A stretch of DNA of 54,885 bases from contig CALIEI010000037.1 in the NCBI GenBank assembly GCA_938022165.1, positions 1-54,885 on the forward strand, given 5' to 3'. Below the pieces are notes generated by a model. The model saw only the letters and a program-made list of their open reading frames with translations, had not been told where the DNA came from and made no database searches. The translations under genes and the position numbers were made by a program. This stretch comes from an uncultured Saprospiraceae bacterium. Its GTDB lineage: Bacteria > Bacteroidota > Bacteroidia > Chitinophagales > Saprospiraceae. Shown in pieces: positions 1 to 54,885 of this stretch. Numbering within the stretch: the stretch's first letter is position 1; each line of letters starts with the position of its first letter.

Positions 1-138
1 AATGATGCGGAGCAATTTTGATCTAGTAGATCAAAATAATGAAGGAACCAATGCAAACTTGCATTGGCTAGAATCATTTCAAAAAAAATATCGCCAAAAG
101 AGTCATTTTGTGCTTTCGTGACTTTTCGGAGTGGACTC
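1..138. mobile_element. Right part of a MITE-like element (truncated by the window start)
   Basis: Positions 88-138 are identical to 16839-16889, the right end of the complete element at 16704-16889, including the terminal motif ACTTTTCGGAGTGGACTC. The interior differs between the copies. Here it holds two small palindromes, ATTTTGATC/GATCAAAAT near 17-40 and CCAATGCAA/TTGCATTGG near 49-68. The left terminus would lie before the window. No coding capacity is visible. Confidence 0.6.
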
Positions 139-164
139 AATTTTAATCATAAATACCAAACCAG

Positions 165-1316
165 ATGAAACTTGCTTGTCAGAAACATTTGTTCAACTTA
201 GACCCTGATTTACATTATTTGAATACAGCGTATAAGTCTCCACTTTTAAAGTCTGCTGAAGAGGCTGCTATAAAATCGCTCACCAGATCAAGGAACCCAC
301 AGCTTATTTTACCTACAGATTTTTTTACCGAGAGTAAAGAGGTTAGGAATCTGTTTGGCGAACTGCTTCATGTTTCAGGACAAAACATCGCTATAATCCC
401 ATCTACTTCGTATGGCTTTTCAACAATATTTTTAAACATCAAAGGAAAGCCAAAGGGCAACGCTATTACCGTGGGTGAAGAGTTTCCCAGTGGTTATTTT
501 GCCCTCAAAAAATGGAGTGAAGAACATGAGCAAAATTTAGTTATCGTAAAAGGTAATAAGGACTTGATACAACAAGGATCTGATTGGAATGAGCGCATTC
601 TAGCGGCTATCAATAATGATACCTCAGTAGTTTGTATGTCTGCCATTCATTGGGCTACGGGACTCCAGTATGACCTCAAGGCCATAGGGCAAAAATGTAA
701 ATCTGTCGGAGCGAAATTTTTAATTGACGGAGCGCAAACTATCGGTGCTTTGAATGTAGATGTACAGGCTTGCCATATTGATGCATTAATTTGTGCAACT
801 TATAAATGTCTTTATGGACCTTATTCCATGGCGCTTATGTATGTTGATGATGGTTTTTTTGGAGGTGAAGCCTTAGAAGAAGCATGGATGAATAGGGAAG
901 GCGCAGAAGAATTTAGTAGTCTAAGTGACTATAATGAATCCTATATGCCAGCCGCTCGCAGATACAATGTAGGTCAAACGTCTAACTTTATTCTAACACC
1001 CATATTGCTCCAAGGCTTAAAGCAAATAAAAGAATGGGGCATAGATAACATTCAAGATTATTGCAAATCGCTTGCTATTCCATTTATTGCTCAAATGAAA
1101 AATCATGGGTACCAGTTTGAAGAAGAGCCCTATATCTGCTACCACTTATTTTCTGTAAAAATCAAAGATGGCAAAAGCGCTTTACTACAAGAACGCTTGC
1201 AAGCTAATAACTGTAAACTATCTCAAAGAGGAGACTATTTGCGTATTTCACTCAGCGTTTTTAATAACGAAAGCGATCTAGCCGCACTGTCTGAAGCATT
1301 AATCGAATCGCTATAA
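165..1316 (+). CDS. PLP-dependent aminotransferase class V family protein
   Basis: A 383-residue fold-type I PLP enzyme of the class V aminotransferase/cysteine desulfurase superfamily. The block FLIDGAQTIGAL supplies Asp188, which should bind the PLP ring nitrogen, and Gln191. ATYKCLYGPY carries the likely Schiff-base Lys214, and His162 in the AIHW motif should stack on the ring. There is no IscS/SufS-type active-site Cys loop that I can recognise, so a desulfurase role is not supported. Class V members that look like this also include kynureninase- and isopenicillin-epimerase-like enzymes, so the substrate is unknown. The gene stands alone, just downstream of a MITE-like repeat and convergent with the metalloprotease gene. 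It is likely cytosolic; no signal peptide is seen. Confidence 0.85.
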   Translation: MKLACQKHLFNLDPDLHYLNTAYKSPLLKSAEEAAIKSLTRSRNPQLILPTDFFTESKEVRNLFGELLHVSGQNIAIIPSTSYGFSTIFLNIKGKPKGNAITVGEEFPSGYFALKKWSEEHEQNLVIVKGNKDLIQQGSDWNERILAAINNDTSVVCMSAIHWATGLQYDLKAIGQKCKSVGAKFLIDGAQTIGALNVDVQACHIDALICATYKCLYGPYSMALMYVDDGFFGGEALEEAWMNREGAEEFSSLSDYNESYMPAARRYNVGQTSNFILTPILLQGLKQIKEWGIDNIQDYCKSLAIPFIAQMKNHGYQFEEEPYICYHLFSVKIKDGKSALLQERLQANNCKLSQRGDYLRISLSVFNNESDLAALSEALIESL

Positions 1317-1371
1317 GCACCTATAAGTGAACGCAATCTAAAATTAAGCAAATTGTTTTTTTGACAATTCT

Positions 1372-2610
1372 CTAGTTTCCATTTTGAATAACCACTTTGT
1401 CTGCATAGATATCGTTGACAGTAAGTATGTACAAGCCATTAGTTATAATATCTACGCAGTCAACGTTAAGTCTATTTTGATCAAGTGAATAATGGATAGC
1501 AATTTCTTTTCCCGCCAAATCATACATCTTCACAGAAGCTATATCCAAAGAACTATCATCTATAATAAGATGAAACGTCCCCTTATTGGGATTTGGAAAA
1601 ACCGTTGAAAGATTTATAGGGCTATTGTCTGCCGTCGATGTGATATCTCCATTACACCCAGATGTAAGTATATCTGGTGCAGATAACAAATTACTTCTCA
1701 TGATACTGGCTTGTTCGGGCGTAAAAAATACGAGACAGGCAACATTCATAATATTCGAAACCATATCGATTTGATCATCTGTAGCCTCTGTACAAGTGTT
1801 CTCTTCGTAATCATCACAGAAAAAAGAGGTTCCGCATAGGGGTGTATCCTCTACAAAATCGTCTATATCACAAATATCAACTCCAGCAGCACCTACTCCA
1901 AAGGTATGTATCATACCAAAAGCGTGACCACACTCGTGCGCCATAATACCGTGACCGGTACTAGCAGGTCCAAGATTGGATCCAGTGAAACCACCTAAAT
2001 CAACGGCTACACCTGGGATACTTGCTGGTTCTACAAAAGGATCTAAAGGCATGAATCCTTCAAGTGGGATACCGTAATTACTTGTAAAAAGAGTAGCGAT
2101 TGTTGGCATTAACCATATGTTCAGATAACGTGTTGTATCCCAAGGAGATTTTCCGCCTAAATCATCCGACTTAAGCGCTTCCATAGGATCATTAATATCG
2201 AAATTCATGTCAACTAAGGTATTGGTAATCCCTTCTGTGGGATTGCCCATAGGATCCTCAGTAGCTAGACATAAGCGTATGCCTGTGTCACTTATCAAAT
2301 CATGAAAAATCGTTTTGATAGATGCGGTATCTACTATCCCACAAAAAATATTATTTGTATTTTCTATGATACTTACAATACTATCATTGCTAAGTCTTGA
2401 ACTCTCATCTGGGTACAACAAGTGAACGACCGTCCTTACACTTAATATTTCAGTTTCGTCTCCATTTGTTCGCAGTTGCACACGATCATTGTCGTATGTT
2501 ATCTCTGAGACATTTGATTTGTAAAAAGATTCCGTATGACAAGAAAAGTTTTGCTGAGCATTCAAACTGCAAAACAAGAATAGAAAAAAGACAATAGTGG
2601 TATATTTCAT
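1372..2610 (-). CDS. Secreted pappalysin-like (M43) zinc metalloprotease with T9SS sorting domain
   Basis: I start this gene at 2610, giving 412 residues, because the protein then begins with a clean signal peptide (MKYTTIVFFLFLFCSLNAQ). A start 42 bases upstream would bury it. The zinc site is HECGHAFGMIH, the extended metzincin HExxHxxGxxH with His225, Glu226, His229 and His235. The downstream SNIMNVACLVFFTPEQ has the Met-turn of cytophagalysin/pappalysin-type M43 peptidases, and several Cys pairs fit an extracellular enzyme. The last 75 or so residues, starting near VFPNPNKGTF, are a type A T9SS C-terminal sorting domain. The protein should therefore cross the outer membrane through T9SS and be anchored or released. 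The natural substrate is unknown. Confidence 0.9.
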   Translation of the reverse strand: MKYTTIVFFLFLFCSLNAQQNFSCHTESFYKSNVSEITYDNDRVQLRTNGDETEILSVRTVVHLLYPDESSRLSNDSIVSIIENTNNIFCGIVDTASIKTIFHDLISDTGIRLCLATEDPMGNPTEGITNTLVDMNFDINDPMEALKSDDLGGKSPWDTTRYLNIWLMPTIATLFTSNYGIPLEGFMPLDPFVEPASIPGVAVDLGGFTGSNLGPASTGHGIMAHECGHAFGMIHTFGVGAAGVDICDIDDFVEDTPLCGTSFFCDDYEENTCTEATDDQIDMVSNIMNVACLVFFTPEQASIMRSNLLSAPDILTSGCNGDITSTADNSPINLSTVFPNPNKGTFHLIIDDSSLDIASVKMYDLAGKEIAIHYSLDQNRLNVDCVDIITNGLYILTVNDIYADKVVIQNGN

Positions 2611-2722
2611 TTTTATTAAGTTTAAGGCTTTTTCCAAAAATACGAAAAACAAAGCAATCCACTAGTTCTCAAAGAAGAAATACTTTAACTTTATATTATC
2701 AAACCTTTGACAACCTAATATT

Positions 2723-3175
2723 ATGAAGAGCATATTTGATAAAAATGAACTTGATAAAACACTTCAAAGAATAGAAAATTTATCAAAAGATAGTATGCCG
2801 CAATGGGGAAAAATGACCGTAGCACAAATGCTTGCTCATTGCAATGTGGCCTATGATATGGCGTACACTGACAAATATCCAAAGGCTACTGGATTCAAAA
2901 AAATCATGTTGAAATTGTTTGTGAAATCAGCCGTAGTAGGTCCAAAACCATATCCTAGAAATGGACGTACAGCTCCTGAATTTTTGATTACAAATGATAG
3001 GACGTTTACTGTTGAAAAAGAAAAACTGGTAAGCTATCTCAAAAGAACTCAGGAGCTAGGTGCCGTACATTTTGAACAAAAAGAATCCAATTCATTCGGT
3101 GCTTTGACTAGTCAAGAATGGAGTACCTTATTCGGGAAACACCTGGATCATCATTTGACCCAATTTGGGGTATAG
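2723..3175 (+). CDS. DUF1569 family protein (DinB-like four-helix fold)
   Basis: A 150-residue soluble protein. The segment around residues 28-45, with MPQWGKMTVAQMLAHCNVAY, is typical of DUF1569 proteins, a branch of the DinB/YfiT-like putative metalloenzymes. His40 in that segment, and the C-terminal HLDHH near residue 142, are plausible metal ligands in this superfamily. It is divergent from the metalloprotease gene, with about 110 bases between starts, so the two promoters share this short space. No function is established for the family, and the neighbours suggest none. Confidence 0.75.
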   Translation: MKSIFDKNELDKTLQRIENLSKDSMPQWGKMTVAQMLAHCNVAYDMAYTDKYPKATGFKKIMLKLFVKSAVVGPKPYPRNGRTAPEFLITNDRTFTVEKEKLVSYLKRTQELGAVHFEQKESNSFGALTSQEWSTLFGKHLDHHLTQFGV

Positions 3176-3296
3176 GTTAAAAAATTTGCAATTAAGATAG
3201 TTTTCACTAATCCATTTTAGCTATTACTAGTCTAGCTTTGAGATGTAGGAAATAATACAATTGGTGTTATCAGTAACACTCTATTTTTGAATAGGA

Positions 3297-4961
3297 TTAC
3301 CTAAAAATAAGGTAAGTACTCAATACCAATAAGGTAATTAATATTCCGACTAGCTTAGAATGCTTCCATGGCGTCACATCAATCTCATCGGTTATCACAG
3401 GAACATAATAGTCCTTTTCATTAACCGGCTTAATAGCGGCAAAGATCAACATGATACCGATATTGATGACAAACAAGATACCCATAACGTGCAAAAAGTG
3501 AGGATAGGCTTGTGCTTTTATTAATGATAATTGATCAGGGTCAGTAATCCCACTAGCTTTTGCCGTCTCTATAGCACTATCTATAAAGTATGGACTTAAG
3601 ATCAGTAAGCTGACCAAATACATGATGACTCCACCTATCAATACAAATTTTGCTCCAATGGCCGGTACTTTTTTTGAAACCATACCCATCACAACTACGG
3701 CTAGGATAGGTACACTCAAACTCCCTAAAGCTTGCTGTATATAGGAGAATAAACCATCTGGTGCATTAGCAATCAAAGGAGCAATAAACATGGCAAGAGC
3801 AGCCACAATAAGACCAAAGAACTTACCAGCTTTTACAGTTTGCTTACCGGTAGCATTTTTATTAAAAAACTGCTTATATAAATCATGCCCAAACAAGGTA
3901 GCGCAACTATTCAATAAACTATTGAAAGAACTCAATACCGCCCCAAATAAAACAGCAGCATAAAAACCAAGGAATGCACCAGGTAAAACTTTCTTGACCA
4001 ACTGGGGATAGGCTTGATCTGCATCTGATAGATTACCATCAAAAACATGCCATGCTATGACACCCGGAAGCACAACGATAACTGGGATAAGAAACTTCAC
4101 AAAAGCAGCGATCATGACTCCTTTTTGTCCTTCAGCCAAACTCTTTGCGCCAAATACTCTTTGCAAAATGGATTGATTGGTTCCCCAATAATACATTTGT
4201 GCGATCATCATACCCGTAAATATTGTCCCAAAGGGAATCGAGGATTGAACATCCCCAATAAGGTTAAACTTTTCGGGATTGGCATTCCACAATTCGCTAA
4301 TTCCACCTCCAAGGCTACCATTGCCGATCATCTTCAATCCGAAATACGGAATCAATAAACCACCTATCAACAAACCTACAGCATTGACTAAATCAGAAAC
4401 AGCTACAGCTTTCAAACCACCAAAAATGGCATAGATGATTCCGATTACACCAATAGACCAAACACAAATGGTGATCACACTTCCTTGAGATTTTCCAAGA
4501 ACTTCGGGTAAATCAAACATCGTAGAAAATGCCAAAGAACCAGAATATAAAATGGTCGGCAGTAAAACAATAGAGAAAGCAATCAAAAATAAAATAGAAA
4601 GTATGGCCTTCGTATTTTGATCAAACCTTCCTTTTATAAATTCGGGTATAGTTGTGATTCCTGACCTCATATATCTAGGCAAAAGAAATATAGCTGTTAC
4701 GATCATCGCAATAGCTGCGAGTGTCTCCCACGCCATCACTAAAATCCCCTCAGAAAAAGCTTGACCATTAAGTCCTACTATTTGTTCTGCTGAAAGATTT
4801 GTAAGTAATAAAGATCCAGCTATTGTAATGGCACCAAGACTTCTGCCTCCTAGGAAATACCCATCTGCTGAGCTTTCATCATTATTCCTTGTAGCATACC
4901 ATGCAATAATGGCAACCAAAAATGTAAATCCTAAAAAGGAAACAATAGCTAAAACATTCAT
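3297..4961 (-). CDS. Sodium/solute symporter (SSS family, SGLT-like)
   Basis: A 554-residue polytopic inner-membrane protein with about 14 hydrophobic segments. It belongs to the solute:sodium symporter family: the early SADGYFLGGRSLG and NLSAEQIVGLNGQAF segments and the central FGGLKAVAVSDLVN block are characteristic of the SGLT-like sugar branch. It should couple Na+ entry to uptake of a sugar or similar solute. The substrate cannot be read from sequence, and no catabolic gene sits beside it. The next gene upstream (5145) is divergent, with about 180 bases between starts. The gene appears complete and normal in length. Confidence 0.88.
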   Translation of the reverse strand: MNVLAIVSFLGFTFLVAIIAWYATRNNDESSADGYFLGGRSLGAITIAGSLLLTNLSAEQIVGLNGQAFSEGILVMAWETLAAIAMIVTAIFLLPRYMRSGITTIPEFIKGRFDQNTKAILSILFLIAFSIVLLPTILYSGSLAFSTMFDLPEVLGKSQGSVITICVWSIGVIGIIYAIFGGLKAVAVSDLVNAVGLLIGGLLIPYFGLKMIGNGSLGGGISELWNANPEKFNLIGDVQSSIPFGTIFTGMMIAQMYYWGTNQSILQRVFGAKSLAEGQKGVMIAAFVKFLIPVIVVLPGVIAWHVFDGNLSDADQAYPQLVKKVLPGAFLGFYAAVLFGAVLSSFNSLLNSCATLFGHDLYKQFFNKNATGKQTVKAGKFFGLIVAALAMFIAPLIANAPDGLFSYIQQALGSLSVPILAVVVMGMVSKKVPAIGAKFVLIGGVIMYLVSLLILSPYFIDSAIETAKASGITDPDQLSLIKAQAYPHFLHVMGILFVINIGIMLIFAAIKPVNEKDYYVPVITDEIDVTPWKHSKLVGILITLLVLSTYLIFR

Positions 4962-5144
4962 ACTGTAGATTTATTTCATTTGCTAAATAGGATCTAACCG
5001 GATTGTGATCCTACTATAAGCATAAAGATATACAATGATGTTTAAATCCATAATTTTTATTCTATTTCATATATGTTTTTGATGGATTAGTTGTGCCTAT
5101 TCTTTTCAAAATATTGCTTAGTTTCGAGCCTAATCTTTTTGCAG

Positions 5145-5900
5145 ATGGATAGATCGAATGAGAATTCAATAAGTTTAAACAAATATATTGCCTCTACTGG
5201 GAAATGCTCTAGAAGAGAAGCAGACGAACTTATTAAAGCAGGAAAGGTTACTTTGAATGGTGTAATCGCTACCCCAGGCAATAGGGTATTTGATGGTGAT
5301 ATAGTGCTGTTAGACGGTCAATCCCTACAAGACAAACCCAAGCCTGTCTATATTATTTTCAATAAACCAAAAGGCATTATCTGTACCACTGATTTGCGAG
5401 AGCAAAACAATATCATAGAATACATCAATTATCATGAGCGACTTTTTCCAATTGGACGATTAGATAAGCCCTCTGAAGGCTTAATTTTTTTGACCAATGA
5501 TGGAGATATAGTCAACAAAATACTACGCGCTGGAAATCAACATGAGAAGGAGTATATTGTCACAGTAAAGCAACCCGTCGATCATAATTTCTTGAATAAA
5601 ATATCCAATGGTGTACCCATCCTTGATACGGTTACCAAGCGATGTGTAGTAGAGCGAATCAACAAATTTACCTTCCGGATTATACTTGTACAAGGACTCA
5701 ATCGCCAGATCAGGCGTATGTGCGAATACTTCAACTACGATGTGATTGCACTAAAGCGAGTAAGAATCATGAATATAAAAATTGGAAATTTACCCACCGG
5801 CCAATGGCGAGAATTTAGTAAAGCAGAGCTTGAAGTTTTGCGTGCCTCCCTTAAAGACTCATCTAAGATTTCAGAGGCAGAAACGAAGCGGAAAAAATGA
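5145..5900 (+). CDS. rRNA pseudouridine synthase, RluF/RluB-like (RsuA family)
   Basis: Starting at Met19 of the longest reading frame gives 251 residues and removes an unlikely hydrophobic leader. The N-terminal S4 RNA-binding domain is seen in SLNKYIASTGKCSRREADELIKAG (about residues 8-60). The catalytic domain has GRLDKPSEGLIFLTNDGD, with the catalytic Asp in the GRLD motif. NRQIRRMCEYF is the conserved RsuA/RluB/E/F motif near the C-terminus. The enzyme should isomerise a uridine in rRNA (23S for RluF/RluB); the exact site is inferred only. A 7-bp repeat array starts one base after its stop codon. Confidence 0.87.
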   Translation: MDRSNENSISLNKYIASTGKCSRREADELIKAGKVTLNGVIATPGNRVFDGDIVLLDGQSLQDKPKPVYIIFNKPKGIICTTDLREQNNIIEYINYHERLFPIGRLDKPSEGLIFLTNDGDIVNKILRAGNQHEKEYIVTVKQPVDHNFLNKISNGVPILDTVTKRCVVERINKFTFRIILVQGLNRQIRRMCEYFNYDVIALKRVRIMNIKIGNLPTGQWREFSKAELEVLRASLKDSSKISEAETKRKK

Positions 5901-5901
5901 G

Positions 5902-5964
5902 TTATCAATGATCAATATTTAATTATCAAATTTCAATTTTCAATGATTAATTATCAGTGATTAA
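5902..5964 (+). repeat. 7-bp tandem array directly after the rluF-like stop codon
   Basis: Nine degenerate 7-bp units of the form NNNTCAA/NNNTTAA, read equally well as CAATNNN/TAATNNN on the sense strand of the upstream gene. Examples are CAATGAT, TAATTAT and CAATTTT. The first unit begins one base after the TGA at 5898-5900. Most units contain TGA or TAA, and the 7-bp period rotates these through all frames. It is oriented outward from the gene, like the other arrays in this window. Confidence 0.75.
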
Positions 5965-5989
5965 TTTGTGTTACTTAAGAAGTACCATA

Positions 5990-6125
5990 ATTGAAAATTG
6001 CACATTGCATATTGGTCATTGCGCATTGGATATGCCCATTGCCCATTGAACAGTGCACATTAAAAAATTGCACATTGATCATTGATTATTGCACATTAAA
6101 AAATTGCACATTGGTCATTGCACAT
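5990..6125 (-). repeat. 7-bp array of the MBL gene 3' side, distal part (left of the IS)
   Basis: Degenerate 7-bp units such as CACATTG, GTCATTG and CATATTG on the plus strand, which read as CAATNNN on the minus strand. This is the continuation, across the IS3-family insertion, of the array at 7619-7708 that starts at the stop codon of the minus-strand MBL gene. The two parts share words such as TTGCACATTAAAAAATTG. The phase drifts by a base at a few places. Confidence 0.7.
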
Positions 6126-6187
6126 TGGATATGCCCAAAAAAGGTTGACAAGGATTTGGTTTATATAAACTTGTTAAATTTGATAAT

Positions 6188-6586
6188 ATGTCTAAGAAAC
6201 AAGCCAAATCAGGTAAGATCCGTCGAAGCTTTACAGAAGCAGTTAAAAAAGCAATAGTAAAGGATATAGATACAGGATTAAGTAAATCGGAAGCTTCGCG
6301 TAAGTACAAAGTATCTAAAACCTCTATTTACAATTGGCTAAATATCTATTCTACAAAATTTGAGAAGTCTAAAATGGTGAAAATTCAGACTGTAGAAGAA
6401 TCTGAATCTTATCCTGAAATGCATGCAAAGATAGATGAGCTTTATAGCCTGTTAGGTCGAATTCAAACGGAGAATTTATACTTACATAAGCTAGTTGATT
6501 ATGCATCTCAAGAACTAAATATAGATATAAAAAAAAGTTTTGCAAACCAGTCATCCGTATTTTCAAAGTCGAAAAAATCGAAGTGA
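6188..6586 (+). CDS. IS3-family transposase OrfA (helix-turn-helix protein)
   Basis: A 132-residue protein. Residues 10-60 form the helix-turn-helix that recognises the element ends: the segment SKSEASRKYKVSKTSIYNWL is a typical IS3 OrfA recognition helix region. The C-terminal half (about 75-115) has heptad-spaced Leu/Ile residues, like the leucine zipper used for OrfA multimerisation. The frame ends at TGA 6584-6586 inside the GTGA overlap with OrfB. OrfB lies in the -1 frame relative to OrfA, and a run of six A residues sits 7 bases before the stop, as in IS3 elements that make an OrfAB fusion by frameshifting. The frame has no interruptions. Confidence 0.88.
   Translation: MSKKQAKSGKIRRSFTEAVKKAIVKDIDTGLSKSEASRKYKVSKTSIYNWLNIYSTKFEKSKMVKIQTVEESESYPEMHAKIDELYSLLGRIQTENLYLHKLVDYASQELNIDIKKSFANQSSVFSKSKKSK
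6572..6577 (+). promoter_or_regulatory. Candidate -1 frameshift site for OrfAB fusion
   Basis: A run of six A (TCG AAA AAA TCG in the OrfA frame) lies just before the OrfA stop. Shifting back one base here reads GAA AAA ATC GAA GTG and continues directly into OrfB, with no stop before the OrfB GTG at 6583. IS3 transposases are commonly made this way. Independent start of OrfB at the GTG, coupled through the GTGA overlap, remains possible. Confidence 0.45.
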
Positions 6587-7464
6587 AGATGGAGTACTTG
6601 TATAATAGTGCAGGAATCAGTAGACAGGCTTACTCTAAGTGGGATAATTATGTCAGTAAAAAGATTAGTAGAGACAAGGACGTTGTTAAGCTAGCAAAGC
6701 TGGTTAAGAAAAAACACTTGCCAGGCTCTGGCGTGCGTCCACTTTACAATTATATTCGAGCAAATCCAGAGTTTAGTTCACAGTTATTAGGGGTTGGGAA
6801 ACATAAATTCGAAGGTATTTGTCACAATCATGGTATGCGCATTATTACGAAGAAATACATCCCTAAAACCACTATTCATGGGGCTTACACCTTTCAAAAT
6901 AAAATAGAAGGGAAAATTATTTATGGAGTAAATAAGATATTAGTAAGTGATATTTGCTACCTGTTTGGAATATATGGAAATCTAATTGGTTATGCTACTA
7001 CATGTATTGATGTATATAGTAGATACTTATTAGGTTTAGTTTTTTCACGCACACTGAAGGCTGTAGATACTGTGATGCCTATTCTTAAGCAAGCTTTTAA
7101 AACAAGGGGTATGAAGACTTTTGAAGATACTTATTTTCACTCAGATCAAGGAAAGCAATATGTTGAAAAGAACTTTATCAAAAGTCTTCGTAAAAGAAAT
7201 ATTGAATCTTCAATGGGTAAGAGTTGTTATGAAAACCCATTTGCAGAATCATTTAACGATACTCTAAAAAATCATATGCTTAATGAGTATGATTTCGAAA
7301 ATTTTAAACAGCTAAAAAGAAAAGAACAATTCATTAAATATGTGTATAATCACAATAAGACTCATAGTTCTATTGGTAATATAACTCCATCCCAATTTGA
7401 ACGAAATCTACTAAATGTAGAAATGAAAAATAGAATTGGACTAGAAATGAAAACAATTAATTAA
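6583..7464 (+). CDS. IS3-family transposase OrfB (DDE integrase catalytic domain)
   Basis: A 293-residue catalytic subunit with an N-terminal HTH_21-like region (about residues 35-95) and an RNase H-fold integrase core. The DDE triad is visible: Asp in LVSDICYLFG, Asp in FHSDQGKQY and Glu in NPFAESFNDTLKNHM, the last with the conserved Lys seven residues later. The C-terminal YNHNKTHSSIGNITPSQFE is the usual IS3 ending. It starts with GTG overlapping the OrfA stop by four bases and is uninterrupted. The element could therefore be active, though that cannot be seen from sequence alone. Confidence 0.9.
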   Translation: MKMEYLYNSAGISRQAYSKWDNYVSKKISRDKDVVKLAKLVKKKHLPGSGVRPLYNYIRANPEFSSQLLGVGKHKFEGICHNHGMRIITKKYIPKTTIHGAYTFQNKIEGKIIYGVNKILVSDICYLFGIYGNLIGYATTCIDVYSRYLLGLVFSRTLKAVDTVMPILKQAFKTRGMKTFEDTYFHSDQGKQYVEKNFIKSLRKRNIESSMGKSCYENPFAESFNDTLKNHMLNEYDFENFKQLKRKEQFIKYVYNHNKTHSSIGNITPSQFERNLLNVEMKNRIGLEMKTIN

Positions 7465-7479
7465 CTTTAAACCACAAAC

Positions 7480-7547
7480 GCGTAGCATATTTTTTAGATT
7501 GTCCCCTTATAAACAAGGGGGCGGGCAATCTAAAAAACATGATACGC
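7480..7547 (+). terminator. Long hairpin inside the IS, after OrfB
   Basis: The arms 7480-7501 and 7526-7547 pair over 22 bases with two mismatches. They enclose an inner CCCCTT/AAGGGG stem with loop ATAAAC. The arms contain T and A runs, so the hairpin could terminate transcription in both directions. It lies between the transposase stop and the right inverted repeat. Such a structure could end the transposase mRNA or block read-in from outside. Its role is inferred. Confidence 0.6.
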
Positions 7548-7618
7548 ACATGAAAAAATATTTTGTAACCTAAGTTGTTGTAAACTTCTTTTTTGTCAAC
7601 TTTTTTTGGGCGGAACCA

Positions 7619-7709
7619 CATTGGTCATTGAAAATTACACATTGGTCATTGCACATTAAAAAATTGCACATTGAAAATTGTTCATTGAACATTAATCATT
7701 AATAATTAA
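7619..7709 (-). repeat. 7-bp tandem array directly after the MBL gene stop codon
   Basis: On the minus strand, units such as TAATTAT, TAATGAT, TAATGTT, CAATGAA and CAATTTT follow the gene's TAA (7712-7710) almost immediately. The array runs up to the right end of the IS at 7618 and resumes on its other side (5990-6125). Unit type and orientation relative to the gene match the array after the rluF-like gene, which converges on this region. Confidence 0.72.
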
Positions 7710-8594
7710 TTACCCCCTTTTTGCATAATATCTGAAAATACCTAGGATGCTGATCCATGGGGGATTGGCTACGCTGTATTTTTCAATAACTTCTTCAGAA
7801 GTAACTAATTGTGAAACGCGTTTTTCCAACCAATCACCAAAAGCAAAAACAGATTTTGTAGGATCTGAATTTTGTTGAAATAAACCATAAGTAAATTCTT
7901 CCCAAACATCAATTTCAGATTTTAAATCTTTTAAGTGCTTAATAGCATCATCAAAGATACCGAAGTGACTGATGTATAATACTTCAGGAGATTCGGCAAT
8001 TAGGATATCTAAACTTTCTCGCCAATGTTCAAAATTTATATCCGGAGGCGGGCAAGGCGGAAAGGCTGGACCACCTTTCATTCTGATGCCAGCGACATCA
8101 CCGCAAACAACTCCATATGGTGTATGCCAGGCGATATGATGTACTGCATGCCCAGGGCTAAAAAGTGCTCGTATAGTCTGCCCATAAATGGTAAAGCTTT
8201 CTTGATGATCAGCTATAACTAATTGACTAGCAGGTATTGGTTTGATTTGTCCCCATAGCAAATCCATCTGACCTCCATATATTTTAGTGGCAGAATGAAT
8301 GAGTTTGCTGGGATCGACTAGGTGCTTTTCTCCTTTTGCATGAACATAAATAGTGGCGCCTTGTTCCGCAAAATACCATGCCGCTCCTGCATGATCAAGA
8401 TGGATATGTGTCAAAAAAACATGCTTTATGTCACTTGCTCTATATCCTAAATTGGCGAGTCCTTCTTCTAATTTTGGCAGACAACTATGAGGACCCGTTT
8501 CAAATAAAATTGGCCCTTCCGGTGTTTCCATTATAAAAACAGCAACGGACTCCGCCCTCCCCATAAAGTGGAGGTCAATTAATTTAATGCTCAT
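7710..8594 (-). CDS. MBL-fold metallo-hydrolase
   Basis: I start at 8594 (MSIKLIDLHF), whose ATGAGCATTAA overlaps the end of fmt by 11 bases. The longer frame would run deep into fmt. The product has 294 residues. The metallo-beta-lactamase signature LTHIHLDHAGA gives His63, His65, Asp67 and His68 for a dinuclear metal site. Further conserved positions are the SPGHAVHH His, the GDVAG Asp and the ISHFG His near the C-terminus. The family hydrolyses thioesters, lactones, phosphodiesters and other substrates; the substrate here is unknown. Overlap with fmt implies translational coupling, not shared chemistry. The stop codon abuts the 7-bp repeat array interrupted by the IS3 element. Confidence 0.85.
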   Translation of the reverse strand: MSIKLIDLHFMGRAESVAVFIMETPEGPILFETGPHSCLPKLEEGLANLGYRASDIKHVFLTHIHLDHAGAAWYFAEQGATIYVHAKGEKHLVDPSKLIHSATKIYGGQMDLLWGQIKPIPASQLVIADHQESFTIYGQTIRALFSPGHAVHHIAWHTPYGVVCGDVAGIRMKGGPAFPPCPPPDINFEHWRESLDILIAESPEVLYISHFGIFDDAIKHLKDLKSEIDVWEEFTYGLFQQNSDPTKSVFAFGDWLEKRVSQLVTSEEVIEKYSVANPPWISILGIFRYYAKRG

Positions 8595-9537
8595 GAACTT
8601 TTTTTCTTGTTTGAAGTGTTTCGATGGTATAGCCATTCAGAAAACTAGCGGTATCCATCTTTTTGCGGCCTTGCATTTTAAGTTCTTTGATTTCTATGAA
8701 TCCATCCTGCGCCGCTATCCGAAGTTTTTTCTTTTGATCCGTTTCTATAGTACCCGGCTCTAGTGAATGAGATGAAATCATAGCATGCGCCTTGAATATA
8801 TCTAGCTGTTTACCATCAAGGGTAGTCCAAGCGGCAGGATAAGGGCTCAAGCCTCTAATAAAATTAAATACTTCGAAGGTGGGTTTATTGAAATCTATTT
8901 CGCAAGTGTGATGAAAAATCTTTGGCGCTTTGGAAACCATACTAGCATCTTGGGGAGTAAAACTAACCTCGCCTTTAGCCACTAAATTCACAGTTTGCAG
9001 TATGACTTTTGCGGCGAGGTGCATCATTTTGTCATGCACTTCTCCAGCGGTATCCATGGGCTCGATGGCTAATGGACTTTGCAAAACGATATCTCCTGTA
9101 TCTATCTCATGTTTAAGTTTGAATGAAGTAACACCCGTTTCTAAATCGCCGTTTATGACTGCCCAATTTATAGGAGCAGCACCTCTATATTTAGGTAGGA
9201 GAGAGCCATGTAAGTTGAAAGTACCCAAAGGTGGCATATCCCAAACTACAGTAGGTAGCATTCTGAAAGCAACTACTATTTGGAGGTCAGCTTTCAAGGC
9301 TTTAAGTTCTTCTAGAAAAGGCTCCGCTTTTAAATTAGGTGGTTGCAGAATGGGAATACCCTCTTTTTGAGCATATTTTTTGACAGCAGATTCGATTAGC
9401 TTCTTACCCCCTCGACCTCCTTTTTTATCTGTAGAAGTAATTACCCCAACTACCTCATGTTCAGATTGATGAATAGCCGCAAGACTATGGACGGCAAATT
9501 CTGGCGTCCCCATAAAGACGATTCTCAATTTCTTCAT
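8584..9537 (-). CDS. fmt: Methionyl-tRNA formyltransferase
   Basis: Transfers the formyl group of 10-formyl-THF to initiator Met-tRNA in the cytosol. Starting at 9537 (MKKLRIVFMGTPEFAVHSLA) gives 317 residues, normal for Fmt. The N-terminal MGTPEFA and the catalytic block FNLHGSLLPKYRGAAPINWA, with the Asn/His pair and SLLP loop, are diagnostic. The EIDTGDIVLQ segment carries the conserved Asp. The C-terminal domain (about residues 205-310) is the OB-like tRNA-binding part. It is the first gene of a two-gene unit with the MBL hydrolase and diverges from the OmpA-family gene across a 344-base structured spacer. Confidence 0.95.
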   Translation of the reverse strand: MKKLRIVFMGTPEFAVHSLAAIHQSEHEVVGVITSTDKKGGRGGKKLIESAVKKYAQKEGIPILQPPNLKAEPFLEELKALKADLQIVVAFRMLPTVVWDMPPLGTFNLHGSLLPKYRGAAPINWAVINGDLETGVTSFKLKHEIDTGDIVLQSPLAIEPMDTAGEVHDKMMHLAAKVILQTVNLVAKGEVSFTPQDASMVSKAPKIFHHTCEIDFNKPTFEVFNFIRGLSPYPAAWTTLDGKQLDIFKAHAMISSHSLEPGTIETDQKKKLRIAAQDGFIEIKELKMQGRKKMDTASFLNGYTIETLQTRKKVHEH

Positions 9538-9609
9538 TTCTTCAAACTTTAGCCACAAAGAAAAGGAAAACTATGCTTAAAATATCTTAAACATAAAATT
9601 TTGGATAAG

Positions 9610-9770
9610 CGCTGTGAGGAGGTGCCCATCGTGAAGCCCGGTAGATCTAGGATGGGCAGACACAGGATTACTGTGATATACACTAGAATTCGGAATTGAC
9701 CCTGTGGCCGAACGAAAAGTGAGCCTCCGATCATAGCGACTCCGCCCTTTTTTGGCGGAGATAGCCCCTG
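9610..9770 (-). repeat. Structured GC-rich intergenic element, possible degenerate two-palindrome repeat
   Basis: This fills most of the 344-base space between fmt and the OmpA-family gene. Three hairpins are visible: CCCATC/GATGGG (9625-9656), CACAGG/CCTGTG (9661-9706) and a strong CTCCGCC/GGCGGAG (9740-9760). Read on the minus strand it starts GGGGC plus a hairpin, then GGCT...TTTTCG...GGCC, resembling the element at 40003-40142. Membership in that family is tentative. It does not look like RNase P RNA, SRP RNA or tmRNA. The promoters of both flanking genes must also lie in this space. Confidence 0.4.
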
Positions 9771-9881
9771 AAACCACACTACAAACAAATATAAAGAACT
9801 ATAATACGTTAGTTCACAGGAATATTGTACTTTTACTAGTCATGTTCGACTTTGAATTCACTAAAGTTAAATCGAGTTAAA

Positions 9882-11609
9882 ATGAATAGGTTTTTCAGTT
9901 TTATGATCTTTTTCATGAGTATCACATGGTGCTCTGCTCAAATGGCTACTCTTGAAGGCTATGTGTATGAAAATAATAACCGTGGTTATCTGAATCGAGT
10001 AAAAATCGAGATTAAAGAAGATGGGGGTTCGTTTTCCACTAAAGCCTTGACCAATAGAGATGGGTTTTTTACCTGTGAGTTACCGCAAGGCAAAGATTTT
10101 ACCTTGGTTGCGACTAAAGACGTATTTGAATACAAGGATATGACCGTGTCCACAAAATCGGGGAAACCCAAAGTGTATGCTAAGGTGGAGATGATTCGTG
10201 AACCTGGTTTTCTGTTTGAGGTGACTCTAGCGGAGAAATATTATGAAGGAAAAGAGTCTGTAGATGCTATTAGTGATGCACTGATCGAAATCTACAACAA
10301 CACTGCGGATACTTCTGTATTGGTCTTGTCAAAACATCCTAGCCATACTTTCAATTACACTTTTGAGCAAGGCAATCATTACACAGTGATGATTAGAAAA
10401 GAGGGTTATTTTACAAAAAGGTTGGAAGCGTTTGTGAATGTAGATGGCTGTATTATGTGCTTTGAAGGGATAGATGAAATCCAACCGGGACAACCGGGCA
10501 TCGCTGACAATCTAACTGCGGGGCACCATATGGGTGTATTGGTCGCGAATGTCGAACTAGAAGAAATCAGGGTTGGAGAGGCGATTAAAATAGAAAATAT
10601 CTATTACAATCTTGGTAAAAGTGAGATTAGAGATGATGCTAAAAAGCCATTGGATAACTTGATCCATGTCTTAAAGAATAATCCATCATTGATGGTAGAA
10701 CTTGGTTCGCATACGGATTCACAAGGAAATGATGAAAGCAACTATAAACTATCGTCAGAAAGGGCACAATCTGCTGTCGAGTATATTCTAGACAATAGTA
10801 ATATAAGAAAAGGGAGAATTCAAGCACGAGGATACGGAGAAACGGACCTTGTAAATGGGTGCAAAAATGGAGTTAAATGTAGTGATCGTAAGCATCAACA
10901 AAACCGTAGAACGGAATTGAAGATAGTAGGAATAGCTGATTATGACCCGTTTAAGGACAAGTCCTTGGCTGATATCATCAGAGAAGAAAAATTTGATGAA
11001 ACGCTAGTTGCGATTCAAGATCAGGAGGTTGTGCAATTTAGTGAAGGAGAAATACCTGAAGAGGTTCTGGCGCAAGCTGAAGGAAGGGCGCCTAACAAAA
11101 GCACTAGTAAGCCTGCCATGCCACCAGCACCAACTTCTAGACCATCCACTTCAGCTCCAATAGCTCAAGTGCCAAATGACACAAAACCCAATATGCCTAG
11201 CGCTGAAATAGAAAATCCTATATATAGCAATGCACCTGTGGGAGAGAATGAGCCTGAGTTTGATTTGAATCTAAATACGAGTACAAAATCAAACGCCGGT
11301 ACTAGTGTACAAGAGGGAGAATTTGAAATCATCAACGAGAAAAAGTATACGATGCCTCAAAGTGTCTCTAAGGCTTACACTGGTTTTGTGGTAGAATTTT
11401 TTAGATCAAAAGTTGCTTTACCGGCTTCGCATGAAATATTCAAAAAGCATGGCAATATTGTTACTGATACACTTGGTGATGGCTCTGTGAGCTATATGCT
11501 AGGCAATTTTAAAAGCAAGACAGACGCTGAAAAATTCATGAGATTTGTAATAGCGCCCCAATATGAAAACTCGAAAGTTATTTCATATCAAAAGGGGAGT
11601 AGATCTTAA
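9882..11609 (+). CDS. OmpA-family outer-membrane protein with carboxypeptidase-regulatory-like and SPOR-like domains
   Basis: Starting at 9882 (MNRFFSFMIFFMSITWCSAQ) gives 575 residues with a clear signal peptide. Residues about 20-100 resemble a carboxypeptidase-D-regulatory-like beta-sandwich (LEGYVYENNNRGYLNRVKIE), and a second similar domain follows. Residues about 235-350 are an OmpA C-terminal peptidoglycan-binding domain with LGSHTDSQGNDESNYKLSSE and RAQSAVEYIL. A Pro/Ser/Thr-rich linker follows. The last 75 or so residues (YTGFVVEFFRSK to YMLGNFKSK) resemble a SPOR domain. Two peptidoglycan-binding modules in one protein suggest an envelope anchor. The hydrolase gene follows after 11 bases and may be cotranscribed. 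Confidence 0.82.
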   Translation: MNRFFSFMIFFMSITWCSAQMATLEGYVYENNNRGYLNRVKIEIKEDGGSFSTKALTNRDGFFTCELPQGKDFTLVATKDVFEYKDMTVSTKSGKPKVYAKVEMIREPGFLFEVTLAEKYYEGKESVDAISDALIEIYNNTADTSVLVLSKHPSHTFNYTFEQGNHYTVMIRKEGYFTKRLEAFVNVDGCIMCFEGIDEIQPGQPGIADNLTAGHHMGVLVANVELEEIRVGEAIKIENIYYNLGKSEIRDDAKKPLDNLIHVLKNNPSLMVELGSHTDSQGNDESNYKLSSERAQSAVEYILDNSNIRKGRIQARGYGETDLVNGCKNGVKCSDRKHQQNRRTELKIVGIADYDPFKDKSLADIIREEKFDETLVAIQDQEVVQFSEGEIPEEVLAQAEGRAPNKSTSKPAMPPAPTSRPSTSAPIAQVPNDTKPNMPSAEIENPIYSNAPVGENEPEFDLNLNTSTKSNAGTSVQEGEFEIINEKKYTMPQSVSKAYTGFVVEFFRSKVALPASHEIFKKHGNIVTDTLGDGSVSYMLGNFKSKTDAEKFMRFVIAPQYENSKVISYQKGSRS

Positions 11610-11620
11610 AAAGTAAAATA

Positions 11621-12445
11621 GTGAATACACTAAGCCTAACATCTAAAGATCAACTTCAATTGCATGCTGTCAAGTGGCAAGTAGGTTCTCCTAAGTTTAA
11701 TGTCTGCCTTATTCATGGCCTAGGAGAGCACTGCGAAAGATATGGGCATGTAGCCGAATTCTTTAATCAGCATGGAGGTAGCGTCTATGCCATGGATCAT
11801 AGAGGCCATGGCAAGTCTGAAGGAGCTAGAGGCTGTGGCCCTGATCTGGATGCATTTCTTGATGACATCGGATTATTGATTTCTCAAATGAAATCTGAGC
11901 ATGATCTTCCTTGGATTTTCTATGCGCATAGTATGGGAGCTAACTTAAGCCTAAATTATGTAATCAGAAGAAACCCAGATTGCAAAGCTATTATTGCGAC
12001 TGGGAGCTGGATCACACTTGAAAACACACCTGGAGCGGCACTTGTATTTGTAGCTAATTTGATAAATCGCTTCGGAGGATTCACAAAGGACAGTGAAATA
12101 GACCCTAGTCACATCTCTACCGATCCTAAAGAGGTAGAAAAATATATAAATGACCCGCTTAATCATGGTAAAATATCCAGCAAGGCGGGTATGGCACTTT
12201 ATTATTCGGGAAAGTACTTACATGACTACACTGGAGGCATGAAGATACCTACCTTAATGATGCATGCTCGGGAGGACAAGCTTACGCTAGCCTCTGGTTC
12301 TGAACAGTTTAGCAAAAACAATCCTGATAATGTAACTTTAAAGCTTTGGGATGGCGTGTATCATGAGATGCACAATGATGTAAATAGAGAAGAGCTGTTT
12401 GCTTTTATCTGGAAATGGCTATCAGAAGACAAAAAAATCGTCTAG
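11621..12445 (+). CDS. Alpha/beta hydrolase, monoacylglycerol lipase-like
   Basis: A 274-residue serine hydrolase of the Hydrolase_4/lysophospholipase group. It has the oxyanion segment LIHGLGEHCERYG, the MDHRGHGKSEG motif, the nucleophile elbow YAHSMGAN with Ser104, Asp219 in HAREDKLT and His248 in GVYHEMHND. That is a complete Ser-Asp-His triad. The family includes monoglyceride lipases and lysophospholipases, so an acyl ester is the likely substrate. The start is GTG at 11621, 11 bases after the OmpA-family gene. No signal peptide is seen, so it is probably cytosolic. Confidence 0.87.
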   Translation: MNTLSLTSKDQLQLHAVKWQVGSPKFNVCLIHGLGEHCERYGHVAEFFNQHGGSVYAMDHRGHGKSEGARGCGPDLDAFLDDIGLLISQMKSEHDLPWIFYAHSMGANLSLNYVIRRNPDCKAIIATGSWITLENTPGAALVFVANLINRFGGFTKDSEIDPSHISTDPKEVEKYINDPLNHGKISSKAGMALYYSGKYLHDYTGGMKIPTLMMHAREDKLTLASGSEQFSKNNPDNVTLKLWDGVYHEMHNDVNREELFAFIWKWLSEDKKIV

Positions 12446-12568
12446 AATTTTGGAATAGCCTTATAGAATGCTAACTTGCCAATTCCAAAGAAACAATTTC
12501 AACAATTTTTACTGTGAAACTATCATTTATCCGAACATCTTCGTGTAAAACGGAGTATAAACACAAAT

Positions 12569-12655
12569 ATGTTAGTTTTTTATATTGTTATTGTATGCTT
12601 TGCCATTGGTGGTACCACCATATTTTTAGGAGGTAATAAGAGATTTAGACTTTAA
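12569..12655 (+). CDS. Possible 28-residue single-span membrane peptide
   Basis: The frame ATG 12569 to TAA 12653-12655 encodes 28 residues. It starts MLVFYIVIVCFAIGG, a hydrophobic stretch long enough to span a membrane, and ends GGNKRFRL, a positively charged tail. Its stop codon overlaps the last bases of the convergent accC gene. Hydrophobic small proteins of this shape are common among unannotated genes, but nothing beyond composition supports it. It could be chance. Confidence 0.3.
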   Translation: MLVFYIVIVCFAIGGTTIFLGGNKRFRL

Positions 12656-14124
12656 ATTCTCTTTTCAAACCACTTATCGTTATTGCTATCAAGTAACTTC
12701 AATTTTTTTCCTTCCTTCGTAAATAAAGTGGCAGCGAGTTCTGCAATCATCTTTGTTTCTGTCTTATTCTGTCTTTTCTTTTTGTTAGGTTTGAAGTAGT
12801 TCTTCACGAAGTGTGTATCAAAATGCCCACTTGTAAATGCCTTATGACGCATAGCAAATAATCCAAAATCTAGTGTGGTTTCTATTCCTTCAATTTTGTA
12901 ATTCTCTATAGCCGTTTTCATGCCCTCTATAGCCTCATTTCGTGTTTCGCCATAAACGACCAGTTTAGCAATCATTGGATCATAGTGAATAGGGATGGTC
13001 ATTCCTTTCTTGAATGCATCATCTACTCTTACATTTGGTCCAGTAGGAGTACTGTACTCCGTAAGTGTACCGATACTTGGTAAGAAGTTATTGTTTGGAT
13101 CTTCCGCATATACACGTAGTTCTACGGCATGCCCCTTGATCTTTAAATCATCTTGCGTGAAGGTGAGTTTCTTTCCTCTAGCGACTAGTATTTGTTGTTT
13201 TACCAAATCTATACCTGTGATCATCTCTGTGACAGGATGCTCTACCTGAAGGCGAGTATTCATTTCTAGGAAGTAAAAATTCTTGTTTTCGTCAAGCAAG
13301 AACTCTACCGTTCCTGCCCCTTCGTATTTGCACGATTTAGCTACTCGTATAGCCGCTTCGCCCATTTCTGTTCTTAGTTTTTCATCTAGTACAGCAGAAG
13401 GTGCTTCTTCTACTACTTTTTGATGACGACGTTGTATGCTACATTCTCTCTCAAACAAGTGAACACAATTGCCATGACTATCTGCAAGTACTTGTATTTC
13501 GATGTGTCTTGGCGAAGCAACATACTTTTCTATAAAAACCGCTCCATCTCCAAAGGCAGAAACCGCTTCACTTACTGCTCTATTCATTTGCTCGATGAAC
13601 TCTTCTTCTTGCTCTACTATACGCATCCCTTTACCGCCACCTCCAGCAGAAGCCTTGATCAGAATCGGATACCCAATTTCTTTAGCTATCTTTTTTGCTG
13701 CCTTTACATCCGTTATGGCTTTATCGACACCAGGCACCATAGGTATATTATATTTCTTAACGGCGTCTTTAGCGTCCAGCTTGCTACCCATTATTTTGAT
13801 AGAGTAGGGTGTAGGCCCAATAAATTTTATGCCTGCCTTAGTCACCGCTTTGGCAAACTTTGCATTCTCACTTAGGAATCCATAGCCAGGGTGTATTCCA
13901 TCCACATTTAGATCCTTACAAACTTGTATAATTTTCTTTTGATTGAGGTAGGATTCTGCTGAAGGAGCAGGCCCAACACATACAGCCTCATCTGCAAAAT
14001 ATACATGAGGCGTATCACGATCCGCTTCAGAGAAAATGGCAACAGTCTTGATGCCCATTTCTTTGGCGGTACGCATAATTCTTAGTGCAATCTCTCCTCT
14101 ATTGGCTACGAGAATCTTTTTCAT
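12652..14124 (-). CDS. accC: Biotin carboxylase subunit (acetyl-CoA/propionyl-CoA carboxylase type)
   Basis: Carboxylates biotin on a carrier protein using ATP and bicarbonate. The 490 residues cover the three biotin-carboxylase regions: N-terminal MKKILVANRGEIALRIMRTA, an ATP-grasp centre with the glycine-rich KASAGGGGKGMRIV and FIEKYVASPRHIEIQ, and FLEMNTRLQVEHPVTE with the catalytic Glu and Arg. A lysine-rich C-terminal extension of about 40 residues makes it longer than the roughly 450 residues of E. coli AccC. It could therefore serve a propionyl-CoA or other acyl-CoA carboxylase instead. No carrier or carboxyltransferase gene is adjacent. A terminator separates it from the lipoprotein gene upstream. 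Confidence 0.88.
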   Translation of the reverse strand: MKKILVANRGEIALRIMRTAKEMGIKTVAIFSEADRDTPHVYFADEAVCVGPAPSAESYLNQKKIIQVCKDLNVDGIHPGYGFLSENAKFAKAVTKAGIKFIGPTPYSIKIMGSKLDAKDAVKKYNIPMVPGVDKAITDVKAAKKIAKEIGYPILIKASAGGGGKGMRIVEQEEEFIEQMNRAVSEAVSAFGDGAVFIEKYVASPRHIEIQVLADSHGNCVHLFERECSIQRRHQKVVEEAPSAVLDEKLRTEMGEAAIRVAKSCKYEGAGTVEFLLDENKNFYFLEMNTRLQVEHPVTEMITGIDLVKQQILVARGKKLTFTQDDLKIKGHAVELRVYAEDPNNNFLPSIGTLTEYSTPTGPNVRVDDAFKKGMTIPIHYDPMIAKLVVYGETRNEAIEGMKTAIENYKIEGIETTLDFGLFAMRHKAFTSGHFDTHFVKNYFKPNKKKRQNKTETKMIAELAATLFTKEGKKLKLLDSNNDKWFEKRI

Positions 14125-14152
14125 AAATCAATTTCTTTTCTGGCTCGAAATT

Positions 14153-14189
14153 ACAAAAAAAATGGCGGCCTCTAGTTCAGAAGCCGCCA
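14153..14189 (-). terminator. Rho-independent terminator of the 14214-15467 lipoprotein gene
   Basis: On the minus strand TGGCGGC and GCCGCCA pair (14163-14169 with 14183-14189) around a 13-base loop, followed by a run of eight T (A at 14155-14162 on the plus strand). It lies 25 bases after the lipoprotein stop codon and before the accC start. Confidence 0.8.
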
Positions 14190-14213
14190 ATTATATTTGG
14201 ATATATTTTGGTT

Positions 14214-15467
14214 CTATCTCAATACGTACATATCTGTTTGTCTTATACAGCGCGTTAATTTCCCTTTCAGTTGATCTGCTGCGTCAAACACTAGTTCACT
14301 ATCTGAAGGAAAACGCACGGGCGCTCCACCCAAACGGCACTTTACCGCATTCGTAAGGGCTCTCTTATCCCCTATAAATGTAGAAGCAATGTTCTCAAAA
14401 TCTATAGTAGACGACACATAGTCAGAGTCTATAAGCGTCTTACTCGCAGCGTCATAAAAACTCACTCTTGCATTTACAAAAGCTGACTTAGTCTGATAAG
14501 TATCTATCACATCTGCACTTACAGTGTATGGTACTTTTACTTCTTTGATTACAGTCACCGTTTCTGGATTCGTATTGCTTACTACTTTACCTTCCGCATT
14601 CTTTTTATCTACAGAAGTACTCGTACTCGCCACAAGCTTTTCTACTTCTTTTTTCTCGATTCTCTCCAGCGTTTTAGTTAAGGTATAAAACTTTTCATCA
14701 TACCTTTCTGGACTGACATCTATATCAGTTAAATCGATGATCACTTTATAATCTATGTCCGCAGGAGCATTATGCGCCTTATAGTAGTGTGTCCAAAAAT
14801 CATCAAGGTTCCTTTCGTTAAACGCTAATAAGGCATCTTCAAAACCTAATGGTATTATCGCAAAAGAACTATTCCTCATCTCAAGTATTACTTTATCAAG
14901 TCCCATTTCGTATGCATCATCTAGTAGCGAACGATTGTCTTTGTAGGTCTCAAAGTAATTTCTTATTAATGTAAATTTTTTATGCGCAGATCTTGCAGCT
15001 CCTTTATCACCGTTTCTTGCGTCTTCCATTTTTCGCATTCCGAGTTGGTAGTAGTATTCCGCAGCCTTCTTACGAGAAGCTATTTCTAGTGGCAATATTT
15101 TTACAAATCTAAAGTCAGCCTTGTATCTGGTTTTGGTTGCCACTAGTGGCAAATATGGCGATATCAATTCTTGTCTGTTTTTGATATCGTTGTGTAGTTT
15201 GTTAATTCTTACCCAATTGGCAGCCTGTCCTTCAGCTTCTAGTGCTGCAATCTGATTCATATCACGCGCAGTGATCTTTCTGAATGCTTCTTCAACTACA
15301 ATAATGTCCTTCTCACGCTTCTTCTTTTTCTTTCTAAGGTTTTTGATCGCGGTGTAGACAGCCTCATCATAGTCCCCTTCTTGCAACAAGTTAGAAGGAG
15401 TACTACAATTGAACATTAATAGTGCTAGCATAAAACTTAGCCCGGTCATTAATCTTACATCTTTCAT
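14214..15467 (-). CDS. Putative lipoprotein of unknown function
   Basis: A 417-residue protein. The N-terminus MKDVRLMTGLSFMLALLMFNC is a hydrophobic signal ending in Cys, and Ser/Thr residues follow, so it is probably a lipoprotein, although the lipobox (MFNC) is not canonical. After it come a strongly basic stretch (KNLRKKKKKREK, about residue 43-55) and a long helical, possibly TPR-like region (about 40-200). The C-terminal half looks beta-rich and contains the ionic, Ser/Thr-rich stretch VASTSTSVDKKNAEG. I do not recognise a named family. It is monocistronic, bounded by its own terminator downstream. Confidence 0.65.
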   Translation of the reverse strand: MKDVRLMTGLSFMLALLMFNCSTPSNLLQEGDYDEAVYTAIKNLRKKKKKREKDIIVVEEAFRKITARDMNQIAALEAEGQAANWVRINKLHNDIKNRQELISPYLPLVATKTRYKADFRFVKILPLEIASRKKAAEYYYQLGMRKMEDARNGDKGAARSAHKKFTLIRNYFETYKDNRSLLDDAYEMGLDKVILEMRNSSFAIIPLGFEDALLAFNERNLDDFWTHYYKAHNAPADIDYKVIIDLTDIDVSPERYDEKFYTLTKTLERIEKKEVEKLVASTSTSVDKKNAEGKVVSNTNPETVTVIKEVKVPYTVSADVIDTYQTKSAFVNARVSFYDAASKTLIDSDYVSSTIDFENIASTFIGDKRALTNAVKCRLGGAPVRFPSDSELVFDAADQLKGKLTRCIRQTDMYVLR

Positions 15468-15658
15468 AATCTAACTTTTAAAGGTTAACTAATAATTCTT
15501 ATACCTAAATTACGTTAGATTCCCCCTAATAAAGTACTAAGGCCAGGTTAAACGGATAGGTTAAAAAGTTAATTTGTATTACGAAAGGACACAATTGTAT
15601 TAAGAAACTGTTAGTGTAGAAAATCAGAAAACTATTTTTGATGTTTTTTCATTGTTTT

Positions 15659-15788
15659 GGGGCCGTCCACATCGCTATCGCTTGTGGTCAGGCTCTCTGC
15701 TATATTCCATTTTTTTCCTTACCAGTCAAAAAAATGGAATGCCGCTGCCGATCCTTCGTCCAGACGAGCTTAGGCTATACGCCACGCG
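15659..15788 (+). repeat. Two-palindrome intergenic element, copy A
   Basis: Starts GGGGCC, then hairpin 1 (CCACA/TGTGG at 15667-15687, loop TCGCTATCGCT), a spacer with GGCTCTCTGCTATA, then hairpin 2 with 13-bp perfect arms (15704-15716 and 15728-15740) and the tail TGCCGCTGCCGATCC. The order GGGGC, stem, CTATA, stem, GCCGCT is shared with the elements at 40003-40142 and 51389-51540. The stems are unrelated in sequence but the framework is conserved. It has no coding capacity. The long 610-base gap 15468-16077 also holds two short arrays. Confidence 0.65.
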
Positions 15789-15796
15789 TTTATTAT

Positions 15797-15850
15797 TAGG
15801 TCTCTAGCTGTCTAGCAGTCTAGCTTTCTAGAGGTGTCTAGGATTCTAGT
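15797..15850 (-). repeat. Short 8-bp CTAG array
   Basis: On the minus strand the units are CTAGACAG, CTAGACTG, CTAGAGAC, CTAGAATC and CTAGACAC, one with a 2-base insertion. Unit type and sense match the array at 19673-19749. It lies about 230 bases downstream of the outer-membrane protein gene, beyond the TTAG array at that gene's stop codon. Confidence 0.6.
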
Positions 15851-16032
15851 TGAAGATTTGAACAGAACGAACATTTTTTATTCCGCCCCGACCTTTCTGA
15901 GTTGTGCAGACACTTTAGGACATGTATTCTTTTTTGGTTATGATACTAGGGGCAAAGCCACAAGATTGTTTATTATGCCTCTTTGGGGCTTAAACTCTTT
16001 TTCCTAGGCAAGAATAATCTGGCATGGATAAA

Positions 16033-16081
16033 CGTCTAACGTCTAACGTCTAATAGCTAACGGCTAACAGTTAACACCTAG
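16033..16081 (-). repeat. 7-bp TTAG array that includes the stop codon of the upstream gene
   Basis: Seven 7-bp units, three of them exact CGTCTAA on the plus strand (TTAGACG on the minus strand), followed by TAGCTAA, CGGCTAA, CAGTTAA and CACCTAG. The last unit contains the TAG stop of the outer-membrane protein gene (16080-16078), in phase with the TAG of the other units. The array points away from the gene. Confidence 0.72.
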
Positions 16082-16647
16082 AATCGATACCCCAATTTAA
16101 AACTAGTATATAGATCAATACCAGCAGTTGTACTAAGATTGCTAAATGTTAGCCGAACTGGATCACTTCCATTATTAAATGCTCTGCCGGCACCACCGCT
16201 GAATTCAAACAAAATACCATTATCACCTACCCATTTAAATCCACCATTAAATCCTAAGGCAAAATATCGTTCCGTAAATTTAAATGTACTTCCATTAAAA
16301 TTTGTTTCAGTTGACTTTAGCCTTCTTGGTCCCAGATATATTCCTGCAAACCAGCGATCACCTCCAAGATCTTCGTTAAAATAATATTTGCCCGCTAGTC
16401 TAAATCTATATCCATTTCTGGTTAAATCAAAACCAAAACTTCCATTTAAAATACCTAAAGCGCCGCCAAATTCTATATTAGATGTTAATTCCAGACCATA
16501 GTTTTTGCTAACTACATATTCAACAGATAAATCTGGTCTATTGAATAAAAATCCTAAGGGATTTGTGCCTATTTCAACCTGTGCAGATAGGGGAGTTGCA
16601 GCAAAAGAAAAAAGAATTGCTAAACAAAATAAAATGTGTTTTCTCAT
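16078..16647 (-). CDS. Outer-membrane beta-barrel protein, unknown function
   Basis: A 189-residue protein with a signal peptide (MRKHILFCLAILFSFAATPLSAQ). The rest alternates polar and hydrophobic residues with many aromatic and Gly residues, as in a small outer-membrane barrel. It ends in the aromatic FKLGYRF, a C-terminal Phe typical of BamA-assembled barrels. It resembles the DUF3575-like small barrels of Bacteroidota. The function is unknown. It is followed by the 7-bp TTAG array that includes its stop codon. The start at 16647 is only about 55 bases from the MITE-like element at 16704, which may supply or disturb its promoter. Confidence 0.7.
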   Translation of the reverse strand: MRKHILFCLAILFSFAATPLSAQVEIGTNPLGFLFNRPDLSVEYVVSKNYGLELTSNIEFGGALGILNGSFGFDLTRNGYRFRLAGKYYFNEDLGGDRWFAGIYLGPRRLKSTETNFNGSTFKFTERYFALGFNGGFKWVGDNGILFEFSGGAGRAFNNGSDPVRLTFSNLSTTAGIDLYTSFKLGYRF

Positions 16648-16703
16648 AGGTCGATTATTCTAGAAATTGAAAATAAATAAAAATATTTACATTAACTAAC
16701 TAT

Positions 16704-16889
16704 GAGTCCACTCCGGAAAGTAGCGGATTGCAAAAAATAGGCTATTTTGGATGAGATTTTTTTATTTTCGAAATTCAGTGATGCTTGTGCGACAACTTGT
16801 TGGCGTGCCTGAGCATCAGTGGATTGAGGAAATGAATAATATCGCCAAAAGAGTCATTTTGTGCTTTCGTGACTTTTCGGAGTGGACTC
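16704..16889. mobile_element. MITE-like element with inverted ends and 6-bp direct repeat
   Basis: 186 bases bounded by GAGTCCACTCCGGAAAGT at the left and ACTTTTCGGAGTGGACTC at the right, inverted repeats matching at 17 of 18 positions. It is flanked on both sides by the direct repeat AACTAT (16698-16703 and 16890-16895), as expected from transposition. It holds no reading frame of note but has an internal imperfect hairpin (TGATGCT near 16778 with AGCATCA near 16812). The right 51 bases are identical to 88-138. It fills most of the 314-base gap between the barrel gene and pepT. The mobilising transposase is not in the window; the IS3 element here has different ends. Confidence 0.72.
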
Positions 16890-16961
16890 AACTATGACTG
16901 GTAAACGGATGATATGCGTCAACTATTTTCTTATACTTGTGTAAATTCTATTATAAAAGTA

Positions 16962-18209
16962 CTAGCTATTTTTTTCTTCTATGACTTGAACAAGATTTAA
17001 GATATTATCTACTGCAAGCTTCATGTCTTTTACAGATATCCATTCTCGTACAGAATGGATTCCTTGCATTCCCGTAAATAGATTCGGACAAGGCAATCCC
17101 ATAAAAGATAATCTAGAACCATCAGTACCACCGCGTATGCTCTCTTTTCGAACTTCTAATCCTGTTCTCCGAATGGCTTCTTCGGCATACTCCATGATAT
17201 AAGGCTTTGTATCGAGCACTTCCTTCATATTTCTATACTGCTCTGATATGCTTACTTCTGCTTTTGAGTTTGGATAATTCTTCATTACCTCATCTACAGT
17301 TTTCTTAAGTAGATCGCCTTTTTCAACTAGGAGAGGAGTAGTAAAATCTCTAAGTATAAACTTTAAAGTTGCTCTCTCAAGAACACCTTCCATAGAAGTA
17401 GGGTGGATAAATCCTTCCTTACCAGAAGTCACTTCAGGGCATAGTTTATCTTTAGGAAGGCTTGCTATTATTTCTGATGCGATTTTCATCGCGTTCTCCA
17501 TTTTATTCTTAGCATATCCCGGATGTGCAGAACGGCCAGTGATCTCTACTACAGCACCATCAGCAGAAAAGGTTTCATCTTCTACACCTCCAGCAGCACC
17601 ACCATCTAAAGTATAACCAAAATCTGCTCCTAGTTTTTCTATGTCTACATTGTTTACGCCTCTTCCTACTTCTTCATCAGGAGTGAATAGTATTCTGATT
17701 TTACCATGCTTCAGTTGTGGGTTATTGACTAATTGGTATGCTGCATCCATGATTTCAGCAACACCTGATTTATCATCTGCTCCCAGCAAGGTGTTACCAG
17801 AAGTAGTAATAATCTCTTCTCCAATTTGATTTTTCAAATGAGGGAAATGTTCTGGCTTAATGGTAGCTTCTTTATTTAATGGCAATTCTATATTTCCTCC
17901 TTGATAGTTTGTATGTACTATCGGTTTGACACCTGTTCCACTACAATCTGGAGCTGTATCTACGTGCGAACAAAAACAAACAGTTGGGACGCCAGACTTA
18001 TTTGTATTGGCAGGCACAGTGGCATAGACATAGCCATGCTCATCCATATGTGCATCTTCTATTCCCATCTCTTTCAACTCCTGAACTAAGATCTTAGATA
18101 AATCTTTTTGTTTTTCAGTTGTTGGGAATCTCTCAATAGGAGCATTTGGATCAGACTGCGTGTCGATTTGAACGTACCTTAAAAATCTTTCTTTAACTGT
18201 ATAGTTCAT
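16962..18209 (-). CDS. pepT: Peptidase T (tripeptide aminopeptidase)
   Basis: A dinuclear-zinc M20 peptidase that removes the N-terminal residue from tripeptides in the cytosol. The 415 residues match the usual PepT length. Visible motifs are YVQIDTQSD at the start, FCSHVDTAPD (His82, Asp84), LLGADDKSG (bridging Asp145), FTPDEEVGRG (catalytic Glu179, Glu180), GYTLDGG (Asp202) and GMQGIHSVREW with the late His ligand. It starts 13 bases after the beta-glucosidase stop, so the two genes are likely cotranscribed. The pairing suggests use of external peptides and sugars. Confidence 0.95.
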   Translation of the reverse strand: MNYTVKERFLRYVQIDTQSDPNAPIERFPTTEKQKDLSKILVQELKEMGIEDAHMDEHGYVYATVPANTNKSGVPTVCFCSHVDTAPDCSGTGVKPIVHTNYQGGNIELPLNKEATIKPEHFPHLKNQIGEEIITTSGNTLLGADDKSGVAEIMDAAYQLVNNPQLKHGKIRILFTPDEEVGRGVNNVDIEKLGADFGYTLDGGAAGGVEDETFSADGAVVEITGRSAHPGYAKNKMENAMKIASEIIASLPKDKLCPEVTSGKEGFIHPTSMEGVLERATLKFILRDFTTPLLVEKGDLLKKTVDEVMKNYPNSKAEVSISEQYRNMKEVLDTKPYIMEYAEEAIRRTGLEVRKESIRGGTDGSRLSFMGLPCPNLFTGMQGIHSVREWISVKDMKLAVDNILNLVQVIEEKNS

Positions 18210-18222
18210 TAGTTGTCTTTAT

Positions 18223-19602
18223 TTAGATTGAATTATTATCAATAATACTACTATAGTATTTTGCTGATGCTTTTGGTGTTCTTTTTTGTGTTTCGAAATC
18301 CACATGCACCATACCAAATCTTTTTTCATATCCTGATGCCCATTCAAAATTATCAAAGAGCGACCATGCAAAATAACCTCTCAGATCTACTCCTGATTCG
18401 ATGGCTTCTTGGCAAGCTTCGAGATACGTCTTGAAAAAATGTACTCTGTGTTGATCATCTACTTCACCATTTTCAACTTTATCATCGTATGCACAACCAT
18501 TTTCAGTAATGTAAATGGGAGGATTGTTGTACCTCTTCTTAATCCACTGCAAAAGGTTTCTGCAGCCCCAAGGAACAACGGCCCATTTCATGGAGGTTAA
18601 TTTCCAATCGGGATCAATAGAAAGTTCAACTTCTTGATCTTCATTTAGTCCACCATTCCCATGTACATCAGCTTCCACATTTTTTCCGGTTGCATCTGTG
18701 GCAAACATGGTCGTATAATGGTTGAGTCCAAAAAAATCTGATGAGCCTAAAAGCAAATTTCTGGTTTCTGCGTCGATACTAGGAAGTCTATCTCCTAATC
18801 TCGCCTTCATCACCTCTGGATAGTCTCCTTTATAGATTGGATCTGCAAACCAAGCCAAGAAGAATTCCAACGCACGTTCTGCCGCTTCAATGTCTTCTGG
18901 TTTATCTGATTTTGGTTCTCGCCAATCACAATTATTAGTAATACCAATAACTCCTTTTTGTGAAGACTGAAATTTTTCTCGATAGACTTTTACTGCCTTG
19001 CCATGCGCTAGGAGAATATTATGCCCTGCCAGATAAGGTTCTGAATTAGAAATTCTACCCGGCGCAAAAACGCCTTGTCCATATCCTAAGATAGCAATCA
19101 CCCAAGCTTCATTAATCGTGATCCAATTCTTGACTCTATCTCCAAATCTTTCAAAACATAATTCTGCATATTCTGCAAATAGATCTGAAATATTATCACC
19201 TAACCAGCCGTCTTCTTCAAACTGCAAGGCTAAGGGTAAGTCCCAGTGATATAAGGTAACCCATGGTATAATATCATGCTCCAATAAGCAATCTATTAAA
19301 TCACTATAAAACTGAATACCTTTTTCATTGATTGAGTTCTTTCTACCGTTGGCAAATATCCTAGGCCACGATATCGAAAAGCGATAAGCCTTGATACCTA
19401 GTTCTTTCATCAACTTGACGTCTTCTCTAAATTTATTATAATGATCGCAGGCTATATTGCCGTTTTCGTTTTTGGCTACTTTTCCCGGTATTTCGCAGAA
19501 CGCATCCCATATAGAAGGTCCTTTACCGTCGCTTAAGTGAGCCCCCTCAATTTGATAGGCAGAGGTAGCGGCACCCCAAATAAAATTTTCTGGAAATCTC
19601 AT
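18223..19602 (-). CDS. Beta-glucosidase, glycoside hydrolase family 1
   Basis: A 459-residue GH1 retaining glycosidase, probably cytosolic since no signal peptide is seen. It has the GH1 N-terminal signature FIWGAATSAYQIEGA, the acid/base Glu165 in NWITINEAW and the nucleophile Glu367 in PIYITENG. FAWSLFDNFEWASGY near the C-terminus binds the sugar. The acid/base motif reads NEA, where GH1 enzymes usually have NEP. The likely reaction is hydrolysis of beta-glucosides (or galactosides) to free sugar. It heads an apparent operon with pepT. Confidence 0.93.
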   Translation of the reverse strand: MRFPENFIWGAATSAYQIEGAHLSDGKGPSIWDAFCEIPGKVAKNENGNIACDHYNKFREDVKLMKELGIKAYRFSISWPRIFANGRKNSINEKGIQFYSDLIDCLLEHDIIPWVTLYHWDLPLALQFEEDGWLGDNISDLFAEYAELCFERFGDRVKNWITINEAWVIAILGYGQGVFAPGRISNSEPYLAGHNILLAHGKAVKVYREKFQSSQKGVIGITNNCDWREPKSDKPEDIEAAERALEFFLAWFADPIYKGDYPEVMKARLGDRLPSIDAETRNLLLGSSDFFGLNHYTTMFATDATGKNVEADVHGNGGLNEDQEVELSIDPDWKLTSMKWAVVPWGCRNLLQWIKKRYNNPPIYITENGCAYDDKVENGEVDDQHRVHFFKTYLEACQEAIESGVDLRGYFAWSLFDNFEWASGYEKRFGMVHVDFETQKRTPKASAKYYSSIIDNNSI

Positions 19603-19672
19603 GCCGCAAATGTAATCAATGACATTGAAATAATAAGTGATTATGGATGGTAAAGGTGTTTAGAGAGATGTT

Positions 19673-19749
19673 TAGCTGTCTAGCTGTCTAGCCGTCTAGC
19701 TGTCTAGCTGTCTAGCTGTCTAGGGAGCTAAGGTCTAAAGTCTAAAAGG
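19673..19749 (-). repeat. 8-bp CTAG array, distal part
   Basis: On the plus strand six consecutive units TAGCTGTC (one TAGCCGTC) run from 19673 to 19720. TAGGGAGC and two 7-base units (TAAGGTC, TAAAGTC) follow. Read on the minus strand these are CTAGACAG-type units pointing away from the DUF2490 gene, whose stop is at 19830-19828. The period changes from 8 to 7 within one array. Confidence 0.72.
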
Positions 19750-19827
19750 TGCTTTTAGCAATCAGATTGTCTCAATCAACGATTCAACAAATCAGTGCAT
19801 TAACAAATAACCAAATAATAAGATCAA
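19750..19827 (-). repeat. Degenerate ATTTGTTGA array directly after the DUF2490 stop codon
   Basis: On the minus strand the sequence after the TAG is built of ATTTGTT/TTGA words. Positions 19785-19821 align with 51664-51701 at roughly 34 of 40 positions. That second copy likewise lies just after the stop codon of a minus-strand gene and in the same sense. Confidence 0.6.
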
Positions 19828-20628
19828 CTATTCAGTACTATCGCTAAAAAAATGGAAAAGTTTGTCATCGACTAGATGAGAGAAATCAAAACGATATTTA
19901 AGAGCAATATCTGCAATGCTATTCTTCTCGGTTAAAGAATAATCACTTTTATGTTTTACTTGTCTTCTATATCCAATTTCGATGGTTGTAATCTCTGTGA
20001 TATTGTAGCCTGCAACGATCTTAAATACGTTGCCTGAAATATTTTGTGTTTGAAATTTACTATTCATCCGTAAAAACAATTCATAAAATCCCGCAGCATA
20101 CATTTTTGTTTTACCTTCTTCTTTTTTTATCGGATGCTTGAATGTCATTCTATAACGTAAGCGGTTTGAAAATTTAGTGCCCTCAATGAATGCATCTTCT
20201 GTTACATCCTCAGGAATTGTCATAATCCCCGTGAATCTATGTTCTAGTCTAAAGCGATTCACCAACTTTAAATCATCGAATTTATTTGTAAATCCAAATT
20301 CTGTGAATATATCACTTCGAGGAACTGAAATGTATCGATCAGGTTGATTTGCTGCAAAATTTCTGGAGTATGTATAGCCTAAACCCGCAACGATAAAATC
20401 ATTTATTTTATAATGACCTCTGGCTCTAAGAATAATCTTTTGCCAGCTTTCTAAAAAATCGTAACGTCTAAGACTAATTTGAGAATTGATGTAGAACCTA
20501 TCGCTTAGATCAGTTTTTACCTTTAGAGACCACCATGTATTGAAGTGGTTCTCTTCATTCATTTGAGCAGTCAGTACTGTACTCGTTATGAAAAGCAAAA
20601 TAAAGATATGTAGTCGAGTTGACCTCAT
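19828..20628 (-). CDS. DUF2490 family outer-membrane protein
   Basis: A 266-residue protein with a signal peptide (MRSTRLHIFILLFITSTVLTAQ). The segment FNTWWSLKVKTDLSDRFYINSQISLRRYD and the alternating amphipathic pattern through the rest match DUF2490, a family of predicted outer-membrane barrels common in Bacteroidota. RFRLEHRF around residue 120 is typical of it. No function is known for the family. It is probably monocistronic: repeat arrays begin at its stop codon, and a 311-base gap separates it from divergent holA. Confidence 0.82.
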   Translation of the reverse strand: MRSTRLHIFILLFITSTVLTAQMNEENHFNTWWSLKVKTDLSDRFYINSQISLRRYDFLESWQKIILRARGHYKINDFIVAGLGYTYSRNFAANQPDRYISVPRSDIFTEFGFTNKFDDLKLVNRFRLEHRFTGIMTIPEDVTEDAFIEGTKFSNRLRYRMTFKHPIKKEEGKTKMYAAGFYELFLRMNSKFQTQNISGNVFKIVAGYNITEITTIEIGYRRQVKHKSDYSLTEKNSIADIALKYRFDFSHLVDDKLFHFFSDSTE

Positions 20629-20810
20629 TTAGTATTCTAAAATTATTCTCGCTTTTACGAAACAAATTTTACACCAAAAATTAAGCTAACTGTCTATATA
20701 TCAATTGGTTTTGATTCGTACTGTTGATAAAGTCAAGAGCCTATATATGTAGATAATATTTATTCTAGACGTATTTAGATAGTTCTTTCACAAAGAAATT
20801 AAATTCAAAT

Positions 20811-20838
20811 TGCGAACCTAAAATTCGTTTCGTTCGCA
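20811..20838. other. Inverted repeat in the DUF2490-holA divergent spacer
   Basis: TGCGAAC (20811-20817) and GTTCGCA (20832-20838) form a 7-bp inverted repeat with a 14-base centre, about 100 bases before holA. It could be an operator or a small hairpin. Apart from this I see nothing specific in the 311-base spacer 20629-20939. Confidence 0.25.
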
Positions 20839-20939
20839 GAAGATTTTACTACATTTGATCAAGCAAAAATCATGGTATATAATAAATTTGTATATGTGTT
20901 ATTTCAAGTACTTTTAAGAATACTCAACAAGATAATTAC

Positions 20940-21977
20940 ATGAAAGTAAAAACAGACATATATAAGCATCTCAAGAGTAAGCAATTCAAGCCAGTTTATC
21001 TTTTACATGGTGAGGAGAGCTATAAATTGGATGTTCTTGTTCAAGCGTTTGAAGACCAAGTCCTAAGTGAAAGTGAAAAGTCTTTTAACCTTACTATTTG
21101 GTATGGTAAAGATGCGACGGCTACACAAATAGTTGATTCGTGTATGCGCTATCCTATGATGTCTGAGCATCAACTAATCATCTTGAAAGAGGCTCAAGAC
21201 ATGAAAACCATAAATGATTTGGCGGGATACCTTAAAAGCCCTGTACCAACTACGGTTTTTGTCATTCTTTACAAGCATGGTAAGCTTGACATGAGAAAAT
21301 CCCTAGGAAAGGCAATCAAAGCAAAAGGAGAGATATTTGAATCAAAGAAGCTTTACGATAATGAAGTGCCTAAATGGATCATTAATTATGTTGATCAAAA
21401 AGGATATAGTATAATAGACCGCAATGCCATGTTAATTGCAAATCATTTAGGAACGGATTTATTAAAGATCTCAAATGAACTAGATAAGCTATTTATACTA
21501 CTTCCAAAGGGATCAGTAATAGATGACAAGTTCATTGAAAAACATATTGGAATAAGCAAAGATTTTAATGTGTTTGAATTGCAAGACGCCATAGCTGCGA
21601 GGGATTTAGGCAAAGCACATCAAATAGTTAATTACTTTGTCAACAACCCTAAGAAAAACCCTGCAGTTGTTGTTATTAATGGACTATTTAGCTTTTATTC
21701 CAGATTGTATAAATCTATTTCTTTTATGAAAAAGAATGATACTGATTTGGCTAAGGAGTTGGGGTTTTCTCCTCGTAATGAATATGCTGCTAGGTTTATG
21801 GTTAGAAATTTTCGTCAAGCGGTTAAATCATATGCAAAGCATGAGATAGAAGATGCATTGATAGATATTTCAGAATATGATCTAAGATCAAAAGGGGTAG
21901 GGAATGCAGGTACAGATCATGGTCAGCTATTGCAGGAACTAATATATAAATTGGTCGCTGTCAAGACTCCGGCTTAA
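20940..21977 (+). CDS. holA: DNA polymerase III subunit delta
   Basis: A 345-residue clamp-loader subunit that opens the beta sliding clamp. The AAA+-like N-terminal domain is recognisable from KPVYLLHGEESYKLD (a degenerate P-loop, as usual in delta) and MMSEHQLIILKEAQDMK. The central lid and the C-terminal collar domain (about residues 210-335, FNVFELQDAIAARDLGKA) match HolA. Length is normal for the family. It lies upstream of the tryptophan leader on the same strand, but the 83-base space and the attenuator indicate that trp transcription is controlled separately. Confidence 0.92.
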   Translation: MKVKTDIYKHLKSKQFKPVYLLHGEESYKLDVLVQAFEDQVLSESEKSFNLTIWYGKDATATQIVDSCMRYPMMSEHQLIILKEAQDMKTINDLAGYLKSPVPTTVFVILYKHGKLDMRKSLGKAIKAKGEIFESKKLYDNEVPKWIINYVDQKGYSIIDRNAMLIANHLGTDLLKISNELDKLFILLPKGSVIDDKFIEKHIGISKDFNVFELQDAIAARDLGKAHQIVNYFVNNPKKNPAVVVINGLFSFYSRLYKSISFMKKNDTDLAKELGFSPRNEYAARFMVRNFRQAVKSYAKHEIEDALIDISEYDLRSKGVGNAGTDHGQLLQELIYKLVAVKTPA

Positions 21978-22060
21978 ATACTTACTACTTCTTGTTAATA
22001 TTTTAAACTTTCTTTCCGTTAAACTTGTATCGTATATATAAATGGCTTTAATTTGTAGAG

Positions 22061-22129
22061 ATGAATAATTTAACAGCAAATAATAATTTTTCTTGGTGGT
22101 GGTCTTTGACTAATCGGATTCCCGAATAG
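22061..22129 (+). CDS. trpL: Tryptophan operon leader peptide
   Basis: A 22-codon frame (ATG 22061, TAG 22127-22129). The peptide starts MNNLTANNNF and continues SWWWSL, with three consecutive Trp codons at 22094-22102. It is followed 24 bases later by a strong rho-independent hairpin and then by trpE. This is the classical arrangement for ribosome-mediated attenuation: stalling at the Trp codons under starvation would change leader folding and let transcription continue. Leaders of this type upstream of trp genes in Bacteroidota are known as the Bacteroid-trp motif. Assignment is from layout, not from a covariance search. Confidence 0.88.
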   Translation: MNNLTANNNFSWWWSLTNRIPE

Positions 22130-22153
22130 CGAAGCTACTATTATCATATATAG

Positions 22154-22189
22154 AAAAAGGCTTATCGTTAATTCGGTAAGCCTTTTTTT
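22154..22189 (+). terminator. Trp attenuator terminator
   Basis: AAAAAGGCTTA (22154-22164) pairs with TAAGCCTTTTT (22177-22187), followed by further T. This intrinsic terminator sits between the leader peptide and trpE. The six bases CCGAAT at the end of the leader frame (22122-22127) are complementary to ATTCGG in the hairpin loop (22171-22176), and TAGC/GCTA at 22127-22137 can form a small hairpin over the leader stop. Either may be part of the alternative, antitermination fold. That part is inference. Confidence 0.85.
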
Positions 22190-22221
22190 ATTGCACGGTA
22201 TTTGCAAAACATATAATTAAC

Positions 22222-23637
22222 ATGGCTTTAATATCCAAAGTCAATCCTAGATTGATAAAAACTTTAACCACAACTGTTATGGGTGATACCCATACTCCAG
22301 TCTCGATCTTTCTTAAACTGAGAGATAAGTATAAGTCTGTGCTTATGCTAGAAGCCAATGATTTTACTAGCAAAGAAGATTGTAAATCTTATATCGCCGT
22401 AGATATAGTCGATGAGTTCATAGTAAAGAATGGTCACATATCTATATTCAGTTCTGGTGATTGTATAAGCACTACGCAAATAAATAATCGACAAGAAGTT
22501 GTTGATGGTTTGCAGTCCTTTTTAAATGAGCATAAGTGCGATGTCGATGGCGTATTTAATGGATGCTTTGGTCATACCAATTTTGAAGCAGTAGAATACT
22601 TTGAAGATTTAAAATTTAATCATCAGAAAGAGAACGCTGATATACCTGCTATTCGATACGCTACTTTTAAGTTTATACTTGAGTTTGATCACTTTAAAGA
22701 TGAAATAAATATCATCGAAAACTGCTATGATGATCAAGAATCCCAGATAGATAATATAATAAGGGACATCAATGTCCCGGTTTTTGACACCTATAACTTT
22801 GAATTGCTTGGAGAAACAACAAGTAATTTAACTGATGATCTATTCAAAGAAATGGTACGCACCGGAAAGGAGCATTGTCAATTGGGTAATGTCTTTCAGA
22901 TTGTTTTCTCAAGGAGATTTAGTCAACGTTTTCGGGGAGATGAGTTTAATGTATATCGTGTACTAAGAAGTTTAAATCCTTCACCATACTTATTTTATTT
23001 TGATTTTGGAGACTACCGTCTGTTTGGCTCTTCTCCAGAATCACAATTAGTAATCTCGGATGGCATTGCTAGTGTAAATCCGATAGCAGGCACTTTCAAA
23101 AGATCAGGTCAGAATAAATTGGAAGATGCACAAAAAGCACTAGAATTATCTTCTGATCCAAAAGAAAATGCTGAGCATATTATGTTGGTCGACCTAGCAC
23201 GAAATGATCTAAGTAGACACTGTACTAATGTCAAGGTAAAGAATCTTAAAGAAGTACACTTTTTCTCTCATGTCATTCATCTTGTATCAAAAGTAGTTGG
23301 AGATTTAAAAGACCGAGACCAGCCGATACAAATTTTTAGCGATACGTTCCCTGCTGGAACATTATCTGGGGCACCTAAGCATAGAGCCTTAAAAATAATA
23401 GATGAAATAGAACCGACTTCAAGGTCGTTTTATGGAGGCGCAATTGGCTTTATAGACTTTAATGGAAACATGAATCAAGCTATCTTGATAAGATCTTTTT
23501 TGAGTAAAAACAACCAATTACATTTTCAAGCAGGCGCTGGCATTGTTATTAATAGTGATGAAGAAAAAGAGCTGCAAGAAATAAATAACAAGTTGGGAGC
23601 CTTACATGCAGCCATTCAAAAAGCAACTAAGATATGA
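22222..23637 (+). CDS. trpE: Anthranilate synthase component I
   Basis: Makes anthranilate from chorismate with ammonia supplied by TrpG; first step of tryptophan synthesis. The 471 residues include the chorismate-binding C-terminal domain with GSSPESQLVI, MLVDLARNDLSRHC and LPAGTLSGAPKHRALKII, and a GAGIV motif near the end. In the N-terminal regulatory domain the feedback-inhibition motif usually reads LLES. Here it is LMLEAND, with Ala45 where the Trp-contacting Ser is usually found. It starts 33 bases after the attenuator and overlaps trpG by four bases (ATGA). Confidence 0.95.
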   Translation: MALISKVNPRLIKTLTTTVMGDTHTPVSIFLKLRDKYKSVLMLEANDFTSKEDCKSYIAVDIVDEFIVKNGHISIFSSGDCISTTQINNRQEVVDGLQSFLNEHKCDVDGVFNGCFGHTNFEAVEYFEDLKFNHQKENADIPAIRYATFKFILEFDHFKDEINIIENCYDDQESQIDNIIRDINVPVFDTYNFELLGETTSNLTDDLFKEMVRTGKEHCQLGNVFQIVFSRRFSQRFRGDEFNVYRVLRSLNPSPYLFYFDFGDYRLFGSSPESQLVISDGIASVNPIAGTFKRSGQNKLEDAQKALELSSDPKENAEHIMLVDLARNDLSRHCTNVKVKNLKEVHFFSHVIHLVSKVVGDLKDRDQPIQIFSDTFPAGTLSGAPKHRALKIIDEIEPTSRSFYGGAIGFIDFNGNMNQAILIRSFLSKNNQLHFQAGAGIVINSDEEKELQEINNKLGALHAAIQKATKI

Positions 23638-24254
23638 GCAAGATTCTTTTACTAGACAACTATGATTCTTTTACTTACAACCTAGTGCAATATCTAGAAG
23701 AGCTTACTGATGCTCCTATTGAAATAAGACGAAATGACCAGATATCGATTGAAGAAGTAAACGAATTTGACACTATAGTATTATCCCCTGGCCCAGGATT
23801 GCCAAATGAGGCAGGTATTATGCCTGAAGTCCTTAATAAATATGCACATAGCAAAAAGATACTTGGTGTTTGTCTAGGGCATCAAGCTATTATTGAAAAT
23901 TTTGGAGGCAGTATTCGCAATCTAAAAAAAGTATATCATGGTGTAGCAACACCAATATTTCTTAATGAAAATAAAAGCAAACTCTTTACAGGTATTGAAG
24001 ATGAATTTCTAGCTGGAAGGTACCATTCTTGGTGTGGAGTAGTGGAAGATATGCCATCGGAATTGCTTGTAACAGGAGTAGATGACAAAGGGGAGATAAT
24101 GGCTATTCAACATGTGTCTTTGCAAATCTATGGAGTACAGTTTCATCCAGAATCAATTATGACTTCCGTAGGCAAAAAGATATTGGCTAACTTTCTTGGC
24201 GTACCTTATGAAATATCACAAGAAGATTATTCACTTGAAAATGCTAGCAAATGA
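23634..24254 (+). CDS. trpG: Anthranilate synthase component II (glutamine amidotransferase)
   Basis: A class I glutamine amidotransferase of 206 residues that feeds ammonia to TrpE. The catalytic triad is visible: Cys80 in ILGVCLGHQAI, and His171 and Glu173 in YGVQFHPESIMT. LLLDNYDSFTYNL at the start and SPGPGLPNEAG are typical of TrpG/PabA. Because it sits inside a complete trp operon, TrpG is the better call, although such subunits can also serve PabB. It overlaps both neighbours by four bases (ATGA), implying coupled translation. Confidence 0.94.
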   Translation: MSKILLLDNYDSFTYNLVQYLEELTDAPIEIRRNDQISIEEVNEFDTIVLSPGPGLPNEAGIMPEVLNKYAHSKKILGVCLGHQAIIENFGGSIRNLKKVYHGVATPIFLNENKSKLFTGIEDEFLAGRYHSWCGVVEDMPSELLVTGVDDKGEIMAIQHVSLQIYGVQFHPESIMTSVGKKILANFLGVPYEISQEDYSLENASK

Positions 24255-25240
24255 TGAAGGAAGTTTTGCAGCATTTATATAATCATGGCAAATTAAGCTT
24301 TACAGAAGCTAAAAAGATCATGCTTGATATTACAGCAGAGAAATATGACCCTGTGCAAGTAGCTTCGTTTCTGACTTGTTTCAATATGCGACCTATACAG
24401 GTTGAAGAACTCGATGGTTTTCGAGCAGGGCTATTAGAAAAATGTAATAAAGTAGTTTTAGAAGCAAATAAGTGTTTAGATATTGTGGGTACTGGAGGCG
24501 ATGGAAAAAATACTTTTAACATCTCCACCTTATCAGCAGTTGTTATCGCTGGAGCAGGCGTAAAAGTCGCCAAACATGGCAGTACTTCTTCTTCATCTAT
24601 TTGTGGATCAAGTAATGTGCTAGAACATCTTGGATATTCATTTACATCTGATCCTAATATATTGAATAAACAACTAGATGAAAACAATCTATGCTTTTTG
24701 CATGCACCGCTTTTTCATCCCGCACTAAAGTCTGTAGTGCCGATTAGGAAATCATTGCAAGTGAAGACATTCTTTAATATGCTAGGTCCTTTAGTGCATC
24801 CGGCTCAGCCATCACATAATTTTTTTGGTGTGTACAATGCAGCATTGAGTAGATTATACCAAGCTGTATTACACAAGCAGGATAGAAAATTTGCTGTAGT
24901 CTACAATTTAGATGGTTATGATGAAATAAGTCTGACCGATTCATTTATAATAAGAAATAACGAATCAACAAGCACTTATAATCCTAGTGATATAGAACTA
25001 CCGAAATACAAGGCATCAACGCTTTTTGGTGGAAATGATGTAGCGTCTAATGCAAAAGTCTTTATGAATGTGTTGATGAATGAATCTACACAAGCGCAAA
25101 AAGATGTTGTTATTTCAAATGCAGGATTTGCTATCCATCTATATGAGGATGACATTTCACTTAGAGAAGCATTGACCTTGGCAAAAGAGTCCATAGAAAG
25201 CGGTAAAGCACTTCAGAACTTTAAAAAACTATTGAACTAA
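24251..25240 (+). CDS. trpD: Anthranilate phosphoribosyltransferase
   Basis: Transfers phosphoribose from PRPP to anthranilate, the second step of the pathway. The 329 residues have the PRPP-binding GTGGDGKNTFNIST, KHGSTSSSSICGSSNVLEHLG and RKSLQVKTFFNMLGPLVHP. The family usually has KHGNRAVSS...GSADVLE, so the loop here is unusually Ser-rich but keeps the pattern. It is not fused to TrpG, unlike the E. coli protein. It starts inside the trpG stop codon (ATGATG) and ends two bases before trpC. Confidence 0.94.
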   Translation: MMKEVLQHLYNHGKLSFTEAKKIMLDITAEKYDPVQVASFLTCFNMRPIQVEELDGFRAGLLEKCNKVVLEANKCLDIVGTGGDGKNTFNISTLSAVVIAGAGVKVAKHGSTSSSSICGSSNVLEHLGYSFTSDPNILNKQLDENNLCFLHAPLFHPALKSVVPIRKSLQVKTFFNMLGPLVHPAQPSHNFFGVYNAALSRLYQAVLHKQDRKFAVVYNLDGYDEISLTDSFIIRNNESTSTYNPSDIELPKYKASTLFGGNDVASNAKVFMNVLMNESTQAQKDVVISNAGFAIHLYEDDISLREALTLAKESIESGKALQNFKKLLN

Positions 25241-25242
25241 AT

Positions 25243-26061
25243 ATGCATATTCTAGATAAAATAGTAAACTATAAAAAGCAAGAAGTATTGCGAGCAAAAG
25301 AGGTAAAGCCAATCTCACAATTCTCTCAATCAGCATACTATGATGCTACTTGTTTGTCAATGAAAGAATTTTTAAAAAGAGAAGATAAATCTGGAATAAT
25401 AGCAGAGTTCAAGCGAAAATCTCCTAGTAAATCTAATATAAACTTAGAAATTTCTGTAAAGGAAGTAATCACGGGATACCAGAATGCTGGGGTAAGTGGA
25501 ATGTCCGTTTTGACAGATATTAATTTCTTTGGAGGCAAGAATGAAGATTTAATTGAGGCAAAAAAATATAGTACTTGTCCCATGCTAAGAAAGGATTTCA
25601 TTATCGATCCTTATCAAATTCATGAGGCCAAATCCATTGGCGCGGATATAATACTTTTAATTGCTGAGGTCTTATCGAAAGATCAATTAAAAGAATTGGC
25701 AGCTGAGGCTAAATCTATTGGTTTAGAAGTACTAATGGAGATACATTCTGAGAAACAATTGGACAAATTGAATAATGAAGTGGATATAGTCGGGGTAAAT
25801 AACCGCAATCTCGAAACGTTTAAAGTTAGTATTGAAAATTCAATTCAGTTAGTCAATTTGATTCCTGATTCGGTATTAAAAATATCAGAAAGTGGTATTA
25901 GCAATCCTGAAAGTATTCTCAAGTTAAAAGAAGTAGGATACCAAGGCTTTTTGATAGGGGAGCATTTCATGGCCTCTGCTAATCCTTCTAGTAAATGTAA
26001 AAATTTTATAAACGAAATAAATAATACCTCCCAGTTAGATAATATTATTGTTAATCCTTAA
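25243..26061 (+). CDS. trpC: Indole-3-glycerol phosphate synthase
   Basis: Closes the indole ring of CdRP with loss of CO2 and water, a TIM-barrel enzyme of 272 residues. It shows IIAEFKRKSPSKSNIN (catalytic Lys), SVLTDINFFGG, LRKDFIIDPYQI, VGVNNRNLETF and ISESGISNPE, all signature strands of TrpC. It stands alone and is not fused to TrpF. It sits between trpD (2 bases) and trpF (14 bases). Confidence 0.95.
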   Translation: MHILDKIVNYKKQEVLRAKEVKPISQFSQSAYYDATCLSMKEFLKREDKSGIIAEFKRKSPSKSNINLEISVKEVITGYQNAGVSGMSVLTDINFFGGKNEDLIEAKKYSTCPMLRKDFIIDPYQIHEAKSIGADIILLIAEVLSKDQLKELAAEAKSIGLEVLMEIHSEKQLDKLNNEVDIVGVNNRNLETFKVSIENSIQLVNLIPDSVLKISESGISNPESILKLKEVGYQGFLIGEHFMASANPSSKCKNFINEINNTSQLDNIIVNP

Positions 26062-26075
26062 ACCATTTATTACTT

Positions 26076-26756
26076 ATGATAAAAGCTAAAGTATGCGGTA
26101 TTAACAATTCGGAAAACCTTAAATCTTTAATTACGCTACCTGTTGATATGGTAGGATTCATCTTTTATGATAAATCAAAAAGAAATTGCACATTATCTTC
26201 TGAGGAAGTGATATCTGCTTTTAACAAACCACACATCACAGCTAAAAAGGTTGGTGTTTTTGTTGATGCACCTATTGAATTTGTATTAAAAATTCATGAG
26301 GAGTTTGCTCTAGATTATGTTCAATTACATGGTCAAGAGAGTATCTTTTATTGTCAAGAACTGAAAGAGCATAAAGTGAATTTAATCAAAGCTTTTCAAG
26401 TAGATGATAGCTTTTGCTATAGCAATACAACTGCTTATAGCTTCTTTTGTGATTATTTCTTATTTGATGCCAAGGGAGAAAATCCTGGAGGTAATGGTAT
26501 TCAATTTAACTGGGATAATCTTATAAAGTACAAATCCAAAACGCCATTTTTATTAAGTGGTGGAATTGGGCCGAATGATGTAGATCTTATCAGGAGCTTA
26601 GACCTTCCGAAATTGAAATCAGTAGATATTAATAGTGCTTTTGAAATTGAGCCTGGGCATAAAAATTTGGATATAGTAGCTGACTTTATTTACAAAATCA
26701 AAAGAGCAGAAATATTCAATACCAATTCAAAACTCAAACAAGTTGCAAATGGTTAA
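26076..26756 (+). CDS. trpF: Phosphoribosylanthranilate isomerase
   Basis: Isomerises PRA to CdRP. The 226 residues are slightly longer than the usual 200 or so because of a C-terminal tail. KAKVCGI at the start carries the catalytic Cys, [18 protein letters not shown] and [18 protein letters not shown] follow, and [11 protein letters not shown] and SVDINSAFE complete the barrel motifs. The catalytic Asp lies in FDAKG. It overlaps trpB by eight bases. Confidence 0.92.
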
Positions 26757-27948
26757 GAACAAAACTATAAGAATAGACAAACACGGATTTTATGGGAAAT
26801 TTGGCGGTGCTTATATTCCTGAAATGCTTTTTGGTAATGTAGAAGAACTACGCCTTTGTTATAATGAAGTGATAAACACTTCAGAATTCCAAATGAAATT
26901 CAGATCATTATTGAAAGATTACGTTGGGAGACCTTCACCATTATATTTTGCAGAACGACTATCTGAAAAATATAAGACGCAAATATATTTGAAGCGTGAG
27001 GACCTCAATCATACTGGTGCGCATAAGATCAACAATACCATTGGTCAAATCCTTATGGCTAAACACCTAGGTAAAACAAGAATTATTGCAGAAACTGGTG
27101 CTGGTCAACATGGCGTTGCCACAGCTACAGTTTGTGCATTACAGGGCCTAGAATGTATTGTTTTTATGGGAGAGATCGATATAAAACGTCAAGCCCCGAA
27201 TGTTGCACGCATGAAAATGCTAGGCGCTGAAGTGAGGCCAGCCACATCCGGAAGCAAAACCTTGAAAGATGCGACTAATGAAGCGATCAGAGATTGGATC
27301 AACAATCCATCGGATACGCATTATATTATTGGGTCTGTCGTAGGGCCGCATCCTTATCCCGACATGGTTGCTCAGTTTCAATCTGTTATAAGTGAAGAAA
27401 TGAAATGGCAACTACAAGAGCAAGTTGGAAGAGATTATCCAGATTACATCATTGCTTGTGTAGGTGGGGGCTCAAATGCTGCTGGTGCATACTATCATTA
27501 CTTAAATGAACCTACAGTCAAACTAGTTGCCGTGGAAGCTGCTGGACTAGGAGTGGAAACGGGTGAGTCTGCTGCTACTTCTGTATTGGGGACAGAAGGC
27601 ATTATCCATGGTAGTAAGACACTTTTAATGCAGACTAAAGACGGTCAGATTATTGAACCATATTCTCTTTCAGCTGGTTTAGATTATCCTGGGATTGGAC
27701 CTATGCATGCACACCTGATTCAGTCAGGAAGGGCATCGACATATTCAGTCACAGACAATGAAGCCTTGGCAGCAGCTTTAGAACTTACTAGATTAGAAGG
27801 TATAATTCCTGCGCTAGAATCTGCCCATGCTTTTGCTTCGTTAAAAAAACAAAACTTTCGAGATTCAGATGTAATTGTTGTAAATCTTTCTGGAAGAGGA
27901 GATAAAGACCTTGATACTTACACTAAATTTTTGAACAAACATGAATAA
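26749..27948 (+). CDS. trpB: Tryptophan synthase beta chain
   Basis: PLP enzyme joining indole and serine to give tryptophan. I use the ATG at 26749, giving 399 residues; an upstream TTG in the same frame is less likely. [12 protein letters not shown] is the TrpB start signature. HTGAHKINN carries the PLP Lys93, [10 protein letters not shown] binds the substrate carboxylate, and [10 protein letters not shown] holds the PLP phosphate. [11 protein letters not shown] follows. Length and motifs fit the standard TrpB1 that pairs with TrpA. It overlaps trpF and trpA by eight bases each. Confidence 0.96.
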
Positions 27949-28741
27949 GCTTATCGAGTTATTTAAAAATAAAGAGCGGGATATTTTAAATATCTACTTT
28001 ACCGCTGGATACCCTAAATTGGATTCTACAGGCCACATTTTGAAAAGATTGGATCAAAATAAAGTTGATATAATTGAGATTGGAATGCCTTATTCAGACC
28101 CTTTGGCAGATGGGCCAACGATACAGGCTTCTGGAGCAAAAGCTCTTGAGAATGGCATGCACTTAGATTTGCTTTTTCAACAGATAGACTCGATAAGACC
28201 ATCACTAAAACACGCTTCTCTAATATTAATGGGATACTACAACCAAGTTTTACAATTTGGGCCGCAGAAGTTTTTTAGGCAATGTAAAGCGGTTGGTATC
28301 GATGGTTTAATTTTACCAGATCTTCCGTTACATGAATATGAATCTGAGTATAAAGATTTATTTGATGAACTAGATTTAGGTATAAGTTTTTTGATCACAC
28401 CGCAAACTCCAGATACCCGAATTAAGAAGATTGATAAGCTAAGTAAAGGATTTATCTATATGGTTTCGAGTGCTTCTATCACAGGAGCTCAAAAAGAAGT
28501 TAATGACATCCAGCTCGACTATTATAAGCGAATCAATGCTCTAGAACTAAACAATCCAAGACTCATTGGATTTGGAATTTCAGATAATAAAAGTTTCAAA
28601 ACGGCTTGTCAATATGCTCAGGGTGCAATTATTGGAAGTGCATTTATTAGAGCATTGTCTGATGCTCAAAATTTGGAACTTGGAATTGATAATTTTGTAA
28701 AAAATATTCGAGTATCTGACCTAGAGGCTAAGTCTATTTAA
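27941..28741 (+). CDS. trpA: Tryptophan synthase alpha chain
   Basis: Cleaves indole-3-glycerol phosphate to indole and G3P, then channels indole to TrpB. The 266 residues include [19 protein letters not shown] with the catalytic Glu46 and Asp57, [25 protein letters not shown] and [10 protein letters not shown]. The phosphate-binding GFGISDNKS and GSAFIRAL close the barrel. It is the last gene of the trpEGDCFBA operon. I see no strong terminator directly after it. Confidence 0.95.
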
Positions 28742-29268
28742 ACCATTTGTTTTTTTGGGGCACGCCCTTTATAAAAAAGAATTGATCGAACTGTTCAACC
28801 TGCTTGGATTGGGAAACAGCATGATCAGACGAGAACTCCGTTTGACTTGCACCACCACTAAAGCTAATGCGACTCACAGTCGGTCATAATGTAAGAAATT
28901 TGGACCACGACTGTCCGAAAATCATCATTTCTACAATAGATATTACCCAATAGTTTCTCGCATCTATTCTACCTCTTGAGCAAAGTATCTGTTAATAAAT
29001 TAAGAAAACTGTAAATATGCAGTTAAATGCATTATTAACATTCCAGTTACTTATAGGTAAAATCAATAATATATAATATACAGAATAGGAAAGTATTAGA
29101 GACATGAGTGACACACAAGCACATTGTTATTAATCCTAATTGTAATTTGATTGCTGTCACAAAACATAGACAAGTTCAGAGATTTTAAGTCTCTTTTCTG
29201 CTATACTTAGGTCAAAGTCATTCTGCTCTAAAAAAGCAAAATTGATTTCCCAATAAACAACAATTTAC
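28742..29268. other. 527-base intergenic region after trpA
   Basis: No convincing gene. It opens with GGGGCACGCCC after a T run and contains an imperfect hairpin, ACAGTCG (28876-28882) with CGACTGT (28908-28914), without a T tract. This could be a decayed member of the GC-rich element family, but the resemblance is weak. The promoter of the 29269 gene should lie in the second half, which is very AT-rich. Confidence 0.3.
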
Positions 29269-29919
29269 ATGTCGGAATTACAGTCATTAATAGACACCCC
29301 AATTGGAGGTGTATTCTTTGTGAGTGGAGCCATATCCTTATTCATTCTCTTATTCATTTTTATGTTGAAAAAAGGAAATGATCTTCACAGTATCTTAGGA
29401 TATATCTACTTCTTTGGACTATGCTTTGCTAATTACGCTGCTGCCATGGCCTTTTATGAAGGACTATTACCATTATCAGCTGTTGCTTTTACAATTCCGA
29501 TCTCTACTATTTCTATTATTCTTGGACTGGCTTCTATAGTACCCACGACGAAAAGCTTAATGGCTATTCGAGTTCATATTATTTCCATGTGCGCAAGTTC
29601 TTTGTCTATAGTTATAGGTACTTTAATTAACTGGTATCATTTTAACATTAATCTTTTAGTTGTATTCAGATGGAGTGACTTTGGTTCCTTACTTGTTCTA
29701 ATATCACCAATTCTATTAGTAGGTGGTCTGATAACCATTTACTTTTTATCAACGGCTATCAAATACTACAACAAGATACATGGAAAGCTTAGCCTCAAAG
29801 TGAATACTGCAGAAGTTCCTCAACAAATTAAAGCAGGAGCAAGAGAACAATCTACAATCATATCCATTGACCCTAAAACTGGAGCTCAAGAGCAAGGGCA
29901 AAGAAGAGAAGGCACTTAA
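29269..29919 (+). CDS. Membrane protein, DUF2306-like
   Basis: A 216-residue protein with about five predicted membrane segments (roughly residues 15-32, 40-60, 72-92, 100-122 and 135-165). The segment LKKGNDLHSILGYIYFFGL, with a His between hydrophobic helices, resembles DUF2306-type four-helix membrane proteins. The C-terminal 50 or so residues are polar and rich in Gln, Glu and Gly (GAREQSTI, GAQEQGQRREG) and should lie outside the membrane. The function is unknown. It is separated from the molybdenum hydroxylase genes by 185 bases. Confidence 0.6.
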   Translation: MSELQSLIDTPIGGVFFVSGAISLFILLFIFMLKKGNDLHSILGYIYFFGLCFANYAAAMAFYEGLLPLSAVAFTIPISTISIILGLASIVPTTKSLMAIRVHIISMCASSLSIVIGTLINWYHFNINLLVVFRWSDFGSLLVLISPILLVGGLITIYFLSTAIKYYNKIHGKLSLKVNTAEVPQQIKAGAREQSTIISIDPKTGAQEQGQRREGT

Positions 29920-30104
29920 ATTATTTATTTAAAGTAAAGTCCTTTTAACTACCATCTATATTTGCTCATTTCACTATATCATCTTCATATCATAGATTTT
30001 GCACAGAAGTGAAGCAATATTGATATATCTCAGACAGCAATAATTTTTTTATGAAAATTATAAAGATGTATTCTTATCTTAGGTTTTTATAAAATCAATC
30101 ACAG

Positions 30105-30563
30105 ATGGCAAAATATAAACTAAATGTAAATGGAGCGGAGCATCAAGTAGATGTAGACTCCGACACGCCTCTTTTATGGGTATTGAGAGATAGCCTAAAA
30201 CTTGTAGGCACCAAGTACGGATGCGGTATTGCTCAGTGTGGGGCATGCACCATCCACCTGGACGGAAAGGCAGCACGATCCTGCTCTGTTCCAATAGATG
30301 CTGCAAAGGAAAAAAAAATCACTACTATTGAGGGCTTATCTGAAGATGGATCACATCCAGTCCAGCAAGCATGGATAGAACATGATGTACCCCAATGCGG
30401 ATATTGCCAAGCAGGTCAGATCATGTCTGCTTCAGCATTCTTATCAGAAAATAAAAATCCTACGGATCAGCAGATTTTAGATGCAATGCATGGAAACATT
30501 TGTAGATGTGGGACTTACACTCGAATAAAGGCTGCTATAAAAACTGCTGCAAAAAACGCATAA
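30105..30563 (+). CDS. 2Fe-2S subunit of a molybdenum hydroxylase (IorA/CoxS type)
   Basis: A 152-residue electron-transfer subunit of the xanthine oxidase family. The N-terminal ferredoxin-like cluster is bound by Cys40, Cys45, Cys48 and Cys60 ([14 protein letters not shown]...SC). The C-terminal helical domain binds the second cluster through Cys98, Cys101, Cys133 and Cys135 (PQCGYCQAG...[11 protein letters not shown]). The closest named pattern is isoquinoline 1-oxidoreductase alpha. It passes electrons from the molybdenum subunit encoded 16 bases downstream. No FAD subunit gene is adjacent, as in two-subunit IorAB enzymes. Confidence 0.92.
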
Positions 30564-30579
30564 TCCAAAACGCTAAAGA

Positions 30580-32787
30580 ATGAAAAAGAATATAGATAAA
30601 ACCAGAAGGTCTTTTATAAAAGTCTCTGCCGCTGCAGGTGGAGGATTGTTGATGGGATTCAATTTTATGTCTTGTGAAGCAGAACCAAAATATTTGGAAT
30701 ACGCGGCGCCAGACTTTGCCATGCCTGAAAAATGGAATACCCTTAATGGTTTCTTGAAGATTGGTGAAAACGGAGTAGTCACCATCATGTCTCCGAATCC
30801 CGAAATAGGTCAAAACGTAAAGACTTCTATGCCGATGATCGTCGCTGAAGAATTGGATGCTGACTGGGATCGAGTGATTGTAGAACAAGCACCTTTAGAT
30901 ACAAAACTCTACAAACGTCAGATTGCTGGTGGAAGTCAATCAATTCGTTTGGGATGGAAAGACCTCAGAGAGACTGGAGCCAGAGCGAGACAAATGTTAC
31001 TCAAAGCAGCAAGTGAACGCTTAGAAGTACCTATGGAGGAGCTAAGTACCTCAAAAGGAAAAATATATCATAAAAAGACCGATAAGGTATTGGACTATGG
31101 GGAGGTAGCATCTGCGGCATCATCCGTCGAGGTCCCTGAAGAAGTAACACTTAAAGATCCGAAAGACTTTACCCTCATCGGAACATCTGTAAGAAATGTG
31201 GATGGCTTCAATATCGTGCAAGGAAAACCTTTGTTTGGTTTGGATACGATGGAGGAAGGTATGAAGATCGCCATGATCGAACATCCTCCTGCTTTTGGAA
31301 TGAAGATTAAGAGCCTGGATGATAGTGCCGCTAGAGCGATGTCAGGCATCATAGATGTATTTAGAATCAACGTCGAGCCTGAAGGATGGAATCCACAGTG
31401 GTCAGATGTAAATGCTTATCCAGAATTGGTAGCGATTGTCGGTGAAAGCACTTGGCAAGTCATGAAGGCGAAGAAGGCACTCAAGATAGAATGGGAACAG
31501 GAGTCAAAACTTGAAAGCTCTAAAGACCATGTTGCCACAATGGAGAATGCCTTAGCATCCAAAAAAGGAGATGAGGCGAGAAAAGATGGTGATCCTAATT
31601 CTGCTTTTGAAAAGGCTGCTAAGATAATAGAGAAGACGTACACCGCTCCATTTTTAGCGCACAATACTATGGAGCCGATGAATTTTTATGCCAATGTCAC
31701 TGCTGATAAAGCAGAACTGATTGGTCCGGTTCAAACTGCACAATTCTTGGAAGGAACTCTAGAAGGTGTCTTGGGTATTCCCAAAGAAAACATCTCCATC
31801 ATGATGACACGTATGGGTGGTGGATTTGGACGTAGATTGTATGGACACTTTGGTACCGAAGCAGCACTCATCTCTCAGAAGGTAAAGGCTCCTGTTAAGC
31901 TGGTTTACACTCGAGAAGATGATATGACGCAAGGAACCTATCGACCTGCATATATGGTCACCTATAAGGCAGGCTTAGATGAGGATGGCAATTTGATGGC
32001 TTTCCAAATTAGAGGAGCTGGTATACCAAGGAGCCCGATATTTGCCAATAGATATCCTGCAGGAACAGTTGATAATTATCGTGTAGAAAATCATGATCTT
32101 GAAACAAATATTTCAACTGGAGCATGGAGAGCACCGAGATCTAACTTTATCGCCACTGCAGAACAATCATTTTTGGATGAAGTAGCTGAGGCTGCTGGAA
32201 AAGATCCTATTGATTTTAGGTTGTCGCTTTTTGAAAGAGCAATTTCCAATCCTGTTGGGGAAGAAAATGATTACGATGCAGAGCGATATGCAGGGGTACT
32301 AAAAGTCGTAAAAGAAAAGTCAGGTTGGGGCAAAGAAACTGCTGGTATTCATAGAGGAGTCTCTGCCTACTATTGCCATAACACTTATGTAGCGCAAGTA
32401 TTGGACGTGGCCATGGAAGATGGCCTTCCGAAAGTAAAGAAGGTTTGCTGTGTGGTCGACTGCGGAATTGTGGTAAATCGTGAGGGCGCGATCAATCAAA
32501 TCGAAGGAGGTATCGTGGATGGTATAGGACATGCTTTATACAGCGCGATCAACTTTGTAGATGGAGCTCCTCAACAAAGTAATTTTAATAAGTATAGACT
32601 CATTAGACAATCTGAAGCTCCAGAATCTATTGAGGTGCATTTTGTTGATAATGGAATTGATCCGACTGGTTTAGGAGAACCTTCCTTGCCACCTATAGGT
32701 GCTGCATTGGCTAATGCGCTTTATAAAGCGACGGGTACGAGATTGTATAGTCAACCTTTTGTGGATCAGGTGGAATTGTTGGGGTAA
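30580..32787 (+). CDS. Molybdopterin-binding subunit of a molybdenum hydroxylase (IorB type)
   Basis: A 735-residue catalytic subunit with a twin-arginine signal at the N-terminus (KTRRSFIKVSAAAGGG), so the folded heterodimer is probably exported to the periplasm. MTRMGGGFGRRLYGHFG binds the cofactor, and GLGEPSLPPIGAA near the C-terminus carries the catalytic Glu expected of xanthine-oxidase-family enzymes. The family hydroxylates aldehydes or N-heterocycles using water. The exact substrate is unknown. It follows the Fe-S subunit directly. A decayed copy of a similar C-terminus lies immediately downstream. Confidence 0.9.
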   Translation: MKKNIDKTRRSFIKVSAAAGGGLLMGFNFMSCEAEPKYLEYAAPDFAMPEKWNTLNGFLKIGENGVVTIMSPNPEIGQNVKTSMPMIVAEELDADWDRVIVEQAPLDTKLYKRQIAGGSQSIRLGWKDLRETGARARQMLLKAASERLEVPMEELSTSKGKIYHKKTDKVLDYGEVASAASSVEVPEEVTLKDPKDFTLIGTSVRNVDGFNIVQGKPLFGLDTMEEGMKIAMIEHPPAFGMKIKSLDDSAARAMSGIIDVFRINVEPEGWNPQWSDVNAYPELVAIVGESTWQVMKAKKALKIEWEQESKLESSKDHVATMENALASKKGDEARKDGDPNSAFEKAAKIIEKTYTAPFLAHNTMEPMNFYANVTADKAELIGPVQTAQFLEGTLEGVLGIPKENISIMMTRMGGGFGRRLYGHFGTEAALISQKVKAPVKLVYTREDDMTQGTYRPAYMVTYKAGLDEDGNLMAFQIRGAGIPRSPIFANRYPAGTVDNYRVENHDLETNISTGAWRAPRSNFIATAEQSFLDEVAEAAGKDPIDFRLSLFERAISNPVGEENDYDAERYAGVLKVVKEKSGWGKETAGIHRGVSAYYCHNTYVAQVLDVAMEDGLPKVKKVCCVVDCGIVVNREGAINQIEGGIVDGIGHALYSAINFVDGAPQQSNFNKYRLIRQSEAPESIEVHFVDNGIDPTGLGEPSLPPIGAALANALYKATGTRLYSQPFVDQVELLG

Positions 32788-32959
32788 AGATATTGGAGCG
32801 TCGCTAGGTGATATTCGGGGAGGTTGAAAATCACCAAGCGGCTTTGGAGAACAAGGTCTACCACTAGTTGGAGGCGCTATAGCTAATGCTGTGTATTGAA
32901 CAGCAGGAAAAAGACTATATAAACTGCCATTTATAAACGAAAGTGAGGTTCTAGGGTAG
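32788..32959 (+). pseudogene. Remnant C-terminus of a second molybdopterin-binding subunit
   Basis: After the IorB-type stop, the plus-strand frame from 32837 to 32959 reads SGFGEQGLPLVGGAIANAVY, a stop codon, then TAGKRLYKLPFINESEVLG and a stop. This parallels the intact gene's GLGEPSLPPIGAALANALY and TGTRLYSQPFVDQVELLG, so it is the C-terminal end of a related but not identical subunit. A second in-frame stop lies upstream (32825-32827). It is best explained as a relic of a tandem paralogue or of recombination between family members. It cannot be functional as read. Confidence 0.75.
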
Positions 32960-33010
32960 CTTAGCATAGAATTTGCTTTCTATACGCTTTAAGCACTAGC
33001 ACCTCGAACA

Positions 33011-34330
33011 ATGATGTTAAGAACCTTAATTTTATCCTTTGTATTATTTACCCATATAATAGTTGCTCAAGAATTTGACAAGGGAAAAATGGATAGCTTT
33101 TTCGAAATTCTCGAAAAGCATGAACAATCTATGGGTACTTTTTCTATTTATAAGAATGGCGTAGAAGTATATTCTAATAGTATTGGCTATTTAGATATCG
33201 AATCTAAAGTGGATGCACAAGTTGATTCTAAATACAGAGTAGGATCAATTAGTAAGATGTTTACTGCTGCCATCATTATGAAACTGGTAGAAAGCAAGAA
33301 GCTCAAGCTTTCTACTCCTCTAACTCGTTTTTTTCCTAGAATAAAGAACTCATCAAGAATCAGTATAGAATCTATGCTCAATCACAGCAGTGGAATTTAT
33401 AATTTTACTAATACAGATGAATATCTTACTTACCAGTACAAGCCTCTAAGTAGAGATGAATTGTACCAGAGGATTCTCGAATTTGGTTCTTCATTTGATC
33501 CAGGTGAAAAGGCTGATTACAGTAATTCAAACTATGTGTTGCTTTCTATAATTGCAGAAAAGGTTACTAAGAAATCTTTTGATGAACTTATCCAAGAAAT
33601 GATTTGTAAGCCAATTGGATTGCAGGATACTTATTTTGGAGGCAAAATATCAACTAGCAATAATGAAACATCTTCATATAAAAAAGTAAAAAAGTGGGAG
33701 AGGCAAAAAGAAACAGATATGTCTATTCTATTAGGAGCTGGAGCAGTAGTCTCCACTGCAAGCGATATCAACAAGTTTTTAAATGCATTCTTCAATGATA
33801 AAATCGTTACCAGTGACTCGCGAAAGAAGATGATGAAAATCGAGAATGGATATGGTTTAGGCTTATTCAAAACACCTTATGAATCAAAAGTAAGTTATGG
33901 CCATAATGGTGGCATTGATGGATTCCAATCTATGGCATATTACATGCCTGAAGAAAATGTGTCCATAACCTATCTTTCAAATGGAACTGATTATGATGTA
34001 AAAAGTATTTTCTTAGATGCGCTAGGCATTTACTTCAACAAGGGTAAAGACTTACCATCTTTTCTTCCGGTAATGAAATTAAAGGAGTCAGATCTTGATA
34101 AATACTTAGGCAAGTACAAAAGTGACTCCCTACCAATAGAACTAAATATCTTTAAAAGTGGAGCGAATCTAGTAGGTCAAGCTACAGGGCAACAAGATTT
34201 CATTTTAGATGCATTTGATGTCCATAAATTTAAATTTGAACCGGGAAGACTAGAAATTGAATTCTTTCCCGCTGAAAGCCGCTTAGTGCTAATACAGGGA
34301 GGTAAGGAATATAAGATGATTAGAGAATAG
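33011..34330 (+). CDS. Serine hydrolase, beta-lactamase/class C PBP-like fold
   Basis: A 439-residue exported protein with signal peptide MMLRTLILSFVLFTHIIVAQ. The active-site motifs are SISK (Ser79, Lys82), YSN (Tyr170-Asn172) and YGHNGG in the KTG position. That is the class C beta-lactamase/DD-peptidase arrangement common to many periplasmic esterases and peptidases. The last 100 or so residues form an extra beta-rich domain. Actual beta-lactamase activity is not implied; the family is broad. Its TAG stop codon is in phase with the 41-unit octamer array that follows. Confidence 0.85.
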   Translation: MMLRTLILSFVLFTHIIVAQEFDKGKMDSFFEILEKHEQSMGTFSIYKNGVEVYSNSIGYLDIESKVDAQVDSKYRVGSISKMFTAAIIMKLVESKKLKLSTPLTRFFPRIKNSSRISIESMLNHSSGIYNFTNTDEYLTYQYKPLSRDELYQRILEFGSSFDPGEKADYSNSNYVLLSIIAEKVTKKSFDELIQEMICKPIGLQDTYFGGKISTSNNETSSYKKVKKWERQKETDMSILLGAGAVVSTASDINKFLNAFFNDKIVTSDSRKKMMKIENGYGLGLFKTPYESKVSYGHNGGIDGFQSMAYYMPEENVSITYLSNGTDYDVKSIFLDALGIYFNKGKDLPSFLPVMKLKESDLDKYLGKYKSDSLPIELNIFKSGANLVGQATGQQDFILDAFDVHKFKFEPGRLEIEFFPAESRLVLIQGGKEYKMIRE

Positions 34331-34660
34331 TTGATTAGCCGATTAGCCGATTAGCCGATTAGCTGGTTAGCTGATTAGTTGATTAGCTGATTAGTTGATT
34401 AGCTGGTTAGCCGATTAGCTGGTTAGCCGATTAGTTGAATAGCCGATTAGTTGAATAGCCGATTAGTTGATTAGCCGATTAGTTGATTAGCCGATTAGTT
34501 GGTTAGCTGATTAGCTGATTAGCCGATTAGCCGATTAGCCGATTAGCCGATTAGTTGATTAGTTGATTAGTTGATTAGCCGATTAGTTGTTTAGCCAGTT
34601 AGCCAATTAGCTGTTTAGTTGATTAGCCAATTAGCCGAACAGTTGATTAGCCGAACAGTT
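34325..34660 (+). repeat. 41-unit 8-bp array (GATTAGYY) starting at the hydrolase stop codon
   Basis: From 34333 to 34660 there are 41 consecutive 8-base units with no phase break, mostly GATTAGCC or GATTAGTT, with variants such as GGTTAGCT, GAATAGCC and GAACAGTT. The preceding eight bases, GAATAGTT (34325-34332), fit the same consensus and contain the gene's own TAG stop (34328-34330). Nearly every unit carries TAG, and the 8-base period places it in all three frames. There are no spacers, so it is not a CRISPR. Confidence 0.9.
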
Positions 34661-34665
34661 GCAAA

Positions 34666-34742
34666 CTAAATGGCTAACAGGCTAATAAGCTAAATGGCTA
34701 ACAGTCTAACAAGCTAACAGTCTAACAAGCTAACAGACTAAC
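34666..34742 (-). repeat. Opposing 8-bp TTAG array on the DUF3276 side
   Basis: Nine full 8-base units beginning CTAA on the plus strand (CTAACAGT, CTAACAAG, CTAAATGG and similar), which read TTAGNNNN on the minus strand. It therefore points away from the minus-strand DUF3276 gene and starts just beyond that gene's terminator. It meets the 41-unit array head to head. The two have the same core but different flanking bases in the units. Confidence 0.8.
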
Positions 34743-34765
34743 TTTCATTTCTGAACGCATAAGCA

Positions 34766-34806
34766 AAAAAAAATACACTCAAGAAATGTCGTGAGTGTAT
34801 TTTTTT
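34766..34806 (-). terminator. Bidirectional terminator between the hydrolase and DUF3276 genes
   Basis: ATACACTC (34773-34780) pairs with GAGTGTAT (34793-34800), extended by A and T runs on both sides, so a T tract follows the stem on either strand. It lies 24 bases after the DUF3276 stop codon and should end that transcript. It could also stop the convergent transcript coming through the octamer arrays. Confidence 0.85.
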
Positions 34807-34829
34807 ATTTTAGTAATAGTAGAAATCAC

Positions 34830-35249
34830 TTACCAGCTCATATCATCTTCTGAAGTAGAGTCAGCTTGCTCGGAATCATTATTTGTAGATTCAGGGGCAT
34901 TTGAACCGCCTTCTGCCTCATTAGCTAAAGCTTCAGCTCTTTCTTTTTCCCACTGTTCATGCTTTCTTGTGAACTCTTCATAATCGTAGTCTGGCATAAG
35001 CTCAGTCTTGATATGATCTAAGGCTTCTGTAAGGCCTTCAACAAATCTATTAAAATCCTCTTTGTACAAAAAGATTTTATGTCTTTCATAACCTTCACGA
35101 TCAAATCGCTTAGTGCTTTCGGTAAGAGTTAAATAGTACTCTTGTCCCTTAGTTTGTCTTACATCAAAAAAGTAGGTTCTACGCTTTCCAGCTCTTACTT
35201 TTTTTGAGAAGACACTTTCCATTCTTTTTGAATTGTGCTCGTTTTCCAC
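34830..35249 (-). CDS. DUF3276 (PUR-domain) nucleic-acid-binding protein
   Basis: A 139-residue protein. Residues about 10-90 (FSKKVRAGKRRTYFFDVRQTK, DREGYERHKIFLYKEDFNRF) match the PUR-alpha/beta/gamma-like repeat found in Bacteroidota and spirochaetes as DUF3276. Related PUR proteins bind single-stranded DNA and RNA. The C-terminal 50 residues are acidic and low in complexity, ending SEDDMSW. The target is unknown. Single gene, with its own terminator and a TTAG array beyond it. Confidence 0.85.
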   Translation of the reverse strand: MENEHNSKRMESVFSKKVRAGKRRTYFFDVRQTKGQEYYLTLTESTKRFDREGYERHKIFLYKEDFNRFVEGLTEALDHIKTELMPDYDYEEFTRKHEQWEKERAEALANEAEGGSNAPESTNNDSEQADSTSEDDMSW

Positions 35250-35337
35250 CCTTTAAGAGTTATTTGATTATTAATAATAGATCTACAACACGTCTATGAG
35301 TCGTACAAATTTAATTAATAATTGCACTTAACAAAAA

Positions 35338-37128
35338 CTAATTTTTAACAGATTCTTCTTCAAGTTGCTGTTTATCGTACATTTCTGCGTAGAAACCCCC
35401 TCTTTCTAATAATTCTTCATGGGTTCCCATGTCCGAAATCCCTCCATCTTTAAGCACAATGATCTTATCAAAGGCTAATAAGGAGTATATTCTGTGGGTA
35501 ATTATAATTGTAGTTTTGTCACTAAGCTCGTTTTGTAGGTAGGAGAGTATGGTCTGTTCTGTATTGACATCCACTGCTGAAAGGCAGTCATCGAGTACCA
35601 TTATTTCAGGTTTTTTGAGCAAAGCTCGTGCAATAGTAATTCTTTGCTTTTGGCCTCCACTTAGAGTTACTCCTCTTTCGCCGACCAGTGTATCATATCC
35701 TTCAGGTAATGCGGCAATTTCATTATGTACTGAGGCATATTGAGCGAATTTTTCAAGTATAGGTTGCTCTTTTATGTCAGACCCAAAGCTCAAGTTTGAT
35801 TTTATGGTATCTGAAAATAGGAACACATCCTGGGGTACATAACCAATACTAGACCTTAAAGCATTTAGATCTATGTCTTTGATATTTATGTCGTTTATCT
35901 TTACTTCACCTTGACTAGCATCGTACATTCTCAAGATTAGATCCGCTATAGTCGTTTTTCCAGAACCCGTTTTGCCAACAATCGCCATTTTTTGGCCAGG
36001 CTCTAGAGAAAAGCTGACATTTTTCAAAGCCTTAATTCCTGTATCAGGATAAGTAAAACTTACATTTTCGAAAGCTAGTTTTCCTGAAATTTCTGTACTG
36101 CCGTTTTTAGGATTAATGATAAGTGGCTCCGCTTTTAGAAAAGCATTTATTCTCTTTTGTGAAGCTTCTGCTTGTTGTACAATAGATGCAATCCACCCAA
36201 TAGCCGTCACTGGCCAAGTCAACATGTTGACGTAAATAACAAACTCTGCAATATTTCCCGGGGAAATATTACCTCTAACCACCTCTAGACCTCCTACAAA
36301 TACGGTAATCGTAGTGCTAACTCCAATCAATAAAATCATTAAGGGAAAGAACATTGCATCGATCTTTGCTAGGCCCATTGATTTTTCTTTAAACTCCTCA
36401 CTATTCTCAGCAAAGAAATTTCCCATTGCCTTTTCTTGGACATAGGATTTGACTACTCTGATCCCAGAATACACCTCTTGAGCAACATTATTTAGTGAAG
36501 CTAATTGTTCTTGTATTTTAGTACTTCTCTTGTTGATTATCGAACTTACATAATAGATACTCAGCGAAAGAAAGGGGAGCGGTAAAAGACACCAAAGCGT
36601 TAACTTTACACTCACAGAAAGCATTGAAAAAATGACTAGAACACTTAGTGATAATAAATTTAAGCCATAGAGTACAACTGGACCTAGATACATTCTCACT
36701 TTACTGACATCCTCTGAAATTCTAGACATTAAATCACCCGTATTATTTCGCTTGTAAAATGATTGATCTAATCGCTCATATTTAGCAAACATCTCTTTTC
36801 GAATATCATATTCTATAAGTCGAGACATTACAATAATCGTCTGCCTAGTAAAATACATGAATATGCCCGTCAAAATCGATAAGCCAATAACAAAAGCGCC
36901 AAATAACAAAAGCTTGTATCCTATGCTAGATGCGAATGAGACTTCTGTATCCTCTAGTCCAGACAGCGAATTATAGACCAATAAGTTGTCAATGACTAAG
37001 TCAATAGCCTCTCTGACTACACGAGGTTCAAAAACTTTGAAAACATTAGACGCGATTACAAAAAATACTCCTGCAAGCAGCCTCCACTTGTATTTCCAAA
37101 AATATTTATTGTTATAACTTATTTCCAT
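35338..37128 (-). CDS. ABC transporter, fused permease and ATPase (type I exporter)
   Basis: A 596-residue half-transporter that probably works as a dimer. Residues about 1-320 contain six membrane helices of the ABC transmembrane type 1 fold. The ATPase domain has Walker A GKTGSGKTT (about residue 384), the signature LSGGQKQR (about 488), Walker B IMVLDDCLSAVD with Asp-Cys after the usual Asp, where Glu is the common catalytic base, and a switch His in IITHR. Such exporters move lipids, drugs or peptides; the cargo is unknown. The Asp-Cys at the catalytic base position suggests slow or asymmetric hydrolysis if no partner supplies a Glu. That is inference. Confidence 0.88.
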   Translation of the reverse strand: MEISYNNKYFWKYKWRLLAGVFFVIASNVFKVFEPRVVREAIDLVIDNLLVYNSLSGLEDTEVSFASSIGYKLLLFGAFVIGLSILTGIFMYFTRQTIIVMSRLIEYDIRKEMFAKYERLDQSFYKRNNTGDLMSRISEDVSKVRMYLGPVVLYGLNLLSLSVLVIFSMLSVSVKLTLWCLLPLPFLSLSIYYVSSIINKRSTKIQEQLASLNNVAQEVYSGIRVVKSYVQEKAMGNFFAENSEEFKEKSMGLAKIDAMFFPLMILLIGVSTTITVFVGGLEVVRGNISPGNIAEFVIYVNMLTWPVTAIGWIASIVQQAEASQKRINAFLKAEPLIINPKNGSTEISGKLAFENVSFTYPDTGIKALKNVSFSLEPGQKMAIVGKTGSGKTTIADLILRMYDASQGEVKINDINIKDIDLNALRSSIGYVPQDVFLFSDTIKSNLSFGSDIKEQPILEKFAQYASVHNEIAALPEGYDTLVGERGVTLSGGQKQRITIARALLKKPEIMVLDDCLSAVDVNTEQTILSYLQNELSDKTTIIITHRIYSLLAFDKIIVLKDGGISDMGTHEELLERGGFYAEMYDKQQLEEESVKN

Positions 37129-37344
37129 TTAATATAATCGATGAAGATTACCGTCTCAAATGAGGTAATTAGTGTTTTTCTTTAGTGTAACGCTATTAAT
37201 CAAAGGAATGAGAAGCTCTTTTGTTTAAAGTCTATAAAGAACAACTACATTGCACGCACTAAATCAATAAGTTAGAGTTAAAATTACACTTACATATTTC
37301 TAGCAAATGTAGTACCTCATGGACAGTATTTCCGTATAAAAGTA

Positions 37345-37352
37345 TAACTTTG
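37345..37352 (+). promoter_or_regulatory. Candidate Bacteroidota -7 promoter element before fbp
   Basis: TAACTTTG matches the Bacteroidota -7 consensus TAnnTTTG and lies 17 bases before the fbp ATG. No clear -33 TTG is seen at the expected distance, so the call is weak. Confidence 0.3.
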
Positions 37353-37369
37353 TTCAATAGATTTGAAAG

Positions 37370-38407
37370 ATGAATAGAATTGTAACATTAGATGAGTTTA
37401 TAATCACCAGACAAAAGGATTTCCCTTACGCATCTGGTGAATTAACGGGATTGTTAAGAGATATTGGCGTAGCTGCGAAGATCGTAAACCGTGAAGTGAA
37501 CAAGGCCGGTCTAGTCAATATCATTGGAGAAGCGGAGAATTCGAATTCCTCTGGAGATATAGTTCAAAAGCTTGACATGTATGCCAACGAGAAGCTCATT
37601 GAGTGCCTCAAGAATAGTGGTGAATGCTGTGGAATAGCGTCTGAAGAGAATGAAGATTATATTGAATTACCTGCTCATAGTTCTAAGCCTGCCAAGTATG
37701 TAGTTGTATTTGATCCTCTTGACGGTTCTTCAAATATTGATGTAAATGTCAGTGTAGGAACCATATTTGGGATTTATCGAAGAAAGAGTGATTCTAAAGG
37801 GAAAGTACAGCTTGATGACTTTTTGCAAAAAGGTACAGAACTAGTTGGCGCTGGATATGTAGTTTTTGGAACCTCAACTATTTTAGTTTATTCAACCGGT
37901 AACGGTGTAAATGGCTTCACGCTAGACCCATCCATAGGGGAGTTTTGTTTATCGCACGTGGATATCAAAATACCGGATCGTGGTAATTACTATTCTGTGA
38001 ACCAAGGTTACTACTTGAAGTTTGATGTGGAAATGCGGAGGTATATTGACTACTGTTCAGACTTAAATCTAAGATTAAGATATATCGGATCAATGGTATC
38101 TGATATCCATAGAATAATGCTTCAAGGTGGTATTTTCCTTTATCCAAATACACGAAAGTTTCCAAACGGAAAACTCAGGTTACTTTATGAATGTAATCCA
38201 TTATCGTTTTTGATAGAACAAGCTGGAGGAAAAGCAATCAATACTAGATTGGAAAGGATATTAGATATGGTACCAACTGAGTTGCATCAAAGAACTTCCA
38301 TTGTAATGGGCTCTCCTGGCATGGTGGAAGAAATGAAAGAATTTGTTGAAAAATATAGCACACCTACTCCATACGTAGCACCGACCAATGGAGCAGCAAC
38401 TACTTAG
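37370..38407 (+). CDS. fbp: Fructose-1,6-bisphosphatase, class I
   Basis: Hydrolyses fructose-1,6-bisphosphate to fructose-6-phosphate in gluconeogenesis. The 345 residues match class I FBPases: GDIVQKLDMYAN, the Glu pair in SEENED, the metal and phosphate site FDPLDGSSNIDVN (Asp115-Ser121), the substrate loop RYIGSMVSDIHRIM and YECNPLSFLIEQAGG. It is a monocistronic unit with its own terminator at 38430-38470. FBPases of this class need Mg2+ and are often AMP-inhibited, but this cannot be judged here. Confidence 0.96.
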   Translation: MNRIVTLDEFIITRQKDFPYASGELTGLLRDIGVAAKIVNREVNKAGLVNIIGEAENSNSSGDIVQKLDMYANEKLIECLKNSGECCGIASEENEDYIELPAHSSKPAKYVVVFDPLDGSSNIDVNVSVGTIFGIYRRKSDSKGKVQLDDFLQKGTELVGAGYVVFGTSTILVYSTGNGVNGFTLDPSIGEFCLSHVDIKIPDRGNYYSVNQGYYLKFDVEMRRYIDYCSDLNLRLRYIGSMVSDIHRIMLQGGIFLYPNTRKFPNGKLRLLYECNPLSFLIEQAGGKAINTRLERILDMVPTELHQRTSIVMGSPGMVEEMKEFVEKYSTPTPYVAPTNGAATT

Positions 38408-38429
38408 TTTTTATGAATTTGCAATAAAA

Positions 38430-38470
38430 CAAAAAAGCCTCAAATGACAGTTTCACTTGAGGCTTTTTTG
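38430..38470 (+). terminator. Terminator after fbp
   Basis: AAAAAAGCCTCAA (38431-38443) and TTGAGGCTTTTTT (38457-38469) form a long stem with a T run on the plus strand and, reversed, on the minus strand. It lies 23 bases after the fbp stop and would also serve the convergent small minus-strand gene at 38519-38671. Confidence 0.9.
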
Positions 38471-38518
38471 TTTGTAGAATTTAAAGTCTACAAACTAGTT
38501 ATATACTGGTAACTTTTG

Positions 38519-38671
38519 TCAAAACATAATCACTATTTTAGAAAAAACGATTATTCCAAGAATAATCATTCCGCCTATTGCATGAATATTATCTTCTTTA
38601 TTTTCTTCTTGCCATGAATTTTCAATACTTACGGTTTCGTTGGTCCCCGATATGAATCTCTTTGTATGCAT
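38519..38671 (-). CDS. Small putative tail-anchored membrane protein (50 residues)
   Basis: ATG at 38671, TGA at 38521-38519, 50 residues. The first 30 residues are polar and acidic in part (SWQEENKEDN), and the last 20 form a hydrophobic helix (GGMIILGIIVFSKIVIMF). It follows another small minus-strand frame with the same polar-then-hydrophobic plan (38700-38942) by 28 bases and precedes the bidirectional fbp terminator. These positional features support a real gene, but I recognise no family. Confidence 0.5.
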   Translation of the reverse strand: MHTKRFISGTNETVSIENSWQEENKEDNIHAIGGMIILGIIVFSKIVIMF

Positions 38672-38699
38672 TTTTAAATATGTATTTTATATTAGTAAA

Positions 38700-38942
38700 T
38701 TAATTTAATCCTGTGAAGTTGATAAGAAGCTTATAAACAATAAACCCTACAATCAGACATCCTACGATGCTAATAATTAGGCTATTTGTATTAGTATGTT
38801 TTTTCTTCTTTACACTGATGTTTCCTTTGTCAATATCCATGTGTACTATTTTACTAGTATTTACTTTGCTACGAGGTGAATGACCTAAGGGAGATTCTAT
38901 TGGATTTGCAATAGATGGTTTAATTTGTTGTCTTCCTGCCAT
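38700..38942 (-). CDS. Small putative tail-anchored membrane protein (80 residues)
   Basis: An 80-residue frame. The N-terminal 50 residues are polar, with a lysine cluster (VKKKKHTNTN) just before a single hydrophobic segment (SLIISIVGCLIVGFIVYKLLI) near the C-terminus. That topology suggests a cytosolic domain anchored by its tail, with positive charges on the inside. It is upstream of the 50-residue frame at 38519 with similar architecture, so they may form a small operon. The family and function are unknown. Confidence 0.55.
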   Translation of the reverse strand: MAGRQQIKPSIANPIESPLGHSPRSKVNTSKIVHMDIDKGNISVKKKKHTNTNSLIISIVGCLIVGFIVYKLLINFTGLN

Positions 38943-39197
38943 TTCTAGTAATAAAAAATAAAACTAATTAATGGAGGGTAGTCGAGGGAAAGAAAAAATG
39001 AAAAGGGGGAGTTATGTTAGATATATCTGATAATGACAAAACCATGCCAAAACAAACATCGTTGATTGCTTTTTCTTCCCAGTAAGAGATGTATAAGCCT
39101 AGGATTACTGATTTTACTGTCTTATTAAATTTATTAAGATATTTACAGATGGTTGAGCTCAATATTTCTTAATTCATACTGGAAAGCAAAACATAAA

Positions 39198-39989
39198 ATG
39201 AAAGTAAAAGAAATAATAATATATCCTATTAAAGGTCTAAAAGGTATATCTGTGTCTAAGTCCAATGTGAAAGATATTGGACTGGAAGGTGATAGGGCCT
39301 ATATGTTGTCAGATCTAAATGGAAATTTGATCTCGCAAAGAACTACAAATGAGTTGGCACTTATGTCTGTCCAGCGAAAAGATAAGACCTTGCTGGTGCA
39401 GCACAAAAGCGAAAGTATAGAAATAGAAACTGGTCAAATGAGTGATCAGCAAATGGAGGTAGAAGTATGGGGAGCAAGATTTAGTTGTAATGAAGTGTCA
39501 AAAGAAATCAGTGCTTGGTTTGCAAAACAACTTGGAATACCTTGCAAGCTAATGATAATGCCAGACAGTAAATCTAGAATCAAGAAATTCAATAAGCCTC
39601 CATATGAAAGTTATTTATCTTTTGCAGATGGTTATCCTATATTGACACTTGGCACATATAGTGTAAAACAACTGAATGAAAAGTTAAGCGAAACAGTTGA
39701 GGCAAATAGATTCAGAGCTAACATACTGATAGAGACTTCATCTCCTCATGAAGAAGATGACTGGGCAGATTTTATGATTGGAGAAAATGTAAAACTTAGA
39801 AACATCAAACCATGTGTACGCTGCCAAGTCATAACGATTAATCAAGAAAATGGAATCAAAGGTAATGAGCCATTAAAAACATTAAGTACTTATAGAAAAT
39901 TTGCAGAAGGGGTCTGTTTTGGGTCTAACGTAATTGTGCTTAGCCAAGGAGAAATCAAACTCGGTGATGAGATAAAATTACTACCCTAA
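39198..39989 (+). CDS. MOSC domain protein with MOSC N-terminal beta-barrel domain
   Basis: Starting at 39198 (MKVKEIIIYPIKGLKGISV) gives 263 residues. The first 120 or so are the MOSC_N beta-barrel (YPIKGLKG, LEGDRAYML). The C-terminal MOSC domain has NRFRANILIE, the PCVRCQV motif with the Cys thought to ligate molybdenum in mARC/YiiM-type enzymes, and GSNVIVL. Such proteins reduce N-hydroxylated compounds or transfer sulfur to the molybdenum cofactor. It lies 6.4 kb from the molybdenum hydroxylase genes, so a link is possible but not shown. A longer upstream start is not supported. Confidence 0.87.
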   Translation: MKVKEIIIYPIKGLKGISVSKSNVKDIGLEGDRAYMLSDLNGNLISQRTTNELALMSVQRKDKTLLVQHKSESIEIETGQMSDQQMEVEVWGARFSCNEVSKEISAWFAKQLGIPCKLMIMPDSKSRIKKFNKPPYESYLSFADGYPILTLGTYSVKQLNEKLSETVEANRFRANILIETSSPHEEDDWADFMIGENVKLRNIKPCVRCQVITINQENGIKGNEPLKTLSTYRKFAEGVCFGSNVIVLSQGEIKLGDEIKLLP

Positions 39990-40002
39990 ATTTTAGTTTC
40001 GT

Positions 40003-40142
40003 AACGGCCTCGGACAAGGGATAGTAGCAGTGACCACATGGTGGTCAGCCCGATAGGGCCAAGCTGCGAAAAGCCCGGTCCCGGTTTCATCTTTAAGCAA
40101 GCGATAGCGCGGCTAAAGATGAAACCGGGATGGCCCATAGCC
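40003..40142 (-). repeat. Two-palindrome intergenic element, copy B
   Basis: Read on the minus strand: GGGCCAT, hairpin 1 with 16-bp perfect arms (40114-40129 and 40080-40095), a spacer GGGCTTTTCGCAGCTTGGCC, hairpin 2 TGACCAC/GTGGTCA (40031-40047), then GCTACTATCCC. Hairpin 1 encloses GCTATCGCTTG, the same 11 bases as the loop in copy A. It sits in the convergent space between the MOSC gene and the giant protein gene, 26 bases from the latter's stop. Confidence 0.7.
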
Positions 40143-40168
40143 TAAAAAAGAAAATATAAAAAAAGAAA

Positions 40169-43100
40169 TTAGTTTTGACCTACTTGAGTTACCCCCTCTA
40201 CTCTGATGACCAATGGTAAACAGATATCATTGTTGTCGATAATCTCAAATAAATAATCTTCTACCTCACCGTTATCTGCCTGACCAGTGGGTAATAGGTT
40301 GTCTTCAAGACTCAATCTAGCTCTCATACCTACCAAAGTGCCAGGTGGAGCAGACTCAGGTATCGTAACCGTTATATAAGGCTGTGCATAAAGCCCAGCA
40401 CCATTGTCAGTAATATCTGCTACAAGTTCTCCTGGATCTGCAAAGTCGCCATCTGCATTCCAGTCCATCCACACTTTTAGATAAGCCGTTTGTCCTGTAG
40501 TATTGATTGAGCTAAAAGGTAGGTTATAAGTAACTCCTTGGATTGCTTCTAGGAAATTAAGATAATAAAAAGCATCTTCATCTGCACCATCTCCTAAGGC
40601 ATCCGCAGATTGGAACGCTTGGGGTTCTGTATCGATCAAAGCCGCAAGAGTCAAAGAAGGATTTGCAATGTGCCTAGGGCCATTATTCTCAGCCAGCGTT
40701 TCATAATCTCCAATACCGGTACCCAATCCAAGATCGGGTAGATCACCATAATCAAATTCAAGACAGGAAGGAGAGAAAATCTCTGTAACATCTTCACAGT
40801 TTGCAAAGCTCGTCTCAGCTGTCAACTGATAGGATGGTTGCGTTATTGCAAAAGGTCCAAATGGGCCGTATACTTGATCGTAGTTAAGATCATTGTGTGT
40901 ATCAAAACCAAGTACATTATATGTACCCGTCAAGCCATTACCTGCTACACTAAAAGTATAGGTAAACTGAGATTGATTATTGATTTCTTCACATTCAACA
41001 TTAATGTTAAACTCTGGTGCTTCAAATACTTGTACCGTTACCAAATCCAAATCACCAAAATTACATACGTTATTTGAATTGACTGACCATGCAAACTTAT
41101 ATGTCCCCGGTATCAATCCGTTTACTACTGTAGTAGATGAATTTGGCATTTGCATACTTGGCATATTGGGTCCGCTAAACACGCTCCATAAACCATCAGC
41201 TCCAGTGATAGATGCATCAAGTGTAATCTCTTCAGAACAAGTGAAAAAAGATGTTCCCGCATCTAGAGTAGCATCCTCTAAAACAGAAATAACAATAGTG
41301 TCCACTCCTACACAGCCTTCCAGATTCGTAGCTTCTACCCACATGGTATATACCCCTAACTCATCAGGCGTAAATGTTGGATCACTTATAGTGTAATCTG
41401 ATAGGTGAGTTCTATTACTCTCTGGAAACCATTCGTAGGTATAACCCTCGTCAGTATCTCCAATTTGTACCATTTCATCTAAACAGAGGTTTTGATCTGG
41501 TCCAGCAAATGGGGTAGGAGATATATCATCACTGACATAAACAGTAACCGTTGTTTGATTGATACATGTAGTGTTGATGTCAAATACTTCTAATGTATAG
41601 GTCGTAGTAGTAAAAGGCATAACAGTAGTAGTCAATGAATCTGGATCAGAGACATCAATACTAGGACTCCATGAGTACGTCAAATCTGGATTCGATACAC
41701 AGCCCTCACAAATAGTGTAAGCTCCTTGACTACAAATGGTGTCATCAACCATCACTGGAATAGAAGGCTCTGGATGGAGGGTTACAAGTACGGTATCAAA
41801 GCCTTGACATCCTGTAGTTGTATGGGTCGCTGTCAGTACATACTCATATACACCAGGTACATCCGGTGGAACATTGACCGTTGTTTGCGCTAAAAATGGA
41901 TTAGCTAAATACGTAATTGGTGTCCAAGTATAAGAATAAATTGGATTCTGAAATGGTATACCAATAATAGTGGGGTCTGAAGGGCAAATTTCTTTATCTT
42001 CTCCAGCGTTAGGCGTAATTGCTAAATCCTCTGATACATCAATACTTACTGAAGCAGTATTCTTACAGCCTGTAGCGACATCTGTAACTTCAAGTGTATA
42101 AGTAGTAGTAATGCTAGGGCAAGCAATTGGATTCGAAATGCTAGGGTCACTCAATCCTTCAACTGGAAACCAGCTATATCTTATTCCTGGGCTAGGATCA
42201 GTGCCTATTTGGACACACTCATTGATGCAGACGACCTCAGTAGCATTAACATCTACATCTGGTATCGGGTCTACAAATACGGTCACCATATCAATAGAAG
42301 TACAGGCTCCACTATTTACAGTAAGTGTATAACTAGTAGTTTCATCGATGTCAACTATAGGGTTGGCAACATTGGGATTACTCAAGCCAATAGTTGGACT
42401 CCAACTGTATGAGAGCAAAGGATTTGGAGAGATTCCGATTTGGGTTTGTTCTCCTAAACAAACTCTGTCGTCTGGTCCTGCATCGGCTATTGCAGTCGGT
42501 GTAACCATCACTTCATCAGTAGCCTGACAGCCTGAAGCCAGATGGGTAATCGTAACAGTATAAATCGTCTGAATAGATGGTGATGCCAATGGATTGGCAA
42601 TCACGCTTGAACTCAAAGACTGCCCTGGTGACCAGCTATATGTATAACCTGATCCCATACTCGGGGTTCCAATTTGAACCGGAGACGAACAAAAATCTCT
42701 ATCAGGACCAGCGTCAACACTTATTGATTGTACGCTTATAGTAACATCATCAGTAATAGAACAATTGTTTTGATCAGTGGCAGTTAGGGTATAGGTTTCG
42801 TTGGTAGTTACCGTTAATTCTGGTTGTGCAATATTTGGATTGTTCAAGCCAGTAGTTGGACTCCATGAATAGGTATAGCCACTAAGTCCAGGTGTTCCTA
42901 AAGTAACTTCTGTGTTTTCGCAAACGTCTAAATCTTCTCCAGCATCCACTTCAGGAATAGATGGAGTGATAAAAACTTGATCTTGCACAACACAACCTGA
43001 TGGTGCAGTTAAAGTAATCGTATACGTGATCGTATCGGTTACCGTGGCATTTGGCTGTGCCACATTTGGATTGTCAAGACCTGTACTTGGCTCCCAAGTA

Positions 43101-46100
43101 TAAGCATAACCAGATTGAGCTGTCGTAGCGCCAATCATTATAACATCACCAACACAAGCTGACATATCTGGTCCAGCGTCTACCGATTCTGCACTTTCAA
43201 GACTAACCGTAATAGCATCCGTAGAAAAACAACCATCAGCATTATTACTTACTGTCAGTGTATAAATAGTAGTTGTACTCGGACTAGCAAATGGTTGGGC
43301 TATAGTAGGGTCACTCAAACCTGCTGCTGGCGTCCATTGATATATATTGCCAGGAATTGCTGGTGTCCCAATTAGAGCGCCTTGTGAACCTTCACAAACC
43401 GATATATTCTCACCTGCATTGGCTACTGGATTAGATACTACAGTGTACACTAAAGTGTCGAATTCTTGACACACATTGGCGCTATCTGATACGGTAAGAT
43501 AGTAAGTAGTCGTTGCAAATAAGGTATCAATAGGTTGAGCGGTATCGCTATTTTCTAAACCTTCGCTTGGTTCCCAAGAATATACCAAACCAGGAATAGC
43601 CTCTGTACCCAACTGTACGATGGTGTTTTCACAAAAATCAGCATCTTCGCCTGCATCAGCTACAATATCATATACTTCTACAATTGCCGTATCTCTAATT
43701 TGGCATTCAGAAGCGTTCTCCTCAATGGTTACAATATAAGTTGAGGTCTGGGTAGGACTCGCAACTGGATTAAAAATATTGATCTGATTTATAGTTCCAT
43801 CGTCTGGTTGCCAACTTGCGCTCCATCCAGGTATACTTGGTCCACCAATATTGATGCCTTCACCCGGACAAGTAATCGTATCTATGGCATGAGCAAACGG
43901 AAACGGATCAGGTGGAGGATATATCGTTACAAAACTTCCACAGGTAACACTAGGATTTGCTTTTAATGTAGAAGTTAGTGTATAGTTCGTAGGTGTAGTT
44001 AGCGTTGCTGTAAAATTTTGTTGAAAGGGGCTTGTGGGATTTGGAATACCATTACTCGGCGTCCATAGATAATTGTAACGTGAAGTATCTATGCTAGAAC
44101 CAAAAACAACAGTGTTATATTCTATTGCCCCAACTGGACAATTTAAATCGGAATATGCACCGGCCAGTGGAATTAAACATCCGCAATTAGGTACTACAAC
44201 AACATCCGTACATACATTTCCATTCCACTCTACTTGAAGCTGATAGGTCGTAGGCTGAGACGGTGCCACAAAAGGCTGCACCTCATTTTCTTGACCAACA
44301 ATACTTCCAAAATCTCCAGAGAGGACTGTCCAAGTATAATTAGCTAATCCATTGGAATGATCTGGCACCCCAATTAACCGCGGTCCACAAAAGTCTATTC
44401 CGGCTTCTGCTCTGTTTACATATACCAATACTGTATCTGTGTCAGTACATCCAGTTTGATCATGGATCTTAGTCAAAATATAAGGATATGGATTGGGATT
44501 GGGAATCTCTGTAGCGGAAACAGTCGGATTACTCAATTGTTGGTTATTTAAATATAAACCAGGAGACCATACAAAAGTATAATCTGGATCATTTGGTTCA
44601 CCAATAGTAATCGCGCCATCAAAGCAATAAGTCATATCTGGACCAGCATCAGCAATTGTTTGGACTGGATTAACTTCTACATCATCAGTAACTACACAGT
44701 TATCTGGACCAATAATAGTCAGTGTATAATTTGTAGTGACTGTAGGGGAAGCAATTGGTTGTGCTACGTTTGCATTACTCAATCCAGTGGAAGGGCTCCA
44801 AAAATAACTGAACCCTGCTACACCCGGTGCAACATGAGGGGTACCAATTTGAACCCCAGTTCCTATACAGTTTATTCTTTCATCTCCAGCTTCGGCATCG
44901 TATACCCTCACCGTGTACTGCTCTATAAAAATACATCCATTTGCATCCATTACTTCGACATTATGAATCGTACTCACTGATGCACTAGAAGTTGGAGCAG
45001 GGGAGAAAGGGTCTGATAAACCAGTAGCTGGCATCCACTCATAAGTGAATGGTGGCGTTCCTCCACTTGCTGTAGCATTTAGCTTAATGGTACTAGTGGC
45101 ACATTTATAATAAACGGTATCATTTGGAAGCTGTGGAGCATTAAAAGAATTTACATCTACTAAGCTAACATTTGAGGTATCTCTAAAATCACAGTCACCA
45201 TATTGTAGAATGGCTATTCTTCTAAAGCTAGCATCATCAGTAAGTGGTTGCGGTTGATGGGATACATTTGTTGCACCTGAAATATCAATCCAGTTATTGG
45301 TTCCGTCAAAATTTATTTGCCACTGATATTCCACCTCAAAATTATTATCTGCTGGTGTTAATACACCATCAATCAGATAGTGAGGAAGACTGTCTGCATC
45401 TATGCCGACTTCCGAACCGGTAATAAAAGGTACTGTACCATTGATACACACTTCTATAAGATCGGGGCTAATAATATTTTCCGGAGCAAGGTCATCAATG
45501 CATGGAGCTATATTGATCTTACCGACTATGTAGTCAAAAGATGCACGACTTAGTGACGTACCTGTTGATGCGCTGGGTGTGAATTCAGTCTGAAAGGCAC
45601 CTACTGTTGTAGGGAAGCCATTTATGGTTTGTCCAAAAAAGTAAATGATATCTCCATCAGGTATCGCCTGAATTAATCTCGTAGCTTGAGTCCCTGAAAT
45701 CCAAGTACCATAAATATAGTCCCCGTTTGTATCTGTCCTAAATAGATATCCAGCCAATTTATCGCTTGCAAGTGGAAATAACTGTACAGCATCTGCGGTT
45801 GGAAAAAAGGAATCCTCATTGGGTACAGCATTTACATATAATAAACTAGATCCATTAGTTACATCAAACCCTACAAAGTTATTTCCTGTAACGCCATATC
45901 TTTTATCAAAAACTATACCGCCTAAAGGATCAAATTTTTGCAGAAAAAGTGTATTTCCTATACCATCGGCAAAGTCATTTATGAGTCCAGCATAATATAC
46001 TTCATTGTTTTCAATCTCAAGTAGACCTCTTTCCGAAAATTTAGGGTCTCCTACATAGGTTGCAAAACTTGCGTCTGCATTTTGTACATCCACACAATAT

Positions 46101-47842
46101 ACATGCATAGAAAATCCAGAATCAGAAATATCTGGAATAAAAGCACCTGGTGTGACAAAGCCATTGTCCCCTTCTTGATAAGACAAAACACATAACTGAT
46201 TGCCATCATATTCTACATCTATAATTCTAACTTCATCCGAATTATTATATAGTGTTGTATAGTGTTCATCATTATTTTGATCTAATATATTTATAAGAAT
46301 TCTATTGTTATTACTTAAAGGTGGCGCTGGGTTTTGGGAAACAGGAAAAACAAATGAGGCATCTAAGTCTAAAACTAATGCTACAAATCCATTTTGTGTG
46401 TGAACCGAGCCCCTCTGAGCATCTAAGGTGGCGCCAGGCTTGCCTAAATAGGAACTATAAAGCACATTACCATCATAATCAAACTTTGACACAAAATAAC
46501 TAGTTTGCCCGGAAAAGGTCGTAAAATTGGCTTGATGTAGAGGGAAGTCTGTAGAGCTGGTAGCTCCTGCTACAGCAACTACACCGTCTGCTGCGGAAAC
46601 ATTATACGGTAGTTCGGGACCTGAACCTCCTAAAAATGTGCTCCAATCGAGAATTCCAGTTTCGTTCAAGCTTCCTAAGACTAGCTCAAAATTATTGCCC
46701 GAAGCTGGCCCTTGATCTGTGTCAAATGCAGTTGGGCTAATGCCGGGAAGGAAAGTCGAATTTCCATCAACAAATAGTGTAAAGAAAACATTCCCGTCAT
46801 CAAAATCATAATCTAAGAACTTAGTACTAAAGTCATCAACAAAAAGATAAGTACTATAAATTAAGTTTCCGGTAGTGTCAAACTTGGAAACAACCATATC
46901 CCTTTGACCTGGCAAGGATGTACTATTTGAGTATGCACCACTGGTGGTAGGGTAGTCGTATAAGCCTTCACTATCTATATCCAATCCGCATAAATATAAA
47001 CAATCAGAGTCTAAAAATATCTCTGATTCTTGGGTGACACTGGAGCCAGTACCACCGATATAGGTACTCCATTCGAATACGGTAGGATCTATGATTAATG
47101 GTTTGTTTTTGTCGTAGGCACCTAAGTCAAAACTTAGTTCTTTGCCTTTAAGATTATGAGTAGACTCAATTTTTTTCAATTTTTCGTTCTCTCCTTGATA
47201 TGTAAAGGCGGCCCCTGATTCTATCTGACCAAAAGGGCTACAAAACTTTAATTTTCCATTGGATTGAATTACTAGTTCATCAACTCCCTCTAGCACATAA
47301 CTTATTTGATTTGGATCACCTCCAGGATGAACTATAAAGTCATACTCCAGCTTTCCTTGAAGATTAGTATAAAATCTTAGATCTATATTTGGGTATATAT
47401 CCAAGTATCTTAATTCTTCAAATGTTGGAACATTATCGATGCAACCAATATAATTTTTTACTCCCGTTTTCTTTTTTATCAGTTTTACCTTAGTTGTCGG
47501 AGAAGAATTGTTAAACTTCATGTTGTAAACAAAAACGTCCTCTCGATCATCACTTTTGATAATGAAAGAAACTTGATCTTCAAGAAATCTTGCTACGAGG
47601 TCTTTGGTTTTTGATTTAGCAATTAGCCCATCTTCCCATTGGCCGATATTTTTTTCGAAATAAGACTTGTGATGGGTCTTTTTTAAGATTCTCTCAATGC
47701 TTGGGTCGAGATTATCAATGTGGTGGCTTGGATTAGAATAAAGCATATGAGAGGCAAATAGCAAGATGCTATAGAGCAAAAACCTACTTACCGTGCGGCA
47801 ATAGGCGAGACCTTTAGATGCATGGGGGTAATAAATTCTCAT
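40169..47842 (-). CDS. Giant secreted repeat protein (2557 residues): DUF7948-like, SBBP-like, about 17 PKD/Ig-like modules, GEVED domain
   Basis: A signal peptide (about residues 1-37) is followed by FEKNIGQWEDGLIAKSK and a DUF7948-like region to about 255. About 255-770 is rich in WSTYIGGTGS and VVSKFDTTGNLIYSTYL units, as in SBBP beta-propellers. About 900-2275 holds about 17 modules of 75-85 residues, each with an AGPD..C start, an IGT/IGE strand, Y.Y.W.P..GLS.P and a TTTYTL.V strand, plus a conserved Cys pair that could form disulfides. After about 2365 comes GDLPDLGLGTG, then NGEVEDYLFEI. No T9SS type A or B sorting domain is seen at the end (QVGQN). It is probably a surface adhesin or matrix protein. 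Confidence 0.85.
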   Translation of the reverse strand: MRIYYPHASKGLAYCRTVSRFLLYSILLFASHMLYSNPSHHIDNLDPSIERILKKTHHKSYFEKNIGQWEDGLIAKSKTKDLVARFLEDQVSFIIKSDDREDVFVYNMKFNNSSPTTKVKLIKKKTGVKNYIGCIDNVPTFEELRYLDIYPNIDLRFYTNLQGKLEYDFIVHPGGDPNQISYVLEGVDELVIQSNGKLKFCSPFGQIESGAAFTYQGENEKLKKIESTHNLKGKELSFDLGAYDKNKPLIIDPTVFEWSTYIGGTGSSVTQESEIFLDSDCLYLCGLDIDSEGLYDYPTTSGAYSNSTSLPGQRDMVVSKFDTTGNLIYSTYLFVDDFSTKFLDYDFDDGNVFFTLFVDGNSTFLPGISPTAFDTDQGPASGNNFELVLGSLNETGILDWSTFLGGSGPELPYNVSAADGVVAVAGATSSTDFPLHQANFTTFSGQTSYFVSKFDYDGNVLYSSYLGKPGATLDAQRGSVHTQNGFVALVLDLDASFVFPVSQNPAPPLSNNNRILINILDQNNDEHYTTLYNNSDEVRIIDVEYDGNQLCVLSYQEGDNGFVTPGAFIPDISDSGFSMHVYCVDVQNADASFATYVGDPKFSERGLLEIENNEVYYAGLINDFADGIGNTLFLQKFDPLGGIVFDKRYGVTGNNFVGFDVTNGSSLLYVNAVPNEDSFFPTADAVQLFPLASDKLAGYLFRTDTNGDYIYGTWISGTQATRLIQAIPDGDIIYFFGQTINGFPTTVGAFQTEFTPSASTGTSLSRASFDYIVGKINIAPCIDDLAPENIISPDLIEVCINGTVPFITGSEVGIDADSLPHYLIDGVLTPADNNFEVEYQWQINFDGTNNWIDISGATNVSHQPQPLTDDASFRRIAILQYGDCDFRDTSNVSLVDVNSFNAPQLPNDTVYYKCATSTIKLNATASGGTPPFTYEWMPATGLSDPFSPAPTSSASVSTIHNVEVMDANGCIFIEQYTVRVYDAEAGDERINCIGTGVQIGTPHVAPGVAGFSYFWSPSTGLSNANVAQPIASPTVTTNYTLTIIGPDNCVVTDDVEVNPVQTIADAGPDMTYCFDGAITIGEPNDPDYTFVWSPGLYLNNQQLSNPTVSATEIPNPNPYPYILTKIHDQTGCTDTDTVLVYVNRAEAGIDFCGPRLIGVPDHSNGLANYTWTVLSGDFGSIVGQENEVQPFVAPSQPTTYQLQVEWNGNVCTDVVVVPNCGCLIPLAGAYSDLNCPVGAIEYNTVVFGSSIDTSRYNYLWTPSNGIPNPTSPFQQNFTATLTTPTNYTLTSTLKANPSVTCGSFVTIYPPPDPFPFAHAIDTITCPGEGINIGGPSIPGWSASWQPDDGTINQINIFNPVASPTQTSTYIVTIEENASECQIRDTAIVEVYDIVADAGEDADFCENTIVQLGTEAIPGLVYSWEPSEGLENSDTAQPIDTLFATTTYYLTVSDSANVCQEFDTLVYTVVSNPVANAGENISVCEGSQGALIGTPAIPGNIYQWTPAAGLSDPTIAQPFASPSTTTIYTLTVSNNADGCFSTDAITVSLESAESVDAGPDMSACVGDVIMIGATTAQSGYAYTWEPSTGLDNPNVAQPNATVTDTITYTITLTAPSGCVVQDQVFITPSIPEVDAGEDLDVCENTEVTLGTPGLSGYTYSWSPTTGLNNPNIAQPELTVTTNETYTLTATDQNNCSITDDVTISVQSISVDAGPDRDFCSSPVQIGTPSMGSGYTYSWSPGQSLSSSVIANPLASPSIQTIYTVTITHLASGCQATDEVMVTPTAIADAGPDDRVCLGEQTQIGISPNPLLSYSWSPTIGLSNPNVANPIVDIDETTSYTLTVNSGACTSIDMVTVFVDPIPDVDVNATEVVCINECVQIGTDPSPGIRYSWFPVEGLSDPSISNPIACPSITTTYTLEVTDVATGCKNTASVSIDVSEDLAITPNAGEDKEICPSDPTIIGIPFQNPIYSYTWTPITYLANPFLAQTTVNVPPDVPGVYEYVLTATHTTTGCQGFDTVLVTLHPEPSIPVMVDDTICSQGAYTICEGCVSNPDLTYSWSPSIDVSDPDSLTTTVMPFTTTTYTLEVFDINTTCINQTTVTVYVSDDISPTPFAGPDQNLCLDEMVQIGDTDEGYTYEWFPESNRTHLSDYTISDPTFTPDELGVYTMWVEATNLEGCVGVDTIVISVLEDATLDAGTSFFTCSEEITLDASITGADGLWSVFSGPNMPSMQMPNSSTTVVNGLIPGTYKFAWSVNSNNVCNFGDLDLVTVQVFEAPEFNINVECEEINNQSQFTYTFSVAGNGLTGTYNVLGFDTHNDLNYDQVYGPFGPFAITQPSYQLTAETSFANCEDVTEIFSPSCLEFDYGDLPDLGLGTGIGDYETLAENNGPRHIANPSLTLAALIDTEPQAFQSADALGDGADEDAFYYLNFLEAIQGVTYNLPFSSINTTGQTAYLKVWMDWNADGDFADPGELVADITDNGAGLYAQPYITVTIPESAPPGTLVGMRARLSLEDNLLPTGQADNGEVEDYLFEIIDNNDICLPLVIRVEGVTQVGQN

Positions 47843-48112
47843 ATTCTTGAGCTAAATGAATGAAATACAAACTGTATTTTATCCATTTCAGCTTACTCTT
47901 ATTAATGTATTCATCTGGATTTATGACAGTAATCATATCTCACATATCACCTTTCATTAATACCAAATTCATTCCATTTTAACATTCTAGGAACGATTTT
48001 ACATTAATAAATAATTGAATTTAATAAGGCAGTGATAAAGCGTTGATATACAGTAATATATAAGCTCGATCCTAAGATTTAGACTCTTATAGAAATAGCG
48101 TTAATGACTATA

Positions 48113-49147
48113 TTATTTAAAGATTCGCTGTTTATTTAGCCAACGTTGAAACTTCTTTGCGTTTGCATTGTGTTGGGAAAGAGTTTTAGCAAATGCATGT
48201 TGACCAGAATTATCGGCCTTAGCGCAAAAATAATAGTATTTGTGAGCTTCATTTTGAAGGACAGCGTCTATACTACTGATGGAAGACATCGCTATGGGTC
48301 CGGGCGGCAGACCTGCATATTTGTATGTATTGTAGGGAGAGTCTATTTCCAGATGTTTGTTTAGCACTCTTCTGATTTCAAAATCTTGATTAGCGAATAC
48401 GACTGTAGGATCCGCTTGAAGCATTATACCCTTCCTGATTCTGTTGAGATAAACAGCGGCGACTGTCGGTCTCTCAGGTTTATAATTTGTTTCTTTTTCT
48501 ACAATGGAAGCCAAAGTGTACACTTCCTCTTTGCTCATTTTTAATTCTTCAAGCTTAGCTTTTCTATCCTTTGCATTCCAAAATTTATCACTTTCTTTTT
48601 TCATTCGATCCAAGAATTCTTCAGGAGTGATGTTCCAATAAACTTCATAGGTATTTGGAATGAAGAGTGTCATCAAATTTTCTCTATTCAAATTATATTT
48701 TGCTAAGGTATTTTCATCAAGCATAGTCATCATGATGCTTGTGCTGTCTGGTTCTATGAGAGGAGCTATTTTTCCAGCTACTTCAGAGAGAAGTCGTTCA
48801 TTGTTCAATACAATTTTCACAGGTGTTTGCTTTCCAGATCGCAAATGCTGAATCAATTTTCGATTGCTCCAACCGGGTTCAATTTGGAACTTTCCCGAGC
48901 GGATTTTATTTTGATCAAACTTCATCAGTGAAGCGACCCAATCAAAAGATTCTATATCCTTGACAATAGATTGGGATACCAACATTTTTTTCAGATCTGT
49001 ATAGTCTATATTTTTATTTAAATACAGTTGAGTAGGTGAGATATTCTCAGCTACATTCGGAGCATAGATATCTTGATACTTTGAGTACCCAAAACCTCCA
49101 GCTATCAGTATAGCAACCAATAGGAATATGCCAATTTTTTTAAACAT
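48113..49147 (-). CDS. mltG: Endolytic murein transglycosylase MltG
   Basis: Cleaves nascent glycan strands near their membrane end and sets glycan length. The 344 residues start with one membrane anchor (about 5-22), then a LysM-like region (about 40-120), then the YceG catalytic domain: FIPNTYEVYW, LASIVEKETNYKPERP with the catalytic Glu, VYLNRIRKGIMLQADPTV, SPYNTYKYAGLPPGPI and YYYFCAKADNSGQHAFAKTLSQHN. It lies 16 bases after panB in an apparent operon. Confidence 0.93.
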   Translation of the reverse strand: MFKKIGIFLLVAILIAGGFGYSKYQDIYAPNVAENISPTQLYLNKNIDYTDLKKMLVSQSIVKDIESFDWVASLMKFDQNKIRSGKFQIEPGWSNRKLIQHLRSGKQTPVKIVLNNERLLSEVAGKIAPLIEPDSTSIMMTMLDENTLAKYNLNRENLMTLFIPNTYEVYWNITPEEFLDRMKKESDKFWNAKDRKAKLEELKMSKEEVYTLASIVEKETNYKPERPTVAAVYLNRIRKGIMLQADPTVVFANQDFEIRRVLNKHLEIDSPYNTYKYAGLPPGPIAMSSISSIDAVLQNEAHKYYYFCAKADNSGQHAFAKTLSQHNANAKKFQRWLNKQRIFK

Positions 49148-49163
49148 GAAGAATCAAATAAAC

Positions 49164-49979
49164 TTAGTAAGCTTCAGATTTATTAGGAAAGTCTTTCGCT
49201 TTCACATCTACTATATATTTTTCAACAGCTACCTTAATATCTTCATGTAGTTCCATATACCTTCTTAAAAACCGAGGTTGAAACTCCTTTGTAATTCCCA
49301 ATAAATCATGTGTAACCAATACTTGTCCATCAGTATCTGGTCCTCCACCGATGCCAATGGTAGGTACACTAACAGACTTGGTAACTGCTTTAGCCAATTT
49401 CGCAGGTATTTTTTCCAAGACAATTCCAAAGCAACCAAGATTGTCCAAAATCTTTGCATCCTTCTTTAATTTCTTTGCCTCTTCCTGTTCTTTTGCTCGG
49501 ACGGTGTAGGTGCCAAACTTATAGATAGATTGTGGCGTCAGTCCTAGATGGCCCATTACGGGTATACCAGCAGATAATATTTTCTCTACTGATTCGGCAA
49601 TCTCAGCTCCGCCTTCTAATTTTATACCATGCGCTCCAGATTCTTTCATTATGCGTATCGCTGAAGCCAAAGCTTTGTTGCTATTGCTTTGGTAACTACC
49701 AAAGGGGAGATCTACTACTACAAATGCCTTTTTCACACCGCGTACTACAGATGCAGCATGATAAATCATCTGATCGAGGGTGATAGGGAGTGTAGTTTCG
49801 TGGCCTGCCATTACATTAGATGCCGAATCCCCGACCAGCAGTATATCTATACCGGCACTGTCTAGTATTTTAGCCATAGAGTAGTCATATGCTGTAAGCA
49901 TACTGATCTTTTCATTCTTATCCTTCATGGCCTTAAGAATGTGCGTGGTAATTCGTTTTACATCTTTAGAAACAGACAT
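49164..49979 (-). CDS. panB: 3-methyl-2-oxobutanoate hydroxymethyltransferase
   Basis: First committed step of pantothenate synthesis: adds a hydroxymethyl group from methylene-THF to 2-ketoisovalerate. The 271 residues are standard. [42 protein letters not shown] (metal-binding Asp), [28 protein letters not shown] and [14 protein letters not shown] are the PanB signatures. The family usually has GIGAGP, a minor change. First gene of a panB-mltG unit. No other pantothenate gene is in the window. Confidence 0.95.
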
Positions 49980-50349
49980 TTTTGTAGTTTTTTGATAGGC
50001 TGCAAGTTATAATTTAATTAGAATATTGCTTTGCTATCATTATATAATCTTTGAGCCAATTAGCGTGTTCAACTGAGTCAAAATAGTAGAATAGAACTGA
50101 TCAGATACATTCATTTTACGACAAAAAAATGATTGATTATCAGGCGATTGGTACAAAGCATAAAAGGCCGCAATGACTAGGATTCTAAGATTTTATCAGC
50201 TTTTCCAACTGATACATTTGATATCATTTTGGACAATGCTTGATTTAGAGGGATAAAGTTCCTCAAAGTATGTCAATTCAAAGGCTAAATAACAATATCC
50301 AGACCCAATTATATTACTTTATTTCATGGATTTAGGCTAATTTTACGGT
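49980..50349. other. 370-base intergenic region between panB and the 50350 gene
   Basis: Divergent promoters must lie here, but I see no clear consensus element, repeat array or hairpin terminator. On the minus strand, about 50026-50185 stays open without a good start codon. I treat that as chance. Confidence 0.3.
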
Positions 50350-51378
50350 ATGAATAAACTTATCTTTTTTGTCGCCTTATTATCAGGCCTTTTTATTAGC
50401 TCTTGCGATAACGATTTGAATATAGCAGCGGATTGGAGAAACATACCTGTAATCTTTGCTTTTGTTGATGCTGGTGAGGAGGTCAATTACTTTCGTATCG
50501 AAAAAGGATTCCTCGATCCAGCTATAGGTGGTGAAACCATAGCTCAGATTGCAGATTCTCTTTACTATGGTCCAGAAGTTACTGCACGTATCACTAATGA
50601 TCGAAATGGCAATTCAGTAGTATTGCAAAGAGTGAATTTGGAGGATGAGGGATTTGAAAGAGAAGAAGGTACTTTCGCAACTTCACCAAACATTGGATAC
50701 AGGCTTTTTACCGCTGATTTGGATTTACAAGCAGATGATCTCTTGACTCTTGTTCTATTGGATAGTAATGATCAAATCATGACTGAAGCCCAATCAACAG
50801 TTATTGGAGAATACGAAATTGCAAACGGACAACCTGCAAATCCTATGCGAATCAGAGAAGATAGTGATGTATCATTTGGATTAAGATCTAGTGAGCAATC
50901 TGCTCGATTTTATGACCTTAGAGTTTTATTTCGATATAGAGAATTTGATGTAAACACAGGCAGCACCGAAGATAGAACTTTGACTTGGTTATTAGGTCAA
51001 GGCCTCGAAAGAGCACGTACTTCTGCAAGTGGCGGATTTCAACCATTGACTGTATTCAAAATTGAAGGCCAAGAATTTTTTCAATTCCTTGGAGCAAATA
51101 TTGAAGAAAATCCCGCTGTATCCAGAACATTTGTCGGCGTGGATTTAAGGTATGATGCAGGAGGTGAAGGTCTGTTTAATTTTATCAATATTGGTCAGGC
51201 CAATACAGGGATTACTAGTAATCAGATTATCCCAACTTTCACAAATTTCACTAATAATGCGGTAGGTGTTTTTAGTTCTAGAGCAACTGCTACCAATGAA
51301 GACACTTACAATTTGAATACTGAGGCAAGAGATTCACTCAGAGATGGTAGGTTCACAAGAGCATTAAATTTCAACTAG
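50350..51378 (+). CDS. Lipoprotein of unknown function
   Basis: A 342-residue exported protein. MNKLIFFVALLSGLFISSC is a lipoprotein signal with lipobox ISSC, and the following DNDLN is acidic, as in Bacteroidota surface-lipoprotein signals. The mature part is beta-rich with no catalytic motif that I recognise. The plan (lipoprotein, Ig-like beta strands, about 340 residues) resembles DUF4249-like Bacteroidota proteins often found near TonB systems, but no such system is adjacent here. Monocistronic; downstream lie a two-palindrome element and a repeat array. Confidence 0.6.
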   Translation: MNKLIFFVALLSGLFISSCDNDLNIAADWRNIPVIFAFVDAGEEVNYFRIEKGFLDPAIGGETIAQIADSLYYGPEVTARITNDRNGNSVVLQRVNLEDEGFEREEGTFATSPNIGYRLFTADLDLQADDLLTLVLLDSNDQIMTEAQSTVIGEYEIANGQPANPMRIREDSDVSFGLRSSEQSARFYDLRVLFRYREFDVNTGSTEDRTLTWLLGQGLERARTSASGGFQPLTVFKIEGQEFFQFLGANIEENPAVSRTFVGVDLRYDAGGEGLFNFINIGQANTGITSNQIIPTFTNFTNNAVGVFSSRATATNEDTYNLNTEARDSLRDGRFTRALNFN

Positions 51379-51388
51379 ACTTTTTTTG

Positions 51389-51540
51389 GGGCCATTCCAC
51401 TACAAAGAAAATTCATGAATTTTCTTTGTAGTGGAACCGCGTCGTCCGTTACTACCGCTATATAGACGCATAATAGTGCGTCTATATAGCGATACCACTT
51501 CCACCGCTTGTCCGAGTAGGCTCGCTATCGCATCGCTCTA
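51389..51540 (+). repeat. Two-palindrome intergenic element, copy C
   Basis: GGGGCC is followed by hairpin 1, a perfect 42-base palindrome (51395-51436). A spacer with GTCGTCCGTTACTAC leads to hairpin 2 with 15-bp perfect arms (51456-51470 and 51477-51491), then a tail ending TCGCTATCGCATCGC. The framework matches copies A and B, while the stems are unrelated in sequence. It lies just after the stop of the 50350 gene, in convergent space. Confidence 0.72.
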
Positions 51541-51659
51541 ATATATGATGTGCATTTTTTTGCGAACAAGAAAGATTTGTACACCCTTGTCTCCAGCTAA
51601 AATACTTCAAAGTATAGGTTTTTTCAAGGACTTTCACTCCTTAACCTTATGTCATGCTC

Positions 51660-51712
51660 AGTGCAACAAATTAACGCATCAACAAATTACCAAATCAATA
51701 ATTTTCCAAAAC
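51660..51712 (-). repeat. Degenerate ATTTGTTGA array directly after the esterase stop codon
   Basis: On the minus strand the sequence after the TAG at 51715-51713 is built from ATTTGTT/GATTTGG/TTGATGC words. Positions 51664-51701 match 19785-19821 at roughly 34 of 40 positions. It is the same sense relative to the upstream gene as in the other locus. Confidence 0.6.
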
Positions 51713-52372
51713 CTACAAAAAATGGGGGAGTAGTTCTTCCAGTACTTTACGATCTACTTCGTGCTTCCCATCAAAAGAAAAATGCCTAATATTTAATCCT
51801 TGTTCTTGCTCTATTTTTAGTTGAAATTTTACCCTTGGCTCAGTAAGATATTCATCATTCGTCCCATATATCATAAAGAGTTTAATCGAATCCATATAGT
51901 CTTTATGGGACAGGTAATCAAGATCTTCAGGAGTCATTCCAGCCCAAGTCACCAGTGCATGCAAATCTGGCTTCTTGTCCATCATCCAACGCCAAATGGT
52001 AGCACAACCTTGCGAAAAACCAAAAGCGATTACCTTTGTCTCTGGTGCACACATAGGCAAATATTGATCTATTAAATGCTGCAAATAATTACTGTATTCC
52101 GCAATTTCGATGAGTCGATCTTTTTTGGTCATCCAAGAAGCACCCACTATACCTCGCTTTTCGTCCCAATAGAATCTAGACAGCCCTTCAGGTGCAATAA
52201 ATAAATGCTCTTCACTATGGATGCTGGTAAATTTGTTGACAATACGGCTAGCCAACTGGCCGTAGCCATGGCAAACGATCCATAAGTATTTTACATTTTT
52301 TGACGCTTTGCCTAGGGTAGAGTAGTAGGCTGTCTTTTCGATTTTGGTAGTGTGATGCTGAGGTTCAATCAT
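51713..52372 (-). CDS. Serine esterase (phospholipase/carboxylesterase family)
   Basis: A 219-residue alpha/beta hydrolase of the Abhydrolase_2 type. WIVCHGYGQLA is the oxyanion segment. AFGFSQGCATIWRW holds the nucleophile Ser120, YGTNDEYL the Asp173, and DGKHEVD the His204, a complete triad. Family members hydrolyse carboxyl esters or acyl-thioesters. It is probably cytosolic because no signal peptide is seen. The gene may be cotranscribed with the 52398-53426 gene upstream, which ends 26 bases before its start. A repeat array begins at its stop. Confidence 0.85.
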   Translation of the reverse strand: MIEPQHHTTKIEKTAYYSTLGKASKNVKYLWIVCHGYGQLASRIVNKFTSIHSEEHLFIAPEGLSRFYWDEKRGIVGASWMTKKDRLIEIAEYSNYLQHLIDQYLPMCAPETKVIAFGFSQGCATIWRWMMDKKPDLHALVTWAGMTPEDLDYLSHKDYMDSIKLFMIYGTNDEYLTEPRVKFQLKIEQEQGLNIRHFSFDGKHEVDRKVLEELLPHFL

Positions 52373-52397
52373 AAAACTGCTTTGGCAAGCAATTTAG

Positions 52398-53426
52398 TTA
52401 ATTTTCTTCTTGCGCCTTCCGTTTCTGTTCACGCAATTTTTGATTTTTCTTACGTATTTCTTCGTTCGCCTTTTTAGAGCGATTAGGATTTACCACCGCT
52501 CGTTTATATTTTTTCCCGAAGAGATTTTTCTTATCTTCTTTATTTAGAACCGGTTCTGGAAATGGTGGTTCATCTTGTACTTGGTTAAATACTTTTACAT
52601 TATGCCTCCACTTTCCTTCTTCATATACATATCCTTCATAGGAACCGTCAGGGATCATAAATTCTCCCTCCGGAGTTTTCATAAAAACAAGATGTGGATA
52701 TATGATTTGGTTATGAATTTCATTGAAATTACAACTCACCTTAGCATTTGCGAAATACTCAATCAAAATACGATGCATCACCGGCGGATGAGCTACACTT
52801 TCTTTGCTTGATACAAAAACAGGTTCGCCAAAAGTTGGATTGCCTTCTTCATCAAAACTCAATACGTCAATTACTTTTCTCCTTTCCATCAAAGAGTTCC
52901 CGTCATAACCAAAAACCAAATATCTAGTTTTATTTTCCGCGGATTGAAAAGGTACCATTTTGTAGTATAATGCTCCGTACCAATGATCCTTATCCCCAAC
53001 TTCGAACTCTGGTGTAAAATAGTCAGATGAAGCATCCTTTAGTGATGTCCACGAGCCATCATTATGTAGTATGTACCCCATATAGGTATAGATGTCATCT
53101 GCCTCAAAAAGCTGCCAAGTGAAAACACGAAATGATTCGTCTGGGCTTATCAATTTAGAAACCGTAATCAGGCTATCAAATGAGTAAGTGTAAATATCAG
53201 GATGATCTAAAAGCTTCTCAAAGATTTCGCAAAATTCAAGATTTGCATTTTGCCTATTGATGAGCAAAGTATCTTGAAGTATCGCTTTACCAAGTACTGT
53301 AAGCTTTGACTCCATCTCTAATATTTCGCCATTCATTTTCTTGTCCACTTTCATTGTATCTTGCACTTGCGCAGATAGATTGAAAATAAAGAACAATGAA
53401 GTGATAGTGAGTATAATGCTTCGCAT
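52398..53426 (-). CDS. Exported protein of unknown function
   Basis: A 342-residue protein with signal peptide MRSIILTITSLFFIFNLSAQ. The body has no motif I recognise. It contains several aromatic-rich segments (FRVFTWQLFEADDIYTYMGY, LVFGYDGNSLMERR) suggesting a beta-sheet domain. The last 50 residues are strongly basic and probably helical (KKANEEIRKKNQKLREQKRK). Conservation between signal, core and tail cannot be assessed. Upstream of the esterase gene with 25 bases between, so the two could be one unit. Confidence 0.7.
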   Translation of the reverse strand: MRSIILTITSLFFIFNLSAQVQDTMKVDKKMNGEILEMESKLTVLGKAILQDTLLINRQNANLEFCEIFEKLLDHPDIYTYSFDSLITVSKLISPDESFRVFTWQLFEADDIYTYMGYILHNDGSWTSLKDASSDYFTPEFEVGDKDHWYGALYYKMVPFQSAENKTRYLVFGYDGNSLMERRKVIDVLSFDEEGNPTFGEPVFVSSKESVAHPPVMHRILIEYFANAKVSCNFNEIHNQIIYPHLVFMKTPEGEFMIPDGSYEGYVYEEGKWRHNVKVFNQVQDEPPFPEPVLNKEDKKNLFGKKYKRAVVNPNRSKKANEEIRKKNQKLREQKRKAQEEN

Positions 53427-53588
53427 GACTTATAAACGATAGGATTCGTATTTATGTTATCTGTTATTTTAGGCAATTCATCAAAAGAATTCGTTCTATA
53501 TTTGACAAACAAATAAAAATTACTAAATGGAGCATATAAAATTGACAATCAATATCTTAGATTCAGATGATAAAAACAATTTTTACAC

Positions 53589-54188
53589 TTAATTCGCTCT
53601 TGAAATACAAATATCATATAAATATCGTTGCATATCTGTTCCAACAATAATATATCTGCCATTGACTTCCTTAACCTTTGTATAAATACTTTTTGTTCCT
53701 GCCCATACAAGTTCTCCATCTCTATTTTTTGTCATCGTATCAACTATTATTGAAAATAATAAAGTAGAATCTTTCATTTGCTCAACTTCACCTTCATCAT
53801 GTGGGAGCAATTTTTTATAGGTGTCTAAATCCAGTCCAATTAGACAATAGATATTATCAATAAACTTGTCGACTTTAGACAAGTGTACTGCTTGGATTGA
53901 TTCCTTATTTTTAAATCTTATTTCTGCTAACTTATCGTAATTTGGCGCATCTGATCTTAATGATTGGGTACCTAATGTTTTCAAATTTTTTGTTGGGTAT
54001 AATTTAGGTTCAAATTCAATTTTATTATCTATAAACTTTTTGCAATGAAAACACCCATATGATTTTAGGGACTTCGCATTATTTTTATCGCAAGAAAATA
54101 TTAAAAAGGGGAACACCAATAAGAATAAATGTAAAAAAGTCACTTGAGTTTGTTTATTAATCAATACAAGTTTACTTTTTTTACTCAT
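53589..54188 (-). CDS. Putative lipoprotein with a CxxC motif, unknown function
   Basis: A 199-residue protein. A long N-terminal segment precedes a hydrophobic stretch ending FLIFSC, a likely lipobox Cys near residue 33. Shortly after the Cys comes YGCFHCKKF, a CxxC that could bind metal or undergo redox chemistry. The rest (KDSTLLFSIIVDTMTKN, ELVWAGTKSIYTKV) has no recognised family. The gene is divergent from the FAD-linked oxidase with about 40 bases between starts. Confidence 0.6.
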   Translation of the reverse strand: MSKKSKLVLINKQTQVTFLHLFLLVFPFLIFSCDKNNAKSLKSYGCFHCKKFIDNKIEFEPKLYPTKNLKTLGTQSLRSDAPNYDKLAEIRFKNKESIQAVHLSKVDKFIDNIYCLIGLDLDTYKKLLPHDEGEVEQMKDSTLLFSIIVDTMTKNRDGELVWAGTKSIYTKVKEVNGRYIIVGTDMQRYLYDICISRAN

Positions 54189-54228
54189 TGTTTTTTTTTA
54201 TAAAAATAACATTATAATCAGTACAAGT

Positions 54229-54885
54229 ATGAATACCTGTATAAAAAGAATAGAAGACGCCCTTGGTAAAGAGCTGGTAATTAAAGGAAATGACATGCAA
54301 TCCAGATATGACCATATCTGGACCATGGATAAGCCTTCTACAGCTTTGGGTGTATTCCTTCCAAGAAGCACTGAAGAACTCAGCGTCGCTCTTAAAATAT
54401 GTAATGAAGAAGGCCAGCAAGTAAAGGTGCATGGCGGTTTAACGAATTTAGTAGGAGGGACGGAGACACAATCTGAGGACCTTGTGATTTCCTTGGAGCG
54501 GTTGAACAAGATAATTGAAATCGATCCTGCTAGCAGAACAGCCACTGTAGAAGCAGGTGTCATTTTAGAAAATGTACACGAAGTAGTTAGCGAACATGAT
54601 TTATTGTTTCCATTAAACTTTGGCGCCAAAGGTTCTGCACAAGTTGGAGGTATTGTATCAAGCAATGCAGGAGGCTTACGTGTACTGCGATATGGTATGA
54701 CTCGAAACTTAGTACTTGGATTAGAAGCAGTACTTGCGGATGGCACTGTTATATCTTCCCTAAAGAAAATCATCAAAGACAATTCCGCCTATGATCTAAA
54801 ACAGCTCTTTATAGGTTCTGAAGGCACGCTTGGAATCATCACTAAAGTGGTACTAAAACTATATGAGAAACCAAGCAGCAGATGC
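54229..54885 (+). CDS. FAD-linked oxidase, D-lactate/2-hydroxyacid dehydrogenase-like (N-terminal part)
   Basis: The frame starts at 54229 and is still open at the end of the window (219 codons seen). It has the PCMH-type FAD-binding domain of the GlcD/DLD family: GVFLPRSTEELSVALKICNE, VHGGLTNLVGGTETQSEDLV, TATVEAGVILENV, FPLNFGAKGSAQVGGIVSSN (the PP-loop), LRYGMTRNLVLGLEAVLADG and FIGSEGTLGIIT. Members oxidise D-lactate, D-2-hydroxyglutarate or glycolate with FAD. The catalytic cap domain that decides the substrate lies outside the window. Confidence 0.9.
   Translation, partial: MNTCIKRIEDALGKELVIKGNDMQSRYDHIWTMDKPSTALGVFLPRSTEELSVALKICNEEGQQVKVHGGLTNLVGGTETQSEDLVISLERLNKIIEIDPASRTATVEAGVILENVHEVVSEHDLLFPLNFGAKGSAQVGGIVSSNAGGLRVLRYGMTRNLVLGLEAVLADGTVISSLKKIIKDNSAYDLKQLFIGSEGTLGIITKVVLKLYEKPSSRC

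Follow-up and report, generated by a model that had tools for sequence, protein, structure and literature searches.

Short tandem arrays with a period of 7 or 8 nucleotides lie in the non-coding DNA of an uncultured Saprospiraceae bacterium, where they begin preferentially at or near stop codons and, close to those stops, carry their G/T-rich strand as the sense strand of the adjacent gene. Where arrays of both directions share a gap, TTAG-type units precede CTAA-type units, and no array was seen at the few orthologous loci that were read. These arrays appear to be a new sequence variant within a repeat pattern known from other bacteria, and they suggest that this pattern requires neither G-quadruplexes nor strand-specific stop codons. 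The preferred explanation, to which we assign a probability of roughly one half, is that they are fast-evolving heptamer and octamer slippage arrays that are kept in 3' untranslated RNA and work like REP/BIME elements.

Sample and Counting Rules

The analysis started from a stretch of 54,885 nucleotides, referred to here as the window (contig CALIEI010000037.1 of assembly GCA_938022165.1, completeness 87.7%), and was extended to a genome sample of ~1.56 Mb consisting of the window and 120 further stretches, 11 of which were picked for holding TTAGC arrays. The sample was divided into the window and sets A, B, and C; a motif rule was derived from the window and sets A and B, and set C served as its test set. 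The motifs scored as TTATGA and TTTGTT are one letter shorter than the TTATGAA and ATTTGTT/TTTGTTA first set down. Tandem arrays were called with TRF, and those scoring under 50 were left out of counts. Position counts include the 58 arrays that lie between two called genes and omit the 22 of 80 that lie elsewhere. Stretch L280 duplicates one end of the L033 DNA, and it was left out of the counts of position, stop density, fold, 5'-side G/T content, TAG stops, flanks, cores, and pair order, while being retained in the period and motif counts (102 intergenic arrays) and in the terminator-hairpin scan (37 genes). Family membership behind one count (7 of 14) was assigned by hand.

Arrays in the Window

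The rluF-like gene (5091–5900, + strand), which encodes S4 and PseudoU_synth_2 domains, is followed 2 bp past its stop by a sense-oriented period-7 array of CAATNNN and TTATCAA units (5902–5966, +; TRF and sequence). The MBL gene (7710–8636, −; PF00753), which ends at 7710, is adjoined at its stop by a period-7 array that reads CAATNNN in the direction of the gene (7617–7710, −; TRF and sequence). A period-7 array that had gone unlisted in the original prediction, reading ATTG on the + strand and CAAT on the − strand (5990–6127, −; TRF), is probably the distal half of the array beside the MBL gene, severed by an inserted IS (6126–7618); this reading is based on inverted ends and on a direct repeat, D1, common to 5990–6127 and 7617–7657. 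At 3 bp from its stop, the gene at 16078–16647 (−) has a period-7 array that reads TTAG in the sense direction (16031–16075, −; TRF and sequence), and the TAG stop codon of the gene is in register with that array. A weak octamer array, TCTAGCTG (15803–15831, +; 3.6 copies, TRF score 44), lies 247 bp from the same stop and is antisense to the gene.

The region 19669–19746 (+; TRF, sequence, and fold) contains an octamer array, TGTCTAGC (19669–19723), which is 105 bp from the DUF2490 stop and antisense to the DUF2490 gene, and then a short CTAA piece of opposite orientation (19728–19746), which is sense-oriented. The octamer array TTAGCNNN (34317–34651, +; TRF 42 copies, score 327) overlaps the TAG codon with which the serine hydrolase gene (33011–34330) ends, and the RNA of its first 200 nt has a predicted minimum free energy of −83.7 on the sense and −23.8 on the antisense strand. 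The same octamer family recurs in inverted form, with CTAA on the + strand (34666–34742, −; TRF, sequence, and fold), as an arm between this TTAG array and a terminator-like hairpin at ~34769–34804 that came from our own scan and is absent from the consensus terminator scan. The stop of the esterase gene (51713–52372, −; Abhydrolase_2) is 3 bp away from a weak array whose sense strand is ATTTGTTG-like (51664–51710, −; TRF score 52, best-lag identity 0.56). Arrays predicted for the window were thus recovered at 5902–5966, 7617–7710, 16031–16075, 34317–34651, 34666–34742, and, weakly, 51664–51710. The accompanying claim that they always point outward from the gene failed at 15803–15831 and 19669–19723, both of which carry TCTAG on the + strand and so run antisense to the minus-strand genes to which they had been assigned; this reading was hidden because CTAG is its own reverse complement.

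Period, Position, and Strand

The arrays are real and exceed chance: at a TRF score of at least 50 and any period, the intergenic DNA of the sample holds 95 arrays, compared with 1–7 in each of ten dinucleotide-shuffled copies. A best lag of 7 or 8 was found in 81 of 102 non-coding arrays (window 7/7, A 26/29, B 36/45, C 12/21) vs. 6 of 41 coding arrays, the latter showing a lag of 6, 9, or 12 in 25 of 41, which bears out the predicted periods and the lower frequency of multiples of three between genes. In the first 1.04 Mb, period 8 accounts for 37 and period 7 for 32 of 81 intergenic arrays. Reading of the array sequences distinguished TTAG, CAAT, TTATGA, and TTTGTT families without G-runs, together with some CTAGG arrays (e.g., L084) that have G-runs. 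Higher-order units of period 16 and 24 are also present (TRF), as expected from slippage.

Half of the arrays in gaps between called genes (29/58) have an edge within 20 bp of a stop codon, where 8.6 (sd 2.3) would be expected if arrays were moved within the same gap and 4.4 if they were placed anywhere; only 2 of 58 lie as close to a start codon. Within 50 bp, 34 of 58 are near a gene 3' end and 5 of 58 near a 5' end, of which 4 have no 3' end in that range. The original prediction that arrays occur only at gene 3' ends was therefore too strict, since 24 of the 58 have no stop codon within 50 bp. Convergent gaps hold 24 arrays in 139 gaps (38.8 kb), tandem gaps 30 in 461 (104.2 kb), and divergent gaps 4 in 169 (52.6 kb). 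Among the stop-proximal arrays, 21 of 29 start past the stop codon with 0–16 bases between, and those stops are therefore not made by the array. TAG stops are in excess at array genes (19/30 vs. 270/1076, p = 1.5e-5), also when only arrays that start past the stop are counted (12/22, p = 0.005).

Orientation near stops is linked to the gene rather than random, as had been proposed. Among arrays no more than 50 bp from a stop, 31 of 34 have their G/T-rich strand as the sense strand (31 to 3), while array-free 3' flanks, used as a control, are G/T-rich on the sense strand in 280 vs. 205 of 542 cases, giving p = 2e-5 for the difference. The motif rule assigned 30 arrays to the sense and 1 to the antisense strand, with 6 of the 37 undecided, and in test set C it gave 4 of 4 sense, one of which (L280) repeats L033 DNA. 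More than 50 bp from a stop in tandem gaps, the strand rule is gone (5 sense, 10 antisense). In gaps with arrays of both directions, the TTAG-type array precedes the CTAA-type array in 19 cases and follows it in 2 (9 to 1 in tandem gaps alone). The evidence on a symmetric outward rule at 5' ends was mixed: arrays near a start only were all antisense to the gene, and thus outward, by motif (5/5), but G/T content gave 2 to 1 within 50 bp and 8 to 6 at all distances.

RNA Folding, Terminators, and Proposed Mechanism

The predicted RNA of the sense strand is more stable than that of the antisense strand in 27 of 36 arrays, less stable in 5, and equally stable in 4. Relative to dinucleotide shuffles, the two strands gain about equally in folding (mean z −1.7 and −1.4), and folding is predicted to be slight in many of the short arrays. 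In the largest array, tuning of unit order for folding was rejected, as 14 of 100 permutations fold equally well. Our own scan of 37 array genes placed a terminator-like hairpin ahead of the array in none, inside it in 1, and within 150 nt past it in 6; at array-free 3' ends, a terminator-like stem occurs in the first 150 nt in 127 of 639 cases, mostly starting 20–40 nt past the stop. The arrays start earlier than these usual stems and none of the 37 has a terminator-like hairpin ahead of it, and terminator expansion was rejected on this basis; by the same scan, the arrays do not themselves match an intrinsic terminator, a G+C-containing hairpin followed by a T-run.

According to the preferred explanation, units would arise by slippage and inverted pairs by strand switching, and the resulting arrays would be tolerated or mildly favored in the presumably transcribed 3' untranslated stretch that begins at the stop codon. 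The G/T-rich strand would enter the mRNA, where G-U pairs could let a structured tail form ahead of the terminator. The arrays might thereby affect the mRNA as 3' UTR hairpins like those of REP/BIME elements, made of 7–8 nt units. The clustering at stops, the strand rule there, the pair order, the more stable sense RNA, and the lack of hairpins ahead of the arrays favor this explanation; the similar folding gain of the two strands, the small number of hairpins past the arrays, the loss of the strand rule beyond 50 bp in tandem gaps, and the failure to find that rule in the comparison loci from other bacteria count against it.

Alternative Explanations

The stop codons within the arrays invite the view that arrays are retained as a translation barrier, closing all three reading frames past the stop. 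The sense strand is indeed closed in all frames in 31 of 36 3'-adjacent arrays, as predicted, and the stop density of arrays (0.115 per nt) is about twice that of array-free flanks (0.064). The closure is not directional, however, because CTAA carries TAA as TTAG carries TAG: the antisense strand is closed in 30 of 36 arrays at a density of 0.110 (p = 0.47), and any unit of 7 or 8 nt with one stop closes all frames within a few copies. A translation barrier therefore leaves the orientation unexplained, stop codons are rejected as its cause, and retention for frame closure is very unlikely; stop codons in such repeats can seem directional though they are not. It is less improbable, though still quite unlikely, that the arrays are binding arrays, in which a protein such as the RRM protein of contig 229 would bind a core of 3–5 nt (UUAG, CUAG, AUUG) repeated at a spacing of 7–8 nt in the mRNA tail. 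UUAG is an RRM motif known from eukaryotes, and the genome has one RRM gene above the Pfam cut-off. The PUR-domain protein encoded in the window, named in the original prediction, would be a further candidate. A column test on distinct units found uneven variation at p < 0.05 in 12 of 29 array segments and at p < 0.01 in 4, eight of the 12 having p between 0.01 and 0.05; TTAG is invariant across 12 distinct units at L043:1586, and two paralogous loci hold TAG every 8 nt with the other letters changed. An earlier core test on TTAG in adjacent units was biased because arrays had been picked for at least eight TTAG, and the column test, which drops that selection, gives a weaker signal. Against binding stand the 17 of 29 segments without a significant core, the several different cores within one genome, and, in the available text of a study of B. 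thetaiotaomicron RbpB, mRNA peaks mostly in CDSs, with 26 of 213 in 3' UTRs (PMC11697453). A broader version is likewise doubtful: a multi-family 3' UTR code anchored at the stop, with an invariant core of 3–5 nt (UUAG, CUAG, AUUG), 7–8 nt spacing, and free spacer letters, read by an RNA-binding protein, in which unit number would tune the upstream gene, the G-rich arrays of Xanthomonas and Nostoc would form one family within this class, and G-quadruplexes would be incidental. An invariant core with a free spacer is nevertheless not predicted by slippage alone, and to that extent counts against the slippage reading.

The arrays might instead be a mutational by-product without function, which is possible but rather unlikely. 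Past the stop, where no ribosomes follow RNA polymerase, G-rich nascent RNA would invade the DNA, and the exposed non-template strand would slip and gain units, while selection would merely clear arrays from coding and promoter DNA. Such supposed R-loops would account for the onset at the stop, the G/T-rich sense strand, the scarcity in divergent gaps, and the turnover, although they leave unexplained the ordered pairs of TTAG-type and CTAA-type arrays in tandem gaps (9 to 1) and the excess of TAG stops. Array flanks match sequences elsewhere no more often than control intergenic segments do (65/157 vs. 55/141), which fits a by-product, led us to reject a mobile element around the arrays, and argues against dedicated end-directed copying or REP/RAYT-like mobilization that sets units at stop codons. 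The start of arrays at the stop and the TAG excess (19/30 vs. 270/1076) would suit mobilization. GTAG REPs are associated with the RAYT (TnpA-REP) transposase, and three Y1_Tnp matches in the genome are candidate transposases. GTAG-REPs likewise supply TAG stops (PMC3733652, available text). The units are not single palindromes, however, and the copying enzyme implied by the original prediction found no candidate by one test, a search of the 87.7%-complete assembly for RVT_1, the sole polymerase family searched. Copying or mobilization is very unlikely.

Relation to Known Repeats

A sense-strand rule near stops has been published for G-rich heptamers, GGGAATC of Xanthomonas and GGGGA(C/T)T of Nostoc, whose units form G-quadruplexes, prefer gaps between aligned ORFs, and, according to the available text, also follow the rule within 50 bp upstream of ORFs, in antisense (Rehm et al., 2015, PMC4692102). 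The present arrays resemble them as tandem short units in non-coding DNA (7 or 8 nt in 81/102) with the sense strand favored near stops (31/34). They differ in that their main families, as read from the sequences, lack G-runs and a GGG in every unit, that period 8 is as common as 7, and that convergent gaps are richest. A rule that holds in families without G-runs and in octamers may need a more general cause, such as the structure of the RNA, R-loop formation, a protein, or seeding at stop codons. In Xanthomonas transcripts, the C-rich strand of the quadruplex repeats was given as 49.3% and the G-rich strand as 39.7% (PMC4692102, available text); this frequency of the C-rich strand, at least equal to that of the G-rich strand, counts against the preferred explanation.

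GTAG-REPs and BIMEs are described, in the accessible part of the report, as lying downstream of ORFs, <20 bp from 3' ends, in convergent and tandem gaps; the REPs are palindromes of 20–40 bp with termini that give TAG stops, opposite-orientation pairs, and GT pairing in stems (PMC3733652). The arrays here share their siting (29/58 within 20 bp of a stop; 24 convergent, 30 tandem, 4 divergent), TAG stops, inverted pairs, and putative G-U pairing; unlike GTAG-REPs, they are tandem 7–8-mers of several families per genome with cores TTAG, CTAG, and ATTG, and show no single GTAG-footed palindrome. TAACTGA heptamers, reported from Beggiatoaceae, Cyanobacteria, and a few Bacteroidetes, are mostly intergenic and patchy, with long arrays in Gramella and Aequorivita, and in the Maribeggiatoa genome most are directly upstream of start codons (MacGregor, 2015, PMC4679880, available text). 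They too are tandem heptamers, and we read their TAAC-type unit as similar to the TTAG family on its reverse strand, but the unit families differ and only 2 of 58 arrays here are within 20 bp of a start. Borg tandem repeats are likewise fast-evolving and of biased composition, may begin in an ORF end, and have intergenic units that are mostly not multiples of three; their units, with examples of 18–21 nt, are longer, A-rich, and located on archaeal extrachromosomal elements (PMC9879509, available text). For Bacteroidota, the papers listed in a literature search that left most subscription journals outside included no account of TTAG-type octamer arrays at gene 3' ends.

Other Bacteria and Orthologous Loci

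A comparison set with crude ORF calls was formed from the matches listed, comprising at least 119 loci in many phyla that carry TTAGC octamers. The strand rule was not found among them (G/T on sense 54, A/C 50, tie 3), nor for TTAG no more than 30 bp from a gene 3' end at the listed loci (25 sense, 36 antisense). Closeness to 3' ends was seen in 79 of 158 arrays against a null of 49.3, an excess that is soft because genes were called crudely and arrays rich in stop codons can cut spurious ORFs. The Bacteroidota part (55 arrays, at loci marked by hand among 80 listed titles) likewise had 24 near 3' ends (null 12.0) and no strand rule (G/T 15, A/C 14).

Comparison of orthologous genes, which had been suggested, was run at a few loci of same-genus genomes. 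By eye, no array was seen after the rluF orthologs of G001, G002, G004, and G005, nor, in G004, at the corresponding pair of convergent genes. Since no array was seen at these loci and units differ among loci of one genome, the cause is open to comparison of genes with and without arrays. The TTAGC pattern had no match in the sister species G004, in which the TCTAGG pattern gave 24 + 31 matches.

Repeat Arrays in the Window and Across the Genome

Period-7 or period-8 arrays were found by TRF at or near each site named in the original prediction, and reading of the sequence bore out that the best of them begin at stop codons. They lie after an rluF-like gene (5902–5966), at the MBL gene (7617–7710), at the gene 16078–16647 (16031–16075), between the serine hydrolase (PF00144, by domain match) and DUF3276 genes (34317–34742) and, weakly, at a further stop codon (51664–51710). 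The claim that arrays always point outward fails at 15803–15831 and 19669–19723, which read TCTAG on the plus strand beside genes on the minus strand. An additional array (5990–6127), absent from the predicted list, reads ATTG on the plus strand, as does 7617–7693, and since an IS-like element lies in between, the two seem to be one array. This element (6126–7618), presumably IS3-like, is inserted in the heptamer array that separates the rluF-like gene from the convergently oriented MBL gene; it contains rve transposase domains, its inverted 47-nt ends (6126–6172 and 7572–7618; TGG...CCA) are 72% complementary, and the letters CAT stand at both flanks. Elsewhere, 40169–47842 encodes a 2557-aa protein whose sole NCBIfam match, to a thermolysin family, is weak and C-terminal.

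The window is contig 37 of an incomplete genome (3.92 Mb, 258 contigs), which was sampled through 120 more stretches, namely set A (20, including 11 picked for TTAGC arrays), set B (60), and set C (40, with the prediction fixed before inspection). Genes (1174, annotation not curated) were called by a hexamer-trained ORF picker of our own making, and a TRF score of ≥50 defined 143 arrays, 102 intergenic and 41 coding. Intergenic DNA held 95 arrays compared with 1–7 in shuffled sequence. As predicted, periods of 7 or 8 prevail over multiples of three outside genes: the best lag was 7 or 8 in 81 of the 102 intergenic arrays (12/21 in set C alone) vs. 6/41 coding arrays, 25 of which had lag 6, 9, or 12. 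Within one array (L032) the period shifts from 8 to 7. Three contigs (L033, L084, and L048) have one of their ends in or close to an array, so assembly may break there and array number be underestimated. Of 141 array-free 120-bp segments taken at random from intergenic DNA, 55 had a match at another place in the 1.56 Mb sample, suggesting that dispersed intergenic repeats are abundant in this genome.

Position and Orientation Relative to Genes

Among 58 arrays with a called gene on each side, 29 have a 3' end at most 20 bp away, where 8.6 (sd 2.3) are expected if arrays are moved within their gaps and 4.4 if they are inserted anywhere; two are equally close to a 5' end. By gap type, there are 24 arrays across 38.8 kb of convergent, 30 across 104.2 kb of tandem, and four across 52.6 kb of divergent gaps. 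The distance from stop to array spans −17 (overlap) to +34 bases in 34 arrays, the next value being 85, and 21 arrays begin 0–16 bases past the stop, which therefore was not created by the array. A terminator-like stem occurs within 150 nt of 127/639 array-free 3' ends, most commonly starting 20–40 nt past the stop; among 37 array genes, none has such a stem ahead of the array and six have one within 150 nt past it.

Orientation near gene ends is not random, in agreement with the original prediction. For arrays no more than 50 bp from a stop, the TTAG-type or equivalent motif reads on the sense strand in 30, with one against (L095) and six undecided, and in set C the rule held in 4/4, one of which repeats DNA known from L033. 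The G+T-richer strand is sense in 31/34 such arrays, a bias exceeding that of array-free 3' flanks (280 of 485 decided, 542 in total; p = 2e-5). Beyond 50 bp, the rule no longer applies in tandem gaps (5 sense vs. 10 antisense), and convergent gaps have three sense and one antisense. On the 5' side, the motif is antisense in 5/5 arrays and G/T content points outward in eight and inward in six.

Stop Codons and RNA Folding

Closure of all three frames was upheld on the sense strand (31/36 arrays), but the directional role once attached to it was not, as the antisense strand is closed in 30/36. Stop codons are excluded as the determinant of orientation: they occur at 0.115 per nt on the sense and 0.110 on the antisense strand, and TTAG inverted is CTAA. 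The gene's own stop is TAG in 19/30 array genes vs. 270/1076 others (p = 1.5e-5), in 12/22 genes whose array begins past the stop (p = 0.005), and in 7/14 with hand-assigned unit families lacking TAG (p = 0.057). Seven genes have a stop overlapped by the array, one of whose TAGs is the stop codon itself. There are two ways to account for this, the array being the source of the stop or the stop the seed of the array. In the serine hydrolase orthologue of a same-genus genome (G004), the stop falls at the equivalent codon, is TAA, and has no array beside it.

When both orientations share a gap, TTAG-type precedes CTAA-type in 19 cases and follows it in two (p = 2e-4), or 9 vs. 1 in tandem gaps alone. 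Same-family inverted pairs are predicted to fold into hairpins. For 200 nt of RNA at 34317, the predicted fold is −83.7 kcal/mol sense vs. −23.8 antisense, and over 36 arrays the sense RNA has the higher predicted stability in 27, the lower in five, and an equal one in four. The gain over shuffles is alike on both strands of these arrays (mean z −1.7 and −1.4), and we take much of the modeled difference to reflect G-U pairing in the G/T-rich strand.

Distribution in Other Genomes

At the few orthologous loci compared, arrays have no counterpart by eye in same-genus genomes, either within 700 nt downstream of the rluF orthologues (G001, G002, G004, G005) or of the same convergent pair (G004). 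The five other same-genus genomes searched have no match of the TTAGC pattern, which is present in 1/39 other genomes; TCTAGG occurs only in this genome and G004 among those searched, and TTATGA and CATTG each in 7/40, this one included. A genome from another family of the order (G035) has 266 matches of TTATGANTTATGANTTATGA (118 + 148), with long TTATGAG runs. Reversed control patterns matched in G001 (TTAGC octamers, 7 + 12), G006, and G008 (CATTG heptamers, 24 + 51 and 17 + 1), pointing to other repeat families there.

TTAGC octamers occur in many phyla, in at least 119 stretches (L113–L231), with Patescibacteria, Gemmatimonadetes, Gammaproteobacteria, and a single archaeal record among the matches listed. 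In these matches, by rough ORF calls, 79/158 arrays lie near 3' ends (null 49.3, sd 3.8) and the strand rule is absent, with G/T on sense vs. antisense at 54 to 50 and TTAG within 30 bp of a 3' end sense in 25 and antisense in 36.

Known Systems and Possible Origin

G-rich heptamers are reported on the sense strand no more than 50 bp from the stop, cases overlapping the stop among them (Rehm et al., PMC4692102). They have position and strand rule in common with the present arrays, whose main families lack the hallmark G-runs. In the RNA data of that study, transcripts carried the C-rich strand for 49.3% of quadruplex repeats and the G-rich one for 39.7%. GTAG REPs, which for the most part sit <20 bp from 3' ends and frequently provide TAG stops, share the position, but their hallmark single palindrome is missing here (PMC3733652). 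TAACTGA arrays, also found in Bacteroidetes, are mostly upstream of starts in the main genome described (MacGregor, PMC4679880).

The best-supported reading, with a probability of roughly 0.5, is that arrays are born by slippage, turn over fast, and are kept between stop codon and terminator. Units would multiply by slippage, the array would be transcribed within the stop-to-terminator stretch, its G/U-rich strand would be carried in the mRNA, and inverted pairs could form hairpins acting in a REP/BIME-like manner. The main rival, a functionless mutational origin past the stop codon, is about half as probable, and a protein-binding array, the boldest reading, is more doubtful still. Variation avoids a core in some arrays. 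In one of them (L043:1586), TTAG is constant across 12 distinct units although each of the four spacer positions is variable, and a core test on distinct units gave p < 0.05 in 12/29 segments (p < 0.01 in four of these) and no significant core in 17. A constant core with a variable spacer is more than plain slippage predicts, although mutation hot spots recurring in each unit could mimic a conserved core.

Paralogous loci L054 and L035 share a stop, a spacer, and initial TCTAGGTG units, past which the units stay TCTAGGTG in one locus and turn to the TTAGCCTA type in the other, with TAG recurring every 8 nt throughout. In L043 (C56:8449–14340), similar neighboring gene ends bear arrays, and the right flanks of two perfect TCTAGGTG arrays show 95% identity across 120 nt.
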